Assembly (NCBI RefSeq): GCF_014656435.1
Contig: NZ_BNCK01000008.1
Location: 186,001-250,000, forward strand
Direction of reading: 5' to 3'
Length of the DNA: 64,000 nucleotides
Source: Thalassotalea marina
GTDB lineage: Bacteria > Pseudomonadota > Gammaproteobacteria > Enterobacterales > Alteromonadaceae
A model generated the notes under the pieces. It made no database searches and was not told where the DNA came from. It was given only the letters and a program-made list of their open reading frames with translations. Positions within the stretch are counted from its first letter, which is position 1. The number at the start of each line of letters is the position of its first letter. The position numbers and the translations under genes are program-made. Below are positions 1 through 64,000 of this stretch, piece after piece.

Positions 1-1
1 A

Positions 2-613
2 AATGCAGAAGATTTAAAACTGGCGGTGTCGCTTTTATATCAGGCATATCACGATGATCCGGTATTTTTACAGATATTTGAAGGCGAAAAAAGTGATTAT
101 GAGCAAAGATTACGCTCATCAATCAGAGAAGAATTAAACGCGTTTTGGCAAGCTAGACAGCCAATTGTTGGCTTATACTTGGGCGAATCTATGGTCGGAG
201 TAGCTTGTTTAAACAGCCGTCAAGATGGTCTAGCGTCCGGTAGATTTTGGCACTGGCGATTAAAAATGTTACTTGGTGCGGGCTATTTCAGCACCAAGCA
301 AATGATCGAAAAAGAAGAAACGGTCATGTCTGCCGTTCCGATGAAAAACTTCCATGTGCTTTCCTTTATTGCAATTCACCCTTTACATCAACATCATGGT
401 TTTGGTCACTATTTAATGGCCGCTGTTAATACGTTATTAGAAGAATACCCCGACAGTGAAGGGGTTGCTGTTTATGCCACTAATGAAAAATACAAAGCCT
501 TTTTTAATGATGTAGATTATCAATTTGTAAAAGAAGTATCCGTTGGTAATGTCACTGGTTCATTAATGGTGCATTATCGGGAAGACAAAGTTGATGACTC
601 AATAGCCTCATAG
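2..613 (+). CDS. GNAT family N-acetyltransferase (5' end cut by window)
   Basis: The protein resembles GNAT acetyltransferases, which move an acetyl group from acetyl-CoA to an amine. A central strand-loop-helix (FIAIHPLHQHHGFGHYLM) has the place and form of the acetyl-CoA pyrophosphate loop, and the C-terminal part (VAVYATNEKYKAFFNDVDY) matches the last helix-strand of the fold. A GTG at 26 could start a 195-residue protein, but the frame is open leftward to the window edge, and the residues before it (AEDLKLAV) continue the usual first helix. I therefore treat the gene as truncated by the window. The substrate cannot be told. It reads toward the first Csr-type sRNA with no clear terminator between. 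Confidence 0.75.
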   Translation, partial: NAEDLKLAVSLLYQAYHDDPVFLQIFEGEKSDYEQRLRSSIREELNAFWQARQPIVGLYLGESMVGVACLNSRQDGLASGRFWHWRLKMLLGAGYFSTKQMIEKEETVMSAVPMKNFHVLSFIAIHPLHQHHGFGHYLMAAVNTLLEEYPDSEGVAVYATNEKYKAFFNDVDYQFVKEVSVGNVTGSLMVHYREDKVDDSIAS

Positions 614-633
614 CGCCAATTTGCTATAAATTT

Positions 634-651
634 TGTAAGACATGTCTTACA
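634..651. promoter_or_regulatory. GacA/UvrY-type upstream activating palindrome (copy 1)
   Basis: TGTAAGACATGTCTTACA is a perfect 18-bp palindrome matching the TGTAAG-N6-CTTACA pattern known for the response regulator GacA/UvrY upstream of csr/rsm sRNA genes. It begins 187 nt before the inferred start of the first GGA-rich sRNA, in the range where such sites act. The other sRNA has a related site at the same distance. Confidence 0.8.
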
Positions 652-820
652 TGTGCGTGAGATATTTAGCTTTTTATCGCAGAAAATCAAACATTGCATT
701 TAATTAAGTTTTTGTAATATAAGGGGTTATCTTGTTTTGCGGTATGTATTGTATAAGCTTCTGCCTTTTGGTTGTATTTTATTGCCTACGAAAAAAACGA
801 AAAGCGCGTAATATTAAAGT

Positions 821-1129
821 TGTCAGGACGACATAGAAACGGAATGCTTAAGTGTTTAGCAAAAGCTAAACAAATTTCTAGATTGAAATGTTAGGGATTA
901 AAACGGTATTTTGACAAGGATGATCTGAGCAGGGAAGATAGCTAGGAAGCTGATGGACGCATGCTGTGACTTAGGATAAGTCGCTTATAGGGACATTGAA
1001 GGACGATTAACGGATCTAACAAGGAAAGGCTAAGGAAAGCTATTTAGGGATGAAGCGGGAACTATATTTATGCAGGAAGCATTAAGCTAGTTAGAGAAAT
1101 GCGGCTCTTTAATGGGCCGCATTTTCTTT
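821..1129 (+). ncRNA. CsrB/RsmY-type CsrA-sequestering small RNA, copy 1
   Basis: This roughly 309-nt transcript contains about 16 GGA trinucleotides, mostly as AGGA or GGGA, the hallmark of RNAs that titrate the translational regulator CsrA/RsmA. Several GGAs sit in hairpin loops: TGTC-AGGAC-GACA at the 5' end (821-833), AGCT-AGGA-AGCT (940-951), GACTTA-GGA-TAAGTC (968-982) and ATGC-AGGAA-GCAT (1070-1082). A TAATAT -10 element lies at 809-814, and the start is inferred at about 821, where the sequence matches the second copy (TGTCAGGACGACA in both). It ends in an intrinsic terminator. No open reading frame fits. E. coli csrB also lies close to truC, so the location supports the call. The exact 5' end is inferred. 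Confidence 0.88.
1097..1129 (+). terminator. Intrinsic terminator of sRNA copy 1
   Basis: AAATGCGGC pairs with GCCGCATTT, extended by a G-U and a G-C pair around a TTTAAT loop, followed by TTTTCTTT. Confidence 0.9.
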
Positions 1130-1196
1130 ATTCAATTTCTAAATACCCACAACCATTCTGCTCATACTCCAAAATAGCTATCGCTATTTCTTTGTG

Positions 1197-2291
1197 TTAT
1201 AGCCATTTTCCAAAGTAACTATTTTTGCCAATAGCTGCTTGGCTACCTTTTAATGAAAAATCATATCCACAAACAGTAAATGTGTTTTTATAGGCTAAAT
1301 CCTTAATGATCTTATCCGTATCTAAAGGCGAGAATGTAGCAACATAAGTGTCGTTATTAGTGACCATAACGTTTATCACACGATACTGACTTCCGTTATT
1401 AAAACTGAGGCTAGCACATGATTTGTCACCCTTTGCCGTCAATACGTCCCATAGTGTTTGGCTTGCAATTTCGTCGGCTTGCCATCTAAGTTTAATTCCA
1501 TCAAATTCATTACTAGCTAATTCAAAATCATCCGGCATAGCAACAATATTTAATAGCTCACCGGTTGAAGTTTGTGATTGCGTTACTTGTTCAACTTTCG
1601 ATGGTAGATCGACTTCTTCAGGCGCCACAGCAGAATCATTGGTGATTCGGATGACAACTAATATCAAAACCAATGAAAAACAAAGCGGGGCGATTATTTT
1701 AATATGTCTAATGGATAAAATGTTGTCCTTGAACCACTGTTCAAGGTTTACCGATTTCAAATTTGTAGGCTGCTGAAAAGTTGAATTTGCCCTATGGTTA
1801 ATTTCTGCTAATTGCAGGTGCTCTACAGAGCCATGAAGGCTCGGCTCTATTTTATTTCTATCATGTACAGATTTCGTTGCGTTAGCTAATAAGTCAACAG
1901 GGCCAGCATAGCCCTGTGTATATTGTTGATTGTTTCGTGTTGGTAATGAAATGAGATAACTTGCTGTCATTAATGAAGGTATAAAAGCAAGTAATAACCA
2001 GGAGCTGTCAAAACTAATCAAGGCGATTGAAGCGACAATAAAGCCTAACGCTGGTAACAATACCCAATAATTGGCTAAACCTGCATCTTTTAATCGTCTT
2101 TTACTCGACAGAAAAATAACACCTGTTAAAACGGAGGCAATGATGGCCAAAAAGGTAGGCTGTTGGGAAAATATAAGCCAAAAAAATAACAATAAAAAAT
2201 GGCTCGCACTAATAATAACGCCAAACCTAGGGCGGTTATCTAAACCTTGTTTGCAAAATAATGACTGGATAAGAGGAAGAGTGTTTTCCAT
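1197..2291 (-). CDS. DUF805-like membrane protein with C-terminal soluble domain
   Basis: The 364-residue protein opens with four hydrophobic segments (about residues 27-43, 46-62, 71-90 and 95-113). The RRLKDAGLANYW stretch and the later GYAGPVDL are typical of the DUF805 inner-membrane family. A linker rich in polar residues follows, then a fifth membrane segment near 200-216 and a C-terminal domain of about 145 residues that probably faces the periplasm; it holds two cysteines (SCASLSF and TVCGYDF) that could form a disulphide. DUF805 proteins have no settled function and the C-terminal domain is not one I recognise. The gene lies antisense between the two sRNA genes. No strong ribosome binding site is seen, so the start is tentative. 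Confidence 0.7.
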   Translation of the reverse strand: MENTLPLIQSLFCKQGLDNRPRFGVIISASHFLLLFFWLIFSQQPTFLAIIASVLTGVIFLSSKRRLKDAGLANYWVLLPALGFIVASIALISFDSSWLLLAFIPSLMTASYLISLPTRNNQQYTQGYAGPVDLLANATKSVHDRNKIEPSLHGSVEHLQLAEINHRANSTFQQPTNLKSVNLEQWFKDNILSIRHIKIIAPLCFSLVLILVVIRITNDSAVAPEEVDLPSKVEQVTQSQTSTGELLNIVAMPDDFELASNEFDGIKLRWQADEIASQTLWDVLTAKGDKSCASLSFNNGSQYRVINVMVTNNDTYVATFSPLDTDKIIKDLAYKNTFTVCGYDFSLKGSQAAIGKNSYFGKWL

Positions 2292-2433
2292 AGAAGATAC
2301 AAGTTTTGCTTATCAATGAAGTGATGAGGCAAGGGTAATCATTTTTATCCGCAATGTCAGGTGCTTTTAGGGTAAAAATGTAAAATTTGGATTCAGAGCA
2401 TAAGATCTGAGCGTGGAATTTTGACAAAATCTT

Positions 2434-2451
2434 TGTGAGACATATCCTACA
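2434..2451. promoter_or_regulatory. GacA/UvrY-type upstream activating site (copy 2)
   Basis: TGTGAGACATATCCTACA is a slightly degenerate form of the TGTAAG-N6-CTTACA palindrome. It begins 187 nt before the inferred start of the second sRNA, the same spacing as copy 1, which makes chance unlikely. Confidence 0.7.
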
Positions 2452-2620
2452 ATGATGTCAGATTTTCATGTTTTATTTGTAGGTGAAAATTTATCGAATG
2501 TTGTTAAGTTATTGAATAATTGGAGTTTAATTTGTTGTGTAAAAGACTTGTTGGTTATGTAGGTTTAAATATTTATTTTGGTCCACTGGTATCAAATTCG
2601 AAGAAAGCTAAACTTAATCA

Positions 2621-2937
2621 TGTCAGGACGACACAGGGTTAGGGAAAACCAAAGACAAGTACAAACGATGGATTGTTTTGTATTTGAGTAGTTCAGCAAG
2701 GAAAAGGACTAAAGGGAAATAAAACATTGGATGTTTTTGCAAAGGGTGAGCAGTAAGGAACTGCGACAAGGATTGATAATTAACAGGAAGTTAAGAGATT
2801 GGAGTCAACACCGTTTGTTACTATGGAAAGTTTACTAAAGGAAATTGGAGTTCCATGTCAGGAAGACACTGAGTAGAAGTTTAGGGGATGGATAACCTAG
2901 CCAATGAGAAGAAGCGACATTAAGTCGCTTTTTCTTT
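2621..2937 (+). ncRNA. CsrB/RsmY-type CsrA-sequestering small RNA, copy 2
   Basis: A second GGA-rich transcript of about 317 nt has about 17 GGA motifs. Stem-loops presenting GGA include TGTC-AGGAC-GACA (2621-2633), GCAGT-AAGGA-ACTGC (2750-2764), TTAAC-AGGAA-GTTAA (2780-2794) and TGTC-AGGAA-GACA (2856-2868). A TAAACT -10 element at 2609-2614 has the same offset from the start as in copy 1. Apart from the 5' hairpin and motif pattern, the body differs a lot from copy 1, so the duplication is not recent. It ends in an intrinsic terminator. The expected role is to sequester CsrA under control of the BarA-UvrY/GacS-GacA system. Confidence 0.88.
2912..2937 (+). terminator. Intrinsic terminator of sRNA copy 2
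   Basis: AAGCGAC pairs with GTCGCTT around an ATTAA loop, followed by TTTCTTT. It ends just before the convergent DUF3301 stop codon. Confidence 0.88.
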
Positions 2938-2951
2938 ATCTGTTGTTTGCA

Positions 2952-3251
2952 TCAAATGCGATAGGCTGGGACATCTACGCTGGTAAATTTTAAATTCTTA
3001 AACTCTACTTTTCCCGAGTACGCAGACTCTCCATCACCACTAAATTCAAAGGCAAACACGTTAACCCAGCAAACTCCTTGCCGTTTATTAAATGTTAAAC
3101 GCGTTGACTCTCTAGCAATTGAAATGAACTGTAGATTTTCTTTATCGCAGTATTTTTTTACAGCGACCCTTGCTGCATCGGCAACGTTACGCTGAAAGAC
3201 AAAAAACCAGCCAAATAAAAAAATAACTATTAACACGTAAAAATCTAACAT
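2952..3251 (-). CDS. DUF3301 family membrane-anchored protein
   Basis: This 99-residue protein has one N-terminal membrane segment (about residues 4-20, LIVIFLFGWFFVFQR) followed by a small soluble domain. Length, layout and the YCDKENLQ and VNVFAFEFSGDG stretches match DUF3301, a family of unknown function. It follows the DUF3549 gene by 17 bp on the same strand, so the two probably form one transcript. This pair beside truC is a known arrangement in Vibrio and relatives. Confidence 0.85.
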   Translation of the reverse strand: MLDFYVLIVIFLFGWFFVFQRNVADAARVAVKKYCDKENLQFISIARESTRLTFNKRQGVCWVNVFAFEFSGDGESAYSGKVEFKNLKFTSVDVPAYRI

Positions 3252-3268
3252 AGTTGTACTTCAATCAA

Positions 3269-4276
3269 TTAATTAAACAATGCACCAATGGCTTTGGCTA
3301 GCTCTTCACTGCGTTGTGGATCACGCATACAACTAAACAAATATGGTCTGATACTCGGAATAGCAACAATATCTTTGAAAATAGCTGGAAATATATCAGC
3401 ATGTTGCTTTGCCAATGCTTCTAAGTAAAGTAAGCAAAACTCTGGCTGTTCCAGTACCTGCCAGCATCTACCCGCGATGATAATTGTTATTTCTTGAGCA
3501 ATAAACTCTTGGCTTAATAGGGCACTAAAAAGTTGCTGGCTAAATGGGTGATCAGTTGAAGAGGCAAGTGAACGCAACAACATGGCTTGTTGTTCAATGT
3601 TTCCTTCATAATAAAATGTAATGATCTCTTGAATAAGATCAGCGGACAATTCAACGTTTTCCATGGCTGAACATAAAGGAGATAGTACTTCGTTGGGTAA
3701 TTGCTTTAATGCGGAAATTAATAATGCTTCATTTGAAGATTCATTTAACCTCGAAATGAAATCGGTTAGTCCTTGCGCGCCTAATTGATGCCATTGGCTC
3801 CAATCCTTTGATTGAAAATATTGCACAACTGGCTGGTAATGGCTGCTAGGTGGCTTTTTTAATTCAGCGTTTAGCAAACTGTTTAACATGGCGAGCTTGT
3901 ATTGCGATGGGTTAAAGATGTACGGGTTGTTTTTTAAAAGCTCTTCTTGTTTTTCTGTTGGATTGACCGAAAGGTCGGTACCTAAAGCTTCAACAATAAT
4001 TGCAATAAAGTGGTTTCTAGCGCCTTGATTAATTAATCCTCTTTCATCAAGTGGCAATTTAACAAACCATAAATAGGGGGTAGGAGAATGCTTTTGCCAA
4101 AAGCAAATGGCAAAGTGTGCGTGCCCTTGTATTGGCGTTGCATGCGGCAATTGATTGTTTTCAAGCTTTTCAAATGATTCTTTATTGATCTTTTCAATAC
4201 GGCGCCCTAAATCGTAAACACGATATTGGCATTGTGATAATGATAATAATTCTGTAATGGTAGCGATTGTAGACAT
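3269..4276 (-). CDS. DUF3549 family protein
   Basis: The 335-residue soluble protein matches DUF3549: the N-terminal MSTIATITELLSLS, the QYRVYDLGRR motif and the PTPYLWFVKLPLDERG stretch are typical, and the C-terminal half is helical and repeat-like. Function is unknown. An ATG at 4303 lies further upstream, but a TATAAT box at 4306-4311 on this strand puts the transcript start near 4299, so the ATG at 4276 is the better start. The gene is divergent from truC and leads a two-gene unit with DUF3301. Confidence 0.85.
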   Translation of the reverse strand: MSTIATITELLSLSQCQYRVYDLGRRIEKINKESFEKLENNQLPHATPIQGHAHFAICFWQKHSPTPYLWFVKLPLDERGLINQGARNHFIAIIVEALGTDLSVNPTEKQEELLKNNPYIFNPSQYKLAMLNSLLNAELKKPPSSHYQPVVQYFQSKDWSQWHQLGAQGLTDFISRLNESSNEALLISALKQLPNEVLSPLCSAMENVELSADLIQEIITFYYEGNIEQQAMLLRSLASSTDHPFSQQLFSALLSQEFIAQEITIIIAGRCWQVLEQPEFCLLYLEALAKQHADIFPAIFKDIVAIPSIRPYLFSCMRDPQRSEELAKAIGALFN

Positions 4277-4345
4277 AACTAATATACTTCTCGAAATCTG
4301 CAAGCATTATAGAGATAATAGCGCGCAAACTAAAGCGAGTTTAAG

Positions 4346-5116
4346 TTGAATCTCTTGTCTACCTTGATCACTGAAAAACCAGAATTAACGATTTTATATC
4401 AAGACGAATATTTAGTCGCCGTTGACAAACCTGCAAATCTTTTTGTTCATCGAAGCTTTTTAGATAAAGATGAAAGGTTTTTTGCATTGCAACTTGTGAG
4501 AGATTTGGTAGGACAGTATGCTTATCCTTTGCATCGTTTAGATAAACCAACTTCTGGGGTGTTGCTGTTTGCATTAAATGAAGACGTTGCGAGGCAACTG
4601 AGTTTAGATTTTCACGACAATCAAATTCAAAAACAATATTACGCATTAACAAGGGGCTTTGTAGAGCCAGAATCAGGCACTATTGATCACCCGATAAAAG
4701 TGAAACTGGACAAAATTGGTGATAAGTTTAAACGTGAAGAGGTTGAGGCAAAAGATGCAATAACACACTACCAGTGTCTGCGCACTGCTAGTTTACCTAT
4801 TGCTTTAGGTCGTTATGACTCAGTGAGATATTCTTTGATAAAGGCTAAGCCCGAGACAGGACGCCGTCACCAAATTAGAAAACATCTGGCACATCTTCGC
4901 CACCCAATTATTGGTGATATCAATTATGGGGACAACAAACAAAATCCATTTTTTGCTCAACATTTTGGTTTTAAGCGCTTAATGTTGTTTGCACAATCAA
5001 TGCAGTTTATTCATCCGGTGACAAGAGAGAGCGTTGTTATTTCTGCTGATTTTGACCAGCAATGGCTATCAGCTTTTGAAAAACTTGGTTGGGACTCAAT
5101 TACTCTGGACCACTAA
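4346..5116 (+). CDS. truC: tRNA pseudouridine(65) synthase TruC
   Basis: TruC isomerises U65 in the T stem of some tRNAs. The 256-residue protein belongs to the RluA-type pseudouridine synthases: it has the HRLDKPTSGVLLFA motif, whose aspartate is the catalytic residue, the early DEYLVAVDKPANLFVHRS segment, and the later GRRHQIRKHLAH motif. Length fits E. coli TruC (about 260). The likely start is a TTG at 4346, the first start codon after an in-frame stop, so the N-terminus is uncertain. The 3' end overlaps the convergent lipoprotein gene by 17 bp. Confidence 0.92.
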   Translation: MNLLSTLITEKPELTILYQDEYLVAVDKPANLFVHRSFLDKDERFFALQLVRDLVGQYAYPLHRLDKPTSGVLLFALNEDVARQLSLDFHDNQIQKQYYALTRGFVEPESGTIDHPIKVKLDKIGDKFKREEVEAKDAITHYQCLRTASLPIALGRYDSVRYSLIKAKPETGRRHQIRKHLAHLRHPIIGDINYGDNKQNPFFAQHFGFKRLMLFAQSMQFIHPVTRESVVISADFDQQWLSAFEKLGWDSITLDH

Positions 5117-5441
5117 TTCTTTTAGCATTAATGTCTTGGGCGATAAGTTGCGAATAATAGCTAGTGTATTTGTCCGTCTGTTTGGTTTCAATCTCTGCAC
5201 CTATTAAATAAACTGGCCTAACAAATACTGGATTTAACCCTTGTTGCAATTGATCTTGTTGTTGAGCAAAAGCTACCATAAGTTGTTGATCGGTGGTGAT
5301 AGGGCGATCTAACAAAGATAACATTAAATAATGATCTGAAATTAACGGTTTTTTGTCATTTGTGTGTGCGATTTTAGGTGTACTACTACATGCGACAGTA
5401 AATACACATAAAAGCAAACTAACTAAGGCTGATTTTTTCAT
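5100..5441 (-). CDS. Small predicted lipoprotein, function unknown
   Basis: The ATG at 5441 gives a 113-residue protein that begins MKKSALVSLLLCVFTVACSS, a good lipoprotein signal with the modified cysteine in VAC-S. An upstream in-frame start at 5489 would bury this signal behind 16 residues and is rejected. The mature part is polar and glutamine-rich (QQLMVAFAQQQDQLQQG) with no domain I recognise. Its 3' end overlaps truC by 17 bp on the opposite strand. Confidence 0.65.
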   Translation of the reverse strand: MKKSALVSLLLCVFTVACSSTPKIAHTNDKKPLISDHYLMLSLLDRPITTDQQLMVAFAQQQDQLQQGLNPVFVRPVYLIGAEIETKQTDKYTSYYSQLIAQDINAKRISGPE

Positions 5442-5603
5442 AACGCAGATAACTCTAAATCTCTTTAAACGTGTTATCGCAAGTGACATGCCAAGGTCAA
5501 AAATCGCGCAAAATTAATTGCTAAGTTAATGAAACAAAAATAAATAAATACTTGATAACGACTAATTGGTTATCAGCAAAACTCAAAGCAATAGATAAGC
5601 GTC

Positions 5604-5650
5604 AAAAAAATAACGCCCCAGAACTATCAAAAATAGTAACTGGGGCGTTA
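5604..5650 (-). terminator. Intrinsic terminator after dapD
   Basis: TAACGCCCCAG at 5611-5621 pairs with CTGGGGCGTTA at 5640-5650. On the minus strand the stem is followed by a run of seven T. It lies just past the dapD stop. Confidence 0.9.
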
Positions 5651-5682
5651 TCGTTTATTCTAAGAGTTGAAACGTACTGAGG

Positions 5683-6513
5683 TTATTCTTCAGTTACTGA
5701 ACGAAGTAGCGCGTTTATACCAACTTTAGCACGGGTTTTTGCATCAACCTTTTTCACGATGATAGCTGCATACAAGCTATATGTGCCGCATTTTGAAGGT
5801 AAATTGCCAGGTACAACTACAGAGCCCGCTGGTACACGTCCGTAGTGTACTTCTCCGGTTTCACGATCAAAAATACGTGTACTTTGACCGATGTAAACAC
5901 CCATTGAAATTACTGCACCTTCTTCAACTATAACACCTTCAACAATTTCAGAACGGGCACCGATGAAACAGTTATCTTCAATGATTGTTGGGCCTGCTTG
6001 TAATGGCTCTAAAACACCGCCAATACCAACACCACCAGATAAATGTACGTTTTTACCAATTTGTGCACATGAGCCTACTGTTGCCCATGTATCCACCATA
6101 GTACCTTCGTCAACATAGGCACCAATATTCACGTAACTCGGCATAACAACTACGTTTTTACCGACGTAACTACCCGTTCTTACTGTTGCTGGTGGTACAA
6201 TTCGAACGCCATCTTTCTCAAATTGCTCTTGGCTGTAATCATTGTATTTTAAAGGTACTTTATCAAAATATTTGCTCTCACCACCGTCAATGACTTCGTT
6301 ATCCCAAATACGAAATGATAATAACACTGCTTTTTTAAGCCATTGATGAACAACCCATTCGCCAGCCACTTTTTCTGCGACTCTGGCTGAGCCATTGTTA
6401 AGTGCCTCTAGTGCATCTAATACGGCATTTTTTACTTCGGTCGTAACGGTTGACGGAGTAATTTCCATTCGGTTTTCAAATGCGTCTTCGATGATATGTT
6501 GTAGCTCAGACAT
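5683..6513 (-). CDS. dapD: 2,3,4,5-tetrahydropyridine-2,6-dicarboxylate N-succinyltransferase
   Basis: DapD transfers succinyl from succinyl-CoA to tetrahydrodipicolinate in the lysine/meso-diaminopimelate pathway. The 276-residue protein has the helical N-terminal domain followed by hexapeptide repeats of a left-handed beta-helix (about residues 110-230, for example [21 protein letters not shown] and [11 protein letters not shown]), and length fits the family. It follows glnD by 24 bp on the same strand. The order map, glnD, dapD is conserved in many gammaproteobacteria. An intrinsic terminator closes the unit. Confidence 0.97.
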
Positions 6514-6537
6514 AATTGTTCCTATTGGTTAAATCGG

Positions 6538-9162
6538 TTAATTTGATAATTCTTCAATGAGTTTTTCTTTTAACTCTGCTTGTTCTACTTCTGACAGCGC
6601 TTTTCCTTCACTGTTTGAGATAATGAAAACATCTTCAGCTTTCTCTCCAAAAGTAGTAATTTTTGCTGAGTGAATATGTAAATTCAGTGCTTGAAATACC
6701 GAAGCGAATTTGGCTAATAATCCAGGTTTATCTAAGGCAACGATTTCAAGCAAGGTGCTTCGTTGTGTTGCAGTGTCAACAAAACCAACTTGCGTAGTAA
6801 CCCGAAATTGCGCTAGCTTTTTAGCTGGTCTTTTAATTGAGCTCGGTTTACTGTCAGACAACAAAGAATGGGTCAAAGATTGGCTTAATTCTAACGCTCT
6901 GTAACTATCGTTTATCGGTTTACCGCGTTGGTCGAGAATAACAAAAGTATTGGCGGTATAACCCGTTTTACTGGTAATAATTTTGGCATCGTGAATCGAA
7001 AAGCCTTTAGCTCCCAACAAAGATACAATAGAGTGAAAGATATTAGCTCTGTCTTTAGTGAAAACAAATACTTCAGTACCACCACGGTAAGGCTTTGGAC
7101 TGATCAAAATGAGAGGTTTTGTTCTATCATGCTCTAGAATATGCTCACTGTGCCAGAGTATTTGTTCAGGTGCATAACGTAAAAAGTAATCTGCCTTATA
7201 TTCTTTCCACAAATTTTTTATTGCGGACTCATCTACACCTTGCGCAAGTAATAGATCCGTAGCTTGTTGTTGGTTCTCTCTTATTTTTGAACGCAAATCA
7301 ACCGGCTTTTCTAAACCTCGTCGAAAGGCTCTTTTAGTGGCAAAATAAAGTTCTTCAAGTAAGTTTGCTTTCCAGCTATTCCACAGGCTTTCGTTGGTTG
7401 CTCGCATATCAGCAACGGTCAAACAGTATAAATAGTCTAAATGTGCCTCGTCACGCACGATATCGGCAAAGGTTTTGATAACCTCTGGATCTGAAATATC
7501 ACGGCGTTGAGCAGTAACCGACATCAATAAATGATGTTTTACTAGCCATGAAATCATGCGGCCATCATGTTTATTCAGCTTGTGATCTTCACTAAAATGA
7601 AGCGCATCTACAGCACCAAGCTCGGCGTGATCGCCTCCTCGACCTTTAGCAATATCATGAAAAATACCAGCCAAATAAAGTACTTCTGGCTTTCTGATGC
7701 GTTGTACAATTTTACTGCACAGCGGATATTCTTCATTGAATTCAGGTTTACTAAAGCGATATAGGTTTTGTAATAATCGATAACTATGTTCATCAACTGA
7801 ATACGCGTGGAAAAGATCAAACTGCATTTGACCCACGATATTTCGCCACGCTGGTAGATAGGCACCAAGAATTGAATGTCGGTGCATCAATGTTAATGGC
7901 AGTCCCAAGCCGCGAGGGTGCTTGATGATCTCAATAAAAATTTCTCTACACCTTGCGTAGTCCATCATGCCAGAAACTAAACGTCTTCTAGCATTACGCA
8001 TTAGCCTTAGCGTTTCAGGATGTAAATCAGTAATTTCCTGATGCTGTGCAATTAACAAGAACATTTCCATGATGTTAATTGAGCGCATAAAGGTGCGCTT
8101 ATTAATTGCTTTTATTTGTCCATCTAATACCACAAAGTCGTCATTAAGTTTTAACTCAACTTGGTGTTTTTTATTTTTGATAATGGTGTAATCAAAATGC
8201 TGTAACAACATTTTGTTTAATTCAGCGACTCGACCTATGATGCGAAAGAATCTTTTCATCATACGTTCTACTGCTAACTTGCCTTGATCGCCAAACCCCA
8301 TGAACTCAGCTACATCCGCCTGATAATCAAATAACAAACGGTTTTCACTACGTCCGGCAATAAAGTGCAGGGCACAGCGCATTCGCCATAAATAGTCCTG
8401 ACATTCCAACAATTCATTATATTCATTGTTGGTTAAATAATTATGTTGAACTAGCTCTTCAAGCGAGTCTGCTTGAAAGTGGCGTTTTGCAACCCAGCCA
8501 ATGGTCTGTATATCGCGCAGACCTCCAGGGTTTGCTTTTAGATTGGGTTCAAGCGTGTAGGCGGCACCGTGATATTGTTTGTGCCTAGCAAGCTGTTCAT
8601 CTCTTTTAGCCACAAAAAACTTTTGAGACGTCCAGAATACTTCTTCGTTGAGTAACGGCTGTAAATGTTGAGTTAAAGACTCATTGCCACAAATTTGCCT
8701 CATTTCCATTAAATTAGTGGCAACTGTTACGTCATTAACCGCTTGTTTTAGACATTCTTTGATACTGCGAACGCTGTGGCCAATATCTAGTTTAATATCC
8801 CATAGTTGGGTAATAAATGCTGAAATTAACGCTTCTTGCTTTTTATCTAGCTGCTCTTGTGTCAGCAGTAAAATATCGATATCTGAGTATGGGTGAAGTT
8901 CACCTCGGCCGTAACCACCGACGGCCAACAAACTTATCTGGTGCTCATCTAAGTGGTGTTGACACCATAATTTTGTTAATATTAAATCAATATATTGGGC
9001 ACGGGCATTAATAATACTGCTGACTTCTTCACATTGAAAACGCCCTTTTTGCCATTGCAAAAACTGAGCGTTTAACTCACAAATTTCTTTTGTAGAAATA
9101 TTGGGGGCGCTTATTGAAAGCGCCTCAATGTAATTGGCTGGAACAAGTGAATTAGTATTCAA
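6538..9162 (-). CDS. glnD: Bifunctional uridylyltransferase/uridylyl-removing enzyme GlnD
   Basis: GlnD senses glutamine and adds or removes UMP on the PII proteins, so it controls nitrogen assimilation. The 874-residue protein has the expected order: nucleotidyltransferase ([19 protein letters not shown], with the two metal-binding aspartates), the PII-uridylyltransferase linker ([18 protein letters not shown]), an HD domain for UMP removal ([18 protein letters not shown]), and two ACT domains at the end ([13 protein letters not shown] and [19 protein letters not shown]). Length fits E. coli (890). It lies 23 bp after map and is likely co-transcribed with map and dapD. Confidence 0.97.
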
Positions 9163-9185
9163 AGATATTGTCTCAACAATTGTGG

Positions 9186-9974
9186 TTAGTTGTGTAGCAT
9201 TCTAGGGATAGTGTCGTCTTTACGTAATGTTAATATTTCACAACCAGTTTTGGTCACTACAACAGTGTGTTCCCATTGAGCAGATTTTTTGCCGTCAATA
9301 GTGTAAACCGTCCAGTTATCTTCTTTATCTAGCACGGTATTGGCTCGGCCAATATTAATCATCGGCTCAACGGTAAAACACATGCCTTCTTGCATTTTAG
9401 TTTTATCATTGTTTTTGTAGTGAACAATTTGAGGCTCTTCATGAAATTCCTGGCCGATGCCGTGACCACAGTATTCTTTTACAATAGAATAACGACCAGA
9501 CTTCTTGATGAATTTTTGTATTGCTGTACCAATTTCGCCAAAAGTATTACCTGGTTTAACCTTTTTCAAACCAATGTAAAGCGCTTCTTGCGTAATGCGG
9601 CACAATCTTGAATCTTCTGCTGTGACATCACCTATTAGAAACATTTTACTTGTGTCACCGTGGAACCCATCTTTAATGACGGTTATATCGATGTTAATGA
9701 TATCACCATCTTTTAGTGGTTCATCGTTAGGGATACCATGACAAACAACATGATTTACTGAGGTACAAATAGACTTTGGAAATCCATGATAGTTTAGCGG
9801 AGCTGAAATTGCTTGTTGAACTTTTTCCGTGTACTCGGCACATAAATCATTCAAGGTATTTGTCGTCACACCTGCTTTAACATGTGGTTCGATCATTTCT
9901 AATACATCGGCAGCCAATTTACCTGCGATGCGCATTTTTTCAATTTCTTCTGCAGTTTTAATGGTAATTGTCAT
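9186..9974 (-). CDS. map: Type I methionine aminopeptidase
   Basis: Map removes the initiator methionine from new proteins. The 262-residue protein is a short type I enzyme with the five metal ligands in place: two aspartates in [19 protein letters not shown], the histidine in [12 protein letters not shown], and glutamates in FTVEPMI and QWEHTVVVT. The ATG at 9974 is preferred over the TTG one codon upstream; a GAG-containing site precedes it. Map leads the map-glnD-dapD unit. In many relatives rpsB is divergent from map; here a diguanylate cyclase gene takes that place. Confidence 0.96.
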
Positions 9975-10158
9975 CAATATCTCAGTTGAATTTTAAAGCA
10001 TTTAAAAGGGTATAATGTGCAAATTTTACCTTTATTTTGATGCTATGCCTATGGGAAGGTTAGATTAATGTTGTCATTTATTCGCGAATTTCTATATGGG
10101 TGCATACAATTAGTAATAATTAAGCTTTTTCATAAGTTAGATTAAAGACTATAAAATT

Positions 10159-11196
10159 ATGAGCAAAACAGTTTTGGATTCAATTATTGAGATCACCAAT
10201 AATCGTGATTCGGATGAGTTTGGTATCAGTATTGTCGCCACAATTGCCGAATTGATCCCAAGTTGCAGTGTTTGCTTGTTCCAATACAATGAATTTCCAT
10301 TTGCTTCCTACAAGAGTATTGTGACCTTATCGGTTAAAAAGGATGATGAAGGGATCAAGCAATTTCAGTGGAATATTGACGTTCCTCAAGATACACATGA
10401 GTATCTAGACAAAAACATTGATCATTTATTAAAACTAACCGTTTATCAGTCTTCTCAAGGGGTACACCACGTGTTTATTCCTATCCTTATTGAAGGCAAG
10501 ATTGAGTATGCCATTGATATCTCCTCAGAAGAACGCTTTTCAAATAAATTAGATTCTATTTTGGCAATAACCAAAGTATGTGAAAATTTTTATGCGATTT
10601 TGGCCCATAGTGAAAAAGACAGCTTAACGGGGTTATTTAATCGTCGTACTTATGATTTAAAGCTCAATCAGTTGATCAAAAAACAATATTACAACAAAAA
10701 ATATGGCGAATCTGTCGAAAACGAAAAAAGAGAAAAAGGCAAAGCCGGTGCTACATGGCTAGCGGTGATAGATATTGATTTGTTTAAACAAGTTAATGAC
10801 AAGTTTGGCCATATTTATGGGGATGAAGTGTTACTGACATTGTCACAGTTAATGAATCACAGTTTTCGCCAAAATGACTTGTTATTCAGGTTTGGTGGTG
10901 AAGAATTTGTCATCATTTTAGAGCCGATTTCTGATAATGATGTTGTAAAACTGCTTGAGTCATTTCGTGCAAAAGTGTCACAACATAAATTTCCTATGGT
11001 GGGAAAAATAACCGTTAGTATTGGTTTTGCTAAAGTTGCTGATTCTGTCCATCCCAAAAGTATTTTTGATAATGCCGACAAAGCACTTTATTACGCCAAA
11101 GAAGCAGGCAGAAATAAAGTCTGCAATTATGAACAATTAGTAGCTTCTGGTGATATTTTTGAACATGAAGAAGAAGGCGACATTGAGCTTTTTTAA
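10159..11196 (+). CDS. Diguanylate cyclase with N-terminal GAF-like sensor
   Basis: The 345-residue protein should make cyclic di-GMP from two GTP. Residues 1-150 resemble a GAF-type sensor (IVATIAELIPSCSVCLF, then HHVFIPILIEGKIEYAIDIS), and residues 150-330 form a GGDEF domain. DSLTGLFNRRTYD opens it and the active-site loop is GGEEF at residues 246-250. An intact inhibitory I-site, RQND (residues 237-240), lies five residues before the loop, so product feedback is expected. No membrane segment is seen, so it is probably cytoplasmic. What the sensor binds is unknown. It is divergent from map. Confidence 0.92.
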   Translation: MSKTVLDSIIEITNNRDSDEFGISIVATIAELIPSCSVCLFQYNEFPFASYKSIVTLSVKKDDEGIKQFQWNIDVPQDTHEYLDKNIDHLLKLTVYQSSQGVHHVFIPILIEGKIEYAIDISSEERFSNKLDSILAITKVCENFYAILAHSEKDSLTGLFNRRTYDLKLNQLIKKQYYNKKYGESVENEKREKGKAGATWLAVIDIDLFKQVNDKFGHIYGDEVLLTLSQLMNHSFRQNDLLFRFGGEEFVIILEPISDNDVVKLLESFRAKVSQHKFPMVGKITVSIGFAKVADSVHPKSIFDNADKALYYAKEAGRNKVCNYEQLVASGDIFEHEEEGDIELF

Positions 11197-11287
11197 ATAA
11201 AAATTAAACTCGCTACCTTATCTGTCATGAATAAGTCATATAACCCATATAGTTTGAGTAAAATTTTGGTGTTAACACTTATTCAAA

Positions 11288-12085
11288 ATGGATATAAAAA
11301 TCGCCGATAGTTGGGCATCTCTGCAAAGTTACCTATTTCATGATGCATGGAATAATGGTTTATTAAGGTTTAGGTCACCATACGCTTTTAGAGGCTTATC
11401 AGACGCTACATACCAACTCGATACGACGTTAAAAAGGCTTGGTGGCGACTTTGTTGCGCTTGAACACCATCTAATGCGCAACTTTAAAAAGTACGCACAC
11501 AGAGATGTAGTGTCGTCTGATTCATTCTGGCATTGGGTTTCCGTTGCGCAACATCATGGTTTACCTACACGATTACTAGATTGGACTCATTCTCCTCTAA
11601 TCGCCATGCATTTTGCCACAGCAAATATGGACAAGTACCATCTGGACGGTGCTATCTGGTGTTTAAACTATGAAAAAGCTCATCATTACCTGCACGACAC
11701 CTTAAGGAAAGAGCTATTGCAAGAGGGAGCAAATACTTTTACGACTGAAATGCTTGATAGAGCTAGTGGCACACTGCAGCAGTTTTCGAGTATTGCGCCG
11801 TGCCCAATGTTACTTTTCTTTGAGCCGCCTTCTATGGACGATCGTATTGTTAATCAGTTTGCACTATTTTCGGTGATGTCAGATTCAGCAATTAGCATAG
11901 AAGATTGGTTGGTAGAATACCCTCATTTATGTAGAAAAATTATCATCCCAGCAAAACTTAAATGGGAAATACGCGACAAACTTGATCAATGCAATGTAAC
12001 TGAACGGGTAATCTTTCCAGGATTAGACGGGTTAAGTCGATGGCTACATCGTCACTACAGCCAAAATAATGAATCTCTAACTTGA
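11288..12085 (+). CDS. FRG domain-containing protein
   Basis: The 265-residue protein has the FRG signature: an early YAFRGLSD containing the Phe-Arg-Gly triplet, then QHHGLPTRLLDWTHSPLIAMHFA, which is the second conserved block. The FRG family is widespread and poorly characterised, and some members lie beside mobile or defence genes. No signal peptide or membrane segment is seen. It stands alone between the diguanylate cyclase and the LiaF-like gene, 91 bp after the former, with no conserved partner that suggests a role. I do not assign a function. Confidence 0.8.
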   Translation: MDIKIADSWASLQSYLFHDAWNNGLLRFRSPYAFRGLSDATYQLDTTLKRLGGDFVALEHHLMRNFKKYAHRDVVSSDSFWHWVSVAQHHGLPTRLLDWTHSPLIAMHFATANMDKYHLDGAIWCLNYEKAHHYLHDTLRKELLQEGANTFTTEMLDRASGTLQQFSSIAPCPMLLFFEPPSMDDRIVNQFALFSVMSDSAISIEDWLVEYPHLCRKIIIPAKLKWEIRDKLDQCNVTERVIFPGLDGLSRWLHRHYSQNNESLT

Positions 12086-12286
12086 TTATTAAGCAGCCGG
12101 TGGTAAATATCGCTAAATGTTTGGACTGTTAACTAAAAATTATCAAATCGATAAAGCTCATGTTTAACATATTTATATTAGTTATTGAAATTAAAGAAAA
12201 TAACTTAATGGCTCATCACTTGCTTAAAATGAGCAAACCACTTGAGGTTGCAACAGGTTAAACCTCAAAGACTAAAAGGATGTTTT

Positions 12287-12931
12287 ATGCCGGTAAAATT
12301 AGAAGATAGACCCACAGAAACCGTTAGAGAAGAGGTGATTGATCAATTGATCATGAACTATAGCCATGGCAAGCTCTCGTTTGAGGCTTTTGAGCGACGA
12401 CTCGATACAGCAATGAATAGTCAAGATAATGTTGAAATTGCATCGTTAGCAGAAGATTTAGATTTACAAGTTGACCGTGACTATCTAGACAGCAAAAAGC
12501 AAGACTTTGTGCCGCACTACGCACCATCTGAAGATGAAGAAGTTGATTACATGGTAAACATTTTTGGTGGCAGTGACCGTAGTGGCCGTTGGACAGTAGC
12601 TCGAGAAATTCGGACTTTAAGTATATTTGGTGGCTGTACATTAGATTTTAGTGAAGCGGTTTTTACCCGACAAAAAACGACACTTCGTGTGTTTTGTTTG
12701 TTTGGTGGTGAAGAAATCTACGTGCCTGAACATGTCAATGTTGTTTCTAAAGCGTTTGGTATTTTCGGCGGTGTAAGTAATAAAGCGCCGTCAATAGCTG
12801 ACAGAAATGCCCCAACATTAGTAATCGAAGGTGTTGCTATTTTTGGTGGGGTGGATATTCGATTGAAAAAAACAATAAAAGAAAAATTTGTTGCTTTTGC
12901 TGATAGCATGAGAAACATGTTCAACAGGTAA
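12287..12931 (+). CDS. DUF1707/LiaF-like cell-wall stress protein family member
   Basis: The ATG at 12287, seven bases after AAAAGGA, gives 214 residues; a further-upstream start lacks such a site. Residues 1-60 look like a DUF1707/SHOCT-type helical module (TVREEVIDQLIMNYSHGKLSFEAFERRLD). The rest holds five FGG turns (FGGSDRSG, FGGCTLDF, FGGEEIYV, FGGVSNKA and FGGVDIRL) spaced about 25 residues apart, typical of the LiaF C-terminal repeat fold. No membrane segment is seen, unlike Bacillus LiaF. An inverted repeat TTGAGGTT/AACCTCAA lies in the leader (12242-12268). The role is unknown; a stress or envelope link is only inferred from the family. Confidence 0.75.
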   Translation: MPVKLEDRPTETVREEVIDQLIMNYSHGKLSFEAFERRLDTAMNSQDNVEIASLAEDLDLQVDRDYLDSKKQDFVPHYAPSEDEEVDYMVNIFGGSDRSGRWTVAREIRTLSIFGGCTLDFSEAVFTRQKTTLRVFCLFGGEEIYVPEHVNVVSKAFGIFGGVSNKAPSIADRNAPTLVIEGVAIFGGVDIRLKKTIKEKFVAFADSMRNMFNR

Positions 12932-12932
12932 T

Positions 12933-12960
12933 AAAAAAGAGGCGCTTGGCCTCTTTTTTT
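12933..12960. terminator. Bidirectional intrinsic terminator
   Basis: AAAAAAGAGGC pairs with GCCTCTTTTTT around GCTTG. It has T runs on both strands and lies between the convergent LiaF-like and dsbB genes. Confidence 0.9.
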
Positions 12961-12971
12961 ATTCGAGCAGA

Positions 12972-13490
12972 TTACAGTTTTTTTGTGTCGGCAATGCGGC
13001 TAATTACGATAGCGGCAAATACCGCAGTATAAGCGCCGTAAATAACGACCATCCATTGCGGCATACTATAGCCTAAAAATTGCCAATCAATATTGTTACA
13101 GTCACCATCGGCTTTAAATAAAAATGGCATCCATTCATGTAAGGGAGCCCAAGTTGGAAAGTTAGGCACAAACTCACAGCTAAATAAAAATGACATTGTA
13201 GATGTTTGCATTTCTACGTGTTCAAGCGCGATAATCAGTCCCCAAATCGCTCCTGTTGCCCATAGCCCATAAGCGGCAATTCGTCCTACCATATAGCGGT
13301 GAGTAAAATAACCAATGCAGCCTGCAAAGAACACAGCCCAGATAGCAACGCGCTGGTAAATGCACATTACACAAGGTCTTAAGTCCATCACGTATTGAAA
13401 AAATAAAGCTATTAATTCAAAGGCAAGGGCGCTGCCAGCAAGTAATAACCAAGCTCTTGGATTAGTGCTCAAACTACTTAAAAATTTCAC
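12972..13490 (-). CDS. dsbB: Disulfide bond formation protein DsbB
   Basis: DsbB reoxidises periplasmic DsbA and passes electrons to quinone in the inner membrane. The 172-residue protein has four membrane segments and both redox pairs: C40-V-M-C43 in PCVMCIYQR, and the periplasmic-loop cysteines in FSCEFVPNF and GDCNNIDW. The start is GTG at 13490 with AGGA seven bases upstream. It follows nhaB, and the order fadR, nhaB, dsbB is also found in E. coli. Confidence 0.95.
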
Positions 13491-13554
13491 TTAGTTTCCT
13501 TTATTGCTATTTATTAGATTGGAATGGTTGAATTAAAACGTCATGTTACGTAAT

Positions 13555-13577
13555 AGAGGCACCAACTAGGCGCCTCT
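13555..13577 (-). terminator. Hairpin after nhaB, possible weak terminator
   Basis: AGAGGCACC and GGCGCCTCT pair over nine positions including one G-U around a five-base loop, just after the nhaB stop on the minus strand. A T run is missing, so it may only slow transcription before dsbB. Confidence 0.45.
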
Positions 13578-13587
13578 GGTTTTATCA

Positions 13588-15177
13588 TTAATGGCCAGTT
13601 GCTGGCAATTTGCCATCATCTGCTGTGTGATGCTGTATTAGACCTGAATCATAGAACTCTTGAGTTTTGCTTTCTAACAAACCTGAATAGATGGTTAGCA
13701 AGCCAACAAGGGTTAATACAATAGTATATGGGAAAGCCATAATCACCATACGGCCATAGGACAATCTAATAAGTGGAGCTAAGGCTGAAGTAAGTAAAAA
13801 TAGAAATGCAGCTTGGCCATTAGGTGTTGCAACACTAGGTAAATTGGTGCCAGTGTTAATAGCAACAGCCAGTAAATCAAATTGGTCTCGGGTTATTACA
13901 CCAGCGGCTAATGCTTTTTGTACCTCGGTAATATATACCGTTCCAACAAATACGTTATCACTAACCATTGAAAGGAAACCGTTAGCAAGATAGAACATCA
14001 CTAATTGCATGTTACCTTCAAACGTTAACACCCAGTTGATGACAGGGGTAAATAACTGCTGATCAATAATAACTGCAACAACTGCAAAAAATACTGCGAG
14101 AAGCGCAGTAAATGGTAATGCTTCTTCAAAAGCATGTCCGATTTGGTGCTCTTCAGTTACGCCAGTGAATGAGGTCGCTAGAATAATAATAGTTAAACCA
14201 ATTAAGCCTACTGCAGCTAAGTGCAATGCAAGACCAACAATCAACCAAACAGCAATAACACCTTGCATGATTAATTTAACTTGTTCACGTTTGTCACGAT
14301 TTCTTGATTCTGCTTCGTCAAAGTCTATAAGTACTTGCCTAACCGTATCGGGTAATGGGGCGCCATAGCCAAACCACTTAAGTTTTTCCAGTAATACACA
14401 AGTCAACAATCCAGCAATAAGTACAGGGAAGGTAACTGGCGACATGCGAATAGCAAATTCAATAAACTCCCAACCTGCTTGTTGACCAATGATTAAGTTT
14501 TGTGGCTCACCTACTATAGTACAAACGCCGCCTAATGCGGTACCAACACCTGCATGCATAAGCAGGTTTCTAAGGTATGCTCTAAATGATTGTAAATCGT
14601 CGCGAGAATATTCATGTAACTCATTGTCTGATGTGTGATCGTGATCACTTTGAATTTCTTTGCCCGAGGCTACTTTGTGATAAACAGAATAGAAGCCAAC
14701 AGAGACACTAATTATGACGGCTATAACCGTTAGAGCGTCAAGGAATGCTGAAAGAAAGGCACTTGAAAAACAAAATAATAGTGAAACAACTGTTTTTGAA
14801 CGAACCTTAGTTACTATTTTTGTAAATAAAAATAGCAGCAGGTTTTTCATGAAATAAATACCCGCAACCATGAAGATTAATAATAAAATAACTTCTATAT
14901 TGAGCTGTATTTCATGTAACACTTGATAGGGCGAGGTCATACCGATGGCAACAGCTTGAATCGCTAGCAAACCACCTGGTTGAAGAGGGTAACACTTAAG
15001 TGCCATAGCCAACGTGAAAATAAACTCAAGGACTAACGCCCAGCCTGCAACATACGGGCTAACATAGAAAAATAGAATAGGATTGACAATCAAAAAGATG
15101 ATGATGGCCAGTTTGTACCATTCGGGCGAATTGCCGAGAAAGTTTTTGTAAAATGCGCTCGCAAATGATTGTTGCAT
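13588..15177 (-). CDS. nhaB: Na+/H+ antiporter NhaB
   Basis: NhaB expels Na+ in exchange for protons across the inner membrane, a fit for a marine bacterium. The 529-residue protein has many hydrophobic segments and strong NhaB stretches: [14 protein letters not shown] near the start, [24 protein letters not shown], and [16 protein letters not shown] with [24 protein letters not shown] toward the end. E. coli NhaB has 513 residues. A hydrophilic, His/Asp-rich insert ([18 protein letters not shown], about residue 175) lies in a loop. It is transcribed toward dsbB. Confidence 0.97.
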
Positions 15178-15529
15178 AGTTGACCCTTCAGCAGTGAAAT
15201 GTAAGTAATAAGTTAATGAGCTAATTACTTGTAGTTTTTATTAATTCTTAAGGTTACCAGTTAGTTTAAGCATTAAATTTCAGCTTGTAAATTATATTGC
15301 ACGATCCTACTTGATTTGCCTTCTTATCTTTAATATCAAAGTATATTTCAAGGCTTTACCGTTTTGGTTGATTAATTCTATTACATATCCAACTAACATT
15401 GCCGTTATGGCTTTACGTAGATGCAATGATTTACCAGTTACAATTGATAAGTGTAGGTAGGATAAATAATCAGCCGTTACATCAAAACATAGCGTTTGGT
15501 GATAATAACGACTGATAATAGTGCTGTTA
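15178..15529. other. Intergenic stretch with no recognised element
   Basis: About 350 A+T-rich bases between the start of nhaB and the end of the M24 peptidase gene. I see no convincing ORF, RNA gene, hairpin terminator or known operator. The nhaB promoter should lie here. Confidence 0.6.
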
Positions 15530-16873
15530 CTAACGGACCAATAGCAGTTCTGTTTGTCTGCCGTTTAAATACCAGACACCTGATTGATCAAAAAAGGCGT
15601 CTTCTTCTAACATGACACGAATCTCTTTGTTCCATTCTTCAATAAAAATGGCATTATTGAGTTCAATTGAGTATGCGGTATTTAGATGAAGAGGATAATC
15701 TCCGTCTCCAGGAACGCCATTTTGTTTATCCCACATACCTAGCGTTGTGCCTGCAGCATGGCCGTGATAACCAAGAGGGTGGGTATAAATTGCAGGTTTT
15801 AAGCCTTTGCTTTTAGCTTTATCAAGAGAAGTTTTGAGGACTTCATTGCCCGTTCTACCAACCTTAAACTGCCTGGTAAATATGTCTTGTAATTGGTTGG
15901 CTTTGTTTAATGCCTCAACTAAATATGTAGGAGCTGCTGTTTCACCTTCTTTTAGCACATAGGCATGTTGCTGTGTATCTGTATTTAATCGTAAGTAGTT
16001 AATGCCAAAATCAACATGCAAAAGGTCACCTTTTTGGATAACATTGTTGCCATAGCCATCGGTGAAACTTGCTTCGTGATCAAACTGTCGCTGGTCAGCA
16101 CGCTGGATCATAATACTAGGGTGAAACCATACTTGTAGTTTCAACTCCCTGACTCTTTCTCTAAACCACCAGATCAACTCGTTAGTTGTTGTTTTACCGG
16201 GTATGATGACTTTATTTGAAAAACCTTCAGCGATAATACTATGTGCAATGGCTACGATGTCTTTGTATTTTTCTATTTCTTCAGGAATGCGCTGCTCAAG
16301 CCATGATACTGCTAGTTTTTCGGCTGAGACTATTCTGTTGTGGTAGGCGCTTGGCAAATTAGCAAGAAAATTTTCTTTGTCAGTTGCTACCAAGCCATCG
16401 GCATGCTGCCAATATTGTGATTGGTTTAGGCCAATTTTATTAGGTTGAAGATTTTCTATTAAACTGTTTAAAGCATGCCATTGGTTGGGATGCGCCTTTT
16501 TGTCCCAGGCTTTTTTAAAGACACTTCCAACGTTATATGGAGCAACTGCGTAAGCATCAACTTTACCTTGTTTATTTAACGCAAATACAAGAATAGTGGT
16601 GCGTCGTGCCGACAACCAAGTGGCAGGAAGTAGGGTTTTTAAAATTGGATCTTCGTTATATTCTCTACTGATCAATATCCACATATCAATGCCTGATTCT
16701 TTCATTAGCGAAGGCATAAGAGTAGATATACGCTTTTCTAATATGCCATCAATCCATTGAGCTCGTTGTTGCATTGACATTATTTCCGGTGGAGTTTTGT
16801 TAATAATGCTTGCGCATGCAGTTGACATAACAAACATGCTAAAAATTAATACAAAAAAGCGAGTAGATTTCAC
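15530..16873 (-). CDS. Secreted M24 family metallopeptidase (Xaa-Pro aminopeptidase-like)
   Basis: The 447-residue protein starts with a signal sequence (FFVLIFSMFVMSTACA), so it is exported, possibly membrane-bound. The pita-bread fold of M24 peptidases follows, with likely metal ligands in order: the aspartates of LLHVDFGINY and RLNTDTQQHAY, the histidine in THPLGYHGHAAG, and glutamates in AYSIELNNAIF and VMLEEDAFF. The N-terminal domain (MWILISREYNEDPILKTLLP) fits the creatinase-like non-catalytic half. Peptidase, prolidase or pseudo-enzyme cannot be told apart by reading. It sits between nhaB and fadR, which are direct neighbours in E. coli. Confidence 0.85.
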   Translation of the reverse strand: MKSTRFFVLIFSMFVMSTACASIINKTPPEIMSMQQRAQWIDGILEKRISTLMPSLMKESGIDMWILISREYNEDPILKTLLPATWLSARRTTILVFALNKQGKVDAYAVAPYNVGSVFKKAWDKKAHPNQWHALNSLIENLQPNKIGLNQSQYWQHADGLVATDKENFLANLPSAYHNRIVSAEKLAVSWLEQRIPEEIEKYKDIVAIAHSIIAEGFSNKVIIPGKTTTNELIWWFRERVRELKLQVWFHPSIMIQRADQRQFDHEASFTDGYGNNVIQKGDLLHVDFGINYLRLNTDTQQHAYVLKEGETAAPTYLVEALNKANQLQDIFTRQFKVGRTGNEVLKTSLDKAKSKGLKPAIYTHPLGYHGHAAGTTLGMWDKQNGVPGDGDYPLHLNTAYSIELNNAIFIEEWNKEIRVMLEEDAFFDQSGVWYLNGRQTELLLVR

Positions 16874-17103
16874 TGTCTAGCTTCCATAATTGGTTGATTT
16901 GTAATCGTTACATTATTGTACAAGGTGATCGGTAACAACTATTTTCTGTTCAATGACACAATAAGTGAGATTAATGAATGCAAATTTTATCAGGTGTTAA
17001 AGTGTCTAAAAACTCCATACAATAATATTTTTGTTATTTGATGCTAGGTAAAAATGCTAACTCATGCATTTAAAAGGATATCTAATAATAGACAATATGC
17101 AGC

Positions 17104-17136
17104 TTGTACCAAAAAAATCTTCTGGTACAATCAGTT
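17104..17136 (+). promoter_or_regulatory. fadR promoter with FadR-like operator
   Basis: TTGTAC (17104-17109) and TACAAT (17126-17131) are spaced by 16 bp and form a credible promoter. TTCTGGTACAATCAGTT (17120-17136) agrees at 13 of 17 positions with the E. coli FadR site ATCTGGTACGACCAGAT and covers the -10 element, so fadR may repress itself. TTGTACCA and TGGTACAA (17104-17111, 17123-17130) also form a perfect inverted repeat. Confidence 0.55.
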
Positions 17137-17168
17137 TCAATTTTGGTTATATAATCGCGTGGAGCCGT

Positions 17169-17879
17169 ATGGTTATTAAAGCACACAGTCCAGCCGGATT
17201 TGCTGAGCAGTATATCGTTGAATCCATTTGGAACGGTGGTTTCCCGCCGGGTTCAATATTACCCGCAGAAAGAGAGTTATCAGAACTGATCGGTGTTACG
17301 CGCACAACGTTACGAGAAGTCCTTCAAAGACTAGCTAGAGATGGTTGGTTAACGATTAAACATGGCAAACCGACAAAAGTGAATAACTTTTGGGATACTT
17401 CAAGCCTTAACGTGTTAGAAACATTAGCGCAACTTGATCAAGATGGTATTCCCGACTTAGTCGACAATCTTATGTCAGCGCGCACTAATATCAGTGCAAT
17501 ATATGTCAGAGGTGCGCTTAAGAACAACCCTGAGAAGGCGATTGAGTTGTTAAAGGGCTACCAGGAAATTGAAGACACTGGTGAAGCCTACGCTGAGTTT
17601 GATTATCAATTAAACAAAGAATTGGTCGTAGCTTCAGGTAACCCTATTTATTTACTGATTTTAAATGGCTTTAAGGGTCTTTATTCAAGACTGGGAAGCT
17701 TGTATTTTGCTCATCCAAACGGCAGAGAGATTTCGCGTAATTACTATGAAAAGCTTATTGAACTTGCTCAAAAGCAGCAATTTGACGAGTCAGTATTAGC
17801 TGTACGAAAGTTTGGTATTGAATCTGGTAAATTATGGGCTGAGTTGAAAGATGATGTGTTAAAAGAATTATCAGCGTAA
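17169..17879 (+). CDS. fadR: Fatty acid metabolism regulator FadR
   Basis: FadR is the GntR-family sensor of long-chain acyl-CoA that represses beta-oxidation and activates unsaturated fatty acid synthesis in gammaproteobacteria. The ATG at 17169, with GGAG upstream, gives 236 residues beginning [20 protein letters not shown], nearly as in E. coli; the longer frame from 17064 is rejected. The winged-helix domain ([20 protein letters not shown], then [16 protein letters not shown]) is highly conserved, and the C-terminal all-helical acyl-CoA domain includes [18 protein letters not shown]. Operators like its own lie upstream of the acyl-CoA dehydrogenase gene at 61.4 kb. Confidence 0.96.
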
Positions 17880-17920
17880 CCAAGTTTTCATCGATAATTC
17901 CATTTCGAACACTATGTATA

Positions 17921-17950
17921 TGATAAAGCGTGAGTTATTACGCTTTATCA
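17921..17950 (+). terminator. Hairpin after fadR
   Basis: TGATAAAGCGT pairs with ACGCTTTATCA around eight bases, 41 bp after the fadR stop. The T run is poor (ATATTTAT), so its strength as a terminator is uncertain. The rest of 17880-18256 holds only the operator at 18053 and the lacI-type promoter region. Confidence 0.5.
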
Positions 17951-18052
17951 ATATTTATCCTCTATATAATATTCAAATAATACTGCCAAACATTCCCAAG
18001 CAGCTAAATAGCATCAGCAGTAACTTCAATACAGCACTCAAATTATAGGTAA

Positions 18053-18066
18053 TGTAATCATTTACA
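18053..18066. promoter_or_regulatory. LacI-family operator upstream of the regulator gene
   Basis: TGTAATCATTTACA matches the perfect palindrome TGTAATCGATTACA at 19503 in 12 of 14 positions, differing only at the two middle bases. It lies about 190 bp before the regulator start and suggests self-control. Confidence 0.55.
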
Positions 18067-18256
18067 TTGTACTCTCGAAAGCTTAAATTAGTTGTGGGCT
18101 TAATGATTAAGCATGAGCTCTTACTAAAGCTCCTAAAAGTCATAGACTTAAATGGAATTTTATATAATATTCGTATGTGTTGAATAGAATTTAAGTATCT
18201 ATTTTGGATACAATTGTTATCGGTTTCATCAACCTGAGTCCAAATAGGAATAAAAC

Positions 18257-19267
18257 ATGTCGACAATTAAAAAAGTCTGTCAGCTGGCAGGAGTTTCTAC
18301 TGCTACCGTGTCTAGAGCGTTGAAAAATCCCAGCATGGTGAGCGAAAAGACTCGAGAGAAAATTTTAAAGGCTATTGCTGAGTCAGGCTATCGACCTAAT
18401 GTGCTTGCTTCAAGCATTAAAACAGGCAAAACGAATACGATTGTTGTTCTTGTTCCTAATTTATCCAATCCTTTTTTTCTCAAGATCATTCAAGGAATTG
18501 AACAAGCTGCTCAAGAAAGTGGTTACTCTGTTTTATTAGGTGATACCCAAGGTGACCCGGCTAGAGAGAACGAATATGCAGGCATGGTTCTGTCTAATCG
18601 AGTTGATGGAATTATCCACTTGGATCACTCTTTCCCATTCTCAGATAATGACGCTGCCCTTGCTGAAGCCGTTCCAATGGTAAGTGTCTGTGAACGTATC
18701 GTTTCTGATATAAAATATCCAGTCATTGAGTTAGATAATTATGCAGCATGTCGAGCTTTGGCAAAGCATTTAATCAGTTATGGGCATCAAAAATTTGCTG
18801 TGATAGCCGGCCAAATTGATAGTCAAATTCATCGAGATCGTTTGGGCGGAATAACCAGTGTTTTAGCAGAAGAGAATATAGCGTTTAATGACGATATGAT
18901 TGTTGGCGGTGAATATAGCATCGAAGCTGGGGAGAAGGGAGTTAATATTTTAATGTCTCGACATGAAAAACCTACAGCGATTTTTTGCTTTAATGATGAT
19001 ATTGCCATAGGTGCTATTCATGAAATCAAAAAACATGGCTTGAAGGTACCTGGAGATATCTCCGTTGTTGGTTTTGATGATATTAAAGTGTCTGGTTATA
19101 TCGATCCCCCCTTGACAACTATCCATCAACCGGCCAGTGAAATGGGTAGAAAAGCGGTTGAAGTAGTGCTGAAACAAATTCGTAAAGAAGTGCTAAAAAA
19201 AGATCGCGAGATTATGCAATTTCAACTGGTAGAAAGAGAAAGCACAGGTCTAGCTAAAAATAGTTAG
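18257..19267 (+). CDS. LacI family transcriptional regulator of the glycan locus
   Basis: The 336-residue protein has the N-terminal LacI helix-turn-helix and hinge (TIKKVCQLAGVSTATVSRAL, then GYRPNVLASSIKTGKTNTI) followed by a periplasmic-binding-protein-like effector domain (LVPNLSNPFFLKIIQGIEQA, then VVGFDDIKVSGYIDPPLTTI). An AGGA site precedes the ATG. Of the LacI-type genes, this is the only one in the window and it is directly followed by the glycan genes, so it most likely represses them until a glycan fragment binds. Palindromic sites at 18053, 19420 and 19503 are probable targets. The inducer is unknown; Man-GlcNAc or GlcNAc is a guess from the neighbours. Confidence 0.92.
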   Translation: MSTIKKVCQLAGVSTATVSRALKNPSMVSEKTREKILKAIAESGYRPNVLASSIKTGKTNTIVVLVPNLSNPFFLKIIQGIEQAAQESGYSVLLGDTQGDPARENEYAGMVLSNRVDGIIHLDHSFPFSDNDAALAEAVPMVSVCERIVSDIKYPVIELDNYAACRALAKHLISYGHQKFAVIAGQIDSQIHRDRLGGITSVLAEENIAFNDDMIVGGEYSIEAGEKGVNILMSRHEKPTAIFCFNDDIAIGAIHEIKKHGLKVPGDISVVGFDDIKVSGYIDPPLTTIHQPASEMGRKAVEVVLKQIRKEVLKKDREIMQFQLVERESTGLAKNS

Positions 19268-19380
19268 AGGCTAATTCTGGCGCTGCAAACGATGGGTATA
19301 GGTGTTAGGTGATATGCCTTACCATGCCAGCAACACTATTTTGATACCTGCCTTTTGAATAATTTTTATACATAAAATTG

Positions 19381-19433
19381 TTGACACTCTTTTTTTTTGA
19401 TTCTAGTATAAATTTGTTTTGCAATCGATTACA
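19381..19433 (+). promoter_or_regulatory. Promoter of the glycan operon with overlapping LacI operator
   Basis: TTGACA (19381-19386) and TAGTAT (19404-19409), 17 bp apart, form a strong promoter with start near 19416. TGCAATCGATTACA (19420-19433), a near-palindrome of the LacI-family type, sits at about +5, a position for repression. Confidence 0.78.
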
Positions 19434-19456
19434 TTTTGTTTCTATATGATTGCTAT

Positions 19457-19490
19457 AAGCCATGAGGGGCAAAACTCGCATGGCTTTTTT
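19457..19490 (+). terminator. Intrinsic-terminator-like hairpin in the leader of the receptor gene
   Basis: AAGCCATG at 19457-19464 pairs with CATGGCTT at 19479-19486, extended inside by GAG/CTC, and a run of T follows. It lies after the operon promoter and before the second operator, so it could attenuate the operon. It could instead end read-through from the lacI-type gene, if the main promoter is further downstream. Confidence 0.65.
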
Positions 19491-19502
19491 AATATAGTGT
19501 AA

Positions 19503-19516
19503 TGTAATCGATTACA
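19503..19516. promoter_or_regulatory. Second LacI-family operator in the receptor leader
   Basis: TGTAATCGATTACA is a perfect 14-bp palindrome with the central CG typical of LacI-family operators. It lies 83 bp from the first operator and 113 bp before the receptor start. The full gap 19268-19628 holds, in order, the promoter, operator, hairpin and this operator. Confidence 0.75.
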
Positions 19517-19628
19517 TGTGGTCGTTTGTTTTACATAAATGTTAATTAGGGCTTTAGGCTCTGTAATTCACATTAGTCCATAACTACAAAAATAAATATA
19601 TAACAATAAATCTGAAGGAGAACACGAC

Positions 19629-22586
19629 ATGCAGGCGGGAAAGTTAGACGCACCTCTCAATGTTCCATTATCTACCTTTTTTAAACGCTCACTTCTGTGT
19701 AGTGCAATTTTATGTGCAGTAGGCGTTGCACATGCACAAGAGTCGGCTGAATTAGATGATAAAAAAGAAAATGATATAGAAGTCATAGAAGTCACGGGTA
19801 TATTGGCAAGCTCAGCTAAAAACCTTTCAATTAAAAGGCTGTCAAATGCTATGGTTGACGCCATCACAGCAGAAGACATCGGCAAATTCCCTGACAAAAA
19901 TGTTGCTGATTCACTGCAACGTGTCCCTGGCGTTGTTATATCAAGAAGCGGCGGTGAAGGCTCTACGGTTAGTATTCGTGGTCTTTCATCGGATTTAACG
20001 TATACGCAACTTAACGGTAATTTTATTGCGTCGTCTCCTGGTGAACCTTCAAGGTCATTTGACTATGCGCTGCTTCCCTCTGCAATGATTGAACGTGTTG
20101 AGGTCTATAAATCACCTGAAGCTCACATTGATGAAGGTGGTGTTGGTGGTACCGTTTTACTGCATACCAGAAAGCCACTTGATATGGATGCTAACTCAGG
20201 CACTTTCGGTGTTGAATATACTTATGCAGATGTAACTGATAAGTACGAGCCTCAATTTACCGGTGTTTATTCATGGAAGAATGAAGCGTCGACACTTGGT
20301 TTTTTGTTGGGCTATACCCAACAAGATAGAACCAATCGTTCTTTAACTGGTAGCGCAAACTCTTGGCGTTGGACAGGAAGCGCCAGTACTTCGGCTGACG
20401 TTAATGGCAATTTTGTAGAAAATACCTTGACCAATGCGGCACCAGTTGACGCGTATGGCAATCGCTATGAAAACATGTGGGTGCCACAATTTACCCGTAC
20501 CAGTGTTTTTGAAGAACAGAGAGAGCGAGAAGGGGTACAATTCACCACACAATGGCGTCCGCTTGAGCGCTTAGAACTTACCTTTAACTATTTTGGTTTT
20601 AAACTGGGGTTAGACTCCACAATGTCTGCTATTGATATGCCTGAATGGCATCTGACCAATGGCATGATTACGGATATTGCTACCGATGATTCAGGCACCA
20701 TTATTACTGGTGCTGACTATACCATAGGTGCGACCGGTGAAGAACAAATGATGCATTTCCCGTGGATTCGCGGGGTATACAACAGAGAAGAGTCAACTTC
20801 TGACACTTTTGATTTTTCAGCGATGTATGAAGGTGATAGCTACACGTTAACCGTTGTTGCAGGTCATACGGAATCTGAAGGCGGGCCAGAAGAGCGCTAC
20901 GAAGCTGCCTATTATGCTTCAAATAAAGACACGGGTGAGCCAGCAATCGAAAACTCAGCAGCATATTCTGGTTGGTACATCGACAATAAAAAAATGCATA
21001 TTTATGTTGACCCTAACATGCTAACTAATCTACAGGCAGGTATTGGTGGTGGTGTTGATCCAGGCTCTTCTAACTCAAGTTTTGTTAAAAGCACACTTGA
21101 AGAAGACTACTTTCAAGCAGACCTTAACTTAGATATAGATTTAGGCATCTTTCATACGCTTCGAACTGGTCTCAAATATCGCAAAGCAAGTTTGCATCGG
21201 GAAACAAGAAATACATTTTATTTAGATCCCAGCTTTGACATCGCAGCAGGAGAAGCAAGCGAAGGCGGCATTACCAGAGCAGACAGTTACCAGTGGAATG
21301 ACGGTATGCCTGACGCGCGATTAATACTAAATGATAAGCCTATGGGAAATATTCCCGGAGGTTTTGGTATTAACTTAATGCCAACGATTAATTGGGGCGC
21401 ATACGCGGATTACCTAAAAGATAACTTTGTAAAATATACACGCAACGAAAAGAACTTTGTTTATGACATTGAAGAGCAAATTACCGCTGGTTATGTACAA
21501 GGTGATTTTATGGGCGATAGGTTTCGAGGAAACTTTGGCGTAAGACTGGTTAAAACTGAAACAACAGGCTCTTCTACTGACCTATTCATATTTTATAAAA
21601 ACTATTGGGATGAAGACGGCAATCAACTGAGTGGCGATACCTATTCTGAAGATGAATATATCTTAGTTGAACAAACAAGCGAAGATACACATGTACTGCC
21701 TAGTTTTAACATTGCTTACGATGTTACCGATAAACTTGTACTTCGTGGTGCGTTGGCAAAAGTTATTTCGCGTCCTGACTACAGTGATCTCGGTAGCCAA
21801 GAAAGACTTACTTGGATCTCAAATGAATTTGCTTCAGATCGCGCTGAATTTAATACCATACCTGGCTGGTCGGGTAGTGGCGGTAATAAAAACTTAAAAG
21901 CATTTGAATCTGTTCAGGCTGATATAAGTTTAGAGTACTACTACGCCGACGGATCTGCGGTTGGTTTAGCACTGTTTAACAAGGATGTTGACAACTTTGT
22001 TGTTCCTCTAGTAATTGATACCACTAAAGATATTCCTACCAGAACGTTTGAAATTGCTGGACAAACGGTGACAGCTGGTGGCGACAATGTGCTTATTGAA
22101 AACTACTCAACAACTGGTAATGGCTCTAATGCAACGTCTCGTGGTGTTGAAGTGTTTATCCAGCATGTTTTTGCTAATGGCTTCGGCTTTTATAGTAACT
22201 ACACCTACAACGATACTAACAAAGCAGACGTTGACGTAGACGGTGCCAAAATTGGTGAATCAGGCTTGATTGGCAGCGCAGACTATCAATTTAACTTTTC
22301 AGCGTACTACGAAAATGAAGACTTTAGCGTACGAGCGTCTTATAACCTTCGCGGCGACACTTTGCTGGGCATTGCTAACGGTATGGAAGTATTCGCTGAT
22401 AAGTACGACCAAATTGATATTAATGCGTCGTACAACATTACAGATAAATTAGTCGCAACCGCCTCTGTTATCAATTTAACAGAGTCTGAGAGCTTTTCGC
22501 ATATCGGCGATGACACTGACGCTCGATATCGTAGCAATGCTTATACCGGTCGCCGCATTTACGCTGGCATTTCATATAGTTTCTAA
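19629..22586 (+). CDS. TonB-dependent outer-membrane receptor
   Basis: The 985-residue protein is a TonB-dependent receptor that would import a glycan or glycopeptide through the outer membrane. It has a signal peptide (residues about 18-36, FFKRSLLCSAILCAVGVAHA), a TonB-box-like IEVIEVTG, a plug domain (VDAITAEDIGKFPDKNVADS, then QRVPGVVISRSGGEG), and a long beta-barrel ending in an aromatic residue (ISYSF). A good GGAG precedes the ATG. The plug sequence is typical of carbohydrate-type receptors of marine Alteromonadales. It is the first gene of the glycan operon and is followed by the discoidin lipoprotein, which may serve as its surface partner. The ligand is inferred only from the neighbours. 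Confidence 0.93.
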   Translation: MQAGKLDAPLNVPLSTFFKRSLLCSAILCAVGVAHAQESAELDDKKENDIEVIEVTGILASSAKNLSIKRLSNAMVDAITAEDIGKFPDKNVADSLQRVPGVVISRSGGEGSTVSIRGLSSDLTYTQLNGNFIASSPGEPSRSFDYALLPSAMIERVEVYKSPEAHIDEGGVGGTVLLHTRKPLDMDANSGTFGVEYTYADVTDKYEPQFTGVYSWKNEASTLGFLLGYTQQDRTNRSLTGSANSWRWTGSASTSADVNGNFVENTLTNAAPVDAYGNRYENMWVPQFTRTSVFEEQREREGVQFTTQWRPLERLELTFNYFGFKLGLDSTMSAIDMPEWHLTNGMITDIATDDSGTIITGADYTIGATGEEQMMHFPWIRGVYNREESTSDTFDFSAMYEGDSYTLTVVAGHTESEGGPEERYEAAYYASNKDTGEPAIENSAAYSGWYIDNKKMHIYVDPNMLTNLQAGIGGGVDPGSSNSSFVKSTLEEDYFQADLNLDIDLGIFHTLRTGLKYRKASLHRETRNTFYLDPSFDIAAGEASEGGITRADSYQWNDGMPDARLILNDKPMGNIPGGFGINLMPTINWGAYADYLKDNFVKYTRNEKNFVYDIEEQITAGYVQGDFMGDRFRGNFGVRLVKTETTGSSTDLFIFYKNYWDEDGNQLSGDTYSEDEYILVEQTSEDTHVLPSFNIAYDVTDKLVLRGALAKVISRPDYSDLGSQERLTWISNEFASDRAEFNTIPGWSGSGGNKNLKAFESVQADISLEYYYADGSAVGLALFNKDVDNFVVPLVIDTTKDIPTRTFEIAGQTVTAGGDNVLIENYSTTGNGSNATSRGVEVFIQHVFANGFGFYSNYTYNDTNKADVDVDGAKIGESGLIGSADYQFNFSAYYENEDFSVRASYNLRGDTLLGIANGMEVFADKYDQIDINASYNITDKLVATASVINLTESESFSHIGDDTDARYRSNAYTGRRIYAGISYSF

Positions 22587-22672
22587 CAAAAAAATAGGCC
22601 AATTTAAAATCAAAACCAAAACCCAATGGCCATGAGTTAGAGCTTGAATTGAAAGATTAAGAGGAACAAATT

Positions 22673-25561
22673 ATGAGTAAATTTACAATACTCTCCCTAA
22701 GCACGTCGATAGCGCTGGTGTTGTCAGCGTGTGGTGGCGGAAGTGATGATCCAAAACCAGAAAGCATACCAAAGAGAATAGAGTCAACGTCTGCAACCTT
22801 GTCAGGTAGTGCTATTAAGGGCACTTTGGCATTTGCAGATATTGAAGTAAACGCGTTAAACGGTGCTAAGTTAAAAAGACTAGGAGATACGGCACAAACC
22901 AATACCGAAGGTAACGGCGAAATTACGGTAAAGAGTGACGCTGGCTTTGGCATAACAGGCATTGTTGAAATAACAGCTACGGCAAACGCTAATAGCTTGA
23001 TGACATGTGATGCCGTGCAATGTGGTGACGCCTCAATGGGAGATACTGTCGCCGGCAACGTTATTGCTGGTACCCAGTTGAGTACACTAACGTACGTGAC
23101 TGTGCCTTATGGTCATCAAGCAACGGCAAGCGATGCTACCTTTCATATCAATGTATTGACATCTTTTGCTACAAAGATGATCCAAGAAGCGATTAGTGAA
23201 GGTCGGAATGTCTCTACCGAGCAACTACTGTTATTAGCACAGCAAGAGTATTCAACATTGGTATTAAAGGCATTAGGCATTGATGCGAATAACGTTAATG
23301 TATTTTCTCTACCTGTAGTGAGTGCAGAAAAATTAGAAAACTTTATTGTCAGCACTGAGTGTGAAGATCAGCCTGTGTTAGACGATAATGGCGAACCTTT
23401 GTTAGATGACGATGGTAACGAGGTAATGGAAGAAGTATGTACAGATACTTATCTGCCTGATACTGAAGTTAAACTATCGTTGCTTAATGGTGCTTTCTCA
23501 TCATTTGCATCGGGTTATACGCAACAAGCTACTTTGGTCAATGCTTATGCAAACATGCAGGCTGCAATCGCAGGTAATCCAGATGCATTGAACGCCTTAC
23601 GAAGTCACTTATATCAATCTTTAACGCAACATCCATTTATCGCTGAACTTGGCTTAACCGCAGATGATGTAATGGATTTAACTTTACCACTCATTGAAGA
23701 ACAAGCGGCATCAGGGCCAGTTCGGGAAGTAACAACACCAGAAAATATGGCTGGCGCTGTTATTACCGCTCGAAACAGAATTGGTGATGGTGAGGCAGAA
23801 ACTAAAGCATTTGATGGTGATGTTGATACTAAGTGGTTAGATCATAATGATTGGGCCGGTGCACCAACGGTGGAAGATCCGTCATGGATTCAAGTGCAAT
23901 TTGAGCAGGCTCATGCTGTTAATGCCGTTTACATTACCAGTGCAAATGATGCCGATAATAGAGATCCTGAAAACTTTGATATTTTAGGCTCTCAAGACGG
24001 AGAAACATGGGTTACGTTAGCCTCATTTGTCGGTGAGGCGTTTGATGAGCGCTTTCAGCGAAAAGCCTTTAAATTTGCCAATAGCTTAGCTTACCGTTAT
24101 TACCGTCTGAATATTACAAAAAACAAAGGTAATGACACGTTAATGCAATTGGCAGAGATTCAATTTGTTGGTCCAATTTATGAAAGTGTCGACCACACAA
24201 AAGTTGACTCTAATATTGCGATTACGGCAAGAAATCGTATCGGTGATGGTGAAGCAGAAAGTAAAGCGTTTGATGGTGACGTAAATACGAAATGGTTAGA
24301 TCACAACGACTGGGCAGGGGCACCGAGCAGCGAAGACCCTTCATGGGTACAAGTTGATTTCACTGAAGCTGTTGCCGTTAATGAACTAGCAATAACGAGT
24401 GCAAATGATGCACCAAATAGAGACCCTGAAAACTTTGATATTTTAGCGTCAAATGACGGTGGAGCAACATGGACACTTTTAGGATCATGGTTGGGGGAAT
24501 CGTTTGATGAGCGCTTTGAGCGTAAAGTGTTTGGCTTTGCGAACAGCTTAGCATTTACCACATATCGCTTAAACATCACAAAAAATAAGGGTGATGATAC
24601 GCTAATGCAAGTCGCGGAAATTGAGTTGATAGGTCCAAAGTTACCTGATTTAAATCATGGCTTGGCAGTCGGTACCACAATCACTGCGAGCAATCGTATC
24701 GGTGATGCGGAAGCTGAAACCATGGCATTTGATGGTAACCTTGAAACGAAATGGCTAGATCATAATGATTGGGCTGGAGCACCAACAGAAGAAGCGCCTT
24801 CTTGGGTGCAAGTGCAATTCCCTGAACCTGTTACAGTAAACAAACTAGGACTGATTAGCGCAAATGATGCAGAGAATCGTGACCCTGAAAACTTTAATAT
24901 TCAAGCGTCAAACGACGGTGAAAATTGGATCACGCTAGCAAATTGGCTGGGCGAATCGTTTGACCAACGTTTTGAACGTAAATTATTGGTTTTTAGTAAT
25001 GACTTAGCGTATAGCTACTACCGCTTAAACATCACGAAAAACAAAGGTGATGATACCTTAATGCAAGTTGCTGAAATTGAGTTGATTGGACCGCAATACA
25101 ATGCTGTAGATCATTCAGAAACAGCAGGTGTTGTGATCACTGCGAGAAACCGTATTGGTGATGGTGAAGCAGAAACTAAAGCGTTTGACAATGATACTAA
25201 CACTAAATGGTTAGATCATAACGATTGGGCAGGAGCACCAAGTGAGGAAGATCCTTCTTGGATTCAGGTAGACTTTCTAACTGCACAAATAGTTAGTAGC
25301 TTGGCAATCACCAGTGCCAATGACGCCGATAACCGAGACCCTGAAAACTTCAACTTACAAGGCTCGAACGATGGTGGAGTAACTTGGGTGACTATAGGTA
25401 ACTGGGTTGGTGAGTCATGGGATAACAGATTTGAAAGAAAGCTATTTGACATGGGCAATGGCTTCGCTTTTGAAAGTTATCGCCTAAATATTACTAAAAA
25501 TAAAGGTGACGATACCTTGATGCAAATCGCTGAAATAGAATTAATCGGCCCGCAAATGTAA
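22673..25561 (+). CDS. Surface lipoprotein with four tandem discoidin (F5/8C)-like domains
   Basis: The 962-residue protein starts with a lipoprotein signal ending LSAC at C20, followed by GGGSDD. Residues 30-360 form a region I cannot name; it contains an acidic loop flanked by two cysteines (C230 and C256, with DDNGEPLLDDDGNEV between). Four repeats of 152-153 residues follow, starting near residues 364, 517, 670 and 822. Each has the F5/8 type C / CBM32 pattern: AFDGDVDTKWLDHNDWAGAP, SWIQVQF, ANDADNRDPENF, and YYRLNITKNKG. Such domains bind sugars. It follows the receptor by 86 bp, in the position of a SusD-type or SGBP-type glycan-binding partner. An AGAGGA site precedes the ATG. Surface exposure is inferred. 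Confidence 0.88.
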   Translation: MSKFTILSLSTSIALVLSACGGGSDDPKPESIPKRIESTSATLSGSAIKGTLAFADIEVNALNGAKLKRLGDTAQTNTEGNGEITVKSDAGFGITGIVEITATANANSLMTCDAVQCGDASMGDTVAGNVIAGTQLSTLTYVTVPYGHQATASDATFHINVLTSFATKMIQEAISEGRNVSTEQLLLLAQQEYSTLVLKALGIDANNVNVFSLPVVSAEKLENFIVSTECEDQPVLDDNGEPLLDDDGNEVMEEVCTDTYLPDTEVKLSLLNGAFSSFASGYTQQATLVNAYANMQAAIAGNPDALNALRSHLYQSLTQHPFIAELGLTADDVMDLTLPLIEEQAASGPVREVTTPENMAGAVITARNRIGDGEAETKAFDGDVDTKWLDHNDWAGAPTVEDPSWIQVQFEQAHAVNAVYITSANDADNRDPENFDILGSQDGETWVTLASFVGEAFDERFQRKAFKFANSLAYRYYRLNITKNKGNDTLMQLAEIQFVGPIYESVDHTKVDSNIAITARNRIGDGEAESKAFDGDVNTKWLDHNDWAGAPSSEDPSWVQVDFTEAVAVNELAITSANDAPNRDPENFDILASNDGGATWTLLGSWLGESFDERFERKVFGFANSLAFTTYRLNITKNKGDDTLMQVAEIELIGPKLPDLNHGLAVGTTITASNRIGDAEAETMAFDGNLETKWLDHNDWAGAPTEEAPSWVQVQFPEPVTVNKLGLISANDAENRDPENFNIQASNDGENWITLANWLGESFDQRFERKLLVFSNDLAYSYYRLNITKNKGDDTLMQVAEIELIGPQYNAVDHSETAGVVITARNRIGDGEAETKAFDNDTNTKWLDHNDWAGAPSEEDPSWIQVDFLTAQIVSSLAITSANDADNRDPENFNLQGSNDGGVTWVTIGNWVGESWDNRFERKLFDMGNGFAFESYRLNITKNKGDDTLMQIAEIELIGPQM
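23762..25561 (+). repeat. Four tandem coding repeats of 459/459/456 bp
   Basis: Repeat units begin near 23762, 24221, 24680 and 25136, each encoding one discoidin-like domain with linker. Units are alike at both protein and DNA level but have diverged at many third codon positions, so the array is an old internal amplification. Confidence 0.9.
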
Positions 25562-25581
25562 GTAGTTGGTTAATGATGAGG

Positions 25582-25627
25582 GAAGGGCGTACATATTTAT
25601 CTCCCTAACACAATATGTACATCCTTC
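25582..25627 (+). other. Intercistronic RNA hairpin
   Basis: GTACATAT (25589-25596) pairs with ATATGTAC (25613-25620), and beyond a two-base internal loop GAAGG pairs with CCTTC, followed by TTT. It lies between the lipoprotein and endoglycosidase genes and may act as a leaky terminator or an RNA-stability element. Confidence 0.5.
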
Positions 25628-25692
25628 TTTCACATTAACTATTGAAGCTGTATAAAGCAGTTAAATACATTGATAGTGAGCAAAAAAAATTC

Positions 25693-27438
25693 ATGAAAAC
25701 AATAGTTTCAAGTGCGTTACTACTAGCAAGTACACTACTAACACCTTTCCCGATTTACGCGGACATTAATCATAATAAGCCGCCATTGTCGTTAACCTTA
25801 GAGCAGGTGAAGTCTTGGAGTGAAACGCCGTCGTTGAAAGCTGAAAACGTTATAAGTACGGTACCTGTTCAACCTAGGTTTCGTGTTGAAACTGATTTGC
25901 CGACACACCCAGATCTTAAAGTACTTATTGCGCCAGATGGTATGAATAACTTGGGCAACTATAACACGCAACAAGATGTGTTTAATCTCTATAACTTTAC
26001 TCACTGGTCTTATATTGACTCATTAGTTTGGTTTGCAGGCACAGCAAATGAAACCGTTAGTATACCGGCTCGCCCATGGGTTGATACTGCGCATCGTAAC
26101 GGCGTTAAAGTACTGGGATCAATTTTTTTAGCGGTTAACCAGTATGGCGGTTCAATTGACACTGTTAAGCGCTTTTTAGCTCGTGACGAAAATGGCGAAT
26201 TTCCAGTTGCTAAAGAGCTTTTAGCAATAGCCGATTATTATAATTTTGATGGTTGGCTGATGAATCAAGAAACTGATTTGACCAAACAAAAGGATGAAAA
26301 TGGTCAGCTAATCGCTCGTCAAGACTTTAAAACAGGGAAATATCTTGCTCAAGAGATGCAAGACTTTATGCGTTATTTAACCCAAATAGCACCAGAGCAT
26401 ATGGAAATTCACTGGTACGACGCCATGATTAGTGACGGGCAGGTAAAATGGCAAAATATGCTCAATAAGCAAAACACGCCTTATTTTCAAGATGGAAAAC
26501 AACGTATCAGTGATGCAATATTCTTAAATTACTGGTGGAATGAGGACATGGCGAAGCAGTCTTTTTCACACGTAAATCAAATCGACCGTGCTCCTTATGA
26601 TGTTTATTTCGGTGTTGACTTGTGGCCAGCACGAAATGCACAAGCAATGTTTAGGTCTACGCAGTGGCTAGATGCTTTATTCCCTGCAACACACAAAGCG
26701 GGATTGGGCTCGATTGCTTTATTTGGTAACAACGCCAATTTTAACTTTGCAGGTACTGATGACATTAAGGCTTTGAGCCGTTTTCAGTCCGACAAACAAG
26801 ACTATCAAGCTTTTTACCAAACTGAACAACGACTGTTTGCAGGCGATGATTTAAACCCCATGACACATGACAAATCGCAAAGTTGGGTGGGTTTAGCTCG
26901 GTATATTCCGGCAAAATCGCCATTAATGGCCTTGCCCTTTAGCACAAGTTTTAACACCGGCCATGGCTTGCAATGGTTTGAACATGGGACAGCGGTGCGT
27001 GGCGAATGGCACGACATAGCAAAGCAAGACATTGTACCGACGTGGCAATTTGCTATCGAAGGTAATAACTCTTTGGCGCTCAACTATGACTTTGACAGCG
27101 CCTATTCCGGAGGAAGTTCACTTGCAGTAGTTGGTGATCTATCACAAGGACGCGCCGTTGTACCGCTATACAGTACTCGCTTCAACATTAATTCAGCGAG
27201 TAGCTTTACAGTAGCGTTTAAGCAAAATACTCCAGGCGAGTTGATAGAAGTTTGGTTAGAGACTGCCAATGGAAAACACATCTCTGTGTCTTTACCTGCA
27301 AAAGGCTCAAATTGGCAAACACATAAAGTGAGCTTGAGCGATTATCAAGGTCAATCTATTGTGGCTATAGGGTTAGCGACCAAGGATAAAACGGTAACGT
27401 CATTTAAGGCAAATATTGGATTTATGGAGTTAAACTAG
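25693..27438 (+). CDS. Endo-beta-N-acetylglucosaminidase, GH85 family
   Basis: GH85 enzymes cut between the two GlcNAc residues of the N-glycan core, leaving one GlcNAc on Asn. The ATG at 25693 gives 581 residues with a clear signal peptide (VSSALLLASTLLTPFPIYA); the TTG at 25642 would add 17 residues before it. The catalytic motif FDGWLMNQE carries the conserved Asn (N191) and the acid/base Glu (E193). Other GH85 stretches are LIAPDGMNNLG, FTHWSYIDSLVWFAG, AHRNGVKVLGSIF and MEIHWYDAMI. The C-terminal 180 residues look like a beta-sandwich. The stop overlaps the cutC start. Product and site (periplasm or outside) are inferred from family and signal. Confidence 0.92.
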   Translation: MKTIVSSALLLASTLLTPFPIYADINHNKPPLSLTLEQVKSWSETPSLKAENVISTVPVQPRFRVETDLPTHPDLKVLIAPDGMNNLGNYNTQQDVFNLYNFTHWSYIDSLVWFAGTANETVSIPARPWVDTAHRNGVKVLGSIFLAVNQYGGSIDTVKRFLARDENGEFPVAKELLAIADYYNFDGWLMNQETDLTKQKDENGQLIARQDFKTGKYLAQEMQDFMRYLTQIAPEHMEIHWYDAMISDGQVKWQNMLNKQNTPYFQDGKQRISDAIFLNYWWNEDMAKQSFSHVNQIDRAPYDVYFGVDLWPARNAQAMFRSTQWLDALFPATHKAGLGSIALFGNNANFNFAGTDDIKALSRFQSDKQDYQAFYQTEQRLFAGDDLNPMTHDKSQSWVGLARYIPAKSPLMALPFSTSFNTGHGLQWFEHGTAVRGEWHDIAKQDIVPTWQFAIEGNNSLALNYDFDSAYSGGSSLAVVGDLSQGRAVVPLYSTRFNINSASSFTVAFKQNTPGELIEVWLETANGKHISVSLPAKGSNWQTHKVSLSDYQGQSIVAIGLATKDKTVTSFKANIGFMELN

Positions 27439-28175
27439 TGACTCAAATAGAAGTTTGTTTAGATAGCAATGACCTCGCGAAATTGGAGCAAAATGTTAAC
27501 GTTTCTTACAATGCTGGTGCTGACCGAATAGAACTTTGTTATGACCTTTCCTCAGGTGGTTTAACGCCTAGTCAACAAGCAATCTCAATTGCACGTCAGG
27601 CATTTCGACAAAGAGCTGGTTTATTAGTGATGATTCGGCCGAGAGCAGGTGACTTCGTCTATTCTGCTGAAGAACTATTAGTGATGAAAAGACAAATTGA
27701 AGTTGCCGCTCAGTTAGGTGTTAATGGCGTAGTTTTTGGCACCTTAACTCGTCAAAATGCCCTTGATGAAGTGGTGTTACAAGCATTGATGCCACTATGT
27801 CATTCCTTAAATTTGCACGTTACTTTTCATCGTGCTTTCGATCAGCTTTCAAACAAAGCGACAGCGTTAGCTGAGCTTGTAAGCTATGGCGTAAACAGAG
27901 TGTTAAGCAATGGCACGCCTTGGGGAGCTGACTTAGGGGCTGTAGATGGCATTTCAACGTTAAAAAATATCATCCGCTGGGCTGATAACGCTATAGAGTT
28001 AGTGGTTGGCGGCGGTGTTAATCCAGACAATATACAGCAATTGCATCATCACCTTATCGGGAGATCAGCTGGTAAAGCAGCGCGGGTGTCTTTCCATGCT
28101 AATAGTGGCGTTATGCAAAATGATGTCGTCGATGGCACAAAACTACATGAAATGAGAAACCATGTGTTGTCATGA
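27438..28175 (+). CDS. cutC: CutC family protein
   Basis: The 245-residue protein matches CutC throughout: IEVCLDSNDL at the start, AGADRIELCYDLSSGGLTPS, MIRPRAGDFVYSAEE, GVVFGTLTRQ, TFHRAFDQ and VVGGGVNPDNI. CutC is a TIM-barrel family first linked to copper tolerance in E. coli, a role since doubted. The GTG start shares one base with the stop of the endoglycosidase gene (TAGTG), so translation is coupled. That and its place between a glycan-cleaving enzyme and beta-mannosidase point to a role in glycan use, which is inference. No signal peptide is present, so it acts in the cytoplasm. Confidence 0.93.
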   Translation: MTQIEVCLDSNDLAKLEQNVNVSYNAGADRIELCYDLSSGGLTPSQQAISIARQAFRQRAGLLVMIRPRAGDFVYSAEELLVMKRQIEVAAQLGVNGVVFGTLTRQNALDEVVLQALMPLCHSLNLHVTFHRAFDQLSNKATALAELVSYGVNRVLSNGTPWGADLGAVDGISTLKNIIRWADNAIELVVGGGVNPDNIQQLHHHLIGRSAGKAARVSFHANSGVMQNDVVDGTKLHEMRNHVLS

Positions 28176-28256
28176 TGAATGATTTGAGTGAGTCTTTGCC
28201 TTTACGTGCTTCACTGTAGGGCTTATCCAAAAAATATTGAGTTAATTAGTTAATTT

Positions 28257-30788
28257 ATGTTTGTATCAGAAGAAGTAAGTAGACAAGAAACCAAACACGT
28301 CGACCTAAATGGTTACTGGCAATTTAGAAAGTCAGGGGATGACCAATGGGCAGATGCGACAGTGCCTGGATGTAACTTTACTGATTTACTTGATATTGGT
28401 GTGATTGACGACCCATTTTACAGAAAAAACGAAAATTCATTGCAGTGGATTGAACATTGTGACTGGGAATATAAAAAAGTATTCCATGTTAATCATGATG
28501 ACTTGAACGCAGCTGAAGTGCTGTTAAATTTTGATGGCTTAGACACCTATTGTGATGTGTACTTAAACAAGACGCTTATTCACCAAAACGAAAATATGTT
28601 TGTTGGCGCTAAAGTTCGCTGTTTACACGCTCTTGTTTTGGGCGAAAATGAGCTATTGGTCAAATTTAGATCGCCGATAAATGAGGTGATGGCTAAGCAC
28701 AAGGCGAAGGGGTTTACTTACCCAGCAGAAAACGATAAATCTGAAGAACGGCTGAGCGTTTATTCACGTAAAGCACCTTATCAGTATGGCTGGGATTGGG
28801 GGCCACGTTTTGTCACTTCAGGTATATGGCGCGATGTCAGTATTGATTTTTTAGCGCAATCACATATTTGTGACATATATATACAACAAGTTTTCCTGGA
28901 TGATGCGAAAGCGCAATTAGTTGTTAATGTGACGCTCAATGCCATTGATCGTTTTTCCGGACAACTAGTGATTGTCTGTGATTCAATACCTGAGTTGACT
29001 ATACCTGTTGCTGTGGCAATGGAAGCTGGCGAAAAGACTTACGCCATTCCTATCACCATTATTAACCCAAAACGCTGGTGGCCAGCAGGTTTAGGTGATG
29101 CACATTTATATGCGCTAAATATCTCACTTTATCAAGGGCTGCGGTGCATTTCACACCAAGAAAGAAAAGTGGGTCTACGCACCATTGAAGTGATCAATGA
29201 AAAGGATGACATAGGCGAGTCTTTTTTTGTCAAAATTAACGGTTATCCAACTTTCATGAAAGGCGCGAATTATATCCCTTCGGACAGTTTTCCTAGTCGT
29301 GTTACTAGTGAAAAATACAAAAAAGTGTTTGAAGATGCGGTAGCTGCCAACATGAATATGTTACGAGTTTGGGGAGGTGGTATTTATGAGGCGGACGAGT
29401 TTTACCAACTAGCTGACGAGTACGGCATACTTATTTGGCAAGATTTTATGTTTGCCTGCAGTTTGTACCCCGCCGACGAAGCCTTTCTTGAGAATGTTAG
29501 AGCAGAAGTGATATACAACGTCAAACGATTAAGAAACCATGCTTGTTTGGTCTTATGGTGTGGTAACAATGAAACAGAAATGGGCATTAAATTTTGGAAC
29601 TGGCCGCAAACATTTAATTATTCTGATGAAATTTACAAGCAGTTAAAACAAGAATACGAACTGTTATTTAAATCTGTATTGCCTGCCTTAGTTGAACAGT
29701 TGGATCCCGAGCGCTTTTATTTTTCTTCTTCGCCAATTGGTTTTTGGGAAATTAAAGCAGATGATAACAAAGGGGATAACCATTATTGGGGCGTTTGGCA
29801 TGGTGAACAGCCCTTTAGCGAGTTTAAAAATCGCATTCCACGTTTTATGAGTGAATTTGGTTTTCAGTCTTTTCCCTTGTTATCTTCAGTGTGTCAGTAC
29901 AGCGAACAACGTGACTTACACATTGAATCTGATGTAATGAAGCTGCATCAAAAACATCCACGTGGCAACGCTCTGATCAGCAGTTATATGGAAAGTGAGT
30001 ATAAAAAGCCAAAAGATTTTGAGAGCTTTTTGTATGTCAGCCAAGTACAGCAAGCGTTAGGCATGAAAATAGCGTTTGAAGCGCATCGCAGTGCTATGCC
30101 ATTTTGTATGGGGTCTTTATATTGGCAGTTTAACGACTGTTGGCCTGTTGCTTCTTGGTCGGGCATTGATTACTACGGAAAGTGGAAAGCGATGCATTAT
30201 CAGGTTAAAAGATCATTTGAGCCTGTTGCTGTTTTTATTGATGAAAGGGATCAAAATATTAGGTTAAACCTAGTTTCAGATAATCTTGCAACCAAAAGCT
30301 ACCAGCTACAGGTGACCTTGGCGAGTTTTAGGGGAGAAGTATTATGGTCTCAACAACAAATTGTCGAGCTTTTGGGATCAAGCTCAAGGTATGTTGAACT
30401 TTCTTTGAATCACGTGCTTAAAAACGCTGACAAATCATCGGTTGTTTTAACGGCGTCATTGTTTGAAATTGAAAATACGTTACCAATTAGCACGGCACTT
30501 CATTATTTCGTGCCCACCAAAGATCTAGCATTAGAATCACCGACAATGAATATACGTTCGGAAATATCAGATGGGTTGCTTGTAGTTTCATTAAAATCAG
30601 ATACGCTAGCTCGGCAAGTATACGTTGAAGCTCCAGTAGCCAAAGAAAACTTTTCTGATAACTTTTTTGATTTAGTCGCAAATCAGGAAAAGGTGATCAC
30701 TTTGTCTATTGAGCAGATCCCAGTTTCATGTCGTTCAACACTATTATCCGGCATTAAAGTGGTTTCAATGATAGATAGTCATTTGTAG
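28257..30788 (+). CDS. Beta-mannosidase, GH2 family
   Basis: The 843-residue protein has the GH2 layout: N-terminal jelly-roll (VDLNGYWQFRKSG, VPGCNFTDLLD), immunoglobulin-like domain, then the TIM barrel. The acid/base is E439 in WCGNNETEMG and the nucleophile E533 in RFMSEFGFQSFP. SVYSRKAPYQYGWDWGPRFV, MNMLRVWGGGIYE and FACSLYPAD are typical of beta-mannosidases rather than beta-galactosidases. No signal peptide is present, so it should act in the cytoplasm on imported oligosaccharide, such as Man-beta-1,4-GlcNAc. The ribosome binding site is weak. It lies 81 bp after cutC. Confidence 0.94.
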   Translation: MFVSEEVSRQETKHVDLNGYWQFRKSGDDQWADATVPGCNFTDLLDIGVIDDPFYRKNENSLQWIEHCDWEYKKVFHVNHDDLNAAEVLLNFDGLDTYCDVYLNKTLIHQNENMFVGAKVRCLHALVLGENELLVKFRSPINEVMAKHKAKGFTYPAENDKSEERLSVYSRKAPYQYGWDWGPRFVTSGIWRDVSIDFLAQSHICDIYIQQVFLDDAKAQLVVNVTLNAIDRFSGQLVIVCDSIPELTIPVAVAMEAGEKTYAIPITIINPKRWWPAGLGDAHLYALNISLYQGLRCISHQERKVGLRTIEVINEKDDIGESFFVKINGYPTFMKGANYIPSDSFPSRVTSEKYKKVFEDAVAANMNMLRVWGGGIYEADEFYQLADEYGILIWQDFMFACSLYPADEAFLENVRAEVIYNVKRLRNHACLVLWCGNNETEMGIKFWNWPQTFNYSDEIYKQLKQEYELLFKSVLPALVEQLDPERFYFSSSPIGFWEIKADDNKGDNHYWGVWHGEQPFSEFKNRIPRFMSEFGFQSFPLLSSVCQYSEQRDLHIESDVMKLHQKHPRGNALISSYMESEYKKPKDFESFLYVSQVQQALGMKIAFEAHRSAMPFCMGSLYWQFNDCWPVASWSGIDYYGKWKAMHYQVKRSFEPVAVFIDERDQNIRLNLVSDNLATKSYQLQVTLASFRGEVLWSQQQIVELLGSSSRYVELSLNHVLKNADKSSVVLTASLFEIENTLPISTALHYFVPTKDLALESPTMNIRSEISDGLLVVSLKSDTLARQVYVEAPVAKENFSDNFFDLVANQEKVITLSIEQIPVSCRSTLLSGIKVVSMIDSHL

Positions 30789-30803
30789 TGTTGGAGACTA
30801 GTT

Positions 30804-32594
30804 TTGAATTTACACCTAATAGATATTCTTATCATCATAGGTTATTTGCTTGGCACGATAGCGATTGGTTTTTATTTGTCTAAAAAGGCAAGTAAAAGTA
30901 TCAATGCTTATTTCCTCGGGGGTAAGAAGATTTCTTGGTGGGTGTTAGGTGTATCAAATGCATCGGGTATGTTTGATATTGCTGGCACGATGTGGTTGGT
31001 GTCGATGTGTTTCGTCTATGGGATGAAAAGTGCTTGGTTACCTTGGGTATGGCCTATTTTTAATCAAGTATTTTTAATGGTGTATTTGTCGGCCTGGTTA
31101 AGGCGCTCCAATGTGATGACGGGAGCTGAATGGTTACGTACACGTTTTGGAGATGGTCGAGGCACTGAATTATGCCATATTGCTGTTGTATTTTTCGCTG
31201 TAGTAAGTGCTATCGGCTTCATTTCGTATGCATTTATCGGTATTGGCAAATTTGCTGTTGTCTTTTTTCCATGGGATTTATCACCCAATACGTACGCATT
31301 ATTGATATTTTTCTTTACCACCTTATATGTGGTGAAAGGTGGAATGTATAGCGTTGTTTTTACTGAGTTATTACAGTTTGTCATTATGACAATTGCCGCA
31401 ATATCAGTGGGTATAATTTCCATGAATATGGTGAGTGCAGAAGCGCTTGATGCGGTAACGCCTGACGGTTGGAATGAGCTGTTTTTTGGCTGGCAGCTAG
31501 AATTAGACTGGACGGGCGTCATTGACTCAGTCAATCAAAAAATTTATCAAGATGGCTTTGGCCTGTTTGGCTTTTTCTTCATGATGATGGTATTTAAAGG
31601 GGTACTGTCAAGTTTAGCGGGTCCTGTGCCAAATTATGACATGCAAAGAATACTGGCGACCAAAAGCCCAAAAGATGCTGCTAAAATGAGCGCAATAGTG
31701 TCTCTTGTTATGTTTTTTCCGCGCTACATGATGGTGGCAGGGTTATCAGTTTTAGCACTTGTATACATGGGACCTAAAATTCAAACCAACAATGCAATAT
31801 TTGATTTTGAACAAATTCTACCTTTCGCGATTAGTGAGTTAATGCCAGTTGGACTGGCAGGCTTGCTAATTGCGGGGCTACTGGCGGCTTTTATGTCAAC
31901 CTATGCTGCTGCAGTAAACGCAGCGCCAGCATACATTGTTAATGACATATATAAAAAGCATATTAATCCCAATGCCGATAATCGTACTTATATTCAGATG
32001 AGTTATCTGGTCACAACTTTATTAGTGGTTGTTGGCATTGGTGTCGGTTTGTTGATTTCGTCTATTAACGACATCATGCAGTGGATTTTTGGCGCTTTGT
32101 TTGGTGGATATGCCGCTGCTAATATCCTTAAATGGCATTGGTGGCGCTTTAATGCGTATGGTTATTTTTATGGTTTAGTAGCAGGCCTGTTGGCTGCACT
32201 ATTATTGCCTTTATTGTTTCCTGAGCTGCAACCACTTTATGCGTTTCCATTTTTGTTCTTAGCGGGCCTTATAGGCTCAATTTCAGGTACCTTGTTAACA
32301 CCCGCAGAAAAGGATGAAGTGTTGATAGCATTTTATCAACAAGTTAGGCCGTGGGGCTGGTGGTCACCCATTCGTAAAAAAGTTAAACAGCGTAATCCTA
32401 CTTTTGTGCAAAAAAGCCATTTTCAACGTGATGTTAGTAATGTAGTTGTCGGTATTGTCTGGCAATTAACACTTGTCGTTATTCCCATCTATCTGGTTAT
32501 TAGAGAGTTTCATGCTATGTCGATTGCGATATCTTTGTTGGCATTTACTTCATTTATCTTGAAAAAAAATTGGTACGACAAATTAGAAAATTGA
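30804..32594 (+). CDS. Sodium:solute symporter (SSS) family transporter
   Basis: The 596-residue inner-membrane protein has about 13 hydrophobic segments and the SSS pattern (YFLGGKKISWWVLGVSNASG near the start, then GLLIAGLLAAFMSTYAAAVNAAPAYIVNDIY in the middle). It would use the sodium gradient to import a small sugar or derivative. The start is TTG at 30804 with GGAG seven bases upstream. It lies 15 bp after the beta-mannosidase gene, so the two are co-transcribed, and the likely substrate is what that enzyme cleaves or the products of the secreted enzymes. The cargo is inferred from context; SSS members also carry amino acids and vitamins. Confidence 0.9.
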   Translation: MNLHLIDILIIIGYLLGTIAIGFYLSKKASKSINAYFLGGKKISWWVLGVSNASGMFDIAGTMWLVSMCFVYGMKSAWLPWVWPIFNQVFLMVYLSAWLRRSNVMTGAEWLRTRFGDGRGTELCHIAVVFFAVVSAIGFISYAFIGIGKFAVVFFPWDLSPNTYALLIFFFTTLYVVKGGMYSVVFTELLQFVIMTIAAISVGIISMNMVSAEALDAVTPDGWNELFFGWQLELDWTGVIDSVNQKIYQDGFGLFGFFFMMMVFKGVLSSLAGPVPNYDMQRILATKSPKDAAKMSAIVSLVMFFPRYMMVAGLSVLALVYMGPKIQTNNAIFDFEQILPFAISELMPVGLAGLLIAGLLAAFMSTYAAAVNAAPAYIVNDIYKKHINPNADNRTYIQMSYLVTTLLVVVGIGVGLLISSINDIMQWIFGALFGGYAAANILKWHWWRFNAYGYFYGLVAGLLAALLLPLLFPELQPLYAFPFLFLAGLIGSISGTLLTPAEKDEVLIAFYQQVRPWGWWSPIRKKVKQRNPTFVQKSHFQRDVSNVVVGIVWQLTLVVIPIYLVIREFHAMSIAISLLAFTSFILKKNWYDKLEN

Positions 32595-32703
32595 GCGCAG
32601 TAGTAACTTTAAGAGAGTGCTCAAAAATAATCTCTATAGAAGAGTTGACTAGTAAATGTATTAGCGAGTTGATTTTAATGATAAACATAGAAGTGAGAAA
32701 AGA

Positions 32704-33570
32704 GTGACCGATATAATATTTGCTGGCGTTGATGGTGGTGCAACTAATTGCCGTGTACGTATTGAAAACGACCGAGGTGAGCTGCTTGGCTTAGGGTATG
32801 GTGGAACAGCTAACCCTTCTCATGGCGTTAAAACAGTTACTGATTCTATTATGATGGCAGTTACGGAGGCAATGAGGAATGCTGACTTACCATCACATCG
32901 TATTTCTTCGTTAGTTGTTGGCGCAGGTTTGGCTGGCTTACATTTACCAAAATATCAAGTATTGATGGATAGTTGGGTACACCCCTTTAAATCTTTGGTG
33001 TTAACAGATGACTTAACTACCGCTTTATATGGTGCACATGCAGGTGAAGACGGTGCCTTGATAATTGCCGGAACGGGTTTTAGTGCTAAAGCTATGGTGC
33101 AAGGGAATGAGACATTAATTGGAGGACAAGGCTTTTTAATGGGGGATTATTGCAGTGGCGCATGGCTTGGTTTTCAAGCAGTACAAAAAGTGATTTTGGC
33201 ACAAGATGGTTTATCTGCCCCCACCTTGTTAACAGAGTTAATTCAAGAACACCTTGGATCGCCACAAATTGCTGAACACTTAATTGGCGCTAAAGCGGTT
33301 GAATACGGTAGGATGGCGCCATTGGTATTTCTAGCTGCGTCTTCTGGCGATCAAATCGCAAATAGAATACTTGATAAGAGTGCTTCCTTTATTGATAAAG
33401 TAGCTGAGAAATTACTAGCAACGAACCCACCACGTTTATCCATTACAGGTGGTGTTGCAGAGCAAATTACAACAAGGCTCGCACCAACGACTATACAGCA
33501 ACTAAAGCCGATGAGGCTCTGTGCAGAGCAAGGGGCTATTTGTTTTATGAAAACTCAGCTTGGTCAGTAA
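32704..33570 (+). CDS. BadF/BadG-type amino-sugar kinase (GlcNAc or GlcN kinase)
   Basis: The 288-residue protein is an ASKHA-fold kinase of the BadF/BadG/BcrA/BcrD family. The phosphate-1 loop is FAGVDGGATNCRV near residue 10; the later IIAGTGFSAKAM is the phosphate-2-like loop, and YCSGAWLGFQAVQKVILAQD follows. It resembles eukaryotic NAGK and the glucosamine kinase GspK of Vibrio cholerae, so GlcNAc and GlcN are both possible substrates. In this operon, GlcNAc freed by the aspartylglucosaminidase and beta-mannosidase is the better guess. The start is GTG at 32704. No nagA or nagB is present in the window, so later steps lie elsewhere. Confidence 0.85.
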   Translation: MTDIIFAGVDGGATNCRVRIENDRGELLGLGYGGTANPSHGVKTVTDSIMMAVTEAMRNADLPSHRISSLVVGAGLAGLHLPKYQVLMDSWVHPFKSLVLTDDLTTALYGAHAGEDGALIIAGTGFSAKAMVQGNETLIGGQGFLMGDYCSGAWLGFQAVQKVILAQDGLSAPTLLTELIQEHLGSPQIAEHLIGAKAVEYGRMAPLVFLAASSGDQIANRILDKSASFIDKVAEKLLATNPPRLSITGGVAEQITTRLAPTTIQQLKPMRLCAEQGAICFMKTQLGQ

Positions 33571-33608
33571 AATTGCTTAGATAACAATAAAATTCAGGGA
33601 GTTAATAT

Positions 33609-34598
33609 ATGAATAGCAAAAGACAATTTTTAAAGTTCTCACTTTTTTCAACGGCGGTAGCTTCAAGCGTTACTTCCTTTACGGGTGCGGTGGCTGCTAC
33701 TCGCAAGTCAGGTAATAAACCAAATAAACCTATCGTTATTTCTACCTGGCAACATGGTATTGCAGCAAACAAACAGGCATGGACGGTGTTGGAAGAAAAC
33801 GGTAAGGCAATAGATGCAGTAGAGTCAGGTGTTCGTGTTCCTGAAGCAGATCCAAACGTGATGACTGTAGGTTATGGAGGATATCCCGATAGAGAAGGAC
33901 ACGTCACGCTTGATGCTTGCATCATGGATGAAAACCAAAATTGTGGCTCGGTTGCGTATTTAAAACACATAAAACACCCGATTTCGGTAGCAAGACTTGT
34001 TATGGATAAAACGCCACATGTTATGCTCGCTGGCCAAGGAGCTTTAGATTTTGCTTTGTCACAAGGATTTAAAAAAGAAAACTTACTAACAGATAAGGCA
34101 GAACGAGCTTGGAAAGAGTGGCTTAAAGAATCAAAATATGCGCCAGTAATCAATATAGAAAATCACGACACCATTGGTATGTTAGCGTTAGATAAACATG
34201 GCGATTTATCTGGGGCTTGTACTACTAGCGGCGCTGCTTTTAAAATGGCGGGGCGAATTGGGGACTCTCCTATTATCGGTGCCGGCCTATATGTTGATAA
34301 CGAAGTAGGGGCTGCTACCGCGACAGGTATGGGCGAGTTAATGATTAAAACGGTTGGCTGTCATTTAGTTGTAGAGATGATGAGACAAGGGTTGAGCCCG
34401 CAACAGGCTTGTCAAAAAGCGGTTGAAAGAATAGCGACGAAGCTGGGTGATTATAAGTCATTTCAAGTTGGCTTTATCGCGCTAAACAAACAAGGAGAGT
34501 ACGGCTCTTATTGTATTCAACCGGGGTTTGATTATGCCGTGACGGATGTTAAAGGCACCACGTTAATTGATGCGCCAAGTATTCTTGCTTCTTCCTGA
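33609..34598 (+). CDS. N4-(beta-N-acetylglucosaminyl)-L-asparaginase (aspartylglucosaminidase)
   Basis: This Ntn-hydrolase cleaves the bond between GlcNAc and asparagine. The 329-residue protein has the self-processing site HDTIGM: cleavage before T188 would give alpha and beta chains with T188 as nucleophile. Other family stretches are ISTWQHGIAANKQAW, VGYGGYPDREGHVTLDACIM and GAATATGMGELM. The N-terminus (SKRQFLKFSLFSTAVA) looks like a Tat signal with KR instead of RR, or a Sec signal, so the enzyme is exported. A GGGAG site precedes the ATG. It is the last gene of the operon and removes what GH85 leaves on asparagine. Confidence 0.93.
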   Translation: MNSKRQFLKFSLFSTAVASSVTSFTGAVAATRKSGNKPNKPIVISTWQHGIAANKQAWTVLEENGKAIDAVESGVRVPEADPNVMTVGYGGYPDREGHVTLDACIMDENQNCGSVAYLKHIKHPISVARLVMDKTPHVMLAGQGALDFALSQGFKKENLLTDKAERAWKEWLKESKYAPVINIENHDTIGMLALDKHGDLSGACTTSGAAFKMAGRIGDSPIIGAGLYVDNEVGAATATGMGELMIKTVGCHLVVEMMRQGLSPQQACQKAVERIATKLGDYKSFQVGFIALNKQGEYGSYCIQPGFDYAVTDVKGTTLIDAPSILASS

Positions 34599-34634
34599 CA
34601 TTAGTTGGGCATGTAACTTATGTTAGTTTTGTAT

Positions 34635-34666
34635 AGAAAAGGCGAGCTTGTTAGCTCGCCTTTTCT
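34635..34666. terminator. Bidirectional terminator closing the glycan operon
   Basis: AGAAAAGGCGAGCT pairs with AGCTCGCCTTTTCT (14 bp) around a four-base loop. It lies between the convergent aspartylglucosaminidase and ycgB genes and overlaps the last codons of ycgB. Confidence 0.9.
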
Positions 34667-36171
34667 GTATTGACTTCAGGGATAGGGCATTGTGCAATGA
34701 TTACGGGTTTACCCTCATCATTATCTTCAACAAGTTTGACATCAAATTGCCACAAATAATAAAGATGTTTCAAAACTTCATGTTTTGAGTCGGCAAGTGG
34801 TATTTCATTATGCCTTGTATATTTTAGTGTTAATGAACGATCACCTTGGATATCAGCATTAATCACTTGGATGTTCGGTTCAAGGTTACTTAAGTTATAT
34901 TGATTTGATAATGCTGCACGTATGCTGTGATAACCTGCTTCATTATGTATAGCTGATATTTCGATGAAGTTTTCTTTATCATCGTCATGAATGTGAAATA
35001 GTTTAAAATCGCGCATCAACTTAGGTGATAAAAACTGACTGATAAAACTTTCGTCTTTAAAGTTTTCCATGGCAAAGTGAACTGTGTCTAGCCAATCTTT
35101 ACCTGCAATTTCTGGAAACCACTTTTTGTCCTCTTCGGTCGGTTCTTGGCAAATTCGTTTAATGTCCATAAACATGTTAAAGCCCAACGCATAAGGATTA
35201 ATACCTGAATAATACGGGCTATTGTATTCGGGTTGTGCGACAACATTGGTATGACTATGCAAAAACTCCATCATAAAGTTGTCGCTGACTAAGCCTTCGT
35301 CATACAGGTGATTTAATATGGTGTAATGCCAAAAACAAGCCCAACCCTCGTTCATTACTTGGGTTTGCTTTTGCGGGTAAAAATATTGAGAAATTTTTCG
35401 AACAATTCGAACGATTTCACGTTGCCATGGTTTTAATAACGGCGCGTTTTTTTCAATGAAATATAAAATGTTTTCTTGTGGCTCAGAAGGAAAGTTTAGC
35501 GTCTCTGTTTTGGTTTTTTTCACCGCTTCAGGCAGGGTTCTCCATAACATGTTCACTTGAGACTGCATATACTCAGCACGCAATTTCTGCCTTTTTTTCT
35601 CTTCGGTCATTGACACTTTTTGTGGGCGTTTATAGCGATCAACACCATGCGCCATCAAGGCATGACACGCATCTAAACAGGCTTCAACTTCATCTACGCC
35701 ATATTTGTTTTCACACTCTGCAATATAGTTTTTGGCAAATAAAAGGTAATCAATAATCGAACTGGCATCAGTCCATGATTGAAATAAATAATTTCCCTTA
35801 AAAAAACTATTATGGCCATAACAGGCGTGAGCCATCACTAAAGCCTGCATAGTGATAGAATTTTCTTCCATTAAATATGAGATACAAGGATCTGAATTAA
35901 TCACAATCTCATAAGCTAAGCCCATTTGTCCGCGCTTATATGTCTGTTCGGTTTGAATGAATTTTTTGCCAAAAGTCCAGTGGTTATAGCCTATTGGCAT
36001 ACCGACACTGGCGTAAGCATCCATCATTTGTTCAGCAGTAATAACTTCAATTTGGTTTTTATAGGTATCTAAACGATAGTGCTCTGCCACACGAGCAATT
36101 TCTGCTTGGTATTGTTCAAGCAGTTCAAACGTCCAGTCTGGTCCATCTGCTAGCTTCTTACGTCGAGGCAT
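34651..36171 (-). CDS. ycgB: SpoVR family protein (YcgB)
   Basis: The 506-residue protein matches the YcgB/SpoVR family (PDWTFELLEQYQAEIARVAE at the start; MNEGWACFWHYTILNHLYDEG and ALGFNMFMDIKRICQEPTEE in the middle). The family was named for a Bacillus spore-cortex gene, but gammaproteobacteria do not sporulate, and its biochemical role is unknown. It is the last gene of a yeaG-yeaH-ycgB unit, 28 bp after yeaH. The same trio occurs as a unit in many proteobacteria and is linked to stationary phase and nitrogen stress in E. coli, where ycgB itself lies apart. Confidence 0.93.
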   Translation of the reverse strand: MPRRKKLADGPDWTFELLEQYQAEIARVAEHYRLDTYKNQIEVITAEQMMDAYASVGMPIGYNHWTFGKKFIQTEQTYKRGQMGLAYEIVINSDPCISYLMEENSITMQALVMAHACYGHNSFFKGNYLFQSWTDASSIIDYLLFAKNYIAECENKYGVDEVEACLDACHALMAHGVDRYKRPQKVSMTEEKKRQKLRAEYMQSQVNMLWRTLPEAVKKTKTETLNFPSEPQENILYFIEKNAPLLKPWQREIVRIVRKISQYFYPQKQTQVMNEGWACFWHYTILNHLYDEGLVSDNFMMEFLHSHTNVVAQPEYNSPYYSGINPYALGFNMFMDIKRICQEPTEEDKKWFPEIAGKDWLDTVHFAMENFKDESFISQFLSPKLMRDFKLFHIHDDDKENFIEISAIHNEAGYHSIRAALSNQYNLSNLEPNIQVINADIQGDRSLTLKYTRHNEIPLADSKHEVLKHLYYLWQFDVKLVEDNDEGKPVIIAQCPIPEVNTEKAS

Positions 36172-36199
36172 AAAATTCTCCTGTTAAAAACCTAAATGG

Positions 36200-37477
36200 T
36201 TACGCTACTTGTTTGGTATTTTTTTTGAAAAGCTCTCTAAAAACGGGGTAAATATCCTCCACGGATTTTATATGCTGCATAGCAAAATGTGGTGTGGTAT
36301 CAGCGACTTTTTGGTATTGTTGCCAAAGCGTTTGATGAGCGCGTTGCGTTATTTCTATGTAAGCGAAATAGCGGCATAGGGGTAATAAGTCTTGGGTCAT
36401 CAATTTATAACAATAGGGCGAGTCGTCAGCCCAATTATCACCATCAGATGCTTGAGCTCCATAAATATTCCATTCTCTGGGGTTATATCGCTCATCAATA
36501 ACTTTTATCATTAACTCCAAGGCGCTAGAAGCTATTGTTCCACCTGTCTCCTGAGAGTAGAAAAACTCTTGTTCATCAACTTCTTTTGCTTGCGTATGAT
36601 GACGGATATAAACCACATCGATGGTTTTGTATGTTCTCGTTAGAAAAAGATACAGTAAGATATAAAAGCGCTTTGCCATGTCTTTAGTTGCCTGGTCCAT
36701 TGAGCCAGAAACATCCATTAGACAAAACATTACAGCTTTTGAAGTTGGCACTGGTTGTTTTGCGTAATTACGAAACCGTAAATCAAAAGTATCAATGAAA
36801 GGAACCGCGGCTATTTTTGACTTTAAATCGACAATGTCTTGTTGCAACTTTTTCTCTTGCGCAACATGATCATGTGGGTCCTTTTCCAATGCTTCTAATT
36901 GTTGTTCAAGCGCTTTTAATTCTTTGCGTTTCGAAGAGGTCATCGCAATACGACGAGCTATTGAGCCTTGTAGCGATTTAACAATGTCGATGTTTGCTGG
37001 TACCCCCTGAGTACAATAACCTGAACGTACTGTTTTATAGTCAACCAATTTGTCCAACTGGTTTTTTTCTAAATTGGGCAATTCAAGGTCTTCAAACAAC
37101 AAATTAAGATATTCATCTTTAGAAATAGAGAAGACAAAGTCATCTTGACCTTCTCCAGAATCACTGGCTTCACCTTGGCCTGAGCCTTGTCCTCCTTGCT
37201 GAGGAGGACGTTTGATTTTATCGCCAGCAGAATATTGGTCATTACCAGGGTGAATTCGGTCTCTGACGCCGCCTTTGCCTTGGTGAAAAATGGGCTCCGA
37301 CATGTCTTTTTTTGGAATAGTAACATTTTCGCCACTTTCAACATCAGTCACACCGCGTTGATTAATCGCCTCTTCGACAGATTTTTTAATCTGTGATTTG
37401 TAACGCCTGATAAAGCGCTGCCTATTGACGGTGCTTTTGTTTTTACTATTGAGGCGTCTATCAATAAAATTTGCCAT
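36200..37477 (-). CDS. yeaH: DUF444 family protein (YeaH)
   Basis: The 425-residue protein matches the YeaH/YhbH family. It has [20 protein letters not shown] at the start, a low-complexity Gly/Gln/Ser stretch (about residues 92-110, [12 protein letters not shown]), a coiled-coil part ([15 protein letters not shown]), and a von Willebrand A-like domain with the metal-site motif MDVSGSMDQ. Its role is unknown; it goes with the kinase YeaG. It lies 24 bp after yeaG and 28 bp before ycgB, consistent with one operon. Confidence 0.93.
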
Positions 37478-37501
37478 GCAATTTACCTCAGTTGCTAATC
37501 C

Positions 37502-39436
37502 TTAAGACGACTTCCTAACACGCAAGTACCATTCAGAAAGCAAACGCACTTGTTTTTTGGTGTAGCCTTTGGTCATCATACGTTTGACAAAATCATCGTG
37601 TTTTTGTTGATCGTCAGTTGATGTTTTAGCATTAAATGAAATAACTGGTAGCAAGTCTTCGGTATTGGAGAACATCTTTTTCTCGATGACAGTGCGCAGT
37701 TTTTCATAACTGGTCCAATTCGGATTTTTACCTTTGTTATTGGCTCTTGCTCTTAAGACAAAATTAACAATTTCGTTTCTAAAGTCTTTTGGATTACTAA
37801 TACCAGCTGGCTTTTCTATTTTTTCTAGTTCGTTATTTAACGCTTCTCTATCAAATAATTGGCCGGTTTCTGTGTCTCGATATTCTTGATCTTGGATCCA
37901 AAAGTCAGCGTACGTGACATAACGATCAAATATATTCTGGCCATATTCTGAGTATGATTCTAAATAAGCTGTTTGTATTTCTTTACCAATGAAATCAATA
38001 TACTGTGGTGTTAAATACTCTTTAATAAAAGTAAGGTAACGTTCAGATGTTTCCTTGGGCAGTTGTTCTCTTTCTATTTGCTGTTCAAGAACATAGAACA
38101 AATGAACAGGGTTAGCAGCAACCTCCATATGGTCAAAGTTAAAAACTCGCGACAATATTTTGAATGCAAAGCGAGTAGACAGGCCCGACATGCCTTCGTC
38201 TACACCTGCGTAGTCTCGATACTCCTGGTAAGATTTAGCTTTAGGGTCAGTATCTTTTAAGCTTTCACCGTCATAAACGCGCATTTTCGAATAAATGCTG
38301 GAGTTTTCAGGCTCTTTTAATCGAGAAAGTACAGAAAACTGTGCCAATGTTTCCAATGTGTCTGGTGCACATTGTGCGTTTGCTAGCTCAGAATTTTTGA
38401 GTAATTTTTCATAGATTTTAACTTCTTCTGAAATTCTCATGCAGTACGGGACTTTAACGATATAAACTCGGTCTAAAAATGCCTCGTTATTTTTGTTGTT
38501 TCTAAAGGTTTGCCATTCTGATTCGTTTGAATGCGCTAATAAAATACCGTCAAAGGGTAGTGCAGATAACCCTTCAGTTGGATTGTAATTTCCTTCTTGA
38601 GTAGCTGTTAATAAAGGATGTAGCACTTTTATTGGTGCTTTAAACATTTCAACAAATTCCATCAAGCCTTGGTTTGCTCGACAAAGTGCCCCAGAGTAGC
38701 TGTAGGCGTCAGGATCGTTTTGTGCAAAATGCTCAAGTTGACGAATGTCAACCTTACCCACCAAGCTAGAAATATCTTGGTTGTTGTCATCGCCTGGCTC
38801 AGTTTTGGCGATAGCAATTTGGTCTAAAATTGACGGGTACACTTTAACTACTTCAAACTTTGAAATATCACCTTTAAATTCATGCAAACGTTTAGCAACC
38901 CAAGGTGACATGATGGTATTTAAATAGCGCTCTGGAATGTTGTATTCATCCATCAATATTTTACCGTCAGCGTTTTTGTCAAATAAGCAAAAAGGATGGT
39001 CATTTACTGGGCTACGTACCCCATTGGCACTTAACACGTAGATCGCTTCTTGCTGCATTAAGGCTTTTAGTTTTTCAGCTAGAGAAGATTTACCACCACC
39101 AACAGGCCCCAATAAATACAATATTTGTTTTTGTTCTTCCAAGCCTTGTGAGGCATGCTTGAGGTACGAAACAATCTGTTCGATTGCCTCCTCCATACCA
39201 AAAAATTCTTTAAAGGCAGGGTATCTAGAAATTACACGGTTGGAAAAAATGCGACTCAATCTGGGATCAGATGAGGTGTCTATCATTTCAGGCTCGCCAA
39301 TGGCCGATAATAACCTTTCAGCAGCACTAGCATAAGCCATTTTATTATCACGACAGATAGCAAGAAAATCTTGAATTGAACATGACTCTTCTTGTAGTTC
39401 ATCGTAGCGTGATTGATAGTGTTGAAAAATACTCAT
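37502..39436 (-). CDS. yeaG: PrkA family serine protein kinase (YeaG)
   Basis: The ATG at 39436, with GGAGAC upstream, gives 644 residues, the E. coli YeaG length; the frame from 39484 adds 16 residues without support. An AAA-type ATPase domain with Walker A LLGPVGGGKSSLAEKL and Walker B-like FDGILLAHSNESEW forms the first two-thirds, and the PrkA C-terminal domain follows. The E. coli protein is a Ser/Thr kinase active in nitrogen starvation and stationary phase. It leads the yeaG-yeaH-ycgB operon. Confidence 0.95.
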   Translation of the reverse strand: MSIFQHYQSRYDELQEESCSIQDFLAICRDNKMAYASAAERLLSAIGEPEMIDTSSDPRLSRIFSNRVISRYPAFKEFFGMEEAIEQIVSYLKHASQGLEEQKQILYLLGPVGGGKSSLAEKLKALMQQEAIYVLSANGVRSPVNDHPFCLFDKNADGKILMDEYNIPERYLNTIMSPWVAKRLHEFKGDISKFEVVKVYPSILDQIAIAKTEPGDDNNQDISSLVGKVDIRQLEHFAQNDPDAYSYSGALCRANQGLMEFVEMFKAPIKVLHPLLTATQEGNYNPTEGLSALPFDGILLAHSNESEWQTFRNNKNNEAFLDRVYIVKVPYCMRISEEVKIYEKLLKNSELANAQCAPDTLETLAQFSVLSRLKEPENSSIYSKMRVYDGESLKDTDPKAKSYQEYRDYAGVDEGMSGLSTRFAFKILSRVFNFDHMEVAANPVHLFYVLEQQIEREQLPKETSERYLTFIKEYLTPQYIDFIGKEIQTAYLESYSEYGQNIFDRYVTYADFWIQDQEYRDTETGQLFDREALNNELEKIEKPAGISNPKDFRNEIVNFVLRARANNKGKNPNWTSYEKLRTVIEKKMFSNTEDLLPVISFNAKTSTDDQQKHDDFVKRMMTKGYTKKQVRLLSEWYLRVRKSS

Positions 39437-39680
39437 AACCGTCTCCATAGAATAATTGCGCACATAAATGCACTTTAGCCACAAGGTCGCAAATCAGAGC
39501 TGACAAGTAATTCATCACTTGCGCCAACACATCTATTGTTTGCTAAGGCATTTACTTAACCATAAATTCAAAAAGTCCTAATGTAAGCTTAGTACGAAAT
39601 TTAGCTGTTGCTGCAAATTATTTAGACAAAAAATGTAACGAGGGTAATAAATTATAAAAAGGTGCTGGAAAGAGGGCATA

Positions 39681-39711
39681 AAAAAAGCCAGCACAAATAT
39701 TGGCTGGCTTT
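39681..39711 (-). terminator. Intrinsic terminator after sodB
   Basis: AAAGCCAGC at 39684-39692 pairs with GCTGGCTTT at 39703-39711, and the minus strand continues into a T run. Confidence 0.88.
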
Positions 39712-39731
39712 AAAAATTAATTTAGCAGAAA

Positions 39732-40313
39732 TTAAGCGAAGTTTGCTGAAGCAAATTCCCAGTTAATTAATGCCCAAAAAGCTTCCATGTAGCTAGGGCG
39801 TAAATTACGGTAATCGATATAGTAAGCATGTTCCCATAAATCAACTGTCATCAATGGAGTTACGCCATCTTCAGTTAATGGTGTTGCAGCATTTGATGTG
39901 TTAACAATGTCTAAGCTACCGTCAGCAGTTTTTACTAACCAAGTCCAGCTAGAACCGAAGTTGTTTACTGCCTTGTCGTTAAATGCTGCTTTAAACGCTT
40001 CAAATGAACCAAATTTTGCATTGATTGCGTCAGCTAATGCACCAGTAGGCTCACCACCACCGTTAGGGCTTAAGCTGTTCCAGTAGAAAGTGTGGTTCCA
40101 AATTTGAGCAGCGTTATTAAAAACACCACCTTCAGAAGTTTTAACAATTTCTTCTAAAGACTTACCTTCGAAATCAGTACCTTCGATTAAACCGTTTAAT
40201 TTAACTACGTATGTGTTGTGATGTTTACCATAATGAAACTCTAAAGTTTCTTGTGAGATATGAGGTGCAAGTGCATCCATTGCATATGGTAATGCAGGTA
40301 ATTCAATAGCCAT
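39732..40313 (-). CDS. sodB: Iron superoxide dismutase
   Basis: The 193-residue protein converts superoxide to peroxide and oxygen in the cytoplasm. It begins with the typical [20 protein letters not shown], and metal ligands are seen in [23 protein letters not shown] and [24 protein letters not shown] and the FGSSWTWLV segment favour the iron form over manganese. A GGAG-type site precedes the ATG. A terminator follows, so it is monocistronic. The neighbours grxD and the peroxiredoxin point to a redox-defence cluster. Fur or RyhB control would be usual but I see no clear site. Confidence 0.96.
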
Positions 40314-40575
40314 TTATATTCTCCGGGAATTGATTAGAAAGAATTATTTTGCCCTAAACCAAATTTAGTGGTTTGTTTTTATAAAAATCCGAGTAAAATA
40401 CTCAAGTATTTTTAAGCTATGCATAGTGTACTCAAATTTATAGGTATTACTAGCCTATATTTCAAGGCTAAGCCCTTTTATTTAAAAAATTTTATTATTA
40501 GTTGTTTCCGCATTGAATAATGCTGAAACAAGCACCATATGCGTAGCATTGGCTATGATTAATCGAGGTTTAAAA

Positions 40576-40917
40576 ATGGAAACAGTAGAGCGTATAAAGC
40601 AGCAAATCGCAGAAAATAGCATTTTACTATACATGAAGGGCTCTCCTAAGTTACCAAGTTGTGGTTTTTCTGCTCAAGCATCTCAAGCATTGATGTCTTG
40701 TGGTGAAAAATTTGCTTATGTAGATATTTTACAAAATCCAGATATTCGCGCTGAACTACCAGCATATGCAGACTGGCCAACGTTTCCTCAATTGTGGGTT
40801 GAAGGTGAGCTAGTTGGCGGTTGTGACATTATTCTTGAGATGTTTCAACAAGGTGAGTTACAGCCATTGATCAAAGAAGCAGCAGAGCGTGCTGCAACTA
40901 ATGAAGATCAAGAATAA
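40576..40917 (+). CDS. grxD: Monothiol glutaredoxin (Grx4 family)
   Basis: The ATG at 40576, with GAGG upstream, gives 113 residues, as in E. coli GrxD (115). The active site is CGFS with C29 (PKLPSCGFSAQ), and the family patterns WPTFPQLWVEGELVGGCDII follow. Grx4 proteins bind a [2Fe-2S] cluster with glutathione and take part in cluster delivery and iron sensing. The frame from 40513 has no such site and is rejected. It is divergent from sodB. Confidence 0.96.
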   Translation: METVERIKQQIAENSILLYMKGSPKLPSCGFSAQASQALMSCGEKFAYVDILQNPDIRAELPAYADWPTFPQLWVEGELVGGCDIILEMFQQGELQPLIKEAAERAATNEDQE

Positions 40918-41006
40918 ATTTAATTTAAACCAAGAGTTGAAAATACACGTAGCGCCTCAATACTTATTGGGGTATTACAAACATACATATAACATTGGAG
41001 AATAAA

Positions 41007-41612
41007 ATGAGTGTATTAGTGGGCCGTCCGGCACCTGACTTTACAGCTGCAGCAGTTTTAGGTAGTGGTGAAATCGTTGATAACTTCACGTTATCAGAAG
41101 CAATTAAAGGCAAAAAAGCAGTTGTATTTTTCTATCCGTTAGACTTCACATTTGTTTGTCCATCAGAGCTTATCGCATTTGATCACCGCTTTGAAGAATT
41201 CAAAAGCCGCGGTGTAGAAGTAATCGGTGTTTCTATCGATTCTCAATTTTCTCACAACGCATGGCGTAACACGCCAGTAAACGAAGGTGGTATTGGTCCA
41301 GTTCAATACACATTAGTTGCTGACGTTAAACACGAAATCTGTCAAGCATACGACGTTGAGCATCCAGAAGCTGGTGTTGCTTTCCGTGGTTCTTTCTTAA
41401 TTGATGAAGAAGGTAATGTTCGTCATCAAGTAGTTAACGACCTTCCATTAGGCCGTAACGTTGATGAAATGTTACGTATGGTTGATGCTTTACAATTCCA
41501 CCAAGAGCACGGTGAAGTATGTCCTGCTGGTTGGAACAAAGGTGACAAAGGCATGACTGCATCTCCAGACGGCGTTGCTTCATACCTAACAGACAATGCT
41601 GACAAACTATAA
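41007..41612 (+). CDS. Typical 2-Cys peroxiredoxin (AhpC/TSA family)
   Basis: The ATG at 41007 with GGAG six bases upstream gives 201 residues starting MSVLVGRPAPDF. The peroxidatic cysteine is C51 in DFTFVCPSE and the resolving one C172 in EVCPAGW, so it reduces peroxides through an intersubunit disulphide. The sequence is closer to the Prx1/AhpC class than to Tpx or BCP. It lies 89 bp after grxD and may share its transcript. A strong terminator follows. The reductant (AhpF, thioredoxin) is not in the window. Confidence 0.95.
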   Translation: MSVLVGRPAPDFTAAAVLGSGEIVDNFTLSEAIKGKKAVVFFYPLDFTFVCPSELIAFDHRFEEFKSRGVEVIGVSIDSQFSHNAWRNTPVNEGGIGPVQYTLVADVKHEICQAYDVEHPEAGVAFRGSFLIDEEGNVRHQVVNDLPLGRNVDEMLRMVDALQFHQEHGEVCPAGWNKGDKGMTASPDGVASYLTDNADKL

Positions 41613-41632
41613 GTTGTAGTGAATTAGTATAG

Positions 41633-41658
41633 AAAAGGCCGCAACAGCGGCCTTTTTT
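41633..41658 (+). terminator. Intrinsic terminator after the peroxiredoxin gene
   Basis: AAAAGGCCGC pairs with GCGGCCTTTT around AACA, followed by further T. Confidence 0.92.
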
Positions 41659-41777
41659 CTGCTCTAAATAAATGTCGTTACATGTACCAATAAAAATTAT
41701 GTGCGATAAATCAAATTATTGCATTTTTGCACTTTGTACTAAGCTTAGCTTAACAAGGCATTGATTTAGGTAGAAAG

Positions 41778-42152
41778 ATGGAGTTACCGCGTGTTGTATA
41801 TGAAAACCTTCCTTATGGCTATTTTTTAGCCAGTGGCGCTTTGTTTTCCTTAGGGGATAGTTGGCCACTATTGTTTTCAGGGGCGGTTTTTTATTTGGCT
41901 GCTTGTATCGTACTGGTGCAACGCTCAGCTCATCGCAGGCGCGATAAGTATAAACATAAACAAAAGCGTGTTTGGCTACCAGAGCTTATTTACGAATTTT
42001 TACCTTACGCATTTAGCGCCGTTGGTATTTTATTATTAATGATTTCTAACAGTAACATAGTGCAATTTATTGCGTTTAGCCTGATGATTTGGGCAATTCG
42101 TAATCTTATCTGTCGGCACAATAACCGTACACGCAAACAGGGCTTGTTTTAA
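41778..42152 (+). CDS. Small inner-membrane protein, function unknown
   Basis: The 124-residue protein has two halves that resemble each other: [19 protein letters not shown] and [19 protein letters not shown], each followed by a second hydrophobic stretch, so four membrane segments in all with a basic loop ([13 protein letters not shown]) between. This suggests an internal duplication. The ends are basic, favouring a cytoplasmic C-terminus. I do not recognise a family. Its last four bases overlap the convergent rnt stop. Confidence 0.65.
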
Positions 42153-42829
42153 TCCTCAGTGGGTATTGGTTCAACAGGCCAACCACCCAAGGTCTGCCAC
42201 TTATTTAAAATAAAACAAAATAATTCTGCTGTTTTTTCAGTGTCATATAGCGCTGAGTGCGCCTCTTTATTATTAAAATCTAACCCCGCAGCTTCACAAG
42301 CTTTGGCTAACACGGTTTGACCTAGCGCTAGGCCTGAAAGCGTCGTGGTATCAAAGCTTACAAAGGGATGAAATGGGGAACGTTTAATGTTACATCTTTC
42401 AATCGCAGCATTTAAAAAACCTAAATCAAAAGCGGCATTGTGAGCAACAATAATGGCACGTTTGCAGCCTACTGCTTTCATCTTCTTTCGAACAGTTTTA
42501 AATATTTCTTTTAATGCATGGCTTTCATCAACCGCGCCTCTAAGAGGGTTCGTTGGATCGATGCCAGTAAACTCTAAAGCCGCAGGCTCTAAATTTGCTC
42601 CTTCAAAAGGCTCAACATTAAAGTGCTGGGTTTGATCGAGAGAAAACAGTCCTGTTGTTTCATCAAAGTTTAGCGTGCTTGCCGCTATTTCAAGTAAAGC
42701 ATCAGTTTGAGCGTTAAATCCAGCGGTTTCTACGTCAATCACTACGGGAAAATAACCGCGAAAGCGATCTGTATAGTTATATTTATTTGAGTTTTCAGTA
42801 GATGGTTGTGTTGCGCTTTCGCCACTCAT
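42149..42829 (-). CDS. rnt: Ribonuclease T
   Basis: RNase T trims the 3' ends of tRNA and other stable RNAs. The 226-residue protein is a DEDDh exonuclease: [20 protein letters not shown] carries the first D and [18 protein letters not shown] the second D, and [15 protein letters not shown] the last H and D. The RNase T stretch [20 protein letters not shown] is present. It is divergent from motY, an arrangement also seen in Vibrio. Confidence 0.96.
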
Positions 42830-43032
42830 ATTTAAACTTTATTTTTGCTTTTTGAAGATGCGCGCATTATGTCAGAAATTAATGTTGAAAACTAACGGAA
42901 CACAGTAATAATTAATAATGAACCAAATTATTGCTAGCTAAATGTACAATTGTCAGCGAAAATAAAATTAATGTTAAAGGAAGCAGCAGTATTGCCGATA
43001 GATAAAATAAGCTTAATTACTGATTGATCGAT

Positions 43033-43899
43033 ATGAAAAAACTACTTCTTGCAATTTCTCTCTCTGTATTTGTGTCGCAAGCAAGCGCGGGTATACGTCA
43101 GTACCAAGCAGATCTATCTAATTCAAGTTGGCAGTTAAAAGACGACTCTCGATTACAATGTACCTTATCTCACAATATTCCTAATTATGGTGAGGCAAAG
43201 TTTTTTGCTAAAGCCAATCGTAATACCAACATGATGTTTGAGCTTGATATGCTCAATTTGCCCGACAATTATTCATTGGCAGAAGTAAGGTCAATAGCAC
43301 CTTCATGGCGACCTGGCATAGGCGGACGAACTTTAGCAAACATGAAGTTGCACAAGCAATTTTCTCCAGATTTACCTAAAAAAGTCGCTTGGACCATGTT
43401 AACAGAACTTGAGAAAGGCATGAGTCCTACCTTTTATTATGATGATTGGTACAACGATGCCGATAAAATTTCGGTTGGCTTATCATCTTCTAAGTTTCAT
43501 AAAGCTTATCAAAAGTTTGTTGGTTGCGTTGGCCGATTACTAAATTACAGTTTTGATGACATTGCTTATACGGTGTTAAATTTTGAGTTTGGCTCAGATA
43601 AATTCACAAAAGCGTCTAAACGAAAAATTAATATGATTAGGGACTACCTATCTTTAGATCAAGATTTAGAATTAGTACTAATTGACGGTTTTTCCGATAG
43701 CTGGGGTGCAAGAAATACAAACTTAAAAACCTCTCAGAAAAGAGCTGAAAAAATTCGTCAGTACTTTATTGAGAATGGTATCGACCCTACTAGAATAGAA
43801 GCCAAAGGCTACGGTGAAAATCGCCACATTGCATCAAATGATACCGTATTAGGGCGAGCTAAAAATAGGCGAGTAGTTATCCGAATGGAAAAGCCTTAA
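43033..43899 (+). CDS. motY: Sodium-type flagellar motor protein MotY
   Basis: MotY forms the T ring of sodium-driven polar flagellar motors and holds the PomA/PomB stator. The ATG at 43033 gives 288 residues with a signal peptide (LLLAISLSVFVSQASA). The N-terminal MotY domain includes SIAPSWRPGIGG, ELEKGMSPTFYYDDW and LLNYSFDDIAYTVLNFEFG. The C-terminal domain is OmpA-like and peptidoglycan-binding (LIDGFSDSWGARNTNLKTSQ, AKNRRVVI). The match to Vibrio MotY and the rnt neighbour support the call. Confidence 0.95.
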   Translation: MKKLLLAISLSVFVSQASAGIRQYQADLSNSSWQLKDDSRLQCTLSHNIPNYGEAKFFAKANRNTNMMFELDMLNLPDNYSLAEVRSIAPSWRPGIGGRTLANMKLHKQFSPDLPKKVAWTMLTELEKGMSPTFYYDDWYNDADKISVGLSSSKFHKAYQKFVGCVGRLLNYSFDDIAYTVLNFEFGSDKFTKASKRKINMIRDYLSLDQDLELVLIDGFSDSWGARNTNLKTSQKRAEKIRQYFIENGIDPTRIEAKGYGENRHIASNDTVLGRAKNRRVVIRMEKP

Positions 43900-43931
43900 A
43901 TACTGTGGTTAACCTAGAATAAACTTTGATA

Positions 43932-43958
43932 AAACGCCCTTAATTAGGGCGTTTTTTT
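43932..43958 (+). terminator. Intrinsic terminator after motY
   Basis: AAACGCCCT pairs with AGGGCGTTT around TAATT, followed by T. Confidence 0.92.
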
Positions 43959-44022
43959 CTTAACCTCTTGTTTGTATATAAATAGTAGTACCTAGAAACG
44001 CATTTTTTATGCGAAGTTGAGG

Positions 44023-44802
44023 TTACTTACTTGGCTCTGCATTTGGCAAATACTGCTGCCACCGCTCAAATATTTTTTGATAACTTCCATCACGTTTTAA
44101 GTCGATTAATGCTTGTTCAAGTTTTGACAATACATTTTTGTCGGTATCTTTGTTACAGGCTAAATAAAAATTTAACGGCAAATCTGGCATTTCAAATAAT
44201 CGCGATATTTTCGACATATCTATATTGGCTAACCTCGCGCGGTAATGAATTGTAATGTCGTCGGCTACAATTAAGTCAATATCATCACGGCTGGTTAACA
44301 ACTTAAGTAAAGAACTCGTATTTTCTACAACATACAGATTTTCACCATCTTTAAAGCCACTTTTAAGCAGTGCTTGATGTGTAATATCGTCTTTTATTAC
44401 TGCTGCGGTATATTGTTGCGCTTCTTCGATACTTTTTAACTGATAAGGTGGGTGTCCTTTGGCGCCAAAAATCACCATATTCGTATTGGTAATATTGCCA
44501 ACCCAATGAAAAAGAGGCTCTCTAAACGCCAATCGAGCAATAGAGTAAATACAAACCCCTTTACGCTGCAGTGTTAAGTTGTATGAGCGAGTCCAAGAAT
44601 TGATAGATAAACTATACGGAATATCGGCCCGCTTAAATACTTCTTTGACAACTTCAGTACTGAACCCTTCAATTTTCCCTTGAGTATATACCTGATAGGG
44701 CGGAAGGGATTCTGTCACGATATGAATCGGCCTTTGTACTGTTGTTGGAACTTGTTGGTTAGCCAATAACATACTGCTTAATAAAAATAGGCTATAACTC
44801 AT
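44023..44802 (-). CDS. Periplasmic solute-binding protein family 3, second of a tandem pair
   Basis: The ATG at 44802 overlaps the stop of the upstream paralogue as ATGA, so the two are translationally coupled; the frame from 44841 is not needed. The 259-residue protein starts with a signal-like segment (SYSLFLLSSMLLANQ) and has the SBP_bac_3 pattern: IVTESLPPYQVYTQGKIEGF, SWTRSYNLTLQRKGVCIYSI, VIKDDITHQALLKSGF, and DLIVADDITIHYRARL. It resembles the upstream protein over its whole length. No permease or ATPase gene is next to the pair, so it may feed a distant transporter or act as a sensor. The ligand is unknown; family members often bind amino acids. Confidence 0.85.
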   Translation of the reverse strand: MSYSLFLLSSMLLANQQVPTTVQRPIHIVTESLPPYQVYTQGKIEGFSTEVVKEVFKRADIPYSLSINSWTRSYNLTLQRKGVCIYSIARLAFREPLFHWVGNITNTNMVIFGAKGHPPYQLKSIEEAQQYTAAVIKDDITHQALLKSGFKDGENLYVVENTSSLLKLLTSRDDIDLIVADDITIHYRARLANIDMSKISRLFEMPDLPLNFYLACNKDTDKNVLSKLEQALIDLKRDGSYQKIFERWQQYLPNAEPSK

Positions 44803-45599
44803 TGAATAATGTCCTTGCCATCGGGGACTAGTTGTTTCCACTCATGTGATATTTTTTGATATTGACCTGACTTTCTAATCGCAGCAAAGCCACTTTTTAT
44901 CGCTTGTATGGTTTCTTTGCTTGTTTCTAAGTTACACGCCAAATAAAAATCAAGTGGTGATTGGTTTACCTTTAAATATACGGCGAATTGTGATGGTGCA
45001 ATATCGTTGTACAGTGCTCTGTAGGTAACCGTTAAATTGTCTGCAAGGATCAAGTCAATGTTTGTTCTCAATACTAACAGTTTTAATAGAGATTGCGTAT
45101 TGTTCACGACGTATAAATTTTTAAACTCTTTGAAGCCTTTAGCTAACAATAATTGATGTGTCACGTCATCTTTTAGCACCGCGACTTTATAACGCTTGGC
45201 GTCTTCGACACTTTTAATATCGATATCAGTTCGACTTTTTAAACCAATAAAATGGCTGTTGGTTTGAGTTAACACATCAACCCAATGAAACAGCTGTTCA
45301 CGCTGAGGCGTGCGTGCAATGGAATAAATGCAAGTATTGGGACGTTCTTGCGCCAGATTGTAGGCACGACTCCATGGATATACGATATAACTGGCATTTA
45401 TGTCAGTTTCTGATACTGCTGCCTTTAATAGTTCAGTTGCAAAGCCTGATACTTGTCCTTGTTGAGCTATTTGAAAAGGAGGAAGGTGTTCAGTGACAAA
45501 AATGACATTATTTGATAAAGATGCTTTCGCGTGACAAGCACCAGAATAGATTAAACACAAATAAACAAAGAGGGGATAAAAATTATTCTTTTTGATCAA
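44799..45599 (-). CDS. Periplasmic solute-binding protein family 3, first of a tandem pair
   Basis: The 266-residue protein has a signal peptide (FYPLFVYLCLIYSGACHA) and the same pattern as its neighbour: FVTEHLPPFQIAQQGQVSGF, YPWSRAYNLAQERPNTCIYS, VLKDDVTHQLLLAKGF, and DLILADNLTVTYRALY. The start is TTG at 45599 with AAGGA upstream. The shared CIYSIAR and FYLACN stretches are unusual for plain amino-acid binding proteins and mark the pair as a subfamily. It overlaps the next gene by four bases. No transporter genes are near. Confidence 0.85.
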   Translation of the reverse strand: MIKKNNFYPLFVYLCLIYSGACHAKASLSNNVIFVTEHLPPFQIAQQGQVSGFATELLKAAVSETDINASYIVYPWSRAYNLAQERPNTCIYSIARTPQREQLFHWVDVLTQTNSHFIGLKSRTDIDIKSVEDAKRYKVAVLKDDVTHQLLLAKGFKEFKNLYVVNNTQSLLKLLVLRTNIDLILADNLTVTYRALYNDIAPSQFAVYLKVNQSPLDFYLACNLETSKETIQAIKSGFAAIRKSGQYQKISHEWKQLVPDGKDIIQ

Positions 45600-45692
45600 G
45601 ATCCTTTTCCTTAAACATCTTTGTTTCTTTGCTCAATAAGTGAGGAACATCTCTTTGTGAGTTAATAACAGTGTTTAAACTAAAGGTTATAT

Positions 45693-46316
45693 CTATTTGT
45701 GAAGTTTTGCTAAGTAAATGCGATAAAGTGTATGTAAAAAGAAATAAACAATGCCAGCACACATGCCAAACAAATGCGCGTTGATCGCAACATCTGCCTC
45801 AATTAACTGCTTGAGAGAATCAGTAGCACCGTATGTTTGCTCGTGTAACACTTTCAATATCACGCCAATAAAGAGCAGGTAACCGGTTTTATCGTTGTGC
45901 TTGATATCAAATAAAGCACCAAGTACAAAAAGCCCGTGTAAAACACCAGAAAGGCCAACATAAAAAAGCATATTAGGTGTAAAAAGAAAAATACCTAGGC
46001 TTACTGCAGCGGCGGTAAAAATATAGAAGGCCAATAATAATAAAGGTGAATAAAATTTGTTATGCAACAAAGCTAACAGTACCAAAGCGGCCAAATTTAA
46101 CCATAAGTGATAACTGTTGGTATGCAGTAAGTGGCCGGTAAATATACGCCAATATTGTCCTTGTTGAACCTCAATTTTATTGTATTCAAGTACAGGTGTT
46201 AGCGCAGGTAGGAAATGCAGTAAAACAACCATAAGCCCGAAAAATAGAAAAGGCCAAAACAAGCATGCAGACTTAAATAGAGAATACCATGTCACTCGAA
46301 GTTTAAAGTTAACCAA
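45693..46316 (-). CDS. rrtA: Rhombosortase (rhomboid-like intramembrane protease)
   Basis: The 207-residue protein has about six membrane segments and a rhomboid serine-histidine pair: S123 in YVGLSGVLHG and H181 in AINAHLFGM. Its size and the QYWRIFTGHLLHTNSYHLWLN segment fit the rhombosortase subfamily, which cleaves proteins carrying a GlyGly-CTERM tail before their export or anchoring. The start is TTG at 46316 with AAGGA upstream. No protein in the window ends in a clear GlyGly-CTERM tail, so its targets lie elsewhere. It is divergent from tapT. Confidence 0.85.
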   Translation of the reverse strand: MVNFKLRVTWYSLFKSACLFWPFLFFGLMVVLLHFLPALTPVLEYNKIEVQQGQYWRIFTGHLLHTNSYHLWLNLAALVLLALLHNKFYSPLLLLAFYIFTAAAVSLGIFLFTPNMLFYVGLSGVLHGLFVLGALFDIKHNDKTGYLLFIGVILKVLHEQTYGATDSLKQLIEADVAINAHLFGMCAGIVYFFLHTLYRIYLAKLHK

Positions 46317-46418
46317 ACGTATTTGTCCTTTTTATGTTATTTTGATACTGTCGCGCCGATATTCGTTTGGATAACTAAAAAATCGTAACAAATTTAAGGT
46401 GACCGAGAGATTTTATCT

Positions 46419-47006
46419 ATGACAAGAGCGATATGCAATCACTGTGAAAGACCTATAATAACTTGTATTTGTTGCTATTTTACGCAAACGGCGAACAAGG
46501 TGAATATTATCGTATTGCAACACCCCTCTGAAGTTAAACAAACGAAGGGCAGTGTAGCGCTACTTAAACATTCATTATCAAATTGTACGGTGTTTGTTGG
46601 TGAAGACTTTACAGGACATCAGCAGTTGCAAACTTTAATTAAATTATATGCTGATGATCTAGCCTTGCTATACCCAAGTGAAGATGCAGAAGAGTTAACA
46701 GGAAGCAATTATGTGCTCGGTCGGTCAAATAAACCACTATCTACTTTAATCGTTTTAGATGGTACGTGGAAAAAGGCGTACAAATTATTTCAATTGAACC
46801 CGTTTTTACATCAGCTCACTCATGTTAAGTTAGCTAATAATGTTGAAAGTCTTTACGCTGTGCGCAAAACAAATAAAGTCGGCGGGTTGTCGACGCTAGA
46901 GGCGTGTTGTCATGCTTTAGCTTGTCTTGAAGGCGATGATAATAAGTATCAAAAATTATTGAAGAATTTTGTTGAATTTAATGAAATGCAGTTAGCGTTT
47001 CGTTAG
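46419..47006 (+). CDS. tapT: DTW domain tRNA-uridine aminocarboxypropyltransferase (TapT)
   Basis: TapT adds an aminocarboxypropyl group from SAM to U47 of tRNAs. The 195-residue protein starts with a zinc-type cysteine cluster (ICNHCERPIITCICC) and carries the DTW motif as DGTWKKA (about residue 119), with LQHPSEVKQTKGSVALLKHS and YAVRKTNKVGGLSTLEAC before and after. It has only about 50 bases of possible terminator-free gap to ggt. Family and length agree with E. coli YfiP. Confidence 0.9.
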   Translation: MTRAICNHCERPIITCICCYFTQTANKVNIIVLQHPSEVKQTKGSVALLKHSLSNCTVFVGEDFTGHQQLQTLIKLYADDLALLYPSEDAEELTGSNYVLGRSNKPLSTLIVLDGTWKKAYKLFQLNPFLHQLTHVKLANNVESLYAVRKTNKVGGLSTLEACCHALACLEGDDNKYQKLLKNFVEFNEMQLAFR

Positions 47007-47028
47007 TTATAAAAGGAGCATGTGATCA

Positions 47029-48783
47029 GTGATCGCTCATAGTAAATCGATTGTATTAACCTTTATTACTGGGGTTTGTTTTTTTAGTAATGCTTTTGCA
47101 CAACAGATAGAAGATCGTGAGCCAGAAGCTGCAACAGGGTTGTATAAAAAGGAAGCTGTTACAACAAAGAAGTTTATGGTCGCAACGGCAAATCCATATG
47201 CTACTCGTATAGGCTATAACATTTTACAAAAAGGTGGCACTGCCATTGACGCCGCTATTGCGGTTCAATTAGCACTTACGCTAGTAGAGCCACAGTCATC
47301 TGGAATAGGTGGCGGCTCTTTCATTTTGCACTGGGACCAAAAAAACAAACAACTAACGAGCTTTGATGGTCGAGAAACGGCGCCACAAGCGGCAACGTCT
47401 GAACTATTTCTCGATAAAAATGGAAATGCAATTCCTTGGATTCAAGCGGTAGTTGGTGGACGCTCTGTCGGTGTGCCAGGTGTATTAGCTTCGTTAAAGT
47501 TGGCACATGACAAATACGGAAAACTTGAATGGAAAGAGCTTTTTGTTGACGCGATTAAGTTAGCTGATAGAGGGTTTAGAGTGTCTCCTAGGCTAGAGAA
47601 ACTCGTTGCAATGCAATACAACCCTGGTATTACGGAGCTGCCAGCAATACGAAGTTACTTTTTCCCGCAGGGCAGAGCAATTCAGGCTGGAGATAAACTT
47701 CGCAATGAAAAGTTGGCTAATGCATATCGAAGTATCGCTGAAGAGGGTATAGCGCCGTTTTATCAAGGCTGGATAGCTAAAAAAATGGTAGATGCTGTGC
47801 AAAAATCTCCAATAGCTCCAGGTAAACTGTCGGTTGAAGATTTAAAAGCATACCAAGCAAAAGAAGTTGCTCCTGTTTGTGCTGGTTATCGCCAATATCA
47901 AGTCTGCGGTATGGCACCTCCTAGTTCAGGAGGGGTAGCTGTTATTCAAATTTTGAAACAGTTAGAACCGTTTAATATTGCTAAACGTCCTTTTGAAGAC
48001 GTGCAATCTGTTCACTTATATACACAAAGTTCACGTTTAGCGTTTGCTGACAGAGAGCGATATTTGGCAGATAACGATTTTGTTGACGTTCCAGTCAACG
48101 CGCTTATTGATGAGCAATATCTCGCCAATCGAAGTAATACCATTAACATTCACCAAGACATGGGCAAAGCTGCAGCGGGTAATATCAAAGATTTTGCTAA
48201 TAGAGCGGATGATGTTGCCATGGAGTTACCTTCGACAAGTCATATTTCTATCGTGGATCAATATGGAAATGCAGTTTCGATGACTACTAGTATTGAAATG
48301 GCATTTGGCTCTGCGGTGATGGTTGAGGGCTTTATTTTGAACAATCAATTAACTGATTTTTCGCTAGCACCCCAAATCGATGGAAAGCTTGTAGCGAACC
48401 GTTTGGAGCCTAATAAGCGCCCAAGAAGCTCAATGGCACCAACGATTGTATTGGATAAAACAGGTGAGTCAGTAAAACTTGTGGTTGGTTCGCCTGGTGG
48501 CAGTCGTATAATAAATTATGTGGCGCAAACGATATTAGGCGTACTAGATTGGGGTATGGATCCTCAACAAGCGATTAATATGCCTAAAGTGACCAATAGA
48601 AATAATGTCACTACTTTAGAAAAAGGCACTTCGATTGCTAATCTTAAATCTGGTTTAGAGGCGAAAGGACATAAGGTTTCGATAAGAGATTTAAATAGTG
48701 GCATTCAAGCGATTCAAGTGAAAAAATTTAGTTTAGTTGGTGGGGCAGATCCCAGAAGGGAAGGCAAAGTTATGGGAGAATAA
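47029..48783 (+). CDS. ggt: Gamma-glutamyltransferase
   Basis: Ggt splits glutathione and other gamma-glutamyl compounds in the periplasm. The 584-residue precursor has a signal peptide (IVLTFITGVCFFSNAFA) and the self-cleavage site in front of T403 (PSTSHISIVDQYGNAVS), which becomes the nucleophile of the small subunit. Other family parts are GGTAIDAAIAVQLALTLVEP, SGIGGGSFILHWD, RPRSSMAPTIVLD and GSPGGSRII. The start is GTG at 47029 with AAGGAG upstream. It lies 22 bp after tapT, so they may be co-transcribed. A terminator follows. Confidence 0.95.
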   Translation: MIAHSKSIVLTFITGVCFFSNAFAQQIEDREPEAATGLYKKEAVTTKKFMVATANPYATRIGYNILQKGGTAIDAAIAVQLALTLVEPQSSGIGGGSFILHWDQKNKQLTSFDGRETAPQAATSELFLDKNGNAIPWIQAVVGGRSVGVPGVLASLKLAHDKYGKLEWKELFVDAIKLADRGFRVSPRLEKLVAMQYNPGITELPAIRSYFFPQGRAIQAGDKLRNEKLANAYRSIAEEGIAPFYQGWIAKKMVDAVQKSPIAPGKLSVEDLKAYQAKEVAPVCAGYRQYQVCGMAPPSSGGVAVIQILKQLEPFNIAKRPFEDVQSVHLYTQSSRLAFADRERYLADNDFVDVPVNALIDEQYLANRSNTINIHQDMGKAAAGNIKDFANRADDVAMELPSTSHISIVDQYGNAVSMTTSIEMAFGSAVMVEGFILNNQLTDFSLAPQIDGKLVANRLEPNKRPRSSMAPTIVLDKTGESVKLVVGSPGGSRIINYVAQTILGVLDWGMDPQQAINMPKVTNRNNVTTLEKGTSIANLKSGLEAKGHKVSIRDLNSGIQAIQVKKFSLVGGADPRREGKVMGE

Positions 48784-48801
48784 CTTTGCACAATTGAATG
48801 A

Positions 48802-48827
48802 AAAAGACCCGTTAAAACGGGTCTTTT
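48802..48827. terminator. Bidirectional intrinsic terminator
   Basis: AAAAGACCCGTT and AACGGGTCTTTT form a stem with a short A-rich loop between the convergent ggt and lipoprotein genes. It overlaps the end of the latter. Confidence 0.85.
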
Positions 48828-49246
48828 AGTATTTTATCGATGACCCATTTGTCATTTAGTTGGACCATAGATATTCTTTTAACATCTTTGAAATTACTAT
48901 TTTGGTATGTCCCATCAAAATAAATAGTAATTACAGCTTTTTCTTTAAACTGTTCCCTGACTTTCACGCCGCTATCGTCTGGTTTAATAATGACTTCATC
49001 AAATGACATATTGAACATGTGACGAGCAACAGCACTAGGCGACTTATAATGCAAAATAATACGCGCCAATTGAGGAGCACAAACAGAGGCTGCTTTTTCT
49101 ACATCTCGCTCATTGTATAGTGCATGAAAAAATGCAACTGCAACTTTTTCTGGGTTATCAATTTCACTTATCGGCTTTTCTTTTGGTTGACAACCAACTA
49201 GTAAAACAAAAAGGGGCAAACACAACAGGCTAAAAATTTTATTCAT
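48812..49246 (-). CDS. Predicted lipoprotein, NTF2/DUF4878-like fold
   Basis: The 144-residue protein starts with a lipoprotein signal (FSLLCLPLFVLLVGCQ, lipobox LVGC). The mature part begins with NPEKVAVAFFHALYNERDVEKA, continues with helices and ends with strands (FKEKAVITIYFDGTY, VQLNDKWVIDKILKDPF), the layout of small DUF4878/NTF2-like proteins. Function is unknown. It lies downstream of cysK on the same strand, but the cysK terminator lies between. Confidence 0.7.
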   Translation of the reverse strand: MNKIFSLLCLPLFVLLVGCQPKEKPISEIDNPEKVAVAFFHALYNERDVEKAASVCAPQLARIILHYKSPSAVARHMFNMSFDEVIIKPDDSGVKVREQFKEKAVITIYFDGTYQNSNFKDVKRISMVQLNDKWVIDKILKDPF

Positions 49247-49300
49247 AAGGTTTAAGCATTTAATTCATAACTGTTTTTATGATACATGAATTTAGTTAAT

Positions 49301-49326
49301 AAAAAAGGCGCTTGAAGCGCCTTTTT
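49301..49326 (-). terminator. Intrinsic terminator after cysK
   Basis: AAAAAGGCGCTT and AAGCGCCTTTTT pair, with a run of six T on the minus strand. Confidence 0.9.
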
Positions 49327-49344
49327 GGATCGTGAAATAAGATT

Positions 49345-50313
49345 TTACTGAACTAATTCTTTCTCTGAGAAAGTGTCAGTAAATAATGCGCTAGATAAAT
49401 AGCGCTCTGCAGAGCTTGGTAAGATGACAACGATATTCTTACCTTCATTTTCTGGTCTTTCTGCAATGCGCTTAGCTGCAACAACAGCTGCACCAGAAGA
49501 TATACCTGCTAAAATACCTTCTTCTTTCATTAATTGATGTGCCATCGCCATTGCATCTTCGTTTGATACTTGTTCAACGCCATCAATTAATTCTAGATCT
49601 AAGTTTTTAGGAATAAAGCCAGCGCCAATACCTTGTATTTTATGAGGTCCCGGCTTTAACTCTTCGCCTGCTAATTTTTGACTAATTACCGGTGAATCTG
49701 TTGGCTCAACAGCAATTGATTGAATCGCTTTGCCTTGTGTCTTTTTAATATAGCGAGTTACACCTGAAATTGTGCCACCAGTACCTACACCAGCAACAAA
49801 AATATCAATGTTACCATCGGTGTCCTGCCAAATTTCTGGTCCAGTCGTTTTTTCATGAATCTCAGGGTTGGCAGGATTGTCAAACTGACCAAGTAAAACG
49901 TATTTTTCAGGATTTGAATCTTTAATTTCCTGTGCTTTAGCAATAGCGCCACCCATGCCTTTAGCGCCATCAGTTAATTCTAATTTTGCACCAAGTGCAG
50001 CAAGTAACTTACGACGTTCTAAACTCATTGTTGCCGGCATTGTTAGCGTGATCGCGTATCCACGTGCGGCAGCAACAAAAGCTAGTGCGATGCCCGTGTT
50101 ACCACTTGTTGGTTCGATAATTTCTTTACCTTCAGTTAATTCACCACGCTTTTCAGCGTCCCAAATCATGTTAGCGCCGATTCGACATTTTACGCTAAAA
50201 CTAGGGTTGCGCGATTCAACCTTAGCAAATACATTACCTGTAGTTACTCGGTTTAATTTAACTAAAGGTGTGTTACCAATAGCTGTTGAGTTATCTTTAA
50301 AAATATTAGTCAT
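49345..50313 (-). CDS. cysK: Cysteine synthase A
   Basis: CysK makes cysteine from O-acetylserine and sulphide with pyridoxal phosphate. The 322-residue protein has the PLP lysine K42 in [11 protein letters not shown], the substrate loop [13 protein letters not shown], the phosphate-binding [10 protein letters not shown] and the C-terminal [13 protein letters not shown]. The family stretch [20 protein letters not shown] supports CysK over CysM. AAAGGA precedes the ATG. It stands alone; the rest of the sulphur pathway is not in the window. The 260-bp gap to the RDD gene shows a TATACT box at 50554 but no other clear element. Confidence 0.96.
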
Positions 50314-50627
50314 GATGCGGATCCTTTAGATTACATGTGCTCTTTTAAATGTAAGCAGACGTAGATAAACTTTTACATTGTTATTATTTTTAATTAACTA
50401 TTAATATTAGACATTCTCTAAAGAAAAAGAAGTGCCGTTTCGTTATATCTTATATTCTAAAAAGTAATAAACGGAGCGTTAATTAGAGCATGTTGTACTG
50501 GTGAGTTGATGTTTATAAGGTAAACGTCTTCGCTGTACTAAACATGAATTAGCTATACTTATTTTATTTGGTAATGAAAATACTGCGACTTAGCTTGCCG
50601 AGTATTCACTTAAAAGATGCCCAACTA

Positions 50628-51533
50628 ATGACAAACAACAATAATAATCAAAGTAACAGCATAAGTGCTGAAGCTGCTCAAGTTAGTAGCTTAACACCAG
50701 AAGAAACAAGAAAAATCCTCACCCCTTTTGCATTTGAAATTGATAAAAGCCTCTTTGGTTTGCCGCTAGCCACTCCTTGGCGACGGGGTATAGCACTTTT
50801 AATAGATTTTACCGTTGTTGCTATGTTGGCACACATGTCGGGAGATTTATTAGCGCTTTTAGTTGCGATCACTTTGGTCAAAATTGGGAGCAGAAAACGT
50901 GCTGAACAGTTTGGCCAACAGCGAAGTCTTAGAAAACGCTTCTTAAAGTGGCTAGGTTGTTTCATTATTTTGTTGGTGCTGTTAGATAATGTACCTAAAA
51001 TCATTGATGGCAGTTTTTGGCAGTCTAATAGCAATATTTCGGTGACGCTTGACGATGAACCTATGGTAAATCCAAATACTGAATTAAAGCAAGACAGCGA
51101 AACAAAACCACAAATAATGCAAGACAAACAAGCAGCCCAAGGGCAAGAAATTGTTTATAAAGGCGTGGCATGGGCAAAAGGCTTTATTGACGATCTTGGG
51201 CTAAGCTTTGGCTGGGCTGCATTTTATTTTTCGGTGATAACTTCAATTTGGAATGGTCAAACGCTCGGCAAAAAGTTATTAGGTATTCGCATTGTACAGC
51301 TAGATGGCACACCATTATCTGTGTGGGACAGTTTTGGTCGATATGGTGGGTATGGCGCTGGCTTAGCAACAGGCTTATTAGGCTTTTTACAAATTTATTG
51401 GGATCCTAATCGTCAAGCCATACATGATAAAATTTCTTCTACTATTGTAATAGACGTAAAGCTAGCTAAAGCAGCACAACATAGTGGACGACACGCTGGG
51501 ATTAGGATTAAAAGTAACGAGGAAATATCTTAA
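50628..51533 (+). CDS. RDD family membrane protein
   Basis: The protein has the RDD pattern: the Arg of TPWRRGIALLIDF and the Asp of that segment, then WNGQTLGKKLLGIRIVQLDGTPLSVWDSFGRYGG, and a closing RQAIHDKISSTIVI. About four membrane segments surround a hydrophilic loop (DDEPMVNPNTELKQDSETK). The ATG at 50628 gives 301 residues with an Asn-rich start; an ATG at 50574 in the same frame is possible and neither has a strong ribosome binding site. RDD proteins have no settled function; some are linked to ion transport. Its stop overlaps the next start by one base (TAATG). Confidence 0.8.
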   Translation: MTNNNNNQSNSISAEAAQVSSLTPEETRKILTPFAFEIDKSLFGLPLATPWRRGIALLIDFTVVAMLAHMSGDLLALLVAITLVKIGSRKRAEQFGQQRSLRKRFLKWLGCFIILLVLLDNVPKIIDGSFWQSNSNISVTLDDEPMVNPNTELKQDSETKPQIMQDKQAAQGQEIVYKGVAWAKGFIDDLGLSFGWAAFYFSVITSIWNGQTLGKKLLGIRIVQLDGTPLSVWDSFGRYGGYGAGLATGLLGFLQIYWDPNRQAIHDKISSTIVIDVKLAKAAQHSGRHAGIRIKSNEEIS

Positions 51534-52063
51534 TGAAAAAAACGATAACGAAGCTAGTTACCTTCATGTTAATGGGAATAACATTGTTTGCTCAAGCTAG
51601 TGATAAACAACTTGATGCTAAATTGGCAATGTTTGCCGATTATTTGGGAACCTGGCAGTCAAATTTTACAGTTGCACCTGGAAAGCCATCAGTAACTGAT
51701 GTGTCTATGTGGGAAAGGGCGCTTAATGGTAAGGCTGTACGAACTCTTCATTCCATTAACAATGGGGAATATGGTGGAGAATCTCTGATATTTTTCGACA
51801 AAGAAAAAGATAGTCTAGTTTTTTATTATTTTACTACGGCGGGATTTTATACTTCTGGCACCATAGAAGTGATTAATGAAACACAATTTGTTGCCTATGA
51901 AGATGTGTCAGGCAATGACAGCGGCATTACTAAAGTTAAGTCTACGTCAGATCTGCAAGAGGATAAGTTATTGGTGTCCACTTCATATTTAAAAAATGGT
52001 AAATGGACAGAGCCTGAGCAACGAGTCTACACAAAAAGTGACAGGAAAGTTATTTTTAAATAA
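51533..52063 (+). CDS. Secreted protein of unknown function
   Basis: The 176-residue protein has a signal peptide (KLVTFMLMGITLFAQA) and a mature part that reads as a beta-rich, lipocalin-like domain: YLGTWQSNFTV, ALNGKAVRTLHSINNGEYGG, SLIFFDKEKDSLVFYYFTTAGF. DUF1579-type proteins share this pattern, but I am not sure of the family. It is translationally coupled to the RDD gene. A terminator follows. Confidence 0.65.
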   Translation: MKKTITKLVTFMLMGITLFAQASDKQLDAKLAMFADYLGTWQSNFTVAPGKPSVTDVSMWERALNGKAVRTLHSINNGEYGGESLIFFDKEKDSLVFYYFTTAGFYTSGTIEVINETQFVAYEDVSGNDSGITKVKSTSDLQEDKLLVSTSYLKNGKWTEPEQRVYTKSDRKVIFK

Positions 52064-52100
52064 CTAAGCCTTTTAAAATAAAAAAGCCTTCTAAAATAAA

Positions 52101-52137
52101 AAAGCTTCGATGAGCAATGCTGGTCGAAGCTTTTTTT
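52101..52137. terminator. Bidirectional intrinsic terminator
   Basis: AAAGCTTCGA pairs with TCGAAGCTTT around 13 bases, with T runs on both sides, between convergent genes. Just before it, TAAAATAAAAAAGC occurs twice in tandem. Confidence 0.85.
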
Positions 52138-52183
52138 AAATTTGTTAATCCATTAAATAAACATTTAATTCAATTACTTTTTA

Positions 52184-54550
52184 CTATTGCATCCAAGCGT
52201 AGCTGATTTTTGTAAAAAAGGTACGTTGTTCGCGTTCTAAGTTAGCTAGATAGTCATTTTGATAGCTGCTATCGGAATACCCAAGATAGAACACTGTTTG
52301 TGGATTTAACTTATACGCGTAAATAAGTTGTGTCGACATAGAATTACTTCTTTTATTTACCGTTTTTAATGGGTTATTGTCTGGATTTTGGTCAACGTCG
52401 TTATAGATAACACTTAGTTTTAAATAACTTTGCACATCAAATTGATAAGACACTCTAAGCTCAGTAAGCTGTACCGTGTACACGTCTTGATCGTCATATT
52501 GCATATTAGCGTTAGTGTAATAAAGCTTAGTCAGTAATTTTTGTGTGATGTTGAAATCAATGCCAGCGTAATACTCTCGATAATCGCCTAAACGATTATT
52601 GCGATAATCAATTTTTTTACCTAGTTTAAGCTCGCCATCTATTTCCAATTGGGCGACTGGTTGTATTTTGGCGTACATATTTGCCATTTTCTCAGTAAAT
52701 CGAGAGGTGTTGCCGTCAATTGCCAATAAACTTTCGTCATGACGCAGGCCAATTTTATCATCATAATTGAAAGTTAATTCAAAATATGACTGCATCGGTC
52801 CATCAATATTAAACCCGGCCTGCCAAGATTTTTCTAATAGCTCGCCTTTTTCATTATGTTTAATCTGCCATTGTGCTTCTAGCTCCAGCTCTTGCCAGGG
52901 GCTGTCAGTGTCACCGTAAAAATAACGATCAACAGCTAGTCGGTTTGATTTTATGTCTGCCGATGTAATAAAACCTAAGTCTGCTCTAAAGTCCTGACCA
53001 ATCGATTGATGCTCTGCTTCAATTTCCCAATACTCTGATTCATGTACAAAGCTTGCAACTAAAGCATTATCGTTGAATTCACCCGATTTTCGAGTGCGAT
53101 GCACCTGTTCTGTGTAAGCACATTGACCTATGCTGCACTCAACCAAAGTTGCATTGTCACAGCTCTCATCGCTATCACCATAACAAAATGATTGGTAGAG
53201 ATCTTCAGGGTATTCAGTGTTAGAGGCTAGCCACTGTGCTTTGATTGTATTAGAGTCATCAAGCTTATATTTAGTGTCTAAACCGGCTAGGTAATTATGA
53301 TAGTTATCTGACTTTCTTAAAGTACTTAATGCACCAAAAGAAATATATTCGTCTAGATCATATCGATAGCGAAATGCCGCTGAGTTACTTTCGTCATCAA
53401 GAGAAGCAACTTCAGAGCCCGTATTGCCTGGAATAACAAAGTTAGTTTCTTTGTCTCTGGTGACAAACAGTCCATAACTATGATCACCTTGTGTTCCCGT
53501 CAATTTAGCGCCGAAGTCTGGATCAGCAATATTTCTTGTGTAAACAAGGGCTAAATTAGAAGTGAAGTAGTCGGCATTATCTAAGAAAAAAGGTCTTCTT
53601 TCGTCGTAGTACAAAGAGTACGTTTTGTTAATATTAAGCTGTCCTGCATCAGCCTCAACCGTTGAAAAGTCAGGGTTGATTGTCGCGTTAAGCAAATTGT
53701 TGGTGTTGATGTTCCAACGTATGTCTAACCCAAGCTCGCTATCACTATCACTTTGCCAATCTGAACCGGGAGTAAAGATATCCTTTGATTGGTTTTTTGC
53801 TGCAACCAGTGATGGAGTGAACATGAGGTTTTTGCCGCCTTTAGCTTGTTTAAAGCCAGATAATTCAGGCGCTTGACATAACCAGCAGTTGTTATTTCGA
53901 TCAAGAGGAGTATGAGAAATACGCAATCTTGAATCTCTAGGGTAAAGTCTGACCAATTCAAATGCCCATGTCTTTATGTCATTTGAATTCTCAAAATTTA
54001 AAATGTTATAGGGAATAGCAATTTCAACTTGAAAGCCTTGTTCTGTTAATTTTCCATAAGAATCCCAAATGCCATTCCAAGCACGGTTAACATCACCAGT
54101 CATTTCATTGTTTATGCCGTCATGCTGGACACCAAATGGATTGACAAAAAACTCATAATTTAATCGTCGAGTATTAAAAGTATCTAATTTAATACCAACA
54201 ATGTCGTCATTCCAGCGAGAATCTCGATCGCCTAAGAATGCTTTAATCTTTTCAGGCTCGGGATCATAAGCGACAAATGATATAAAAATCATTTCGCCGT
54301 TTTCAATGATACGAGCTTCTGTTTTTACTGGGCTGGGTTCATTGTTCCAGGGGCTGTTTACTAAATTTAACTCAATTTTCCTAGCGTTTTGCCAGATTGG
54401 ATCGGTTAAATCGCCATCAATCTTAGCTGATTGACTACTATGAGGAATAGTGTAGTGGCTTTCTTGTGCACTAGCATGAGCCAAATTTCCAATTATTAAG
54501 CTTATGAAAATAAGAGAAATATAGCTGCAGCAACGATTAATAAATCGCAT
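52184..54550 (-). CDS. DUF5916 outer-membrane protein with CBM9-like N-terminus (copy A)
   Basis: The ATG at 54550 with GGAG upstream gives 788 residues with a signal peptide (YISLIFISLIIGNLAHASA). Residues about 30-230 are a CBM9-like domain (KIDGDLTDPIWQNARKIEL, WNGIWDSYGKLTEQGFQVEI). The rest is the DUF5916 beta-barrel with alternating strands, from SLYYDERRPFFLDNADYF to FLGYSDSSYQ and a closing aromatic-rich strand. Four cysteines lie in one outer loop (FCYGDSDESCDNATLVECSI). It resembles copy B over the whole length. The cargo or ligand is unknown. Confidence 0.85.
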   Translation of the reverse strand: MRFINRCCSYISLIFISLIIGNLAHASAQESHYTIPHSSQSAKIDGDLTDPIWQNARKIELNLVNSPWNNEPSPVKTEARIIENGEMIFISFVAYDPEPEKIKAFLGDRDSRWNDDIVGIKLDTFNTRRLNYEFFVNPFGVQHDGINNEMTGDVNRAWNGIWDSYGKLTEQGFQVEIAIPYNILNFENSNDIKTWAFELVRLYPRDSRLRISHTPLDRNNNCWLCQAPELSGFKQAKGGKNLMFTPSLVAAKNQSKDIFTPGSDWQSDSDSELGLDIRWNINTNNLLNATINPDFSTVEADAGQLNINKTYSLYYDERRPFFLDNADYFTSNLALVYTRNIADPDFGAKLTGTQGDHSYGLFVTRDKETNFVIPGNTGSEVASLDDESNSAAFRYRYDLDEYISFGALSTLRKSDNYHNYLAGLDTKYKLDDSNTIKAQWLASNTEYPEDLYQSFCYGDSDESCDNATLVECSIGQCAYTEQVHRTRKSGEFNDNALVASFVHESEYWEIEAEHQSIGQDFRADLGFITSADIKSNRLAVDRYFYGDTDSPWQELELEAQWQIKHNEKGELLEKSWQAGFNIDGPMQSYFELTFNYDDKIGLRHDESLLAIDGNTSRFTEKMANMYAKIQPVAQLEIDGELKLGKKIDYRNNRLGDYREYYAGIDFNITQKLLTKLYYTNANMQYDDQDVYTVQLTELRVSYQFDVQSYLKLSVIYNDVDQNPDNNPLKTVNKRSNSMSTQLIYAYKLNPQTVFYLGYSDSSYQNDYLANLEREQRTFFTKISYAWMQ

Positions 54551-54662
54551 TGTTGCTCCAATTGTTATTGTTATATGTGACCGCATGGATGCGGCATGTC
54601 CATCAGGGGCGAATTGTTACAAATTTGTGCAATCAGTACAATGTTGATTAAAAAGAAAATAC

Positions 54663-54687
54663 AAAAAAGGCCGCGATTGCGGCCTTT
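54663..54687 (-). terminator. Intrinsic terminator after DUF5916 copy B
   Basis: AAAGGCCGC and GCGGCCTTT pair around GATT, with T following on the minus strand. The two paralogues are thus separate transcripts. Confidence 0.9.
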
Positions 54688-54691
54688 ATGC

Positions 54692-57064
54692 TTATTTTAT
54701 CCAAGCATAACTGAATTTCATAAACATACTTCGTTCGTTTTGTTTTAAATCTGAGAAGTTTTGTTCTGCATTGTGGTAGTCAGAGTAACCCAAATAAAAT
54801 ACTGTCTGCGGATTTATCTTATAGGCATATAACAACTCAGTTGATAGATTTTTACTGTGTGATTTTATATCTTCTGGGTTTATATATAAGTAATTATTAG
54901 GGTTGCGATTGGTATTGTTGTATACCAAGGTTAGACGGACAAAACTTCTTACATCAAATTGATAAGTAGCTCTCATGTCGGTTAGGCGAGCAGTAAACAC
55001 GTTGGCTTGATCAGCATTTAGCTGCTGAAAAACTTGCTTCACTCGCATTTCAAAATGCTTATTTACATTCCAATTAACCGTTGTATTAAATTGTTTTTTT
55101 AATCCCAAGCGGTTATTGGTGTAATCGATAGCATCTCCATAATGTAAGTTAGCGTAAAGCTTTAACCCCAAAATAGGTTTAATTTCACCCGACAAGGTAT
55201 ATTGTTCTTCATTAAATAGAGTTGTATTGCCATCAATAGCTAATGATGACTTATCGATACGACTTCCCACTAGATCACGGTTACTATAAGAAAAGCTTAA
55301 ATAAGAGCTATAAATACCGTTGATAGATGCATTCACATCTAATTCTTTTTCGATGAGTTCGCCTTTATCGTTATGGGTAATGTCCCAATCAGAGTATAGT
55401 CTTGCACTTGTCCACCATTGGCCAGGTTCTGCATACCATTTGCGATGACCGCCAATAACAAGTTTGTTGTGATCTATAAGAGAAATGAATCCTAAATCTC
55501 CCCTAAATCCTTTATTTTGCTTGTCGTAAGTAACTTTATAATGCCAGTGCTCGTCATTGTGGACATAACTGGCTTTAAACGCATTACCACTAAAGGCATC
55601 ATCTTTTAAAGTTCTTAGCACTTTTTCATTGTAATCACAGTTAGCAAATTCACACTCTGCTTGCTCAGGCGACGTACAGCCGGTATCACTGCTGTCGCCA
55701 CAAAATTGCTTAAACATGTCTTCAGGGTATTCTGTATCAGAATAAAGATACTGAAATTTAAACGTATCGTAAGTAGAAAGTCTAAAGCGACCGTCAACAC
55801 CGTGAACCGCATTTGAATAGTCTTCCGACGCACGCATGGTGGAAATGTAACCTAGTGTCGTATCGGAACCATAGTTATAACGATAGCGCAGCACGGCAGC
55901 TTGAGATTTATCGTCAATGCTAGCTACAGAAGACGATCTATTACCAGGAATTAATATGTTGGTGGTGTCATCATCAGTAACAAAAACACCCAGCGCGTGG
56001 TTATCTTTACGTCCAGTGATTTTTGCACCATAGTTTGGTGCGTTTATATTACGGGTATAAACGAGGTTGTAGTTAGAGTTGAAGTAATCGGCATTGTCTA
56101 AGAAAAAGGGTCTTTTTTCGGGGAAAAATAACGCAAAATTATTATTAATATTTAACTGTGCGCTATCGGTTTCAACCGTAGAGAAGTCAGGGTTAATGGT
56201 CGCATTCAAAAGAATATCCGGTGTAATTCCCCAACGGAGATCTAAACTAGCGTCGGTGTTACTGGAACTGTCCCATTCGTCATTTTCATTTCTTTGTTGG
56301 TGTTTACCTGTGACCAATGACGGCGCGATGATTAAATTATCACCTTGCTTTGCGCCTTCAAAGCCACTAGCTGTGTGAAGCTGACAAAGCTCACAGCTAT
56401 TGTTTCGATCCATATATATATTTGAAATTCTGAGGTTCTCTTCACGCGGATAAAAACGCATGAGCTCGATCCCCCAATCTTGGATATTTTTACTTTCGTT
56501 AAAGTTAAGCATACGAAGAGGGAGGGCCATTTCGACAATGTAACCTTCATCAGTAATTTGCCCTGCGCTGTCCCAAATACCATCCCAAGAATCACTTTCT
56601 TGCTGGGTGACTTCGTTTTCAATACCGTCGATTTGTGAGCCCATCGGATTGACTAAAAATCGGTAAGCTGAGCGTTGGTCATTGTAGGTATCAATTTTAA
56701 TACCGACGGTATCATCACCCCAGGATTTGTCGCGATCTCGTAAAAATGCGCGAATTTTTTCTGGATTTGGATCATAAGCTTTAAATGCTAAATAGAAGAC
56801 CTCTCCATCTTCCATTAGCAATGCCTTTGTTTTAATAGGGCTAGGTGTATTGTCATAAGGACGTGTGACAATATCTAATTCAACTTCAGTTGCATTTTTC
56901 CATTGAGGCTCATTAAGGGTTGCATCAATGGTGATGTCGCCGGATATACGTGCTACGTCAAAATGTTGTTTTGCTTTAGGAGAAGCTACAGTTAGTGGTG
57001 CGACAACAAGAGAAGTGAGTAAAAGACTACTTGCCAAGAAAAATTGTTTTTTTACAACAAACAT
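54692..57064 (-). CDS. DUF5916 outer-membrane protein with CBM9-like N-terminus (copy B)
   Basis: The 790-residue protein has a signal peptide (FFLASSLLLTSLVVAPLTVA), a CBM9-like domain (DITIDATLNEPQWKNATEVE, WDGIWDSAGQITDEGYIVEM) and a DUF5916 barrel (ALFFPEKRPFFLDNADYF, YLGYSDYHNAEQN, ending KFSYAWIK). Its layout and many stretches match copy A, including the cysteine-rich loop (FCGDSSDTGCTSPEQAECEF). Both copies may be alternative or differently controlled outer-membrane proteins. It is divergent from the DUF599 gene. Confidence 0.85.
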   Translation of the reverse strand: MFVVKKQFFLASSLLLTSLVVAPLTVASPKAKQHFDVARISGDITIDATLNEPQWKNATEVELDIVTRPYDNTPSPIKTKALLMEDGEVFYLAFKAYDPNPEKIRAFLRDRDKSWGDDTVGIKIDTYNDQRSAYRFLVNPMGSQIDGIENEVTQQESDSWDGIWDSAGQITDEGYIVEMALPLRMLNFNESKNIQDWGIELMRFYPREENLRISNIYMDRNNSCELCQLHTASGFEGAKQGDNLIIAPSLVTGKHQQRNENDEWDSSSNTDASLDLRWGITPDILLNATINPDFSTVETDSAQLNINNNFALFFPEKRPFFLDNADYFNSNYNLVYTRNINAPNYGAKITGRKDNHALGVFVTDDDTTNILIPGNRSSSVASIDDKSQAAVLRYRYNYGSDTTLGYISTMRASEDYSNAVHGVDGRFRLSTYDTFKFQYLYSDTEYPEDMFKQFCGDSSDTGCTSPEQAECEFANCDYNEKVLRTLKDDAFSGNAFKASYVHNDEHWHYKVTYDKQNKGFRGDLGFISLIDHNKLVIGGHRKWYAEPGQWWTSARLYSDWDITHNDKGELIEKELDVNASINGIYSSYLSFSYSNRDLVGSRIDKSSLAIDGNTTLFNEEQYTLSGEIKPILGLKLYANLHYGDAIDYTNNRLGLKKQFNTTVNWNVNKHFEMRVKQVFQQLNADQANVFTARLTDMRATYQFDVRSFVRLTLVYNNTNRNPNNYLYINPEDIKSHSKNLSTELLYAYKINPQTVFYLGYSDYHNAEQNFSDLKQNERSMFMKFSYAWIK

Positions 57065-57256
57065 TAATGTTCTTCTTTTTATCGTTTATATTTTTTCTGG
57101 CGGTATTTTAGGAGTGAGATTTGAGCTGTCAAAAGTTTTACGACAACTTGCACGTTGGCGTGGTTAGATTGCAAAGCGACTGTTTTAAAGGTCGAATCTT
57201 TTAGTTAACTGCTGCATAATGCCACTTTAATTAAATGTGACTGTACCTACTGTATT

Positions 57257-57979
57257 ATGTCGATTACCTTTTTAAATATTTTAGCAATAGCGTCTTTTTT
57301 TACTTGTTGGATTGGCTACACCGAATTTGCTCGCAAAAAAGCAAAAACGACAAACTGTATCGCCAGATGTTTACACCAACACCGTATTCATTGGATGTAC
57401 GAGGTTATCACCCGAGATATCAAAGTAGGAGAAGCCGCACTACTGGCCAACTTGGAACGTAATATTGCTTTTTTTGCCTCTTCTACGTTACTGGTTTTAG
57501 CGGGTGTTCTTACCTTATTTGCTCAAGTAGAAAAGTTGGAAAAGGTAATTCATTCAATTCCATTTGCCGCATATCCTGATCACACATTAATCCAAATGAA
57601 ACTAGGGTTATTAGCATTTATTTTTGTGATGGCTTTTTTCCAATTTACTTGGTCGATGAGACAATACGGTTTCTTAAACGTTATGGTGGGGGCGTCACCT
57701 ACTGATAAAACTAGCCAAAATGAAAACCTTTTAGCTTATGCTAAACAAATGGCTATTGTGCAAGATCAAGCTGCCCATTCATATAACTATGGCTTGCGTT
57801 CATATTATTTTTCAATGGCGGCAATCTGTTGGTTTTTCCATCCTTTATTACTGATGCTTGCGAGCGTATTAGTTGTTTACACTTTATATATACGAGAATT
57901 TCGTTCTAAGGCTGTTCGGGCAATCACCGCAGGGCAAGAAATCTTAAAAACTGAAAGAGCAAGTCGTTATAGCAAGTAA
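57257..57979 (+). CDS. DUF599 family inner-membrane protein
   Basis: The 240-residue protein has about five membrane segments and DUF599 features: WIGYTEFARKKAK, RIHWMYEVITRDIKVGEAAL, LANLERNIAFFASSTLLVLAG and FQFTWSMRQYGFLNVMVGA. Function is unknown. It starts a tight series of four genes with DUF2919, dnaQ and TIGR03503 (gap 12 bp). Confidence 0.85.
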   Translation: MSITFLNILAIASFFTCWIGYTEFARKKAKTTNCIARCLHQHRIHWMYEVITRDIKVGEAALLANLERNIAFFASSTLLVLAGVLTLFAQVEKLEKVIHSIPFAAYPDHTLIQMKLGLLAFIFVMAFFQFTWSMRQYGFLNVMVGASPTDKTSQNENLLAYAKQMAIVQDQAAHSYNYGLRSYYFSMAAICWFFHPLLLMLASVLVVYTLYIREFRSKAVRAITAGQEILKTERASRYSK

Positions 57980-57991
57980 GGGGAGATATAG

Positions 57992-58471
57992 TTGTACTCT
58001 AATTTAACACCCAAGGATTTTGATCGCTACGATTGTGTCAAACTGTCCAAAGGTATATTTGTAACCTTGCTATTTATATTGCGGGGTTATGTCACTTGGA
58101 TTGTATCGGTGACTAATATGCAAGATCGTACTAGTACCATTGCTTTCTTTTATCCAAACCCTAAGCTTTTTTATTTAAGCTTAGCGTCTGGTGCTATCGG
58201 TTTATTTGTAGCGTTTGTTTTAATTATGCGAAGACCTGATGCAGCTGGTTGGGTGAAATGGAGCTGTAAATACCTTCGCCAAATTTTAGTGGTGGCATTA
58301 ATCTTTGATTTAATCGTTAATCTCGCGGCTTATTATTGGTGGGATATGCAAAGTGTAATGTGGTTAGTGGTGAATACCGCCATTGTTTGTTTGGCTAGTT
58401 GGTTTTTATTCAAGAGTGAACGCGTTAAAATCAATGTTGAAGAATTTCCTGAAACGCTTCCAGAAAAGTAA
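57992..58471 (+). CDS. DUF2919 family inner-membrane protein (YfeZ-like)
   Basis: The 159-residue protein has four membrane segments and DUF2919 stretches (DRYDCVKLSKGIFVTLLFIL, ILRGYVTWIVSVTN, FFYPNPKLFYLSL, RRPDAAGWVKW). The likely start is TTG at 57992 after GGGGAG. Function is unknown. It is 10 bp ahead of dnaQ. Confidence 0.82.
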   Translation: MYSNLTPKDFDRYDCVKLSKGIFVTLLFILRGYVTWIVSVTNMQDRTSTIAFFYPNPKLFYLSLASGAIGLFVAFVLIMRRPDAAGWVKWSCKYLRQILVVALIFDLIVNLAAYYWWDMQSVMWLVVNTAIVCLASWFLFKSERVKINVEEFPETLPEK

Positions 58472-58481
58472 AGGTATATAA

Positions 58482-59201
58482 GTGACAAATATAAAAAAAG
58501 ATGAACGCCTCGTTATTCTCGATACTGAAACTACAGGTATTAATCCAAGAGAAGGGCATCGTATTGTTGAAGTTGGCTGTGTTGAAATGATCAATCGTCA
58601 GTTAACTGGCCGAACATACCACGCTTATATCAACCCACAATTTCAAATGGAGCAAGAGGTCATCGACGTTCACGGATTAACGAATGAGTTTTTACGTGAC
58701 AAACCGTTATTTGCAGATGTCGCTCAAGACTTTATTGATTTTATTAAAGGCGCTGAGTTGGTCATACATAATGCTAAGTTCGACGTCGGCTTTATGGATC
58801 ACGAATTTAAAATGGTTAACCGCGGTTTACCAATGACCGAAGACATCTGTACGATTACTGATACTCTGCACGTATCCAAAGACGAGTTTGGCTCACCTAA
58901 AACGCTAGATTATTTAGCAAAGTTTTATCGTGTCGACGGGCTTATTGATCGTACTTATCACGGGGCTTTAATCGATGCCCAGTTGCTTGCTTTTGTTTAC
59001 ATCGAAATGACGCGAAAGCAATCTGCTTTGAATTTATCCATGGGGGATTCTTCAGGTGACGAAGACAGTAATGCCATAAGACGGCTACCTGTAGATCGAG
59101 AAATGCTAAAGGTAATCGCTGCTTCTGCCGATGAACTAGAAGCACATAAAAAAAGATTAGCGATTATTGCAGAAAAAGGGAGTGAGCCAATATGGCAATA
59201 A
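58482..59201 (+). CDS. dnaQ: DNA polymerase III epsilon subunit (proofreading exonuclease)
   Basis: DnaQ is the 3'-5' proofreading exonuclease of the replicase. The 239-residue protein has DEDDh residues in LVILDTETTGINPREGHRIV (D14, E16), HNAKFDVGFMDHE, and YHGALIDAQLLAFVYIEM. The C-terminal part (VDREMLKVIAASADELEAHK) contacts the polymerase subunit in the family. The start is GTG at 58482. rnhA, its divergent partner in E. coli, is not next to it here; it sits in a four-gene series and overlaps the next gene by 10 bp. Confidence 0.96.
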   Translation: MTNIKKDERLVILDTETTGINPREGHRIVEVGCVEMINRQLTGRTYHAYINPQFQMEQEVIDVHGLTNEFLRDKPLFADVAQDFIDFIKGAELVIHNAKFDVGFMDHEFKMVNRGLPMTEDICTITDTLHVSKDEFGSPKTLDYLAKFYRVDGLIDRTYHGALIDAQLLAFVYIEMTRKQSALNLSMGDSSGDEDSNAIRRLPVDREMLKVIAASADELEAHKKRLAIIAEKGSEPIWQ

Positions 59202-60502
59202 CACAATGGTTTAAATGCGCGACATTAACATTTTGTGCTGCGTTAACCATTAATAGTTGGGCGCAAGAAGCTCAAACAGAAATTAAGTATTATGACAATG
59301 ATGATGTCACTAATCGCATTCCCGTCTTTGATAACCGTTTTCGCCTTGACGCACAACTTGAAGAAATTACTTTACTGTTTTATAGAAAAAATGGCTCCCC
59401 ACCAGTTATCTTAGTCAGACCAGATGGCAGTAAACTTAAAGTTTCTAGTTTTCCCAAAGATAGAGTCCAATGGTTTGATGATGCTACCTTTGACATGATT
59501 CGCATTGTCAAACCTATGCCTGGCCCTTGGCAAGCTATTGGCGATATTATGCCTGAAAGTAAAATTATGGTTGTGTCGGAGGTTAACTTAGAAGTTGAGC
59601 CATTACCTGAGATTTTACTTTCTGGAGAAACAATAAAGGTTACTGCAAAAGTTTATAACCGAGAAAAGGTAATAGATGACCCACTATTTAATGCGGTAAT
59701 TAATCTCGATATCGATTTTTACAGTACTAATAATACTGCCTATGATAACTTTGGTGCTGAAAACGTTGAGATAGGCTCGTTTCGTGATGATGGTTATGAT
59801 CTAGACGAATTCGCTAAGGATGGCTTATATACAGGGGAGTTTGTTTTAAACTTTTCAGCTGGTGAATGGATACCTGTTTATTATATAAAAATGCCTATGG
59901 CTGAAAGAGAATTAAGACAGCAGCCGATTATTATTCAAAAAAATCCAGTATCTTTAAGTGTCGAGACAACTAAAGACCCACTTTCGTCTCACAAGCTTGC
60001 TATTAATATTAATGATGAATATGTCGACCCTGATAGCTTGTTGTTTCAAGGTAAAATTACCTACCCTGATAGACAAACTGAACCCTTTGCCATTATGGAA
60101 GGCAAAGGTATAAGCCGAATAAAAGAAATCGGCTATACAGAACCTGGTGTTCATCGGGTAACTTTAAATGTATTTGGCCATACAAAAGATAACCGTGAAT
60201 TTAGGTTAGTCGTTCCTGATTTTACCTTCAATGTTGATAGAGATGATAATCCGTTAATACCTAATTTGAATGATCAGGACGAGGGAGAAGAGTCTGCCGA
60301 AGACATAGCTGCACAAATAGCTGAACAGCTTGCTCAAGAGAAAGCAGCAAGAGCTAAAGCATTAGAAGAGGAAATGGAAGCAAAACGACTTGCTGCCGAA
60401 GAACAAGCGATGACAAACTTAATTATTGTGATTAGTGCAAATGTTGTCATTATCGGTGCAGCCATCATTGGTTTCGTATTAATTCGACGAAAAAAACGCT
60501 AA
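59192..60502 (+). CDS. TIGR03503 family protein, signal-anchored
   Basis: The 436-residue protein has a signal peptide (CATLTFCAALTINSWA), an extracytoplasmic beta-rich part (VFDNRFRLDAQLEEITLLFY, VILVRPDGSKLKVSSFP, GPWQAIGDIMPESKIMV), a charged coiled-coil (residues about 365-405) and one C-terminal membrane segment with RRKKR after it. This matches TIGR03503, a family of unknown role found in Vibrio, Shewanella and relatives. The tail lacks a GlyGly-CTERM motif. GGGAG precedes the ATG. Confidence 0.82.
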   Translation: MAITQWFKCATLTFCAALTINSWAQEAQTEIKYYDNDDVTNRIPVFDNRFRLDAQLEEITLLFYRKNGSPPVILVRPDGSKLKVSSFPKDRVQWFDDATFDMIRIVKPMPGPWQAIGDIMPESKIMVVSEVNLEVEPLPEILLSGETIKVTAKVYNREKVIDDPLFNAVINLDIDFYSTNNTAYDNFGAENVEIGSFRDDGYDLDEFAKDGLYTGEFVLNFSAGEWIPVYYIKMPMAERELRQQPIIIQKNPVSLSVETTKDPLSSHKLAININDEYVDPDSLLFQGKITYPDRQTEPFAIMEGKGISRIKEIGYTEPGVHRVTLNVFGHTKDNREFRLVVPDFTFNVDRDDNPLIPNLNDQDEGEESAEDIAAQIAEQLAQEKAARAKALEEEMEAKRLAAEEQAMTNLIIVISANVVIIGAAIIGFVLIRRKKR

Positions 60503-60569
60503 TCTGCTGTTAAATTCGGCTTATTGCTTAGCAAATGTGCATACAGTCATATTTATGTAAAAAAGTGGT

Positions 60570-60598
60570 TGACGCACCGCAATGATATCCGTATTATT
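60570..60598 (+). promoter_or_regulatory. Promoter of the tRNA-Asp array
   Basis: TTGACG (60570-60575) and TATTAT (60593-60598) are 17 bp apart, followed by a G+C-rich discriminator (CCGCCCGC), the form seen at stable-RNA promoters under stringent control. Confidence 0.75.
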
Positions 60599-60642
60599 CC
60601 GCCCGCATTCAACGAGTTGTTGTTGAAACGCAGAATATACGC

Positions 60643-60719
60643 GGAGTGGTAGTTCAGTTGGTTAGAATACCGGCCTGTCACGCCGGGGGTCGCGGGTTCG
60701 AGTCCCGTCCACTCCGCCA
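60643..60719 (+). tRNA. tRNA-Asp (GTC), copy 1
   Basis: 77 bases including encoded CCA; acceptor GGAGTGG pairs with CCACTCC, discriminator G, anticodon GTC in CCTGTCACG. The T loop is GTTCGAG. Confidence 0.98.
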
Positions 60720-60742
60720 AATTTTCTGTGTAGTTCTCCTGA

Positions 60743-60819
60743 GGAGTGGTAGTTCAGTTGGTTAGAATACCGGCCTGTCACGCCGGGGGTCGCGGGTTCG
60801 AGTCCCGTCCACTCCGCCA
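60743..60819 (+). tRNA. tRNA-Asp (GTC), copy 2
   Basis: Identical to copy 1 over all 77 bases; 23 bp spacer before it. Confidence 0.98.
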
Positions 60820-60861
60820 AGAGAACAACAATTAACACATTGATGCAAATAGAAACGCTGC

Positions 60862-60938
60862 GGAGTGGTAGTTCAGTTGGTTAGAATACCGGCCTGTCAC
60901 GCCGGGGGTCGCGGGTTCGAGTCCCGTCCACTCCGCCA
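60862..60938 (+). tRNA. tRNA-Asp (GTC), copy 3
   Basis: Identical to copy 1; 42 bp spacer before it. Confidence 0.98.
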
Positions 60939-60980
60939 ATGTTTCATAAGGGTCGCCTTAATAAATACGAAATCCTGTGC

Positions 60981-61057
60981 GGAGTGGTAGTTCAGTTGGT
61001 TAGAATACCGGCCTGTCACGCCGGGGGTCGCGGGTTCGAGTCCCGTCCACTCCGCCA
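60981..61057 (+). tRNA. tRNA-Asp (GTC), copy 4
   Basis: Identical to copy 1. The spacer before it (AAGGGTCGCCTT) is related to the next spacer, a sign of unit duplication. Confidence 0.98.
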
Positions 61058-61100
61058 ACAATTTGAAGGGTCGCCTTGTAAAACACGATTCCCCTGATGC

Positions 61101-61177
61101 GGAGTGGTAGTTCAGTTGGTTAGAATACCGGCCTGTCACGCCGGGGGTCGCGGGTTCGAGTCCCGTCCACTCCGCCA
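61101..61177 (+). tRNA. tRNA-Asp (GTC), copy 5
   Basis: Identical to copy 1. A small TTGGC/GCCAA hairpin follows, without a T run. Confidence 0.98.
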
Positions 61178-61359
61178 CTTTACTTGGCTATACGCCAATC
61201 AAATCTCAATTTCCTATTTTAAATATTCACTGCATCATAGACACGATTTTAACGTCGTAAATTAAAGTGATTAATCCATTCGATAATCTCTAATACTTCA
61301 ATTAAGCAATCAAGCCAATTCAGGTGTATGCTTTCTTTTACCAATAAACTTTGTATTTA

Positions 61360-61430
61360 ATCTGGTAAGACCAGTTGCTTTTGTACCTACGGTGATCTAG
61401 TATGGTCAAAAACAACAGGTCGTACCACTA
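61360..61430 (+). promoter_or_regulatory. Acyl-CoA dehydrogenase promoter bracketed by two FadR-like operators
   Basis: ATCTGGTAAGACCAGTT (61360-61376) matches the E. coli FadR site ATCTGGTACGACCAGAT in 15 of 17 positions and overlaps TTGCTT (-35, 61375-61380). TAGTAT (-10, 61398-61403) follows after 17 bp. AACAGGTCGTACCACTA (61414-61430), near +4, holds the exact core GGTCGTACCA of the same site read from the other strand. FadR bound to both should block transcription. Confidence 0.78.
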
Positions 61431-61442
61431 TGGAGAGCCTTA

Positions 61443-63263
61443 ATGCTGAGTTATAAAGCACCGTTAAATGATATTAAGTTCTTGATGGAAGATGTATTAG
61501 ATTTCTATCCCCATTTCGAAAAGTTTCCTGAATTTGAAGAAGCAACGCCTGATTTAATTGACGCAATATTTCAAGAGTGTGCCAAGTTCTGTGAAAATGA
61601 GCTTTTGCCACTGAATCAGTCGGCAGATAAAGAAGGTTGTCATTTTGAAAATGGTGAAGTCAAAACGCCAAAAGGCTTTAAAGCAGCTTATGAACAATAC
61701 GTTGCCGGTGGTTGGCAGTCTTTATCACATGGCTTGGAGTATGGTGGACAAGGTTTACCACCATCATTAGGCTTGATTAAATCAGAAATGATGGGCACAG
61801 CAAACTGGTCTTGGGCCATGTATCCAGGCTTAAGTCACGGTGCGATGAACACCATTGATTTACACGGTTCAACCAAGCAAAAAGAAAAATATTTAACCAA
61901 ACTAACTGAAGGTACCTGGACAGGCACCATGTGTTTAACAGAGCCACAATGTGGTACCGACCTTGGCCAAGTGAAAACCAAAGCCATTCCAAATGGTGAT
62001 GGTACCTACTCAATTACAGGGACAAAAATTTTTATCTCTGCAGGTGAACATGATTTAACCGACAACATTATTCATATTGTGTTGGCTAGGTTGCCCGATG
62101 CACCTGAGGGGACGAGAGGGATTTCATTATTTATCGTGCCTAAAATGCACAGTGATGAACAAGGTAATATCACCGATCGAAATGGCGTAGTTTGTGGCTC
62201 TATAGAAGATAAAATGGGCATAAAGGGAAGTGCAACTGCGGTGCTTAATTTTGATAATGCTATTGGTGAGCTAATTGGCCCTGAAAATAAAGGCCTTGAG
62301 TGCATGTTTACCTTTATGAACACTGCGCGAATTGGAACCGCATTACAGGGTATTTGTGCCACAGAGTTGTCCTATCAAAATGCCTTAGAATATGCCAAAG
62401 AAAGATTATCAATGCGCGCTTTATCGGGTACTAAAGAGCCAGATAAAGTTGCCGATCCTATAATTTGTCATCCCGACGTACGTAAAATGTTGTTGACGCA
62501 AAAAGCCTTTGCCGAAGGTGGCAGGGCGATGATTTATTATGCGGCAAAACTTGCAGATACAATTGAACATTCTAAAGATGAAAAAGCCAAAAAGCGCGCT
62601 GACTATCGTTTAGGTTTCATTACCCCGATCTTAAAAGCATTTTTAACAGAAGTAGGTGTTGAAAGTGCCAACCTAGGTGTGCAGGTATTTGGTGGTCATG
62701 GCTATATCAAAGAGTGGGGCATGGAACAAATTGTTCGTGATGTCAGGATTTCGACCTTATATGAAGGAACAACCGGTATTCAAGCGCTCGACTTGTTGGG
62801 TCGTAAAATACTATTGAGCCGTGGTAAGTCACTTAAAAGCTTCTCGATGGAAGTGCTAGGGTTTTGCAAAGATAAAAGCATGATCTCGAGTAATCCGCAT
62901 AAACGCCAAATGAATAAGTTTATTTGGCCGCTGAGTAAAGCGGTGGCAAATTGGCAGCAATGCTCAGTTCGATTAGCGATGAAAGCTAAGAAAAACAGAG
63001 ATTATGTTGGTTCAGCTTCAGTAGATTATCTGATGTATTCAGGGTATGTAGTGATGGGTTATTTTTGGGCGCAAATGGCACAAGCGTCTTATGAAAAACT
63101 CGCAGGCGAGGTAGAAAACAGAGATTTTTATCGCGCAAAAATTAAAACTGCAGAATTTTACTTTGAGCGTATTTTCCCGCGGATTAAATCGCTAAGTGCA
63201 ACTATGATGGCAGATCCAAAATCATTGATGCAATTGGATCAAGAGTTATTGTCTTTCCTTTAA
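61443..63263 (+). CDS. Acyl-CoA dehydrogenase with C-terminal extension
   Basis: The 606-residue flavoenzyme should oxidise acyl-CoA to enoyl-CoA in beta-oxidation or a related route. It has the acyl-CoA dehydrogenase core (TGTMCLTEPQCGTDLGQVKT, then FISAGEHDLTDNIIHIVLAR), the C-terminal active-site Glu in LYEGTTGIQALDLLGRKIL, and an extra C-terminal domain of about 120 residues. This roughly 600-residue class includes the DMSP enzyme DmdC as well as fatty acyl-CoA dehydrogenases, so the substrate is open; the FadR-like operators favour fatty acids. GGAG precedes the ATG. Confidence 0.9.
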   Translation: MLSYKAPLNDIKFLMEDVLDFYPHFEKFPEFEEATPDLIDAIFQECAKFCENELLPLNQSADKEGCHFENGEVKTPKGFKAAYEQYVAGGWQSLSHGLEYGGQGLPPSLGLIKSEMMGTANWSWAMYPGLSHGAMNTIDLHGSTKQKEKYLTKLTEGTWTGTMCLTEPQCGTDLGQVKTKAIPNGDGTYSITGTKIFISAGEHDLTDNIIHIVLARLPDAPEGTRGISLFIVPKMHSDEQGNITDRNGVVCGSIEDKMGIKGSATAVLNFDNAIGELIGPENKGLECMFTFMNTARIGTALQGICATELSYQNALEYAKERLSMRALSGTKEPDKVADPIICHPDVRKMLLTQKAFAEGGRAMIYYAAKLADTIEHSKDEKAKKRADYRLGFITPILKAFLTEVGVESANLGVQVFGGHGYIKEWGMEQIVRDVRISTLYEGTTGIQALDLLGRKILLSRGKSLKSFSMEVLGFCKDKSMISSNPHKRQMNKFIWPLSKAVANWQQCSVRLAMKAKKNRDYVGSASVDYLMYSGYVVMGYFWAQMAQASYEKLAGEVENRDFYRAKIKTAEFYFERIFPRIKSLSATMMADPKSLMQLDQELLSFL

Positions 63264-63275
63264 GCCGTGTCTACC

Positions 63276-63304
63276 TATATGCCCCCTGAGTAAGGGGGCA
63301 TATA
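63276..63304 (+). terminator. Hairpin after the acyl-CoA dehydrogenase gene
   Basis: TATATGCCCCCT pairs with AGGGGGCATATA around GAGTA, a 12-bp perfect stem between convergent genes. The T run is missing, so it may act as an RNA-end stabiliser or weak terminator. Confidence 0.6.
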
Positions 63305-63317
63305 TCACGTGATGTAA

Positions 63318-64000
63318 TTACAAGTGCCTTACCATTTTTAATACAAGAAGTTTTAATTTTGTGTAAGGTGCAAATCTTATGGGTAAGTCTTTTATAAATG
63401 GTCGTTTTAGCACTGATTTTTGATGGCTAAAATTATCAAATCCTGCTTTGCCACTATATTGACCAAACCCGCTAGGGCCAACACCGCCAAAAGGTAATTC
63501 AGGTACTGCGTTGAACATAATCACATCGTTTAAACATTGGCTTCCCGCACTAATTTCATTAACCCACGATTGTTGTTGATGCTCGTCTTTAGAAAAAAGG
63601 TAAGCTGACAAAGGTTTATCTCGCTTTCGAATAAAACTCTTAGCTTCATTAAAGTTGTTGACGATTAGAATTGGTAAAATGGCACCAAATATTTCTTCTG
63701 TCATCAATTTGCTATCTAATGGTGGATTTAGCACTACCGTGGGGGCTATGTACTTACTTTCTAAGTCGTGCTCTCCGCCTATAATAGGATCTAAGTCGGT
63801 TAAGTAGTCGATAAGGCGTTGGCAATGGCGCTCATTAACAATGCGACCATAAGAGTCACTTAGTTTGGGCTCAGAGCCAAACATCTTAATGATTTGCTTT
63901 TTAAGTGCTTCTATTAAGAGTTGCCCTGTCTGTTGGTTAGTTAAAATGTAATCAGGTGCAATACAAGTTTGTCCTGCATTGAGCCATTTACCCCAAGCTA
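63318..64000 (-). CDS. Aldehyde dehydrogenase family protein, C-terminal part (cut by window)
   Basis: The frame is open past the ATG at 63884 to the window edge, and it reads WGKWLNAGQTCIAPDYIL there; the cysteine (codon 63963-63965) is the catalytic one of NAD(P)-dependent aldehyde dehydrogenases. The rest contains EEIFGAILPILIV and ELPFGGVGPSGFGQYSGKAG, and the end (FSHQKSVLKRPF, LRF-type tail) fits the coniferyl-aldehyde-dehydrogenase group. The start lies beyond the window. The substrate is unknown. Confidence 0.9.
   Translation of the reverse strand, partial: AWGKWLNAGQTCIAPDYILTNQQTGQLLIEALKKQIIKMFGSEPKLSDSYGRIVNERHCQRLIDYLTDLDPIIGGEHDLESKYIAPTVVLNPPLDSKLMTEEIFGAILPILIVNNFNEAKSFIRKRDKPLSAYLFSKDEHQQQSWVNEISAGSQCLNDVIMFNAVPELPFGGVGPSGFGQYSGKAGFDNFSHQKSVLKRPFIKDLPIRFAPYTKLKLLVLKMVRHL

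Follow-up and report, generated by a model that had tools for sequence, protein, structure and literature searches.

The closest described systems are found in Xanthomonas, Bacteroides thetaiotaomicron and Lactobacillus casei. Near the nix N-glycan cluster of Xanthomonas lie an asparaginase gene (XAC3092) and a cutC gene (XAC3091), as given in the consulted parts of two reports (PMC5700972, PMC6718126). In the high-mannose operon of B. thetaiotaomicron, an endo-beta-GlcNAcase is accompanied by GH92 mannosidases (excerpts of PMC10154615). The alf-2 cluster of L. casei is directed at Fuc-GlcNAc-Asn, and the GlcNAc-Asn pathway of this organism is described without CutC in the sections consulted (PMC6960285). 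In L. sakei, the locus tags of cutC and asnA2 are distant from each other (PMC3146418, consulted in part).

Here we describe a locus in a 64,000-nucleotide stretch of Thalassotalea marina DNA (the window). Nine genes on the + strand, at 18257-34598, form an N-glycan-core cluster under LacI control. We think it probable that high-mannose N-glycoproteins are used by a system of two loci, of which this one handles the core, and that the CutC encoded here is an enzyme of the pathway and not a copper-handling protein.

Results

Gene content of the locus

The original prediction placed the locus at 18053-34666, and these limits are correct. The start is a LacI-type operator upstream of lacI (TGTAATCATTTACA, 18053-18066, two mismatches to TGTAATCGATTACA; script scan), and the end is a closing hairpin terminator (34637-34664, core 34641-34660). 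The hairpin was found by reading the sequence; a consensus scan does not list it. It also overlaps the stop codon of a convergent spoVR-like gene. Eight genes had been named, and Pfam and NCBIfam profiles assign all of them to the named families on the + strand. A ninth, the CutC-family ORF at 27438-28175, had been overlooked.

Of the enzyme types that release glycans from protein (GH18, GH85 or PNGase), the locus encodes a GH85 endo-beta-N-acetylglucosaminidase (25693-27438; PF03644, 273 bits). Its catalytic N191-Q-E193 is intact in an alignment with Endo-A (257 bits), and the NQE motif is present in 22 of 22 GH85 proteins, window copy included. The open reading frame opens at TTG 25642, and a signal-like N-terminus, read by eye, begins at ATG 25693. 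The GH2 enzyme (28257-30788) aligns with the beta-mannosidase BtMan2A (2JE8/7OP6) with 768 bits; the top 11 PDB sequences are all named beta-mannosidase, and no signal peptide was seen. The BadF-type N-acetylglucosamine kinase (32704-33570; PF01869) has NagK_SO3507 (NF046058) as its sole NCBIfam match, below the equivalog cut-off (296.4 versus 370 bits). The last gene (33609-34598; Asparaginase_2) encodes a glycosylasparaginase (AGA), which scores 445 bits against the F. meningosepticum enzyme versus 134 for the best isoaspartyl peptidase. Its catalytic Thr188, in the motif HDTIGM, is intact. The N-terminus carries, by eye, a Tat-like KRQFLK followed by a hydrophobic stretch, and RRxFLK-like motifs are found in most relatives.

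Judged by family, these enzymes would cover the three core bonds as predicted: GlcNAc-GlcNAc (GH85), Man-beta-GlcNAc (GH2) and GlcNAc-Asn (AGA). This gene set supports a locus that appears dedicated to the N-glycan core. The GlcNAc kinase and a symporter would serve any GlcNAc source, and the locus might therefore be thought to target chitin-type or peptidoglycan-derived GlcNAc and not N-glycans. However, GH85, beta-mannosidase and AGA jointly fit the N-glycan core, and characterised GH85 enzymes act exclusively on N-glycans, according to the consulted part of a review (PMC10154615). We dropped the chitin reading because these three enzymes occur together, and regard a target of this kind as very improbable.

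For import across the outer membrane, as expected of an N-glycan utilisation locus, there is a TonB-dependent receptor of the TIGR01782 type (19629-22586; 631.8 bits, cut-off 310). The next gene (22673-25561) encodes a lipoprotein with four F5/8 type C (CBM32-like) domains (PF00754 x4) and a lipobox, LSAC, read by eye. Its model (pLDDT 83.7) matches mostly discoidin/CBM32-type proteins in Foldseek, and the fold search gave no assignment for the N-terminal domain. We consider it a candidate surface glycan-binding protein. A Pfam scan of the nine locus proteins found no SusD family member. The sodium:solute symporter (SSF; 30804-32594; PF00474), for which 18 relatives have a copy 63-77% identical to that of the window, probably imports Man-GlcNAc or GlcNAc.

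The regulator and its operator

We compared 21 related loci with the window locus; their host orders are those that we presume from the genus names. Loci L035, L043-L049, L051-L104 and L135-L152 were read in six frames, as ORF filtering hides genes in high-GC loci; for the remaining Alteromonadales-type loci, gene content comes from filtered ORFs. The relatives have the same gene set in a similar order, which answers the suggestion that they be searched for it. The LacI-family regulator (18257-19267; PF00356, PF13377) was found in 16 relative loci, at 65-77% identity. Upstream of the TonB receptor, the script scan located two further operators, one with a single mismatch (19420-19433) and one a perfect palindrome, TGTAATCGATTACA (19503-19516), which is kept in relatives. 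The 21 relative loci (443 kb) contain 45 sites at no more than one mismatch, versus 0 for the reversed control.

A search of the T. marina genome with the operator gained no further regulon members. Three additional one-mismatch sites were found, two intragenic and one between the 3' ends of unrelated genes, giving 5 sites in all versus 3 for the reversed pattern.

Alpha-mannosidases in relatives and in a second locus

Alpha-mannosidases and hexosaminidases were said to be absent. This holds for the locus, which has no arm-trimming exo-glycosidases in the same cluster, but not for the genome, where we found two uninterrupted GH92 genes (C3:252-257 kb), together with four open frames that give five GH20 matches. 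Searching for alpha-mannosidase loci elsewhere, as had been proposed, revealed a second locus. It holds the two GH92 genes together with an AGE-type epimerase, a PfkB kinase, an MFS permease, two BSP-type peptidases and two TonB receptors. A relocated in-locus gene was ruled out as the source of these GH92 genes: the best match to an in-locus GH92 is 44.6% identical. In R. texasensis (G052; proteins identical to L040), lacI has GH92, MFS and epimerase genes next to it in divergent orientation, and these follow a copy of the operator.

The locus had been read as that of a scavenger, which uses core fragments left by other organisms and does no demannosylation of its own. Consistent with this, a tblastn search that used the in-locus GH92 of R. 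texasensis detected neither a gene nor a remnant of GH92 in the window, and one relative, L050, likewise lacks GH92 after the symporter. It is the exception: in 17 of the 18 relative loci with a symporter, GH92 directly follows it. The two GH92 genes elsewhere in the genome also speak against scavenging, since they stand beside peptidases, receptors and mannose enzymes, and the claim of leftovers from others is thus unsupported. A separate LacI, 27% identical to that of the window, belongs to the second locus, where no shared operator was found at up to one mismatch, so joint control of the two loci is unsupported; scavenging would accommodate the two different regulators. On balance we consider a scavenger improbable and favour a two-locus system that handles its own mannose arms.

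CutC and its association with AGA

The CutC-family TIM barrel (PF03932, 176.8 bits, cut-off 23.3) begins within the GH85 stop codon, an overlap of 1 base, and no signal peptide was seen. The first fold match of its AF2 model (pLDDT 95.6) is human CutC (E 5.3e-22). Once CutCs are set aside, ribulose-phosphate 3-epimerase and other sugar-phosphate barrels are among the best matches in the PDB, and the same list also holds glycolate oxidase and Rubisco. As TIM barrels are alike among themselves, we take the fold match as a lead only.

In the genomes compared, CutC and AGA often occur together. In a non-random set of 37 genomes (33 named genomes chosen for GH85, two chosen for AGA, that of T. marina and G052), CutC occurs in all 30 genomes whose AGA is a true one (over 50% identity) and in 2 of the 7 that lack it, a Thalassotalea (L026) and an Azospirillum (L047). 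Outside the GH85 locus, CutC adjoins AGA in 12 of 14 true-AGA regions, a count that leaves out G721:C60, and in 0 of 2 IaaA-type regions. Neighbours were read for 69 AGA regions, 30 of them with only 1.5 kb flanks, and 25 of the 69 hold CutC. Among 294 gammaproteobacterial genomes, CutC was found in 7, three with AGA and four without.

In Bacteroidota, 80 of 296 genomes have both genes. They lie less than 3 kb apart in 41 of the 80, in three different orders, and less than 300 bp in 33, versus about 0.15 expected; chance adjacency is ruled out. The pair is not within 3 kb in 39, where pairs split over contigs are scored as apart. No CutC was detected in 44 of 124 Bacteroidota genomes with AGA. 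Twelve genomes were scored as having CutC without AGA, and 5 of the 8 inspected have AGA next to CutC. Because the AGA search gives false negatives and the AGA-only set (n=44) was taken as scored, the Bacteroidota table is uncertain in both directions; the Fisher tests on co-occurrence treat genomes as independent of phylogeny. A quick tree of 77 CutC proteins, in which AGA-linked copies are over-represented, shows at least 14 changes of the state 'AGA within 6 kb'; L234 is scored without AGA although the two genes adjoin, and so are L025 and L029, whose loci hold AGA at distances of 6.6 and 7.8 kb.

Could CutC be a bystander, or a copper protein co-inherited with AGA by happenstance? The family annotation says so, and the Xanthomonas papers, in the parts consulted, class cutC as a copper gene (PMC5700972, PMC6718126). 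Moreover, Cys7 and Cys34 are kept in 18 of 18 aligned CutC sequences, so CutC may bind a metal. Against these points, the window protein scores 131.8 bits on the NCBIfam equivalog 'copper homeostasis protein CutC', where 311 are required, and by Pfam none of the other genes in the locus is a copper gene. Some genomes have CutC alone and others AGA alone, as a happenstance association would allow, yet the two genes are adjacent in several orders (AGA>CutC, CutC>AGA, divergent) across Alphaproteobacteria, Gammaproteobacteria and Bacteroidota, and in the window CutC overlaps GH85. The hand-chosen copies away from detected AGA (L222-L241, Pfam on part of the neighbours) are divided. Several have neighbours unrelated to sugars: parE (by eye), RNase Y, peptidase M20, a PEP-utilising enzyme, a PALP enzyme and a short-chain dehydrogenase. 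Others lie near genes for a SIS protein, a NagB-like protein, ROK kinases, phosphomannose isomerase or GH29, the last with GH125 and GH3 close by. We judge a bystander or copper role unlikely, although it deserves more weight than the other alternatives. That CutC is often beside AGA in the distant bacteria compared suggests that its job lies in sugar metabolism.

Discussion

Taking CutC as an enzyme of the pathway, we propose the following model. The receptor and the lipoprotein would capture and import glycopeptides, and the exported GH85 would split the chitobiose core. In the periplasm, arms could be trimmed by the GH92 mannosidases of the second locus, the two loci thus acting jointly. 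Man-beta-GlcNAc or GlcNAc would be carried inward by the symporter; in the cytoplasm, GH2 would convert Man-beta-GlcNAc to mannose and GlcNAc, and NagK would phosphorylate the GlcNAc. AGA, presumably exported by its Tat-like signal, would cleave GlcNAc-Asn to GlcNAc and aspartate. AGA frees GlcNAc first as its 1-amine, and the conversion of this 1-amino-GlcNAc has so far been assumed to be spontaneous. CutC may be a cytoplasmic enzyme acting on AGA-derived GlcNAc, its amine or its 6-phosphate. If AGA is exported, as its Tat-like N-terminus suggests, and CutC stays without a signal peptide in the cytoplasm, any metabolite common to both would have to be imported. It is quite possible, though we would put it short of an even chance, that CutC (this subgroup, perhaps the whole family) removes or converts the AGA-released 1-amino-GlcNAc or its 6-phosphate in GlcNAc-Asn catabolism.

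If true, a family filed as copper proteins would supply a sugar enzyme of GlcNAc-Asn catabolism. The link to aspartylglucosaminidase makes this function testable, and the CutC family is also present in humans (3iwp), in whom aspartylglucosaminidase is the enzyme lost in aspartylglucosaminuria, according to partly consulted sources. We found no paper on CutC with N-glycan and GH85, or on CutC with aspartylglucosaminidase. The CutC-AGA link does not appear in the consulted parts of PMC5700972, PMC6718126, PMC6960285 and PMC12381499 or among the matches listed, nor in those of PMC3146418, PMC6998099 and PMC10434189. With this locus, glycoprotein foraging would extend to Alteromonadales as well, by means of a capture module that lacks SusD and under a regulator whose site is conserved.

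The original prediction was unaware of any locus described from Gammaproteobacteria that has precisely these genes. In the literature searched this is roughly right, but the nix cluster is comparable (PMC5700972, PMC6718126, consulted in part). Like the window locus, it is gammaproteobacterial and has a TonB receptor, a GlcNAc-GlcNAc enzyme and a beta-mannosidase, with the asparaginase and cutC in its neighbourhood; unlike it, nix has a fucosidase, a hexosaminidase, a beta-galactosidase and an alpha-mannosidase and is directed at plant glycans (same sources and extent). The term GH85 is absent from PMC5700972.

The closest solved relative of the window GH2, BtMan2A, is from B. thetaiotaomicron, though not from its high-mannose operon. 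Import in that operon is of the SusD type, and the window locus has the F5/8 lipoprotein instead. Where the window has GH85, the operon has a GH18 enzyme (BT3987), and the consulted text names no AGA (PMC10154615). The L. casei alf-2 cluster shares the glycosylasparaginase and the GlcNAc kinase with the window locus and differs in its fucosidase and MFS permease and in a published gene list that, as far as consulted, is without CutC; its AGA has no signal peptide and is 28% identical to the Elizabethkingia enzyme (PMC6960285, in part). The Flavobacterium/Elizabethkingia glycosylasparaginase has its autocleavage Thr at the same place as Thr188 of the window AGA (excerpts of PMC13204146). Unlike that enzyme, the window AGA is encoded within a GH85/GH2 cluster and carries a Tat-like KR signal.

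Organization of the locus and its relatives

The locus at 18053-34666 comprises nine genes, all in the same direction. By Pfam and NCBIfam matches, they encode a LacI regulator, a TonB-dependent receptor, a lipoprotein with four F5/8 type C domains, a GH85 enzyme, CutC, a GH2 beta-mannosidase, an SSF sodium:solute symporter, a BadF-type kinase and an Asparaginase_2 protein. Eight of these families had been named in the original prediction, but CutC, whose gene (27438-28175) overlaps the GH85 stop codon, was missing from its list. The N-terminal region of the lipoprotein (22673-25561), approximately 340 residues, is kept in the relatives aligned; it matches no Pfam family, and its listed fold matches are mostly of the discoidin type. 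A hairpin with its core at 34641-34660 closes the locus, its loop spanning the stop codon of a convergent SpoVR-like gene. The nearest genes on either side are unrelated: FadR, an M24-type peptidase and NhaB upstream, and SpoVR, DUF444 and PrkA downstream. Elsewhere in the window, at 60643-61177 (+), five copies of tRNA-Asp(gtc) lie in tandem over about 535 bases.

Of 394 genomes searched in the order, 2 gave a GH85 match, the T. marina genome itself being one of them. Scanning the contigs of named genomes yielded 80 GH85 loci, 21 of which (comparison stretches L025-L042, L046, L050 and L057) have most or part of the locus in common. They come from Paraglaciecola, Thalassotalea, Rheinheimera, Bowmanella, Lacimicrobium, Aliiglaciecola, Aestuariibacter, Alteromonas, Marinibactrum, Alkalimonas and uncultured relatives. 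Looser versions occur in Sphingomonas, Azospirillum and one Woeseiaceae MAG, and the remaining loci share little beyond GH85. Among the 18 relatives with a symporter, GH92 lies directly 3' of it in 17, the exception being L050. Because L029 has the order SSF-GH92-NagK-AGA (NagK, the BadF-type GlcNAc kinase; AGA, glycosylasparaginase), the window looks like this arrangement minus GH92; no GH92 remnant was found in the window.

A palindromic operator, TGTAATCGATTACA, occurs upstream of the receptor gene, exactly at 19503 and with one mismatch at 19420; a weaker version precedes lacI at 18053. The 21 related loci contain 45 sites with at most one mismatch, compared with 0 for a reversed control; L035, L042 and L046 have sites at two mismatches only. 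Rheinheimera texasensis has two exact sites, one of them between lacI and a divergent GH92 cluster.

CutC is linked to glycosylasparaginase

CutC follows next after GH85 in 19 of the 20 related loci of sufficient length (L041 is cut off and was left out); the Marinibactrum locus, L035, is without it. The linkage of CutC to AGA was measured in several genome sets. In 37 genomes chosen mainly for GH85 and searched with both queries, true AGA (>50% identity) was present in 30, and CutC was found in 30/30 genomes with AGA versus 2/7 without (Fisher p 5e-5). Outside the Alteromonadales-type locus, CutC directly adjoins AGA in 12 of 14 regions examined, from Chryseobacterium, Arenibacter, Hymenobacter, Sphingomonas and two genomes of a further gammaproteobacterial family. 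In the other two regions, both from Sphingomonas, the AGA gene is a second copy. Neither of two control regions with an isoaspartyl-peptidase-type (IaaA) gene contains CutC. Paraglaciecola arctica also has a second AGA gene (63% identity) away from its GH85 locus, at G721:C60:122065-123042.

In samples of Gammaproteobacteria, 3 of 321 genomes gave AGA and 7 of 294 gave CutC; all three genomes with AGA have CutC, and no AGA match came from the remaining four CutC genomes. In Bacteroidota, 296 genomes were searched: 124 gave AGA and 92 gave CutC, with 80 giving both, which leaves 44 with AGA alone and 12 with CutC alone (odds ratio 24, without phylogenetic correction). Of the 'CutC alone' genomes, eight were re-examined, and five of these do have AGA beside CutC. 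A distance below 3 kb separates the two genes in 41 of the 80 genomes, where approximately 0.15 would be expected by chance, and the close pairs are ordered AGA>CutC (34), divergent (6) or CutC>AGA (1). A quick tree built from 77 CutC proteins, a set enriched for AGA-linked copies and with three rows scored too strictly, shows at least 14 switches of the label 'AGA within 6 kb'.

CutC copies without AGA beside them were surveyed for their neighbours, with L227-L234 mostly left out. Some neighbours are of sugar type: a SIS-domain protein (Azospirillum, L223), a NagB-like protein (L235), ROK kinases (L247, L251) and phosphomannose isomerase (L252). The second Sphingomonas CutC (L224) adjoins a GH29 fucosidase, with a GH125 mannosidase and GH3 close by. 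This stretch is a second N-glycan-like cluster, and the part read contains no AGA. Other neighbours are unrelated: peptidase M20 (L226), RNase Y (L236), a solute-binding protein (L248), a dehydrogenase (L249), PEP-utilising and DAHP enzymes (L255) and a PALP enzyme (L256). In T. marina itself, the gene for a second CutC (G000:C2:506037-506630, L222) comes immediately behind one that by eye is parE-like; in the quick tree this CutC clusters with the one from the locus.

The CutC model is a TIM barrel (pLDDT 95.6). Its nearest folds outside the CutC family include ribulose-phosphate 3-epimerase, thiamine-phosphate synthase, KDPGal aldolase and ketogulonate-phosphate decarboxylase; glycolate oxidase and Rubisco are in the same list. 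In the model, the invariant residues (Glu5, Glu32, Arg67, His131, Arg132, Asp135 and His220) fall within strands or directly behind them, positions that can hold the active site in barrels of this kind. Based on these positions, the sugar-type neighbours and the sugar-phosphate-type folds, we favour CutC as an enzyme for AGA-derived GlcNAc, its 1-amine or its 6-phosphate. The reaction assigned to it would be a guess.

A second locus carries GH92

The original prediction noted that alpha-mannosidases are absent and proposed that the locus uses core fragments left by other enzymes or organisms. The absence of GH92 holds for the window but not for the genome, which has two GH92 genes at C3:252-257 kb, in a second, glycoprotein-type locus with its own LacI (G000:C3:249-268 kb; L020, L021). 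This LacI, an AGE-type epimerase, a PfkB kinase and an MFS permease are encoded around the GH92 genes, as are two TonB receptors and two BSP-type peptidases that carry F5/8 and PKD domains. Counterparts of the epimerase (62%) and permease (61%) occur in the R. texasensis cluster divergent from lacI, and those of the permease (70%) and kinase (56%) in Marinibactrum. GH20 matches were found in four open frames elsewhere in the T. marina genome. The two loci differ in their LacI proteins, and no operator site with one mismatch or fewer is common to them. The simplest reading is that two separate loci of one organism degrade high-mannose glycoproteins, which needs no dependence on the leftovers of other organisms, and we infer that they act jointly. 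In R. texasensis, GH92 also adjoins a gene for an endonuclease/exonuclease/phosphatase-family protein (L003:550-1443), and L028 has a similar gene.

Enzyme identity and comparison with known systems

The alignment of GH85 to Endo-A covers the catalytic Asn/Glu, the closest match of GH2 is BtMan2A (768 bits), and the kinase matches GlcNAc kinases. AGA scores 445 bits against the Flavobacterium meningosepticum glycosylasparaginase structure, compared with 134 bits for the best isoaspartyl peptidase. Judged by eye, AGA N-termini in the related loci are twin-arginine-like: most have an RRxFLK-like motif, and the window, L025 and L029 have KRxFLK. Also by eye, a signal-like N-terminus is present in the majority of GH85 proteins, and none is seen in GH2 or CutC.

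In the open-licence literature we found no link between CutC and AGA, and by title or abstract start, no Alteromonadales N-glycan locus. Passages on Xanthomonas locate cutC by the nix cluster and term it a copper gene (PMC5700972, PMC6718126). An operon with PNGase, GH18, fucosidases, mannosidase and asparaginase is mentioned in a passage of PMC12381499. The AGA nucleophile is Thr188, within HDTIGM. This position is like that of the Elizabethkingia glycosylasparaginase, for which a passage of PMC13204146 gives autocleavage between residues 187 and 188 in full-length numbering.
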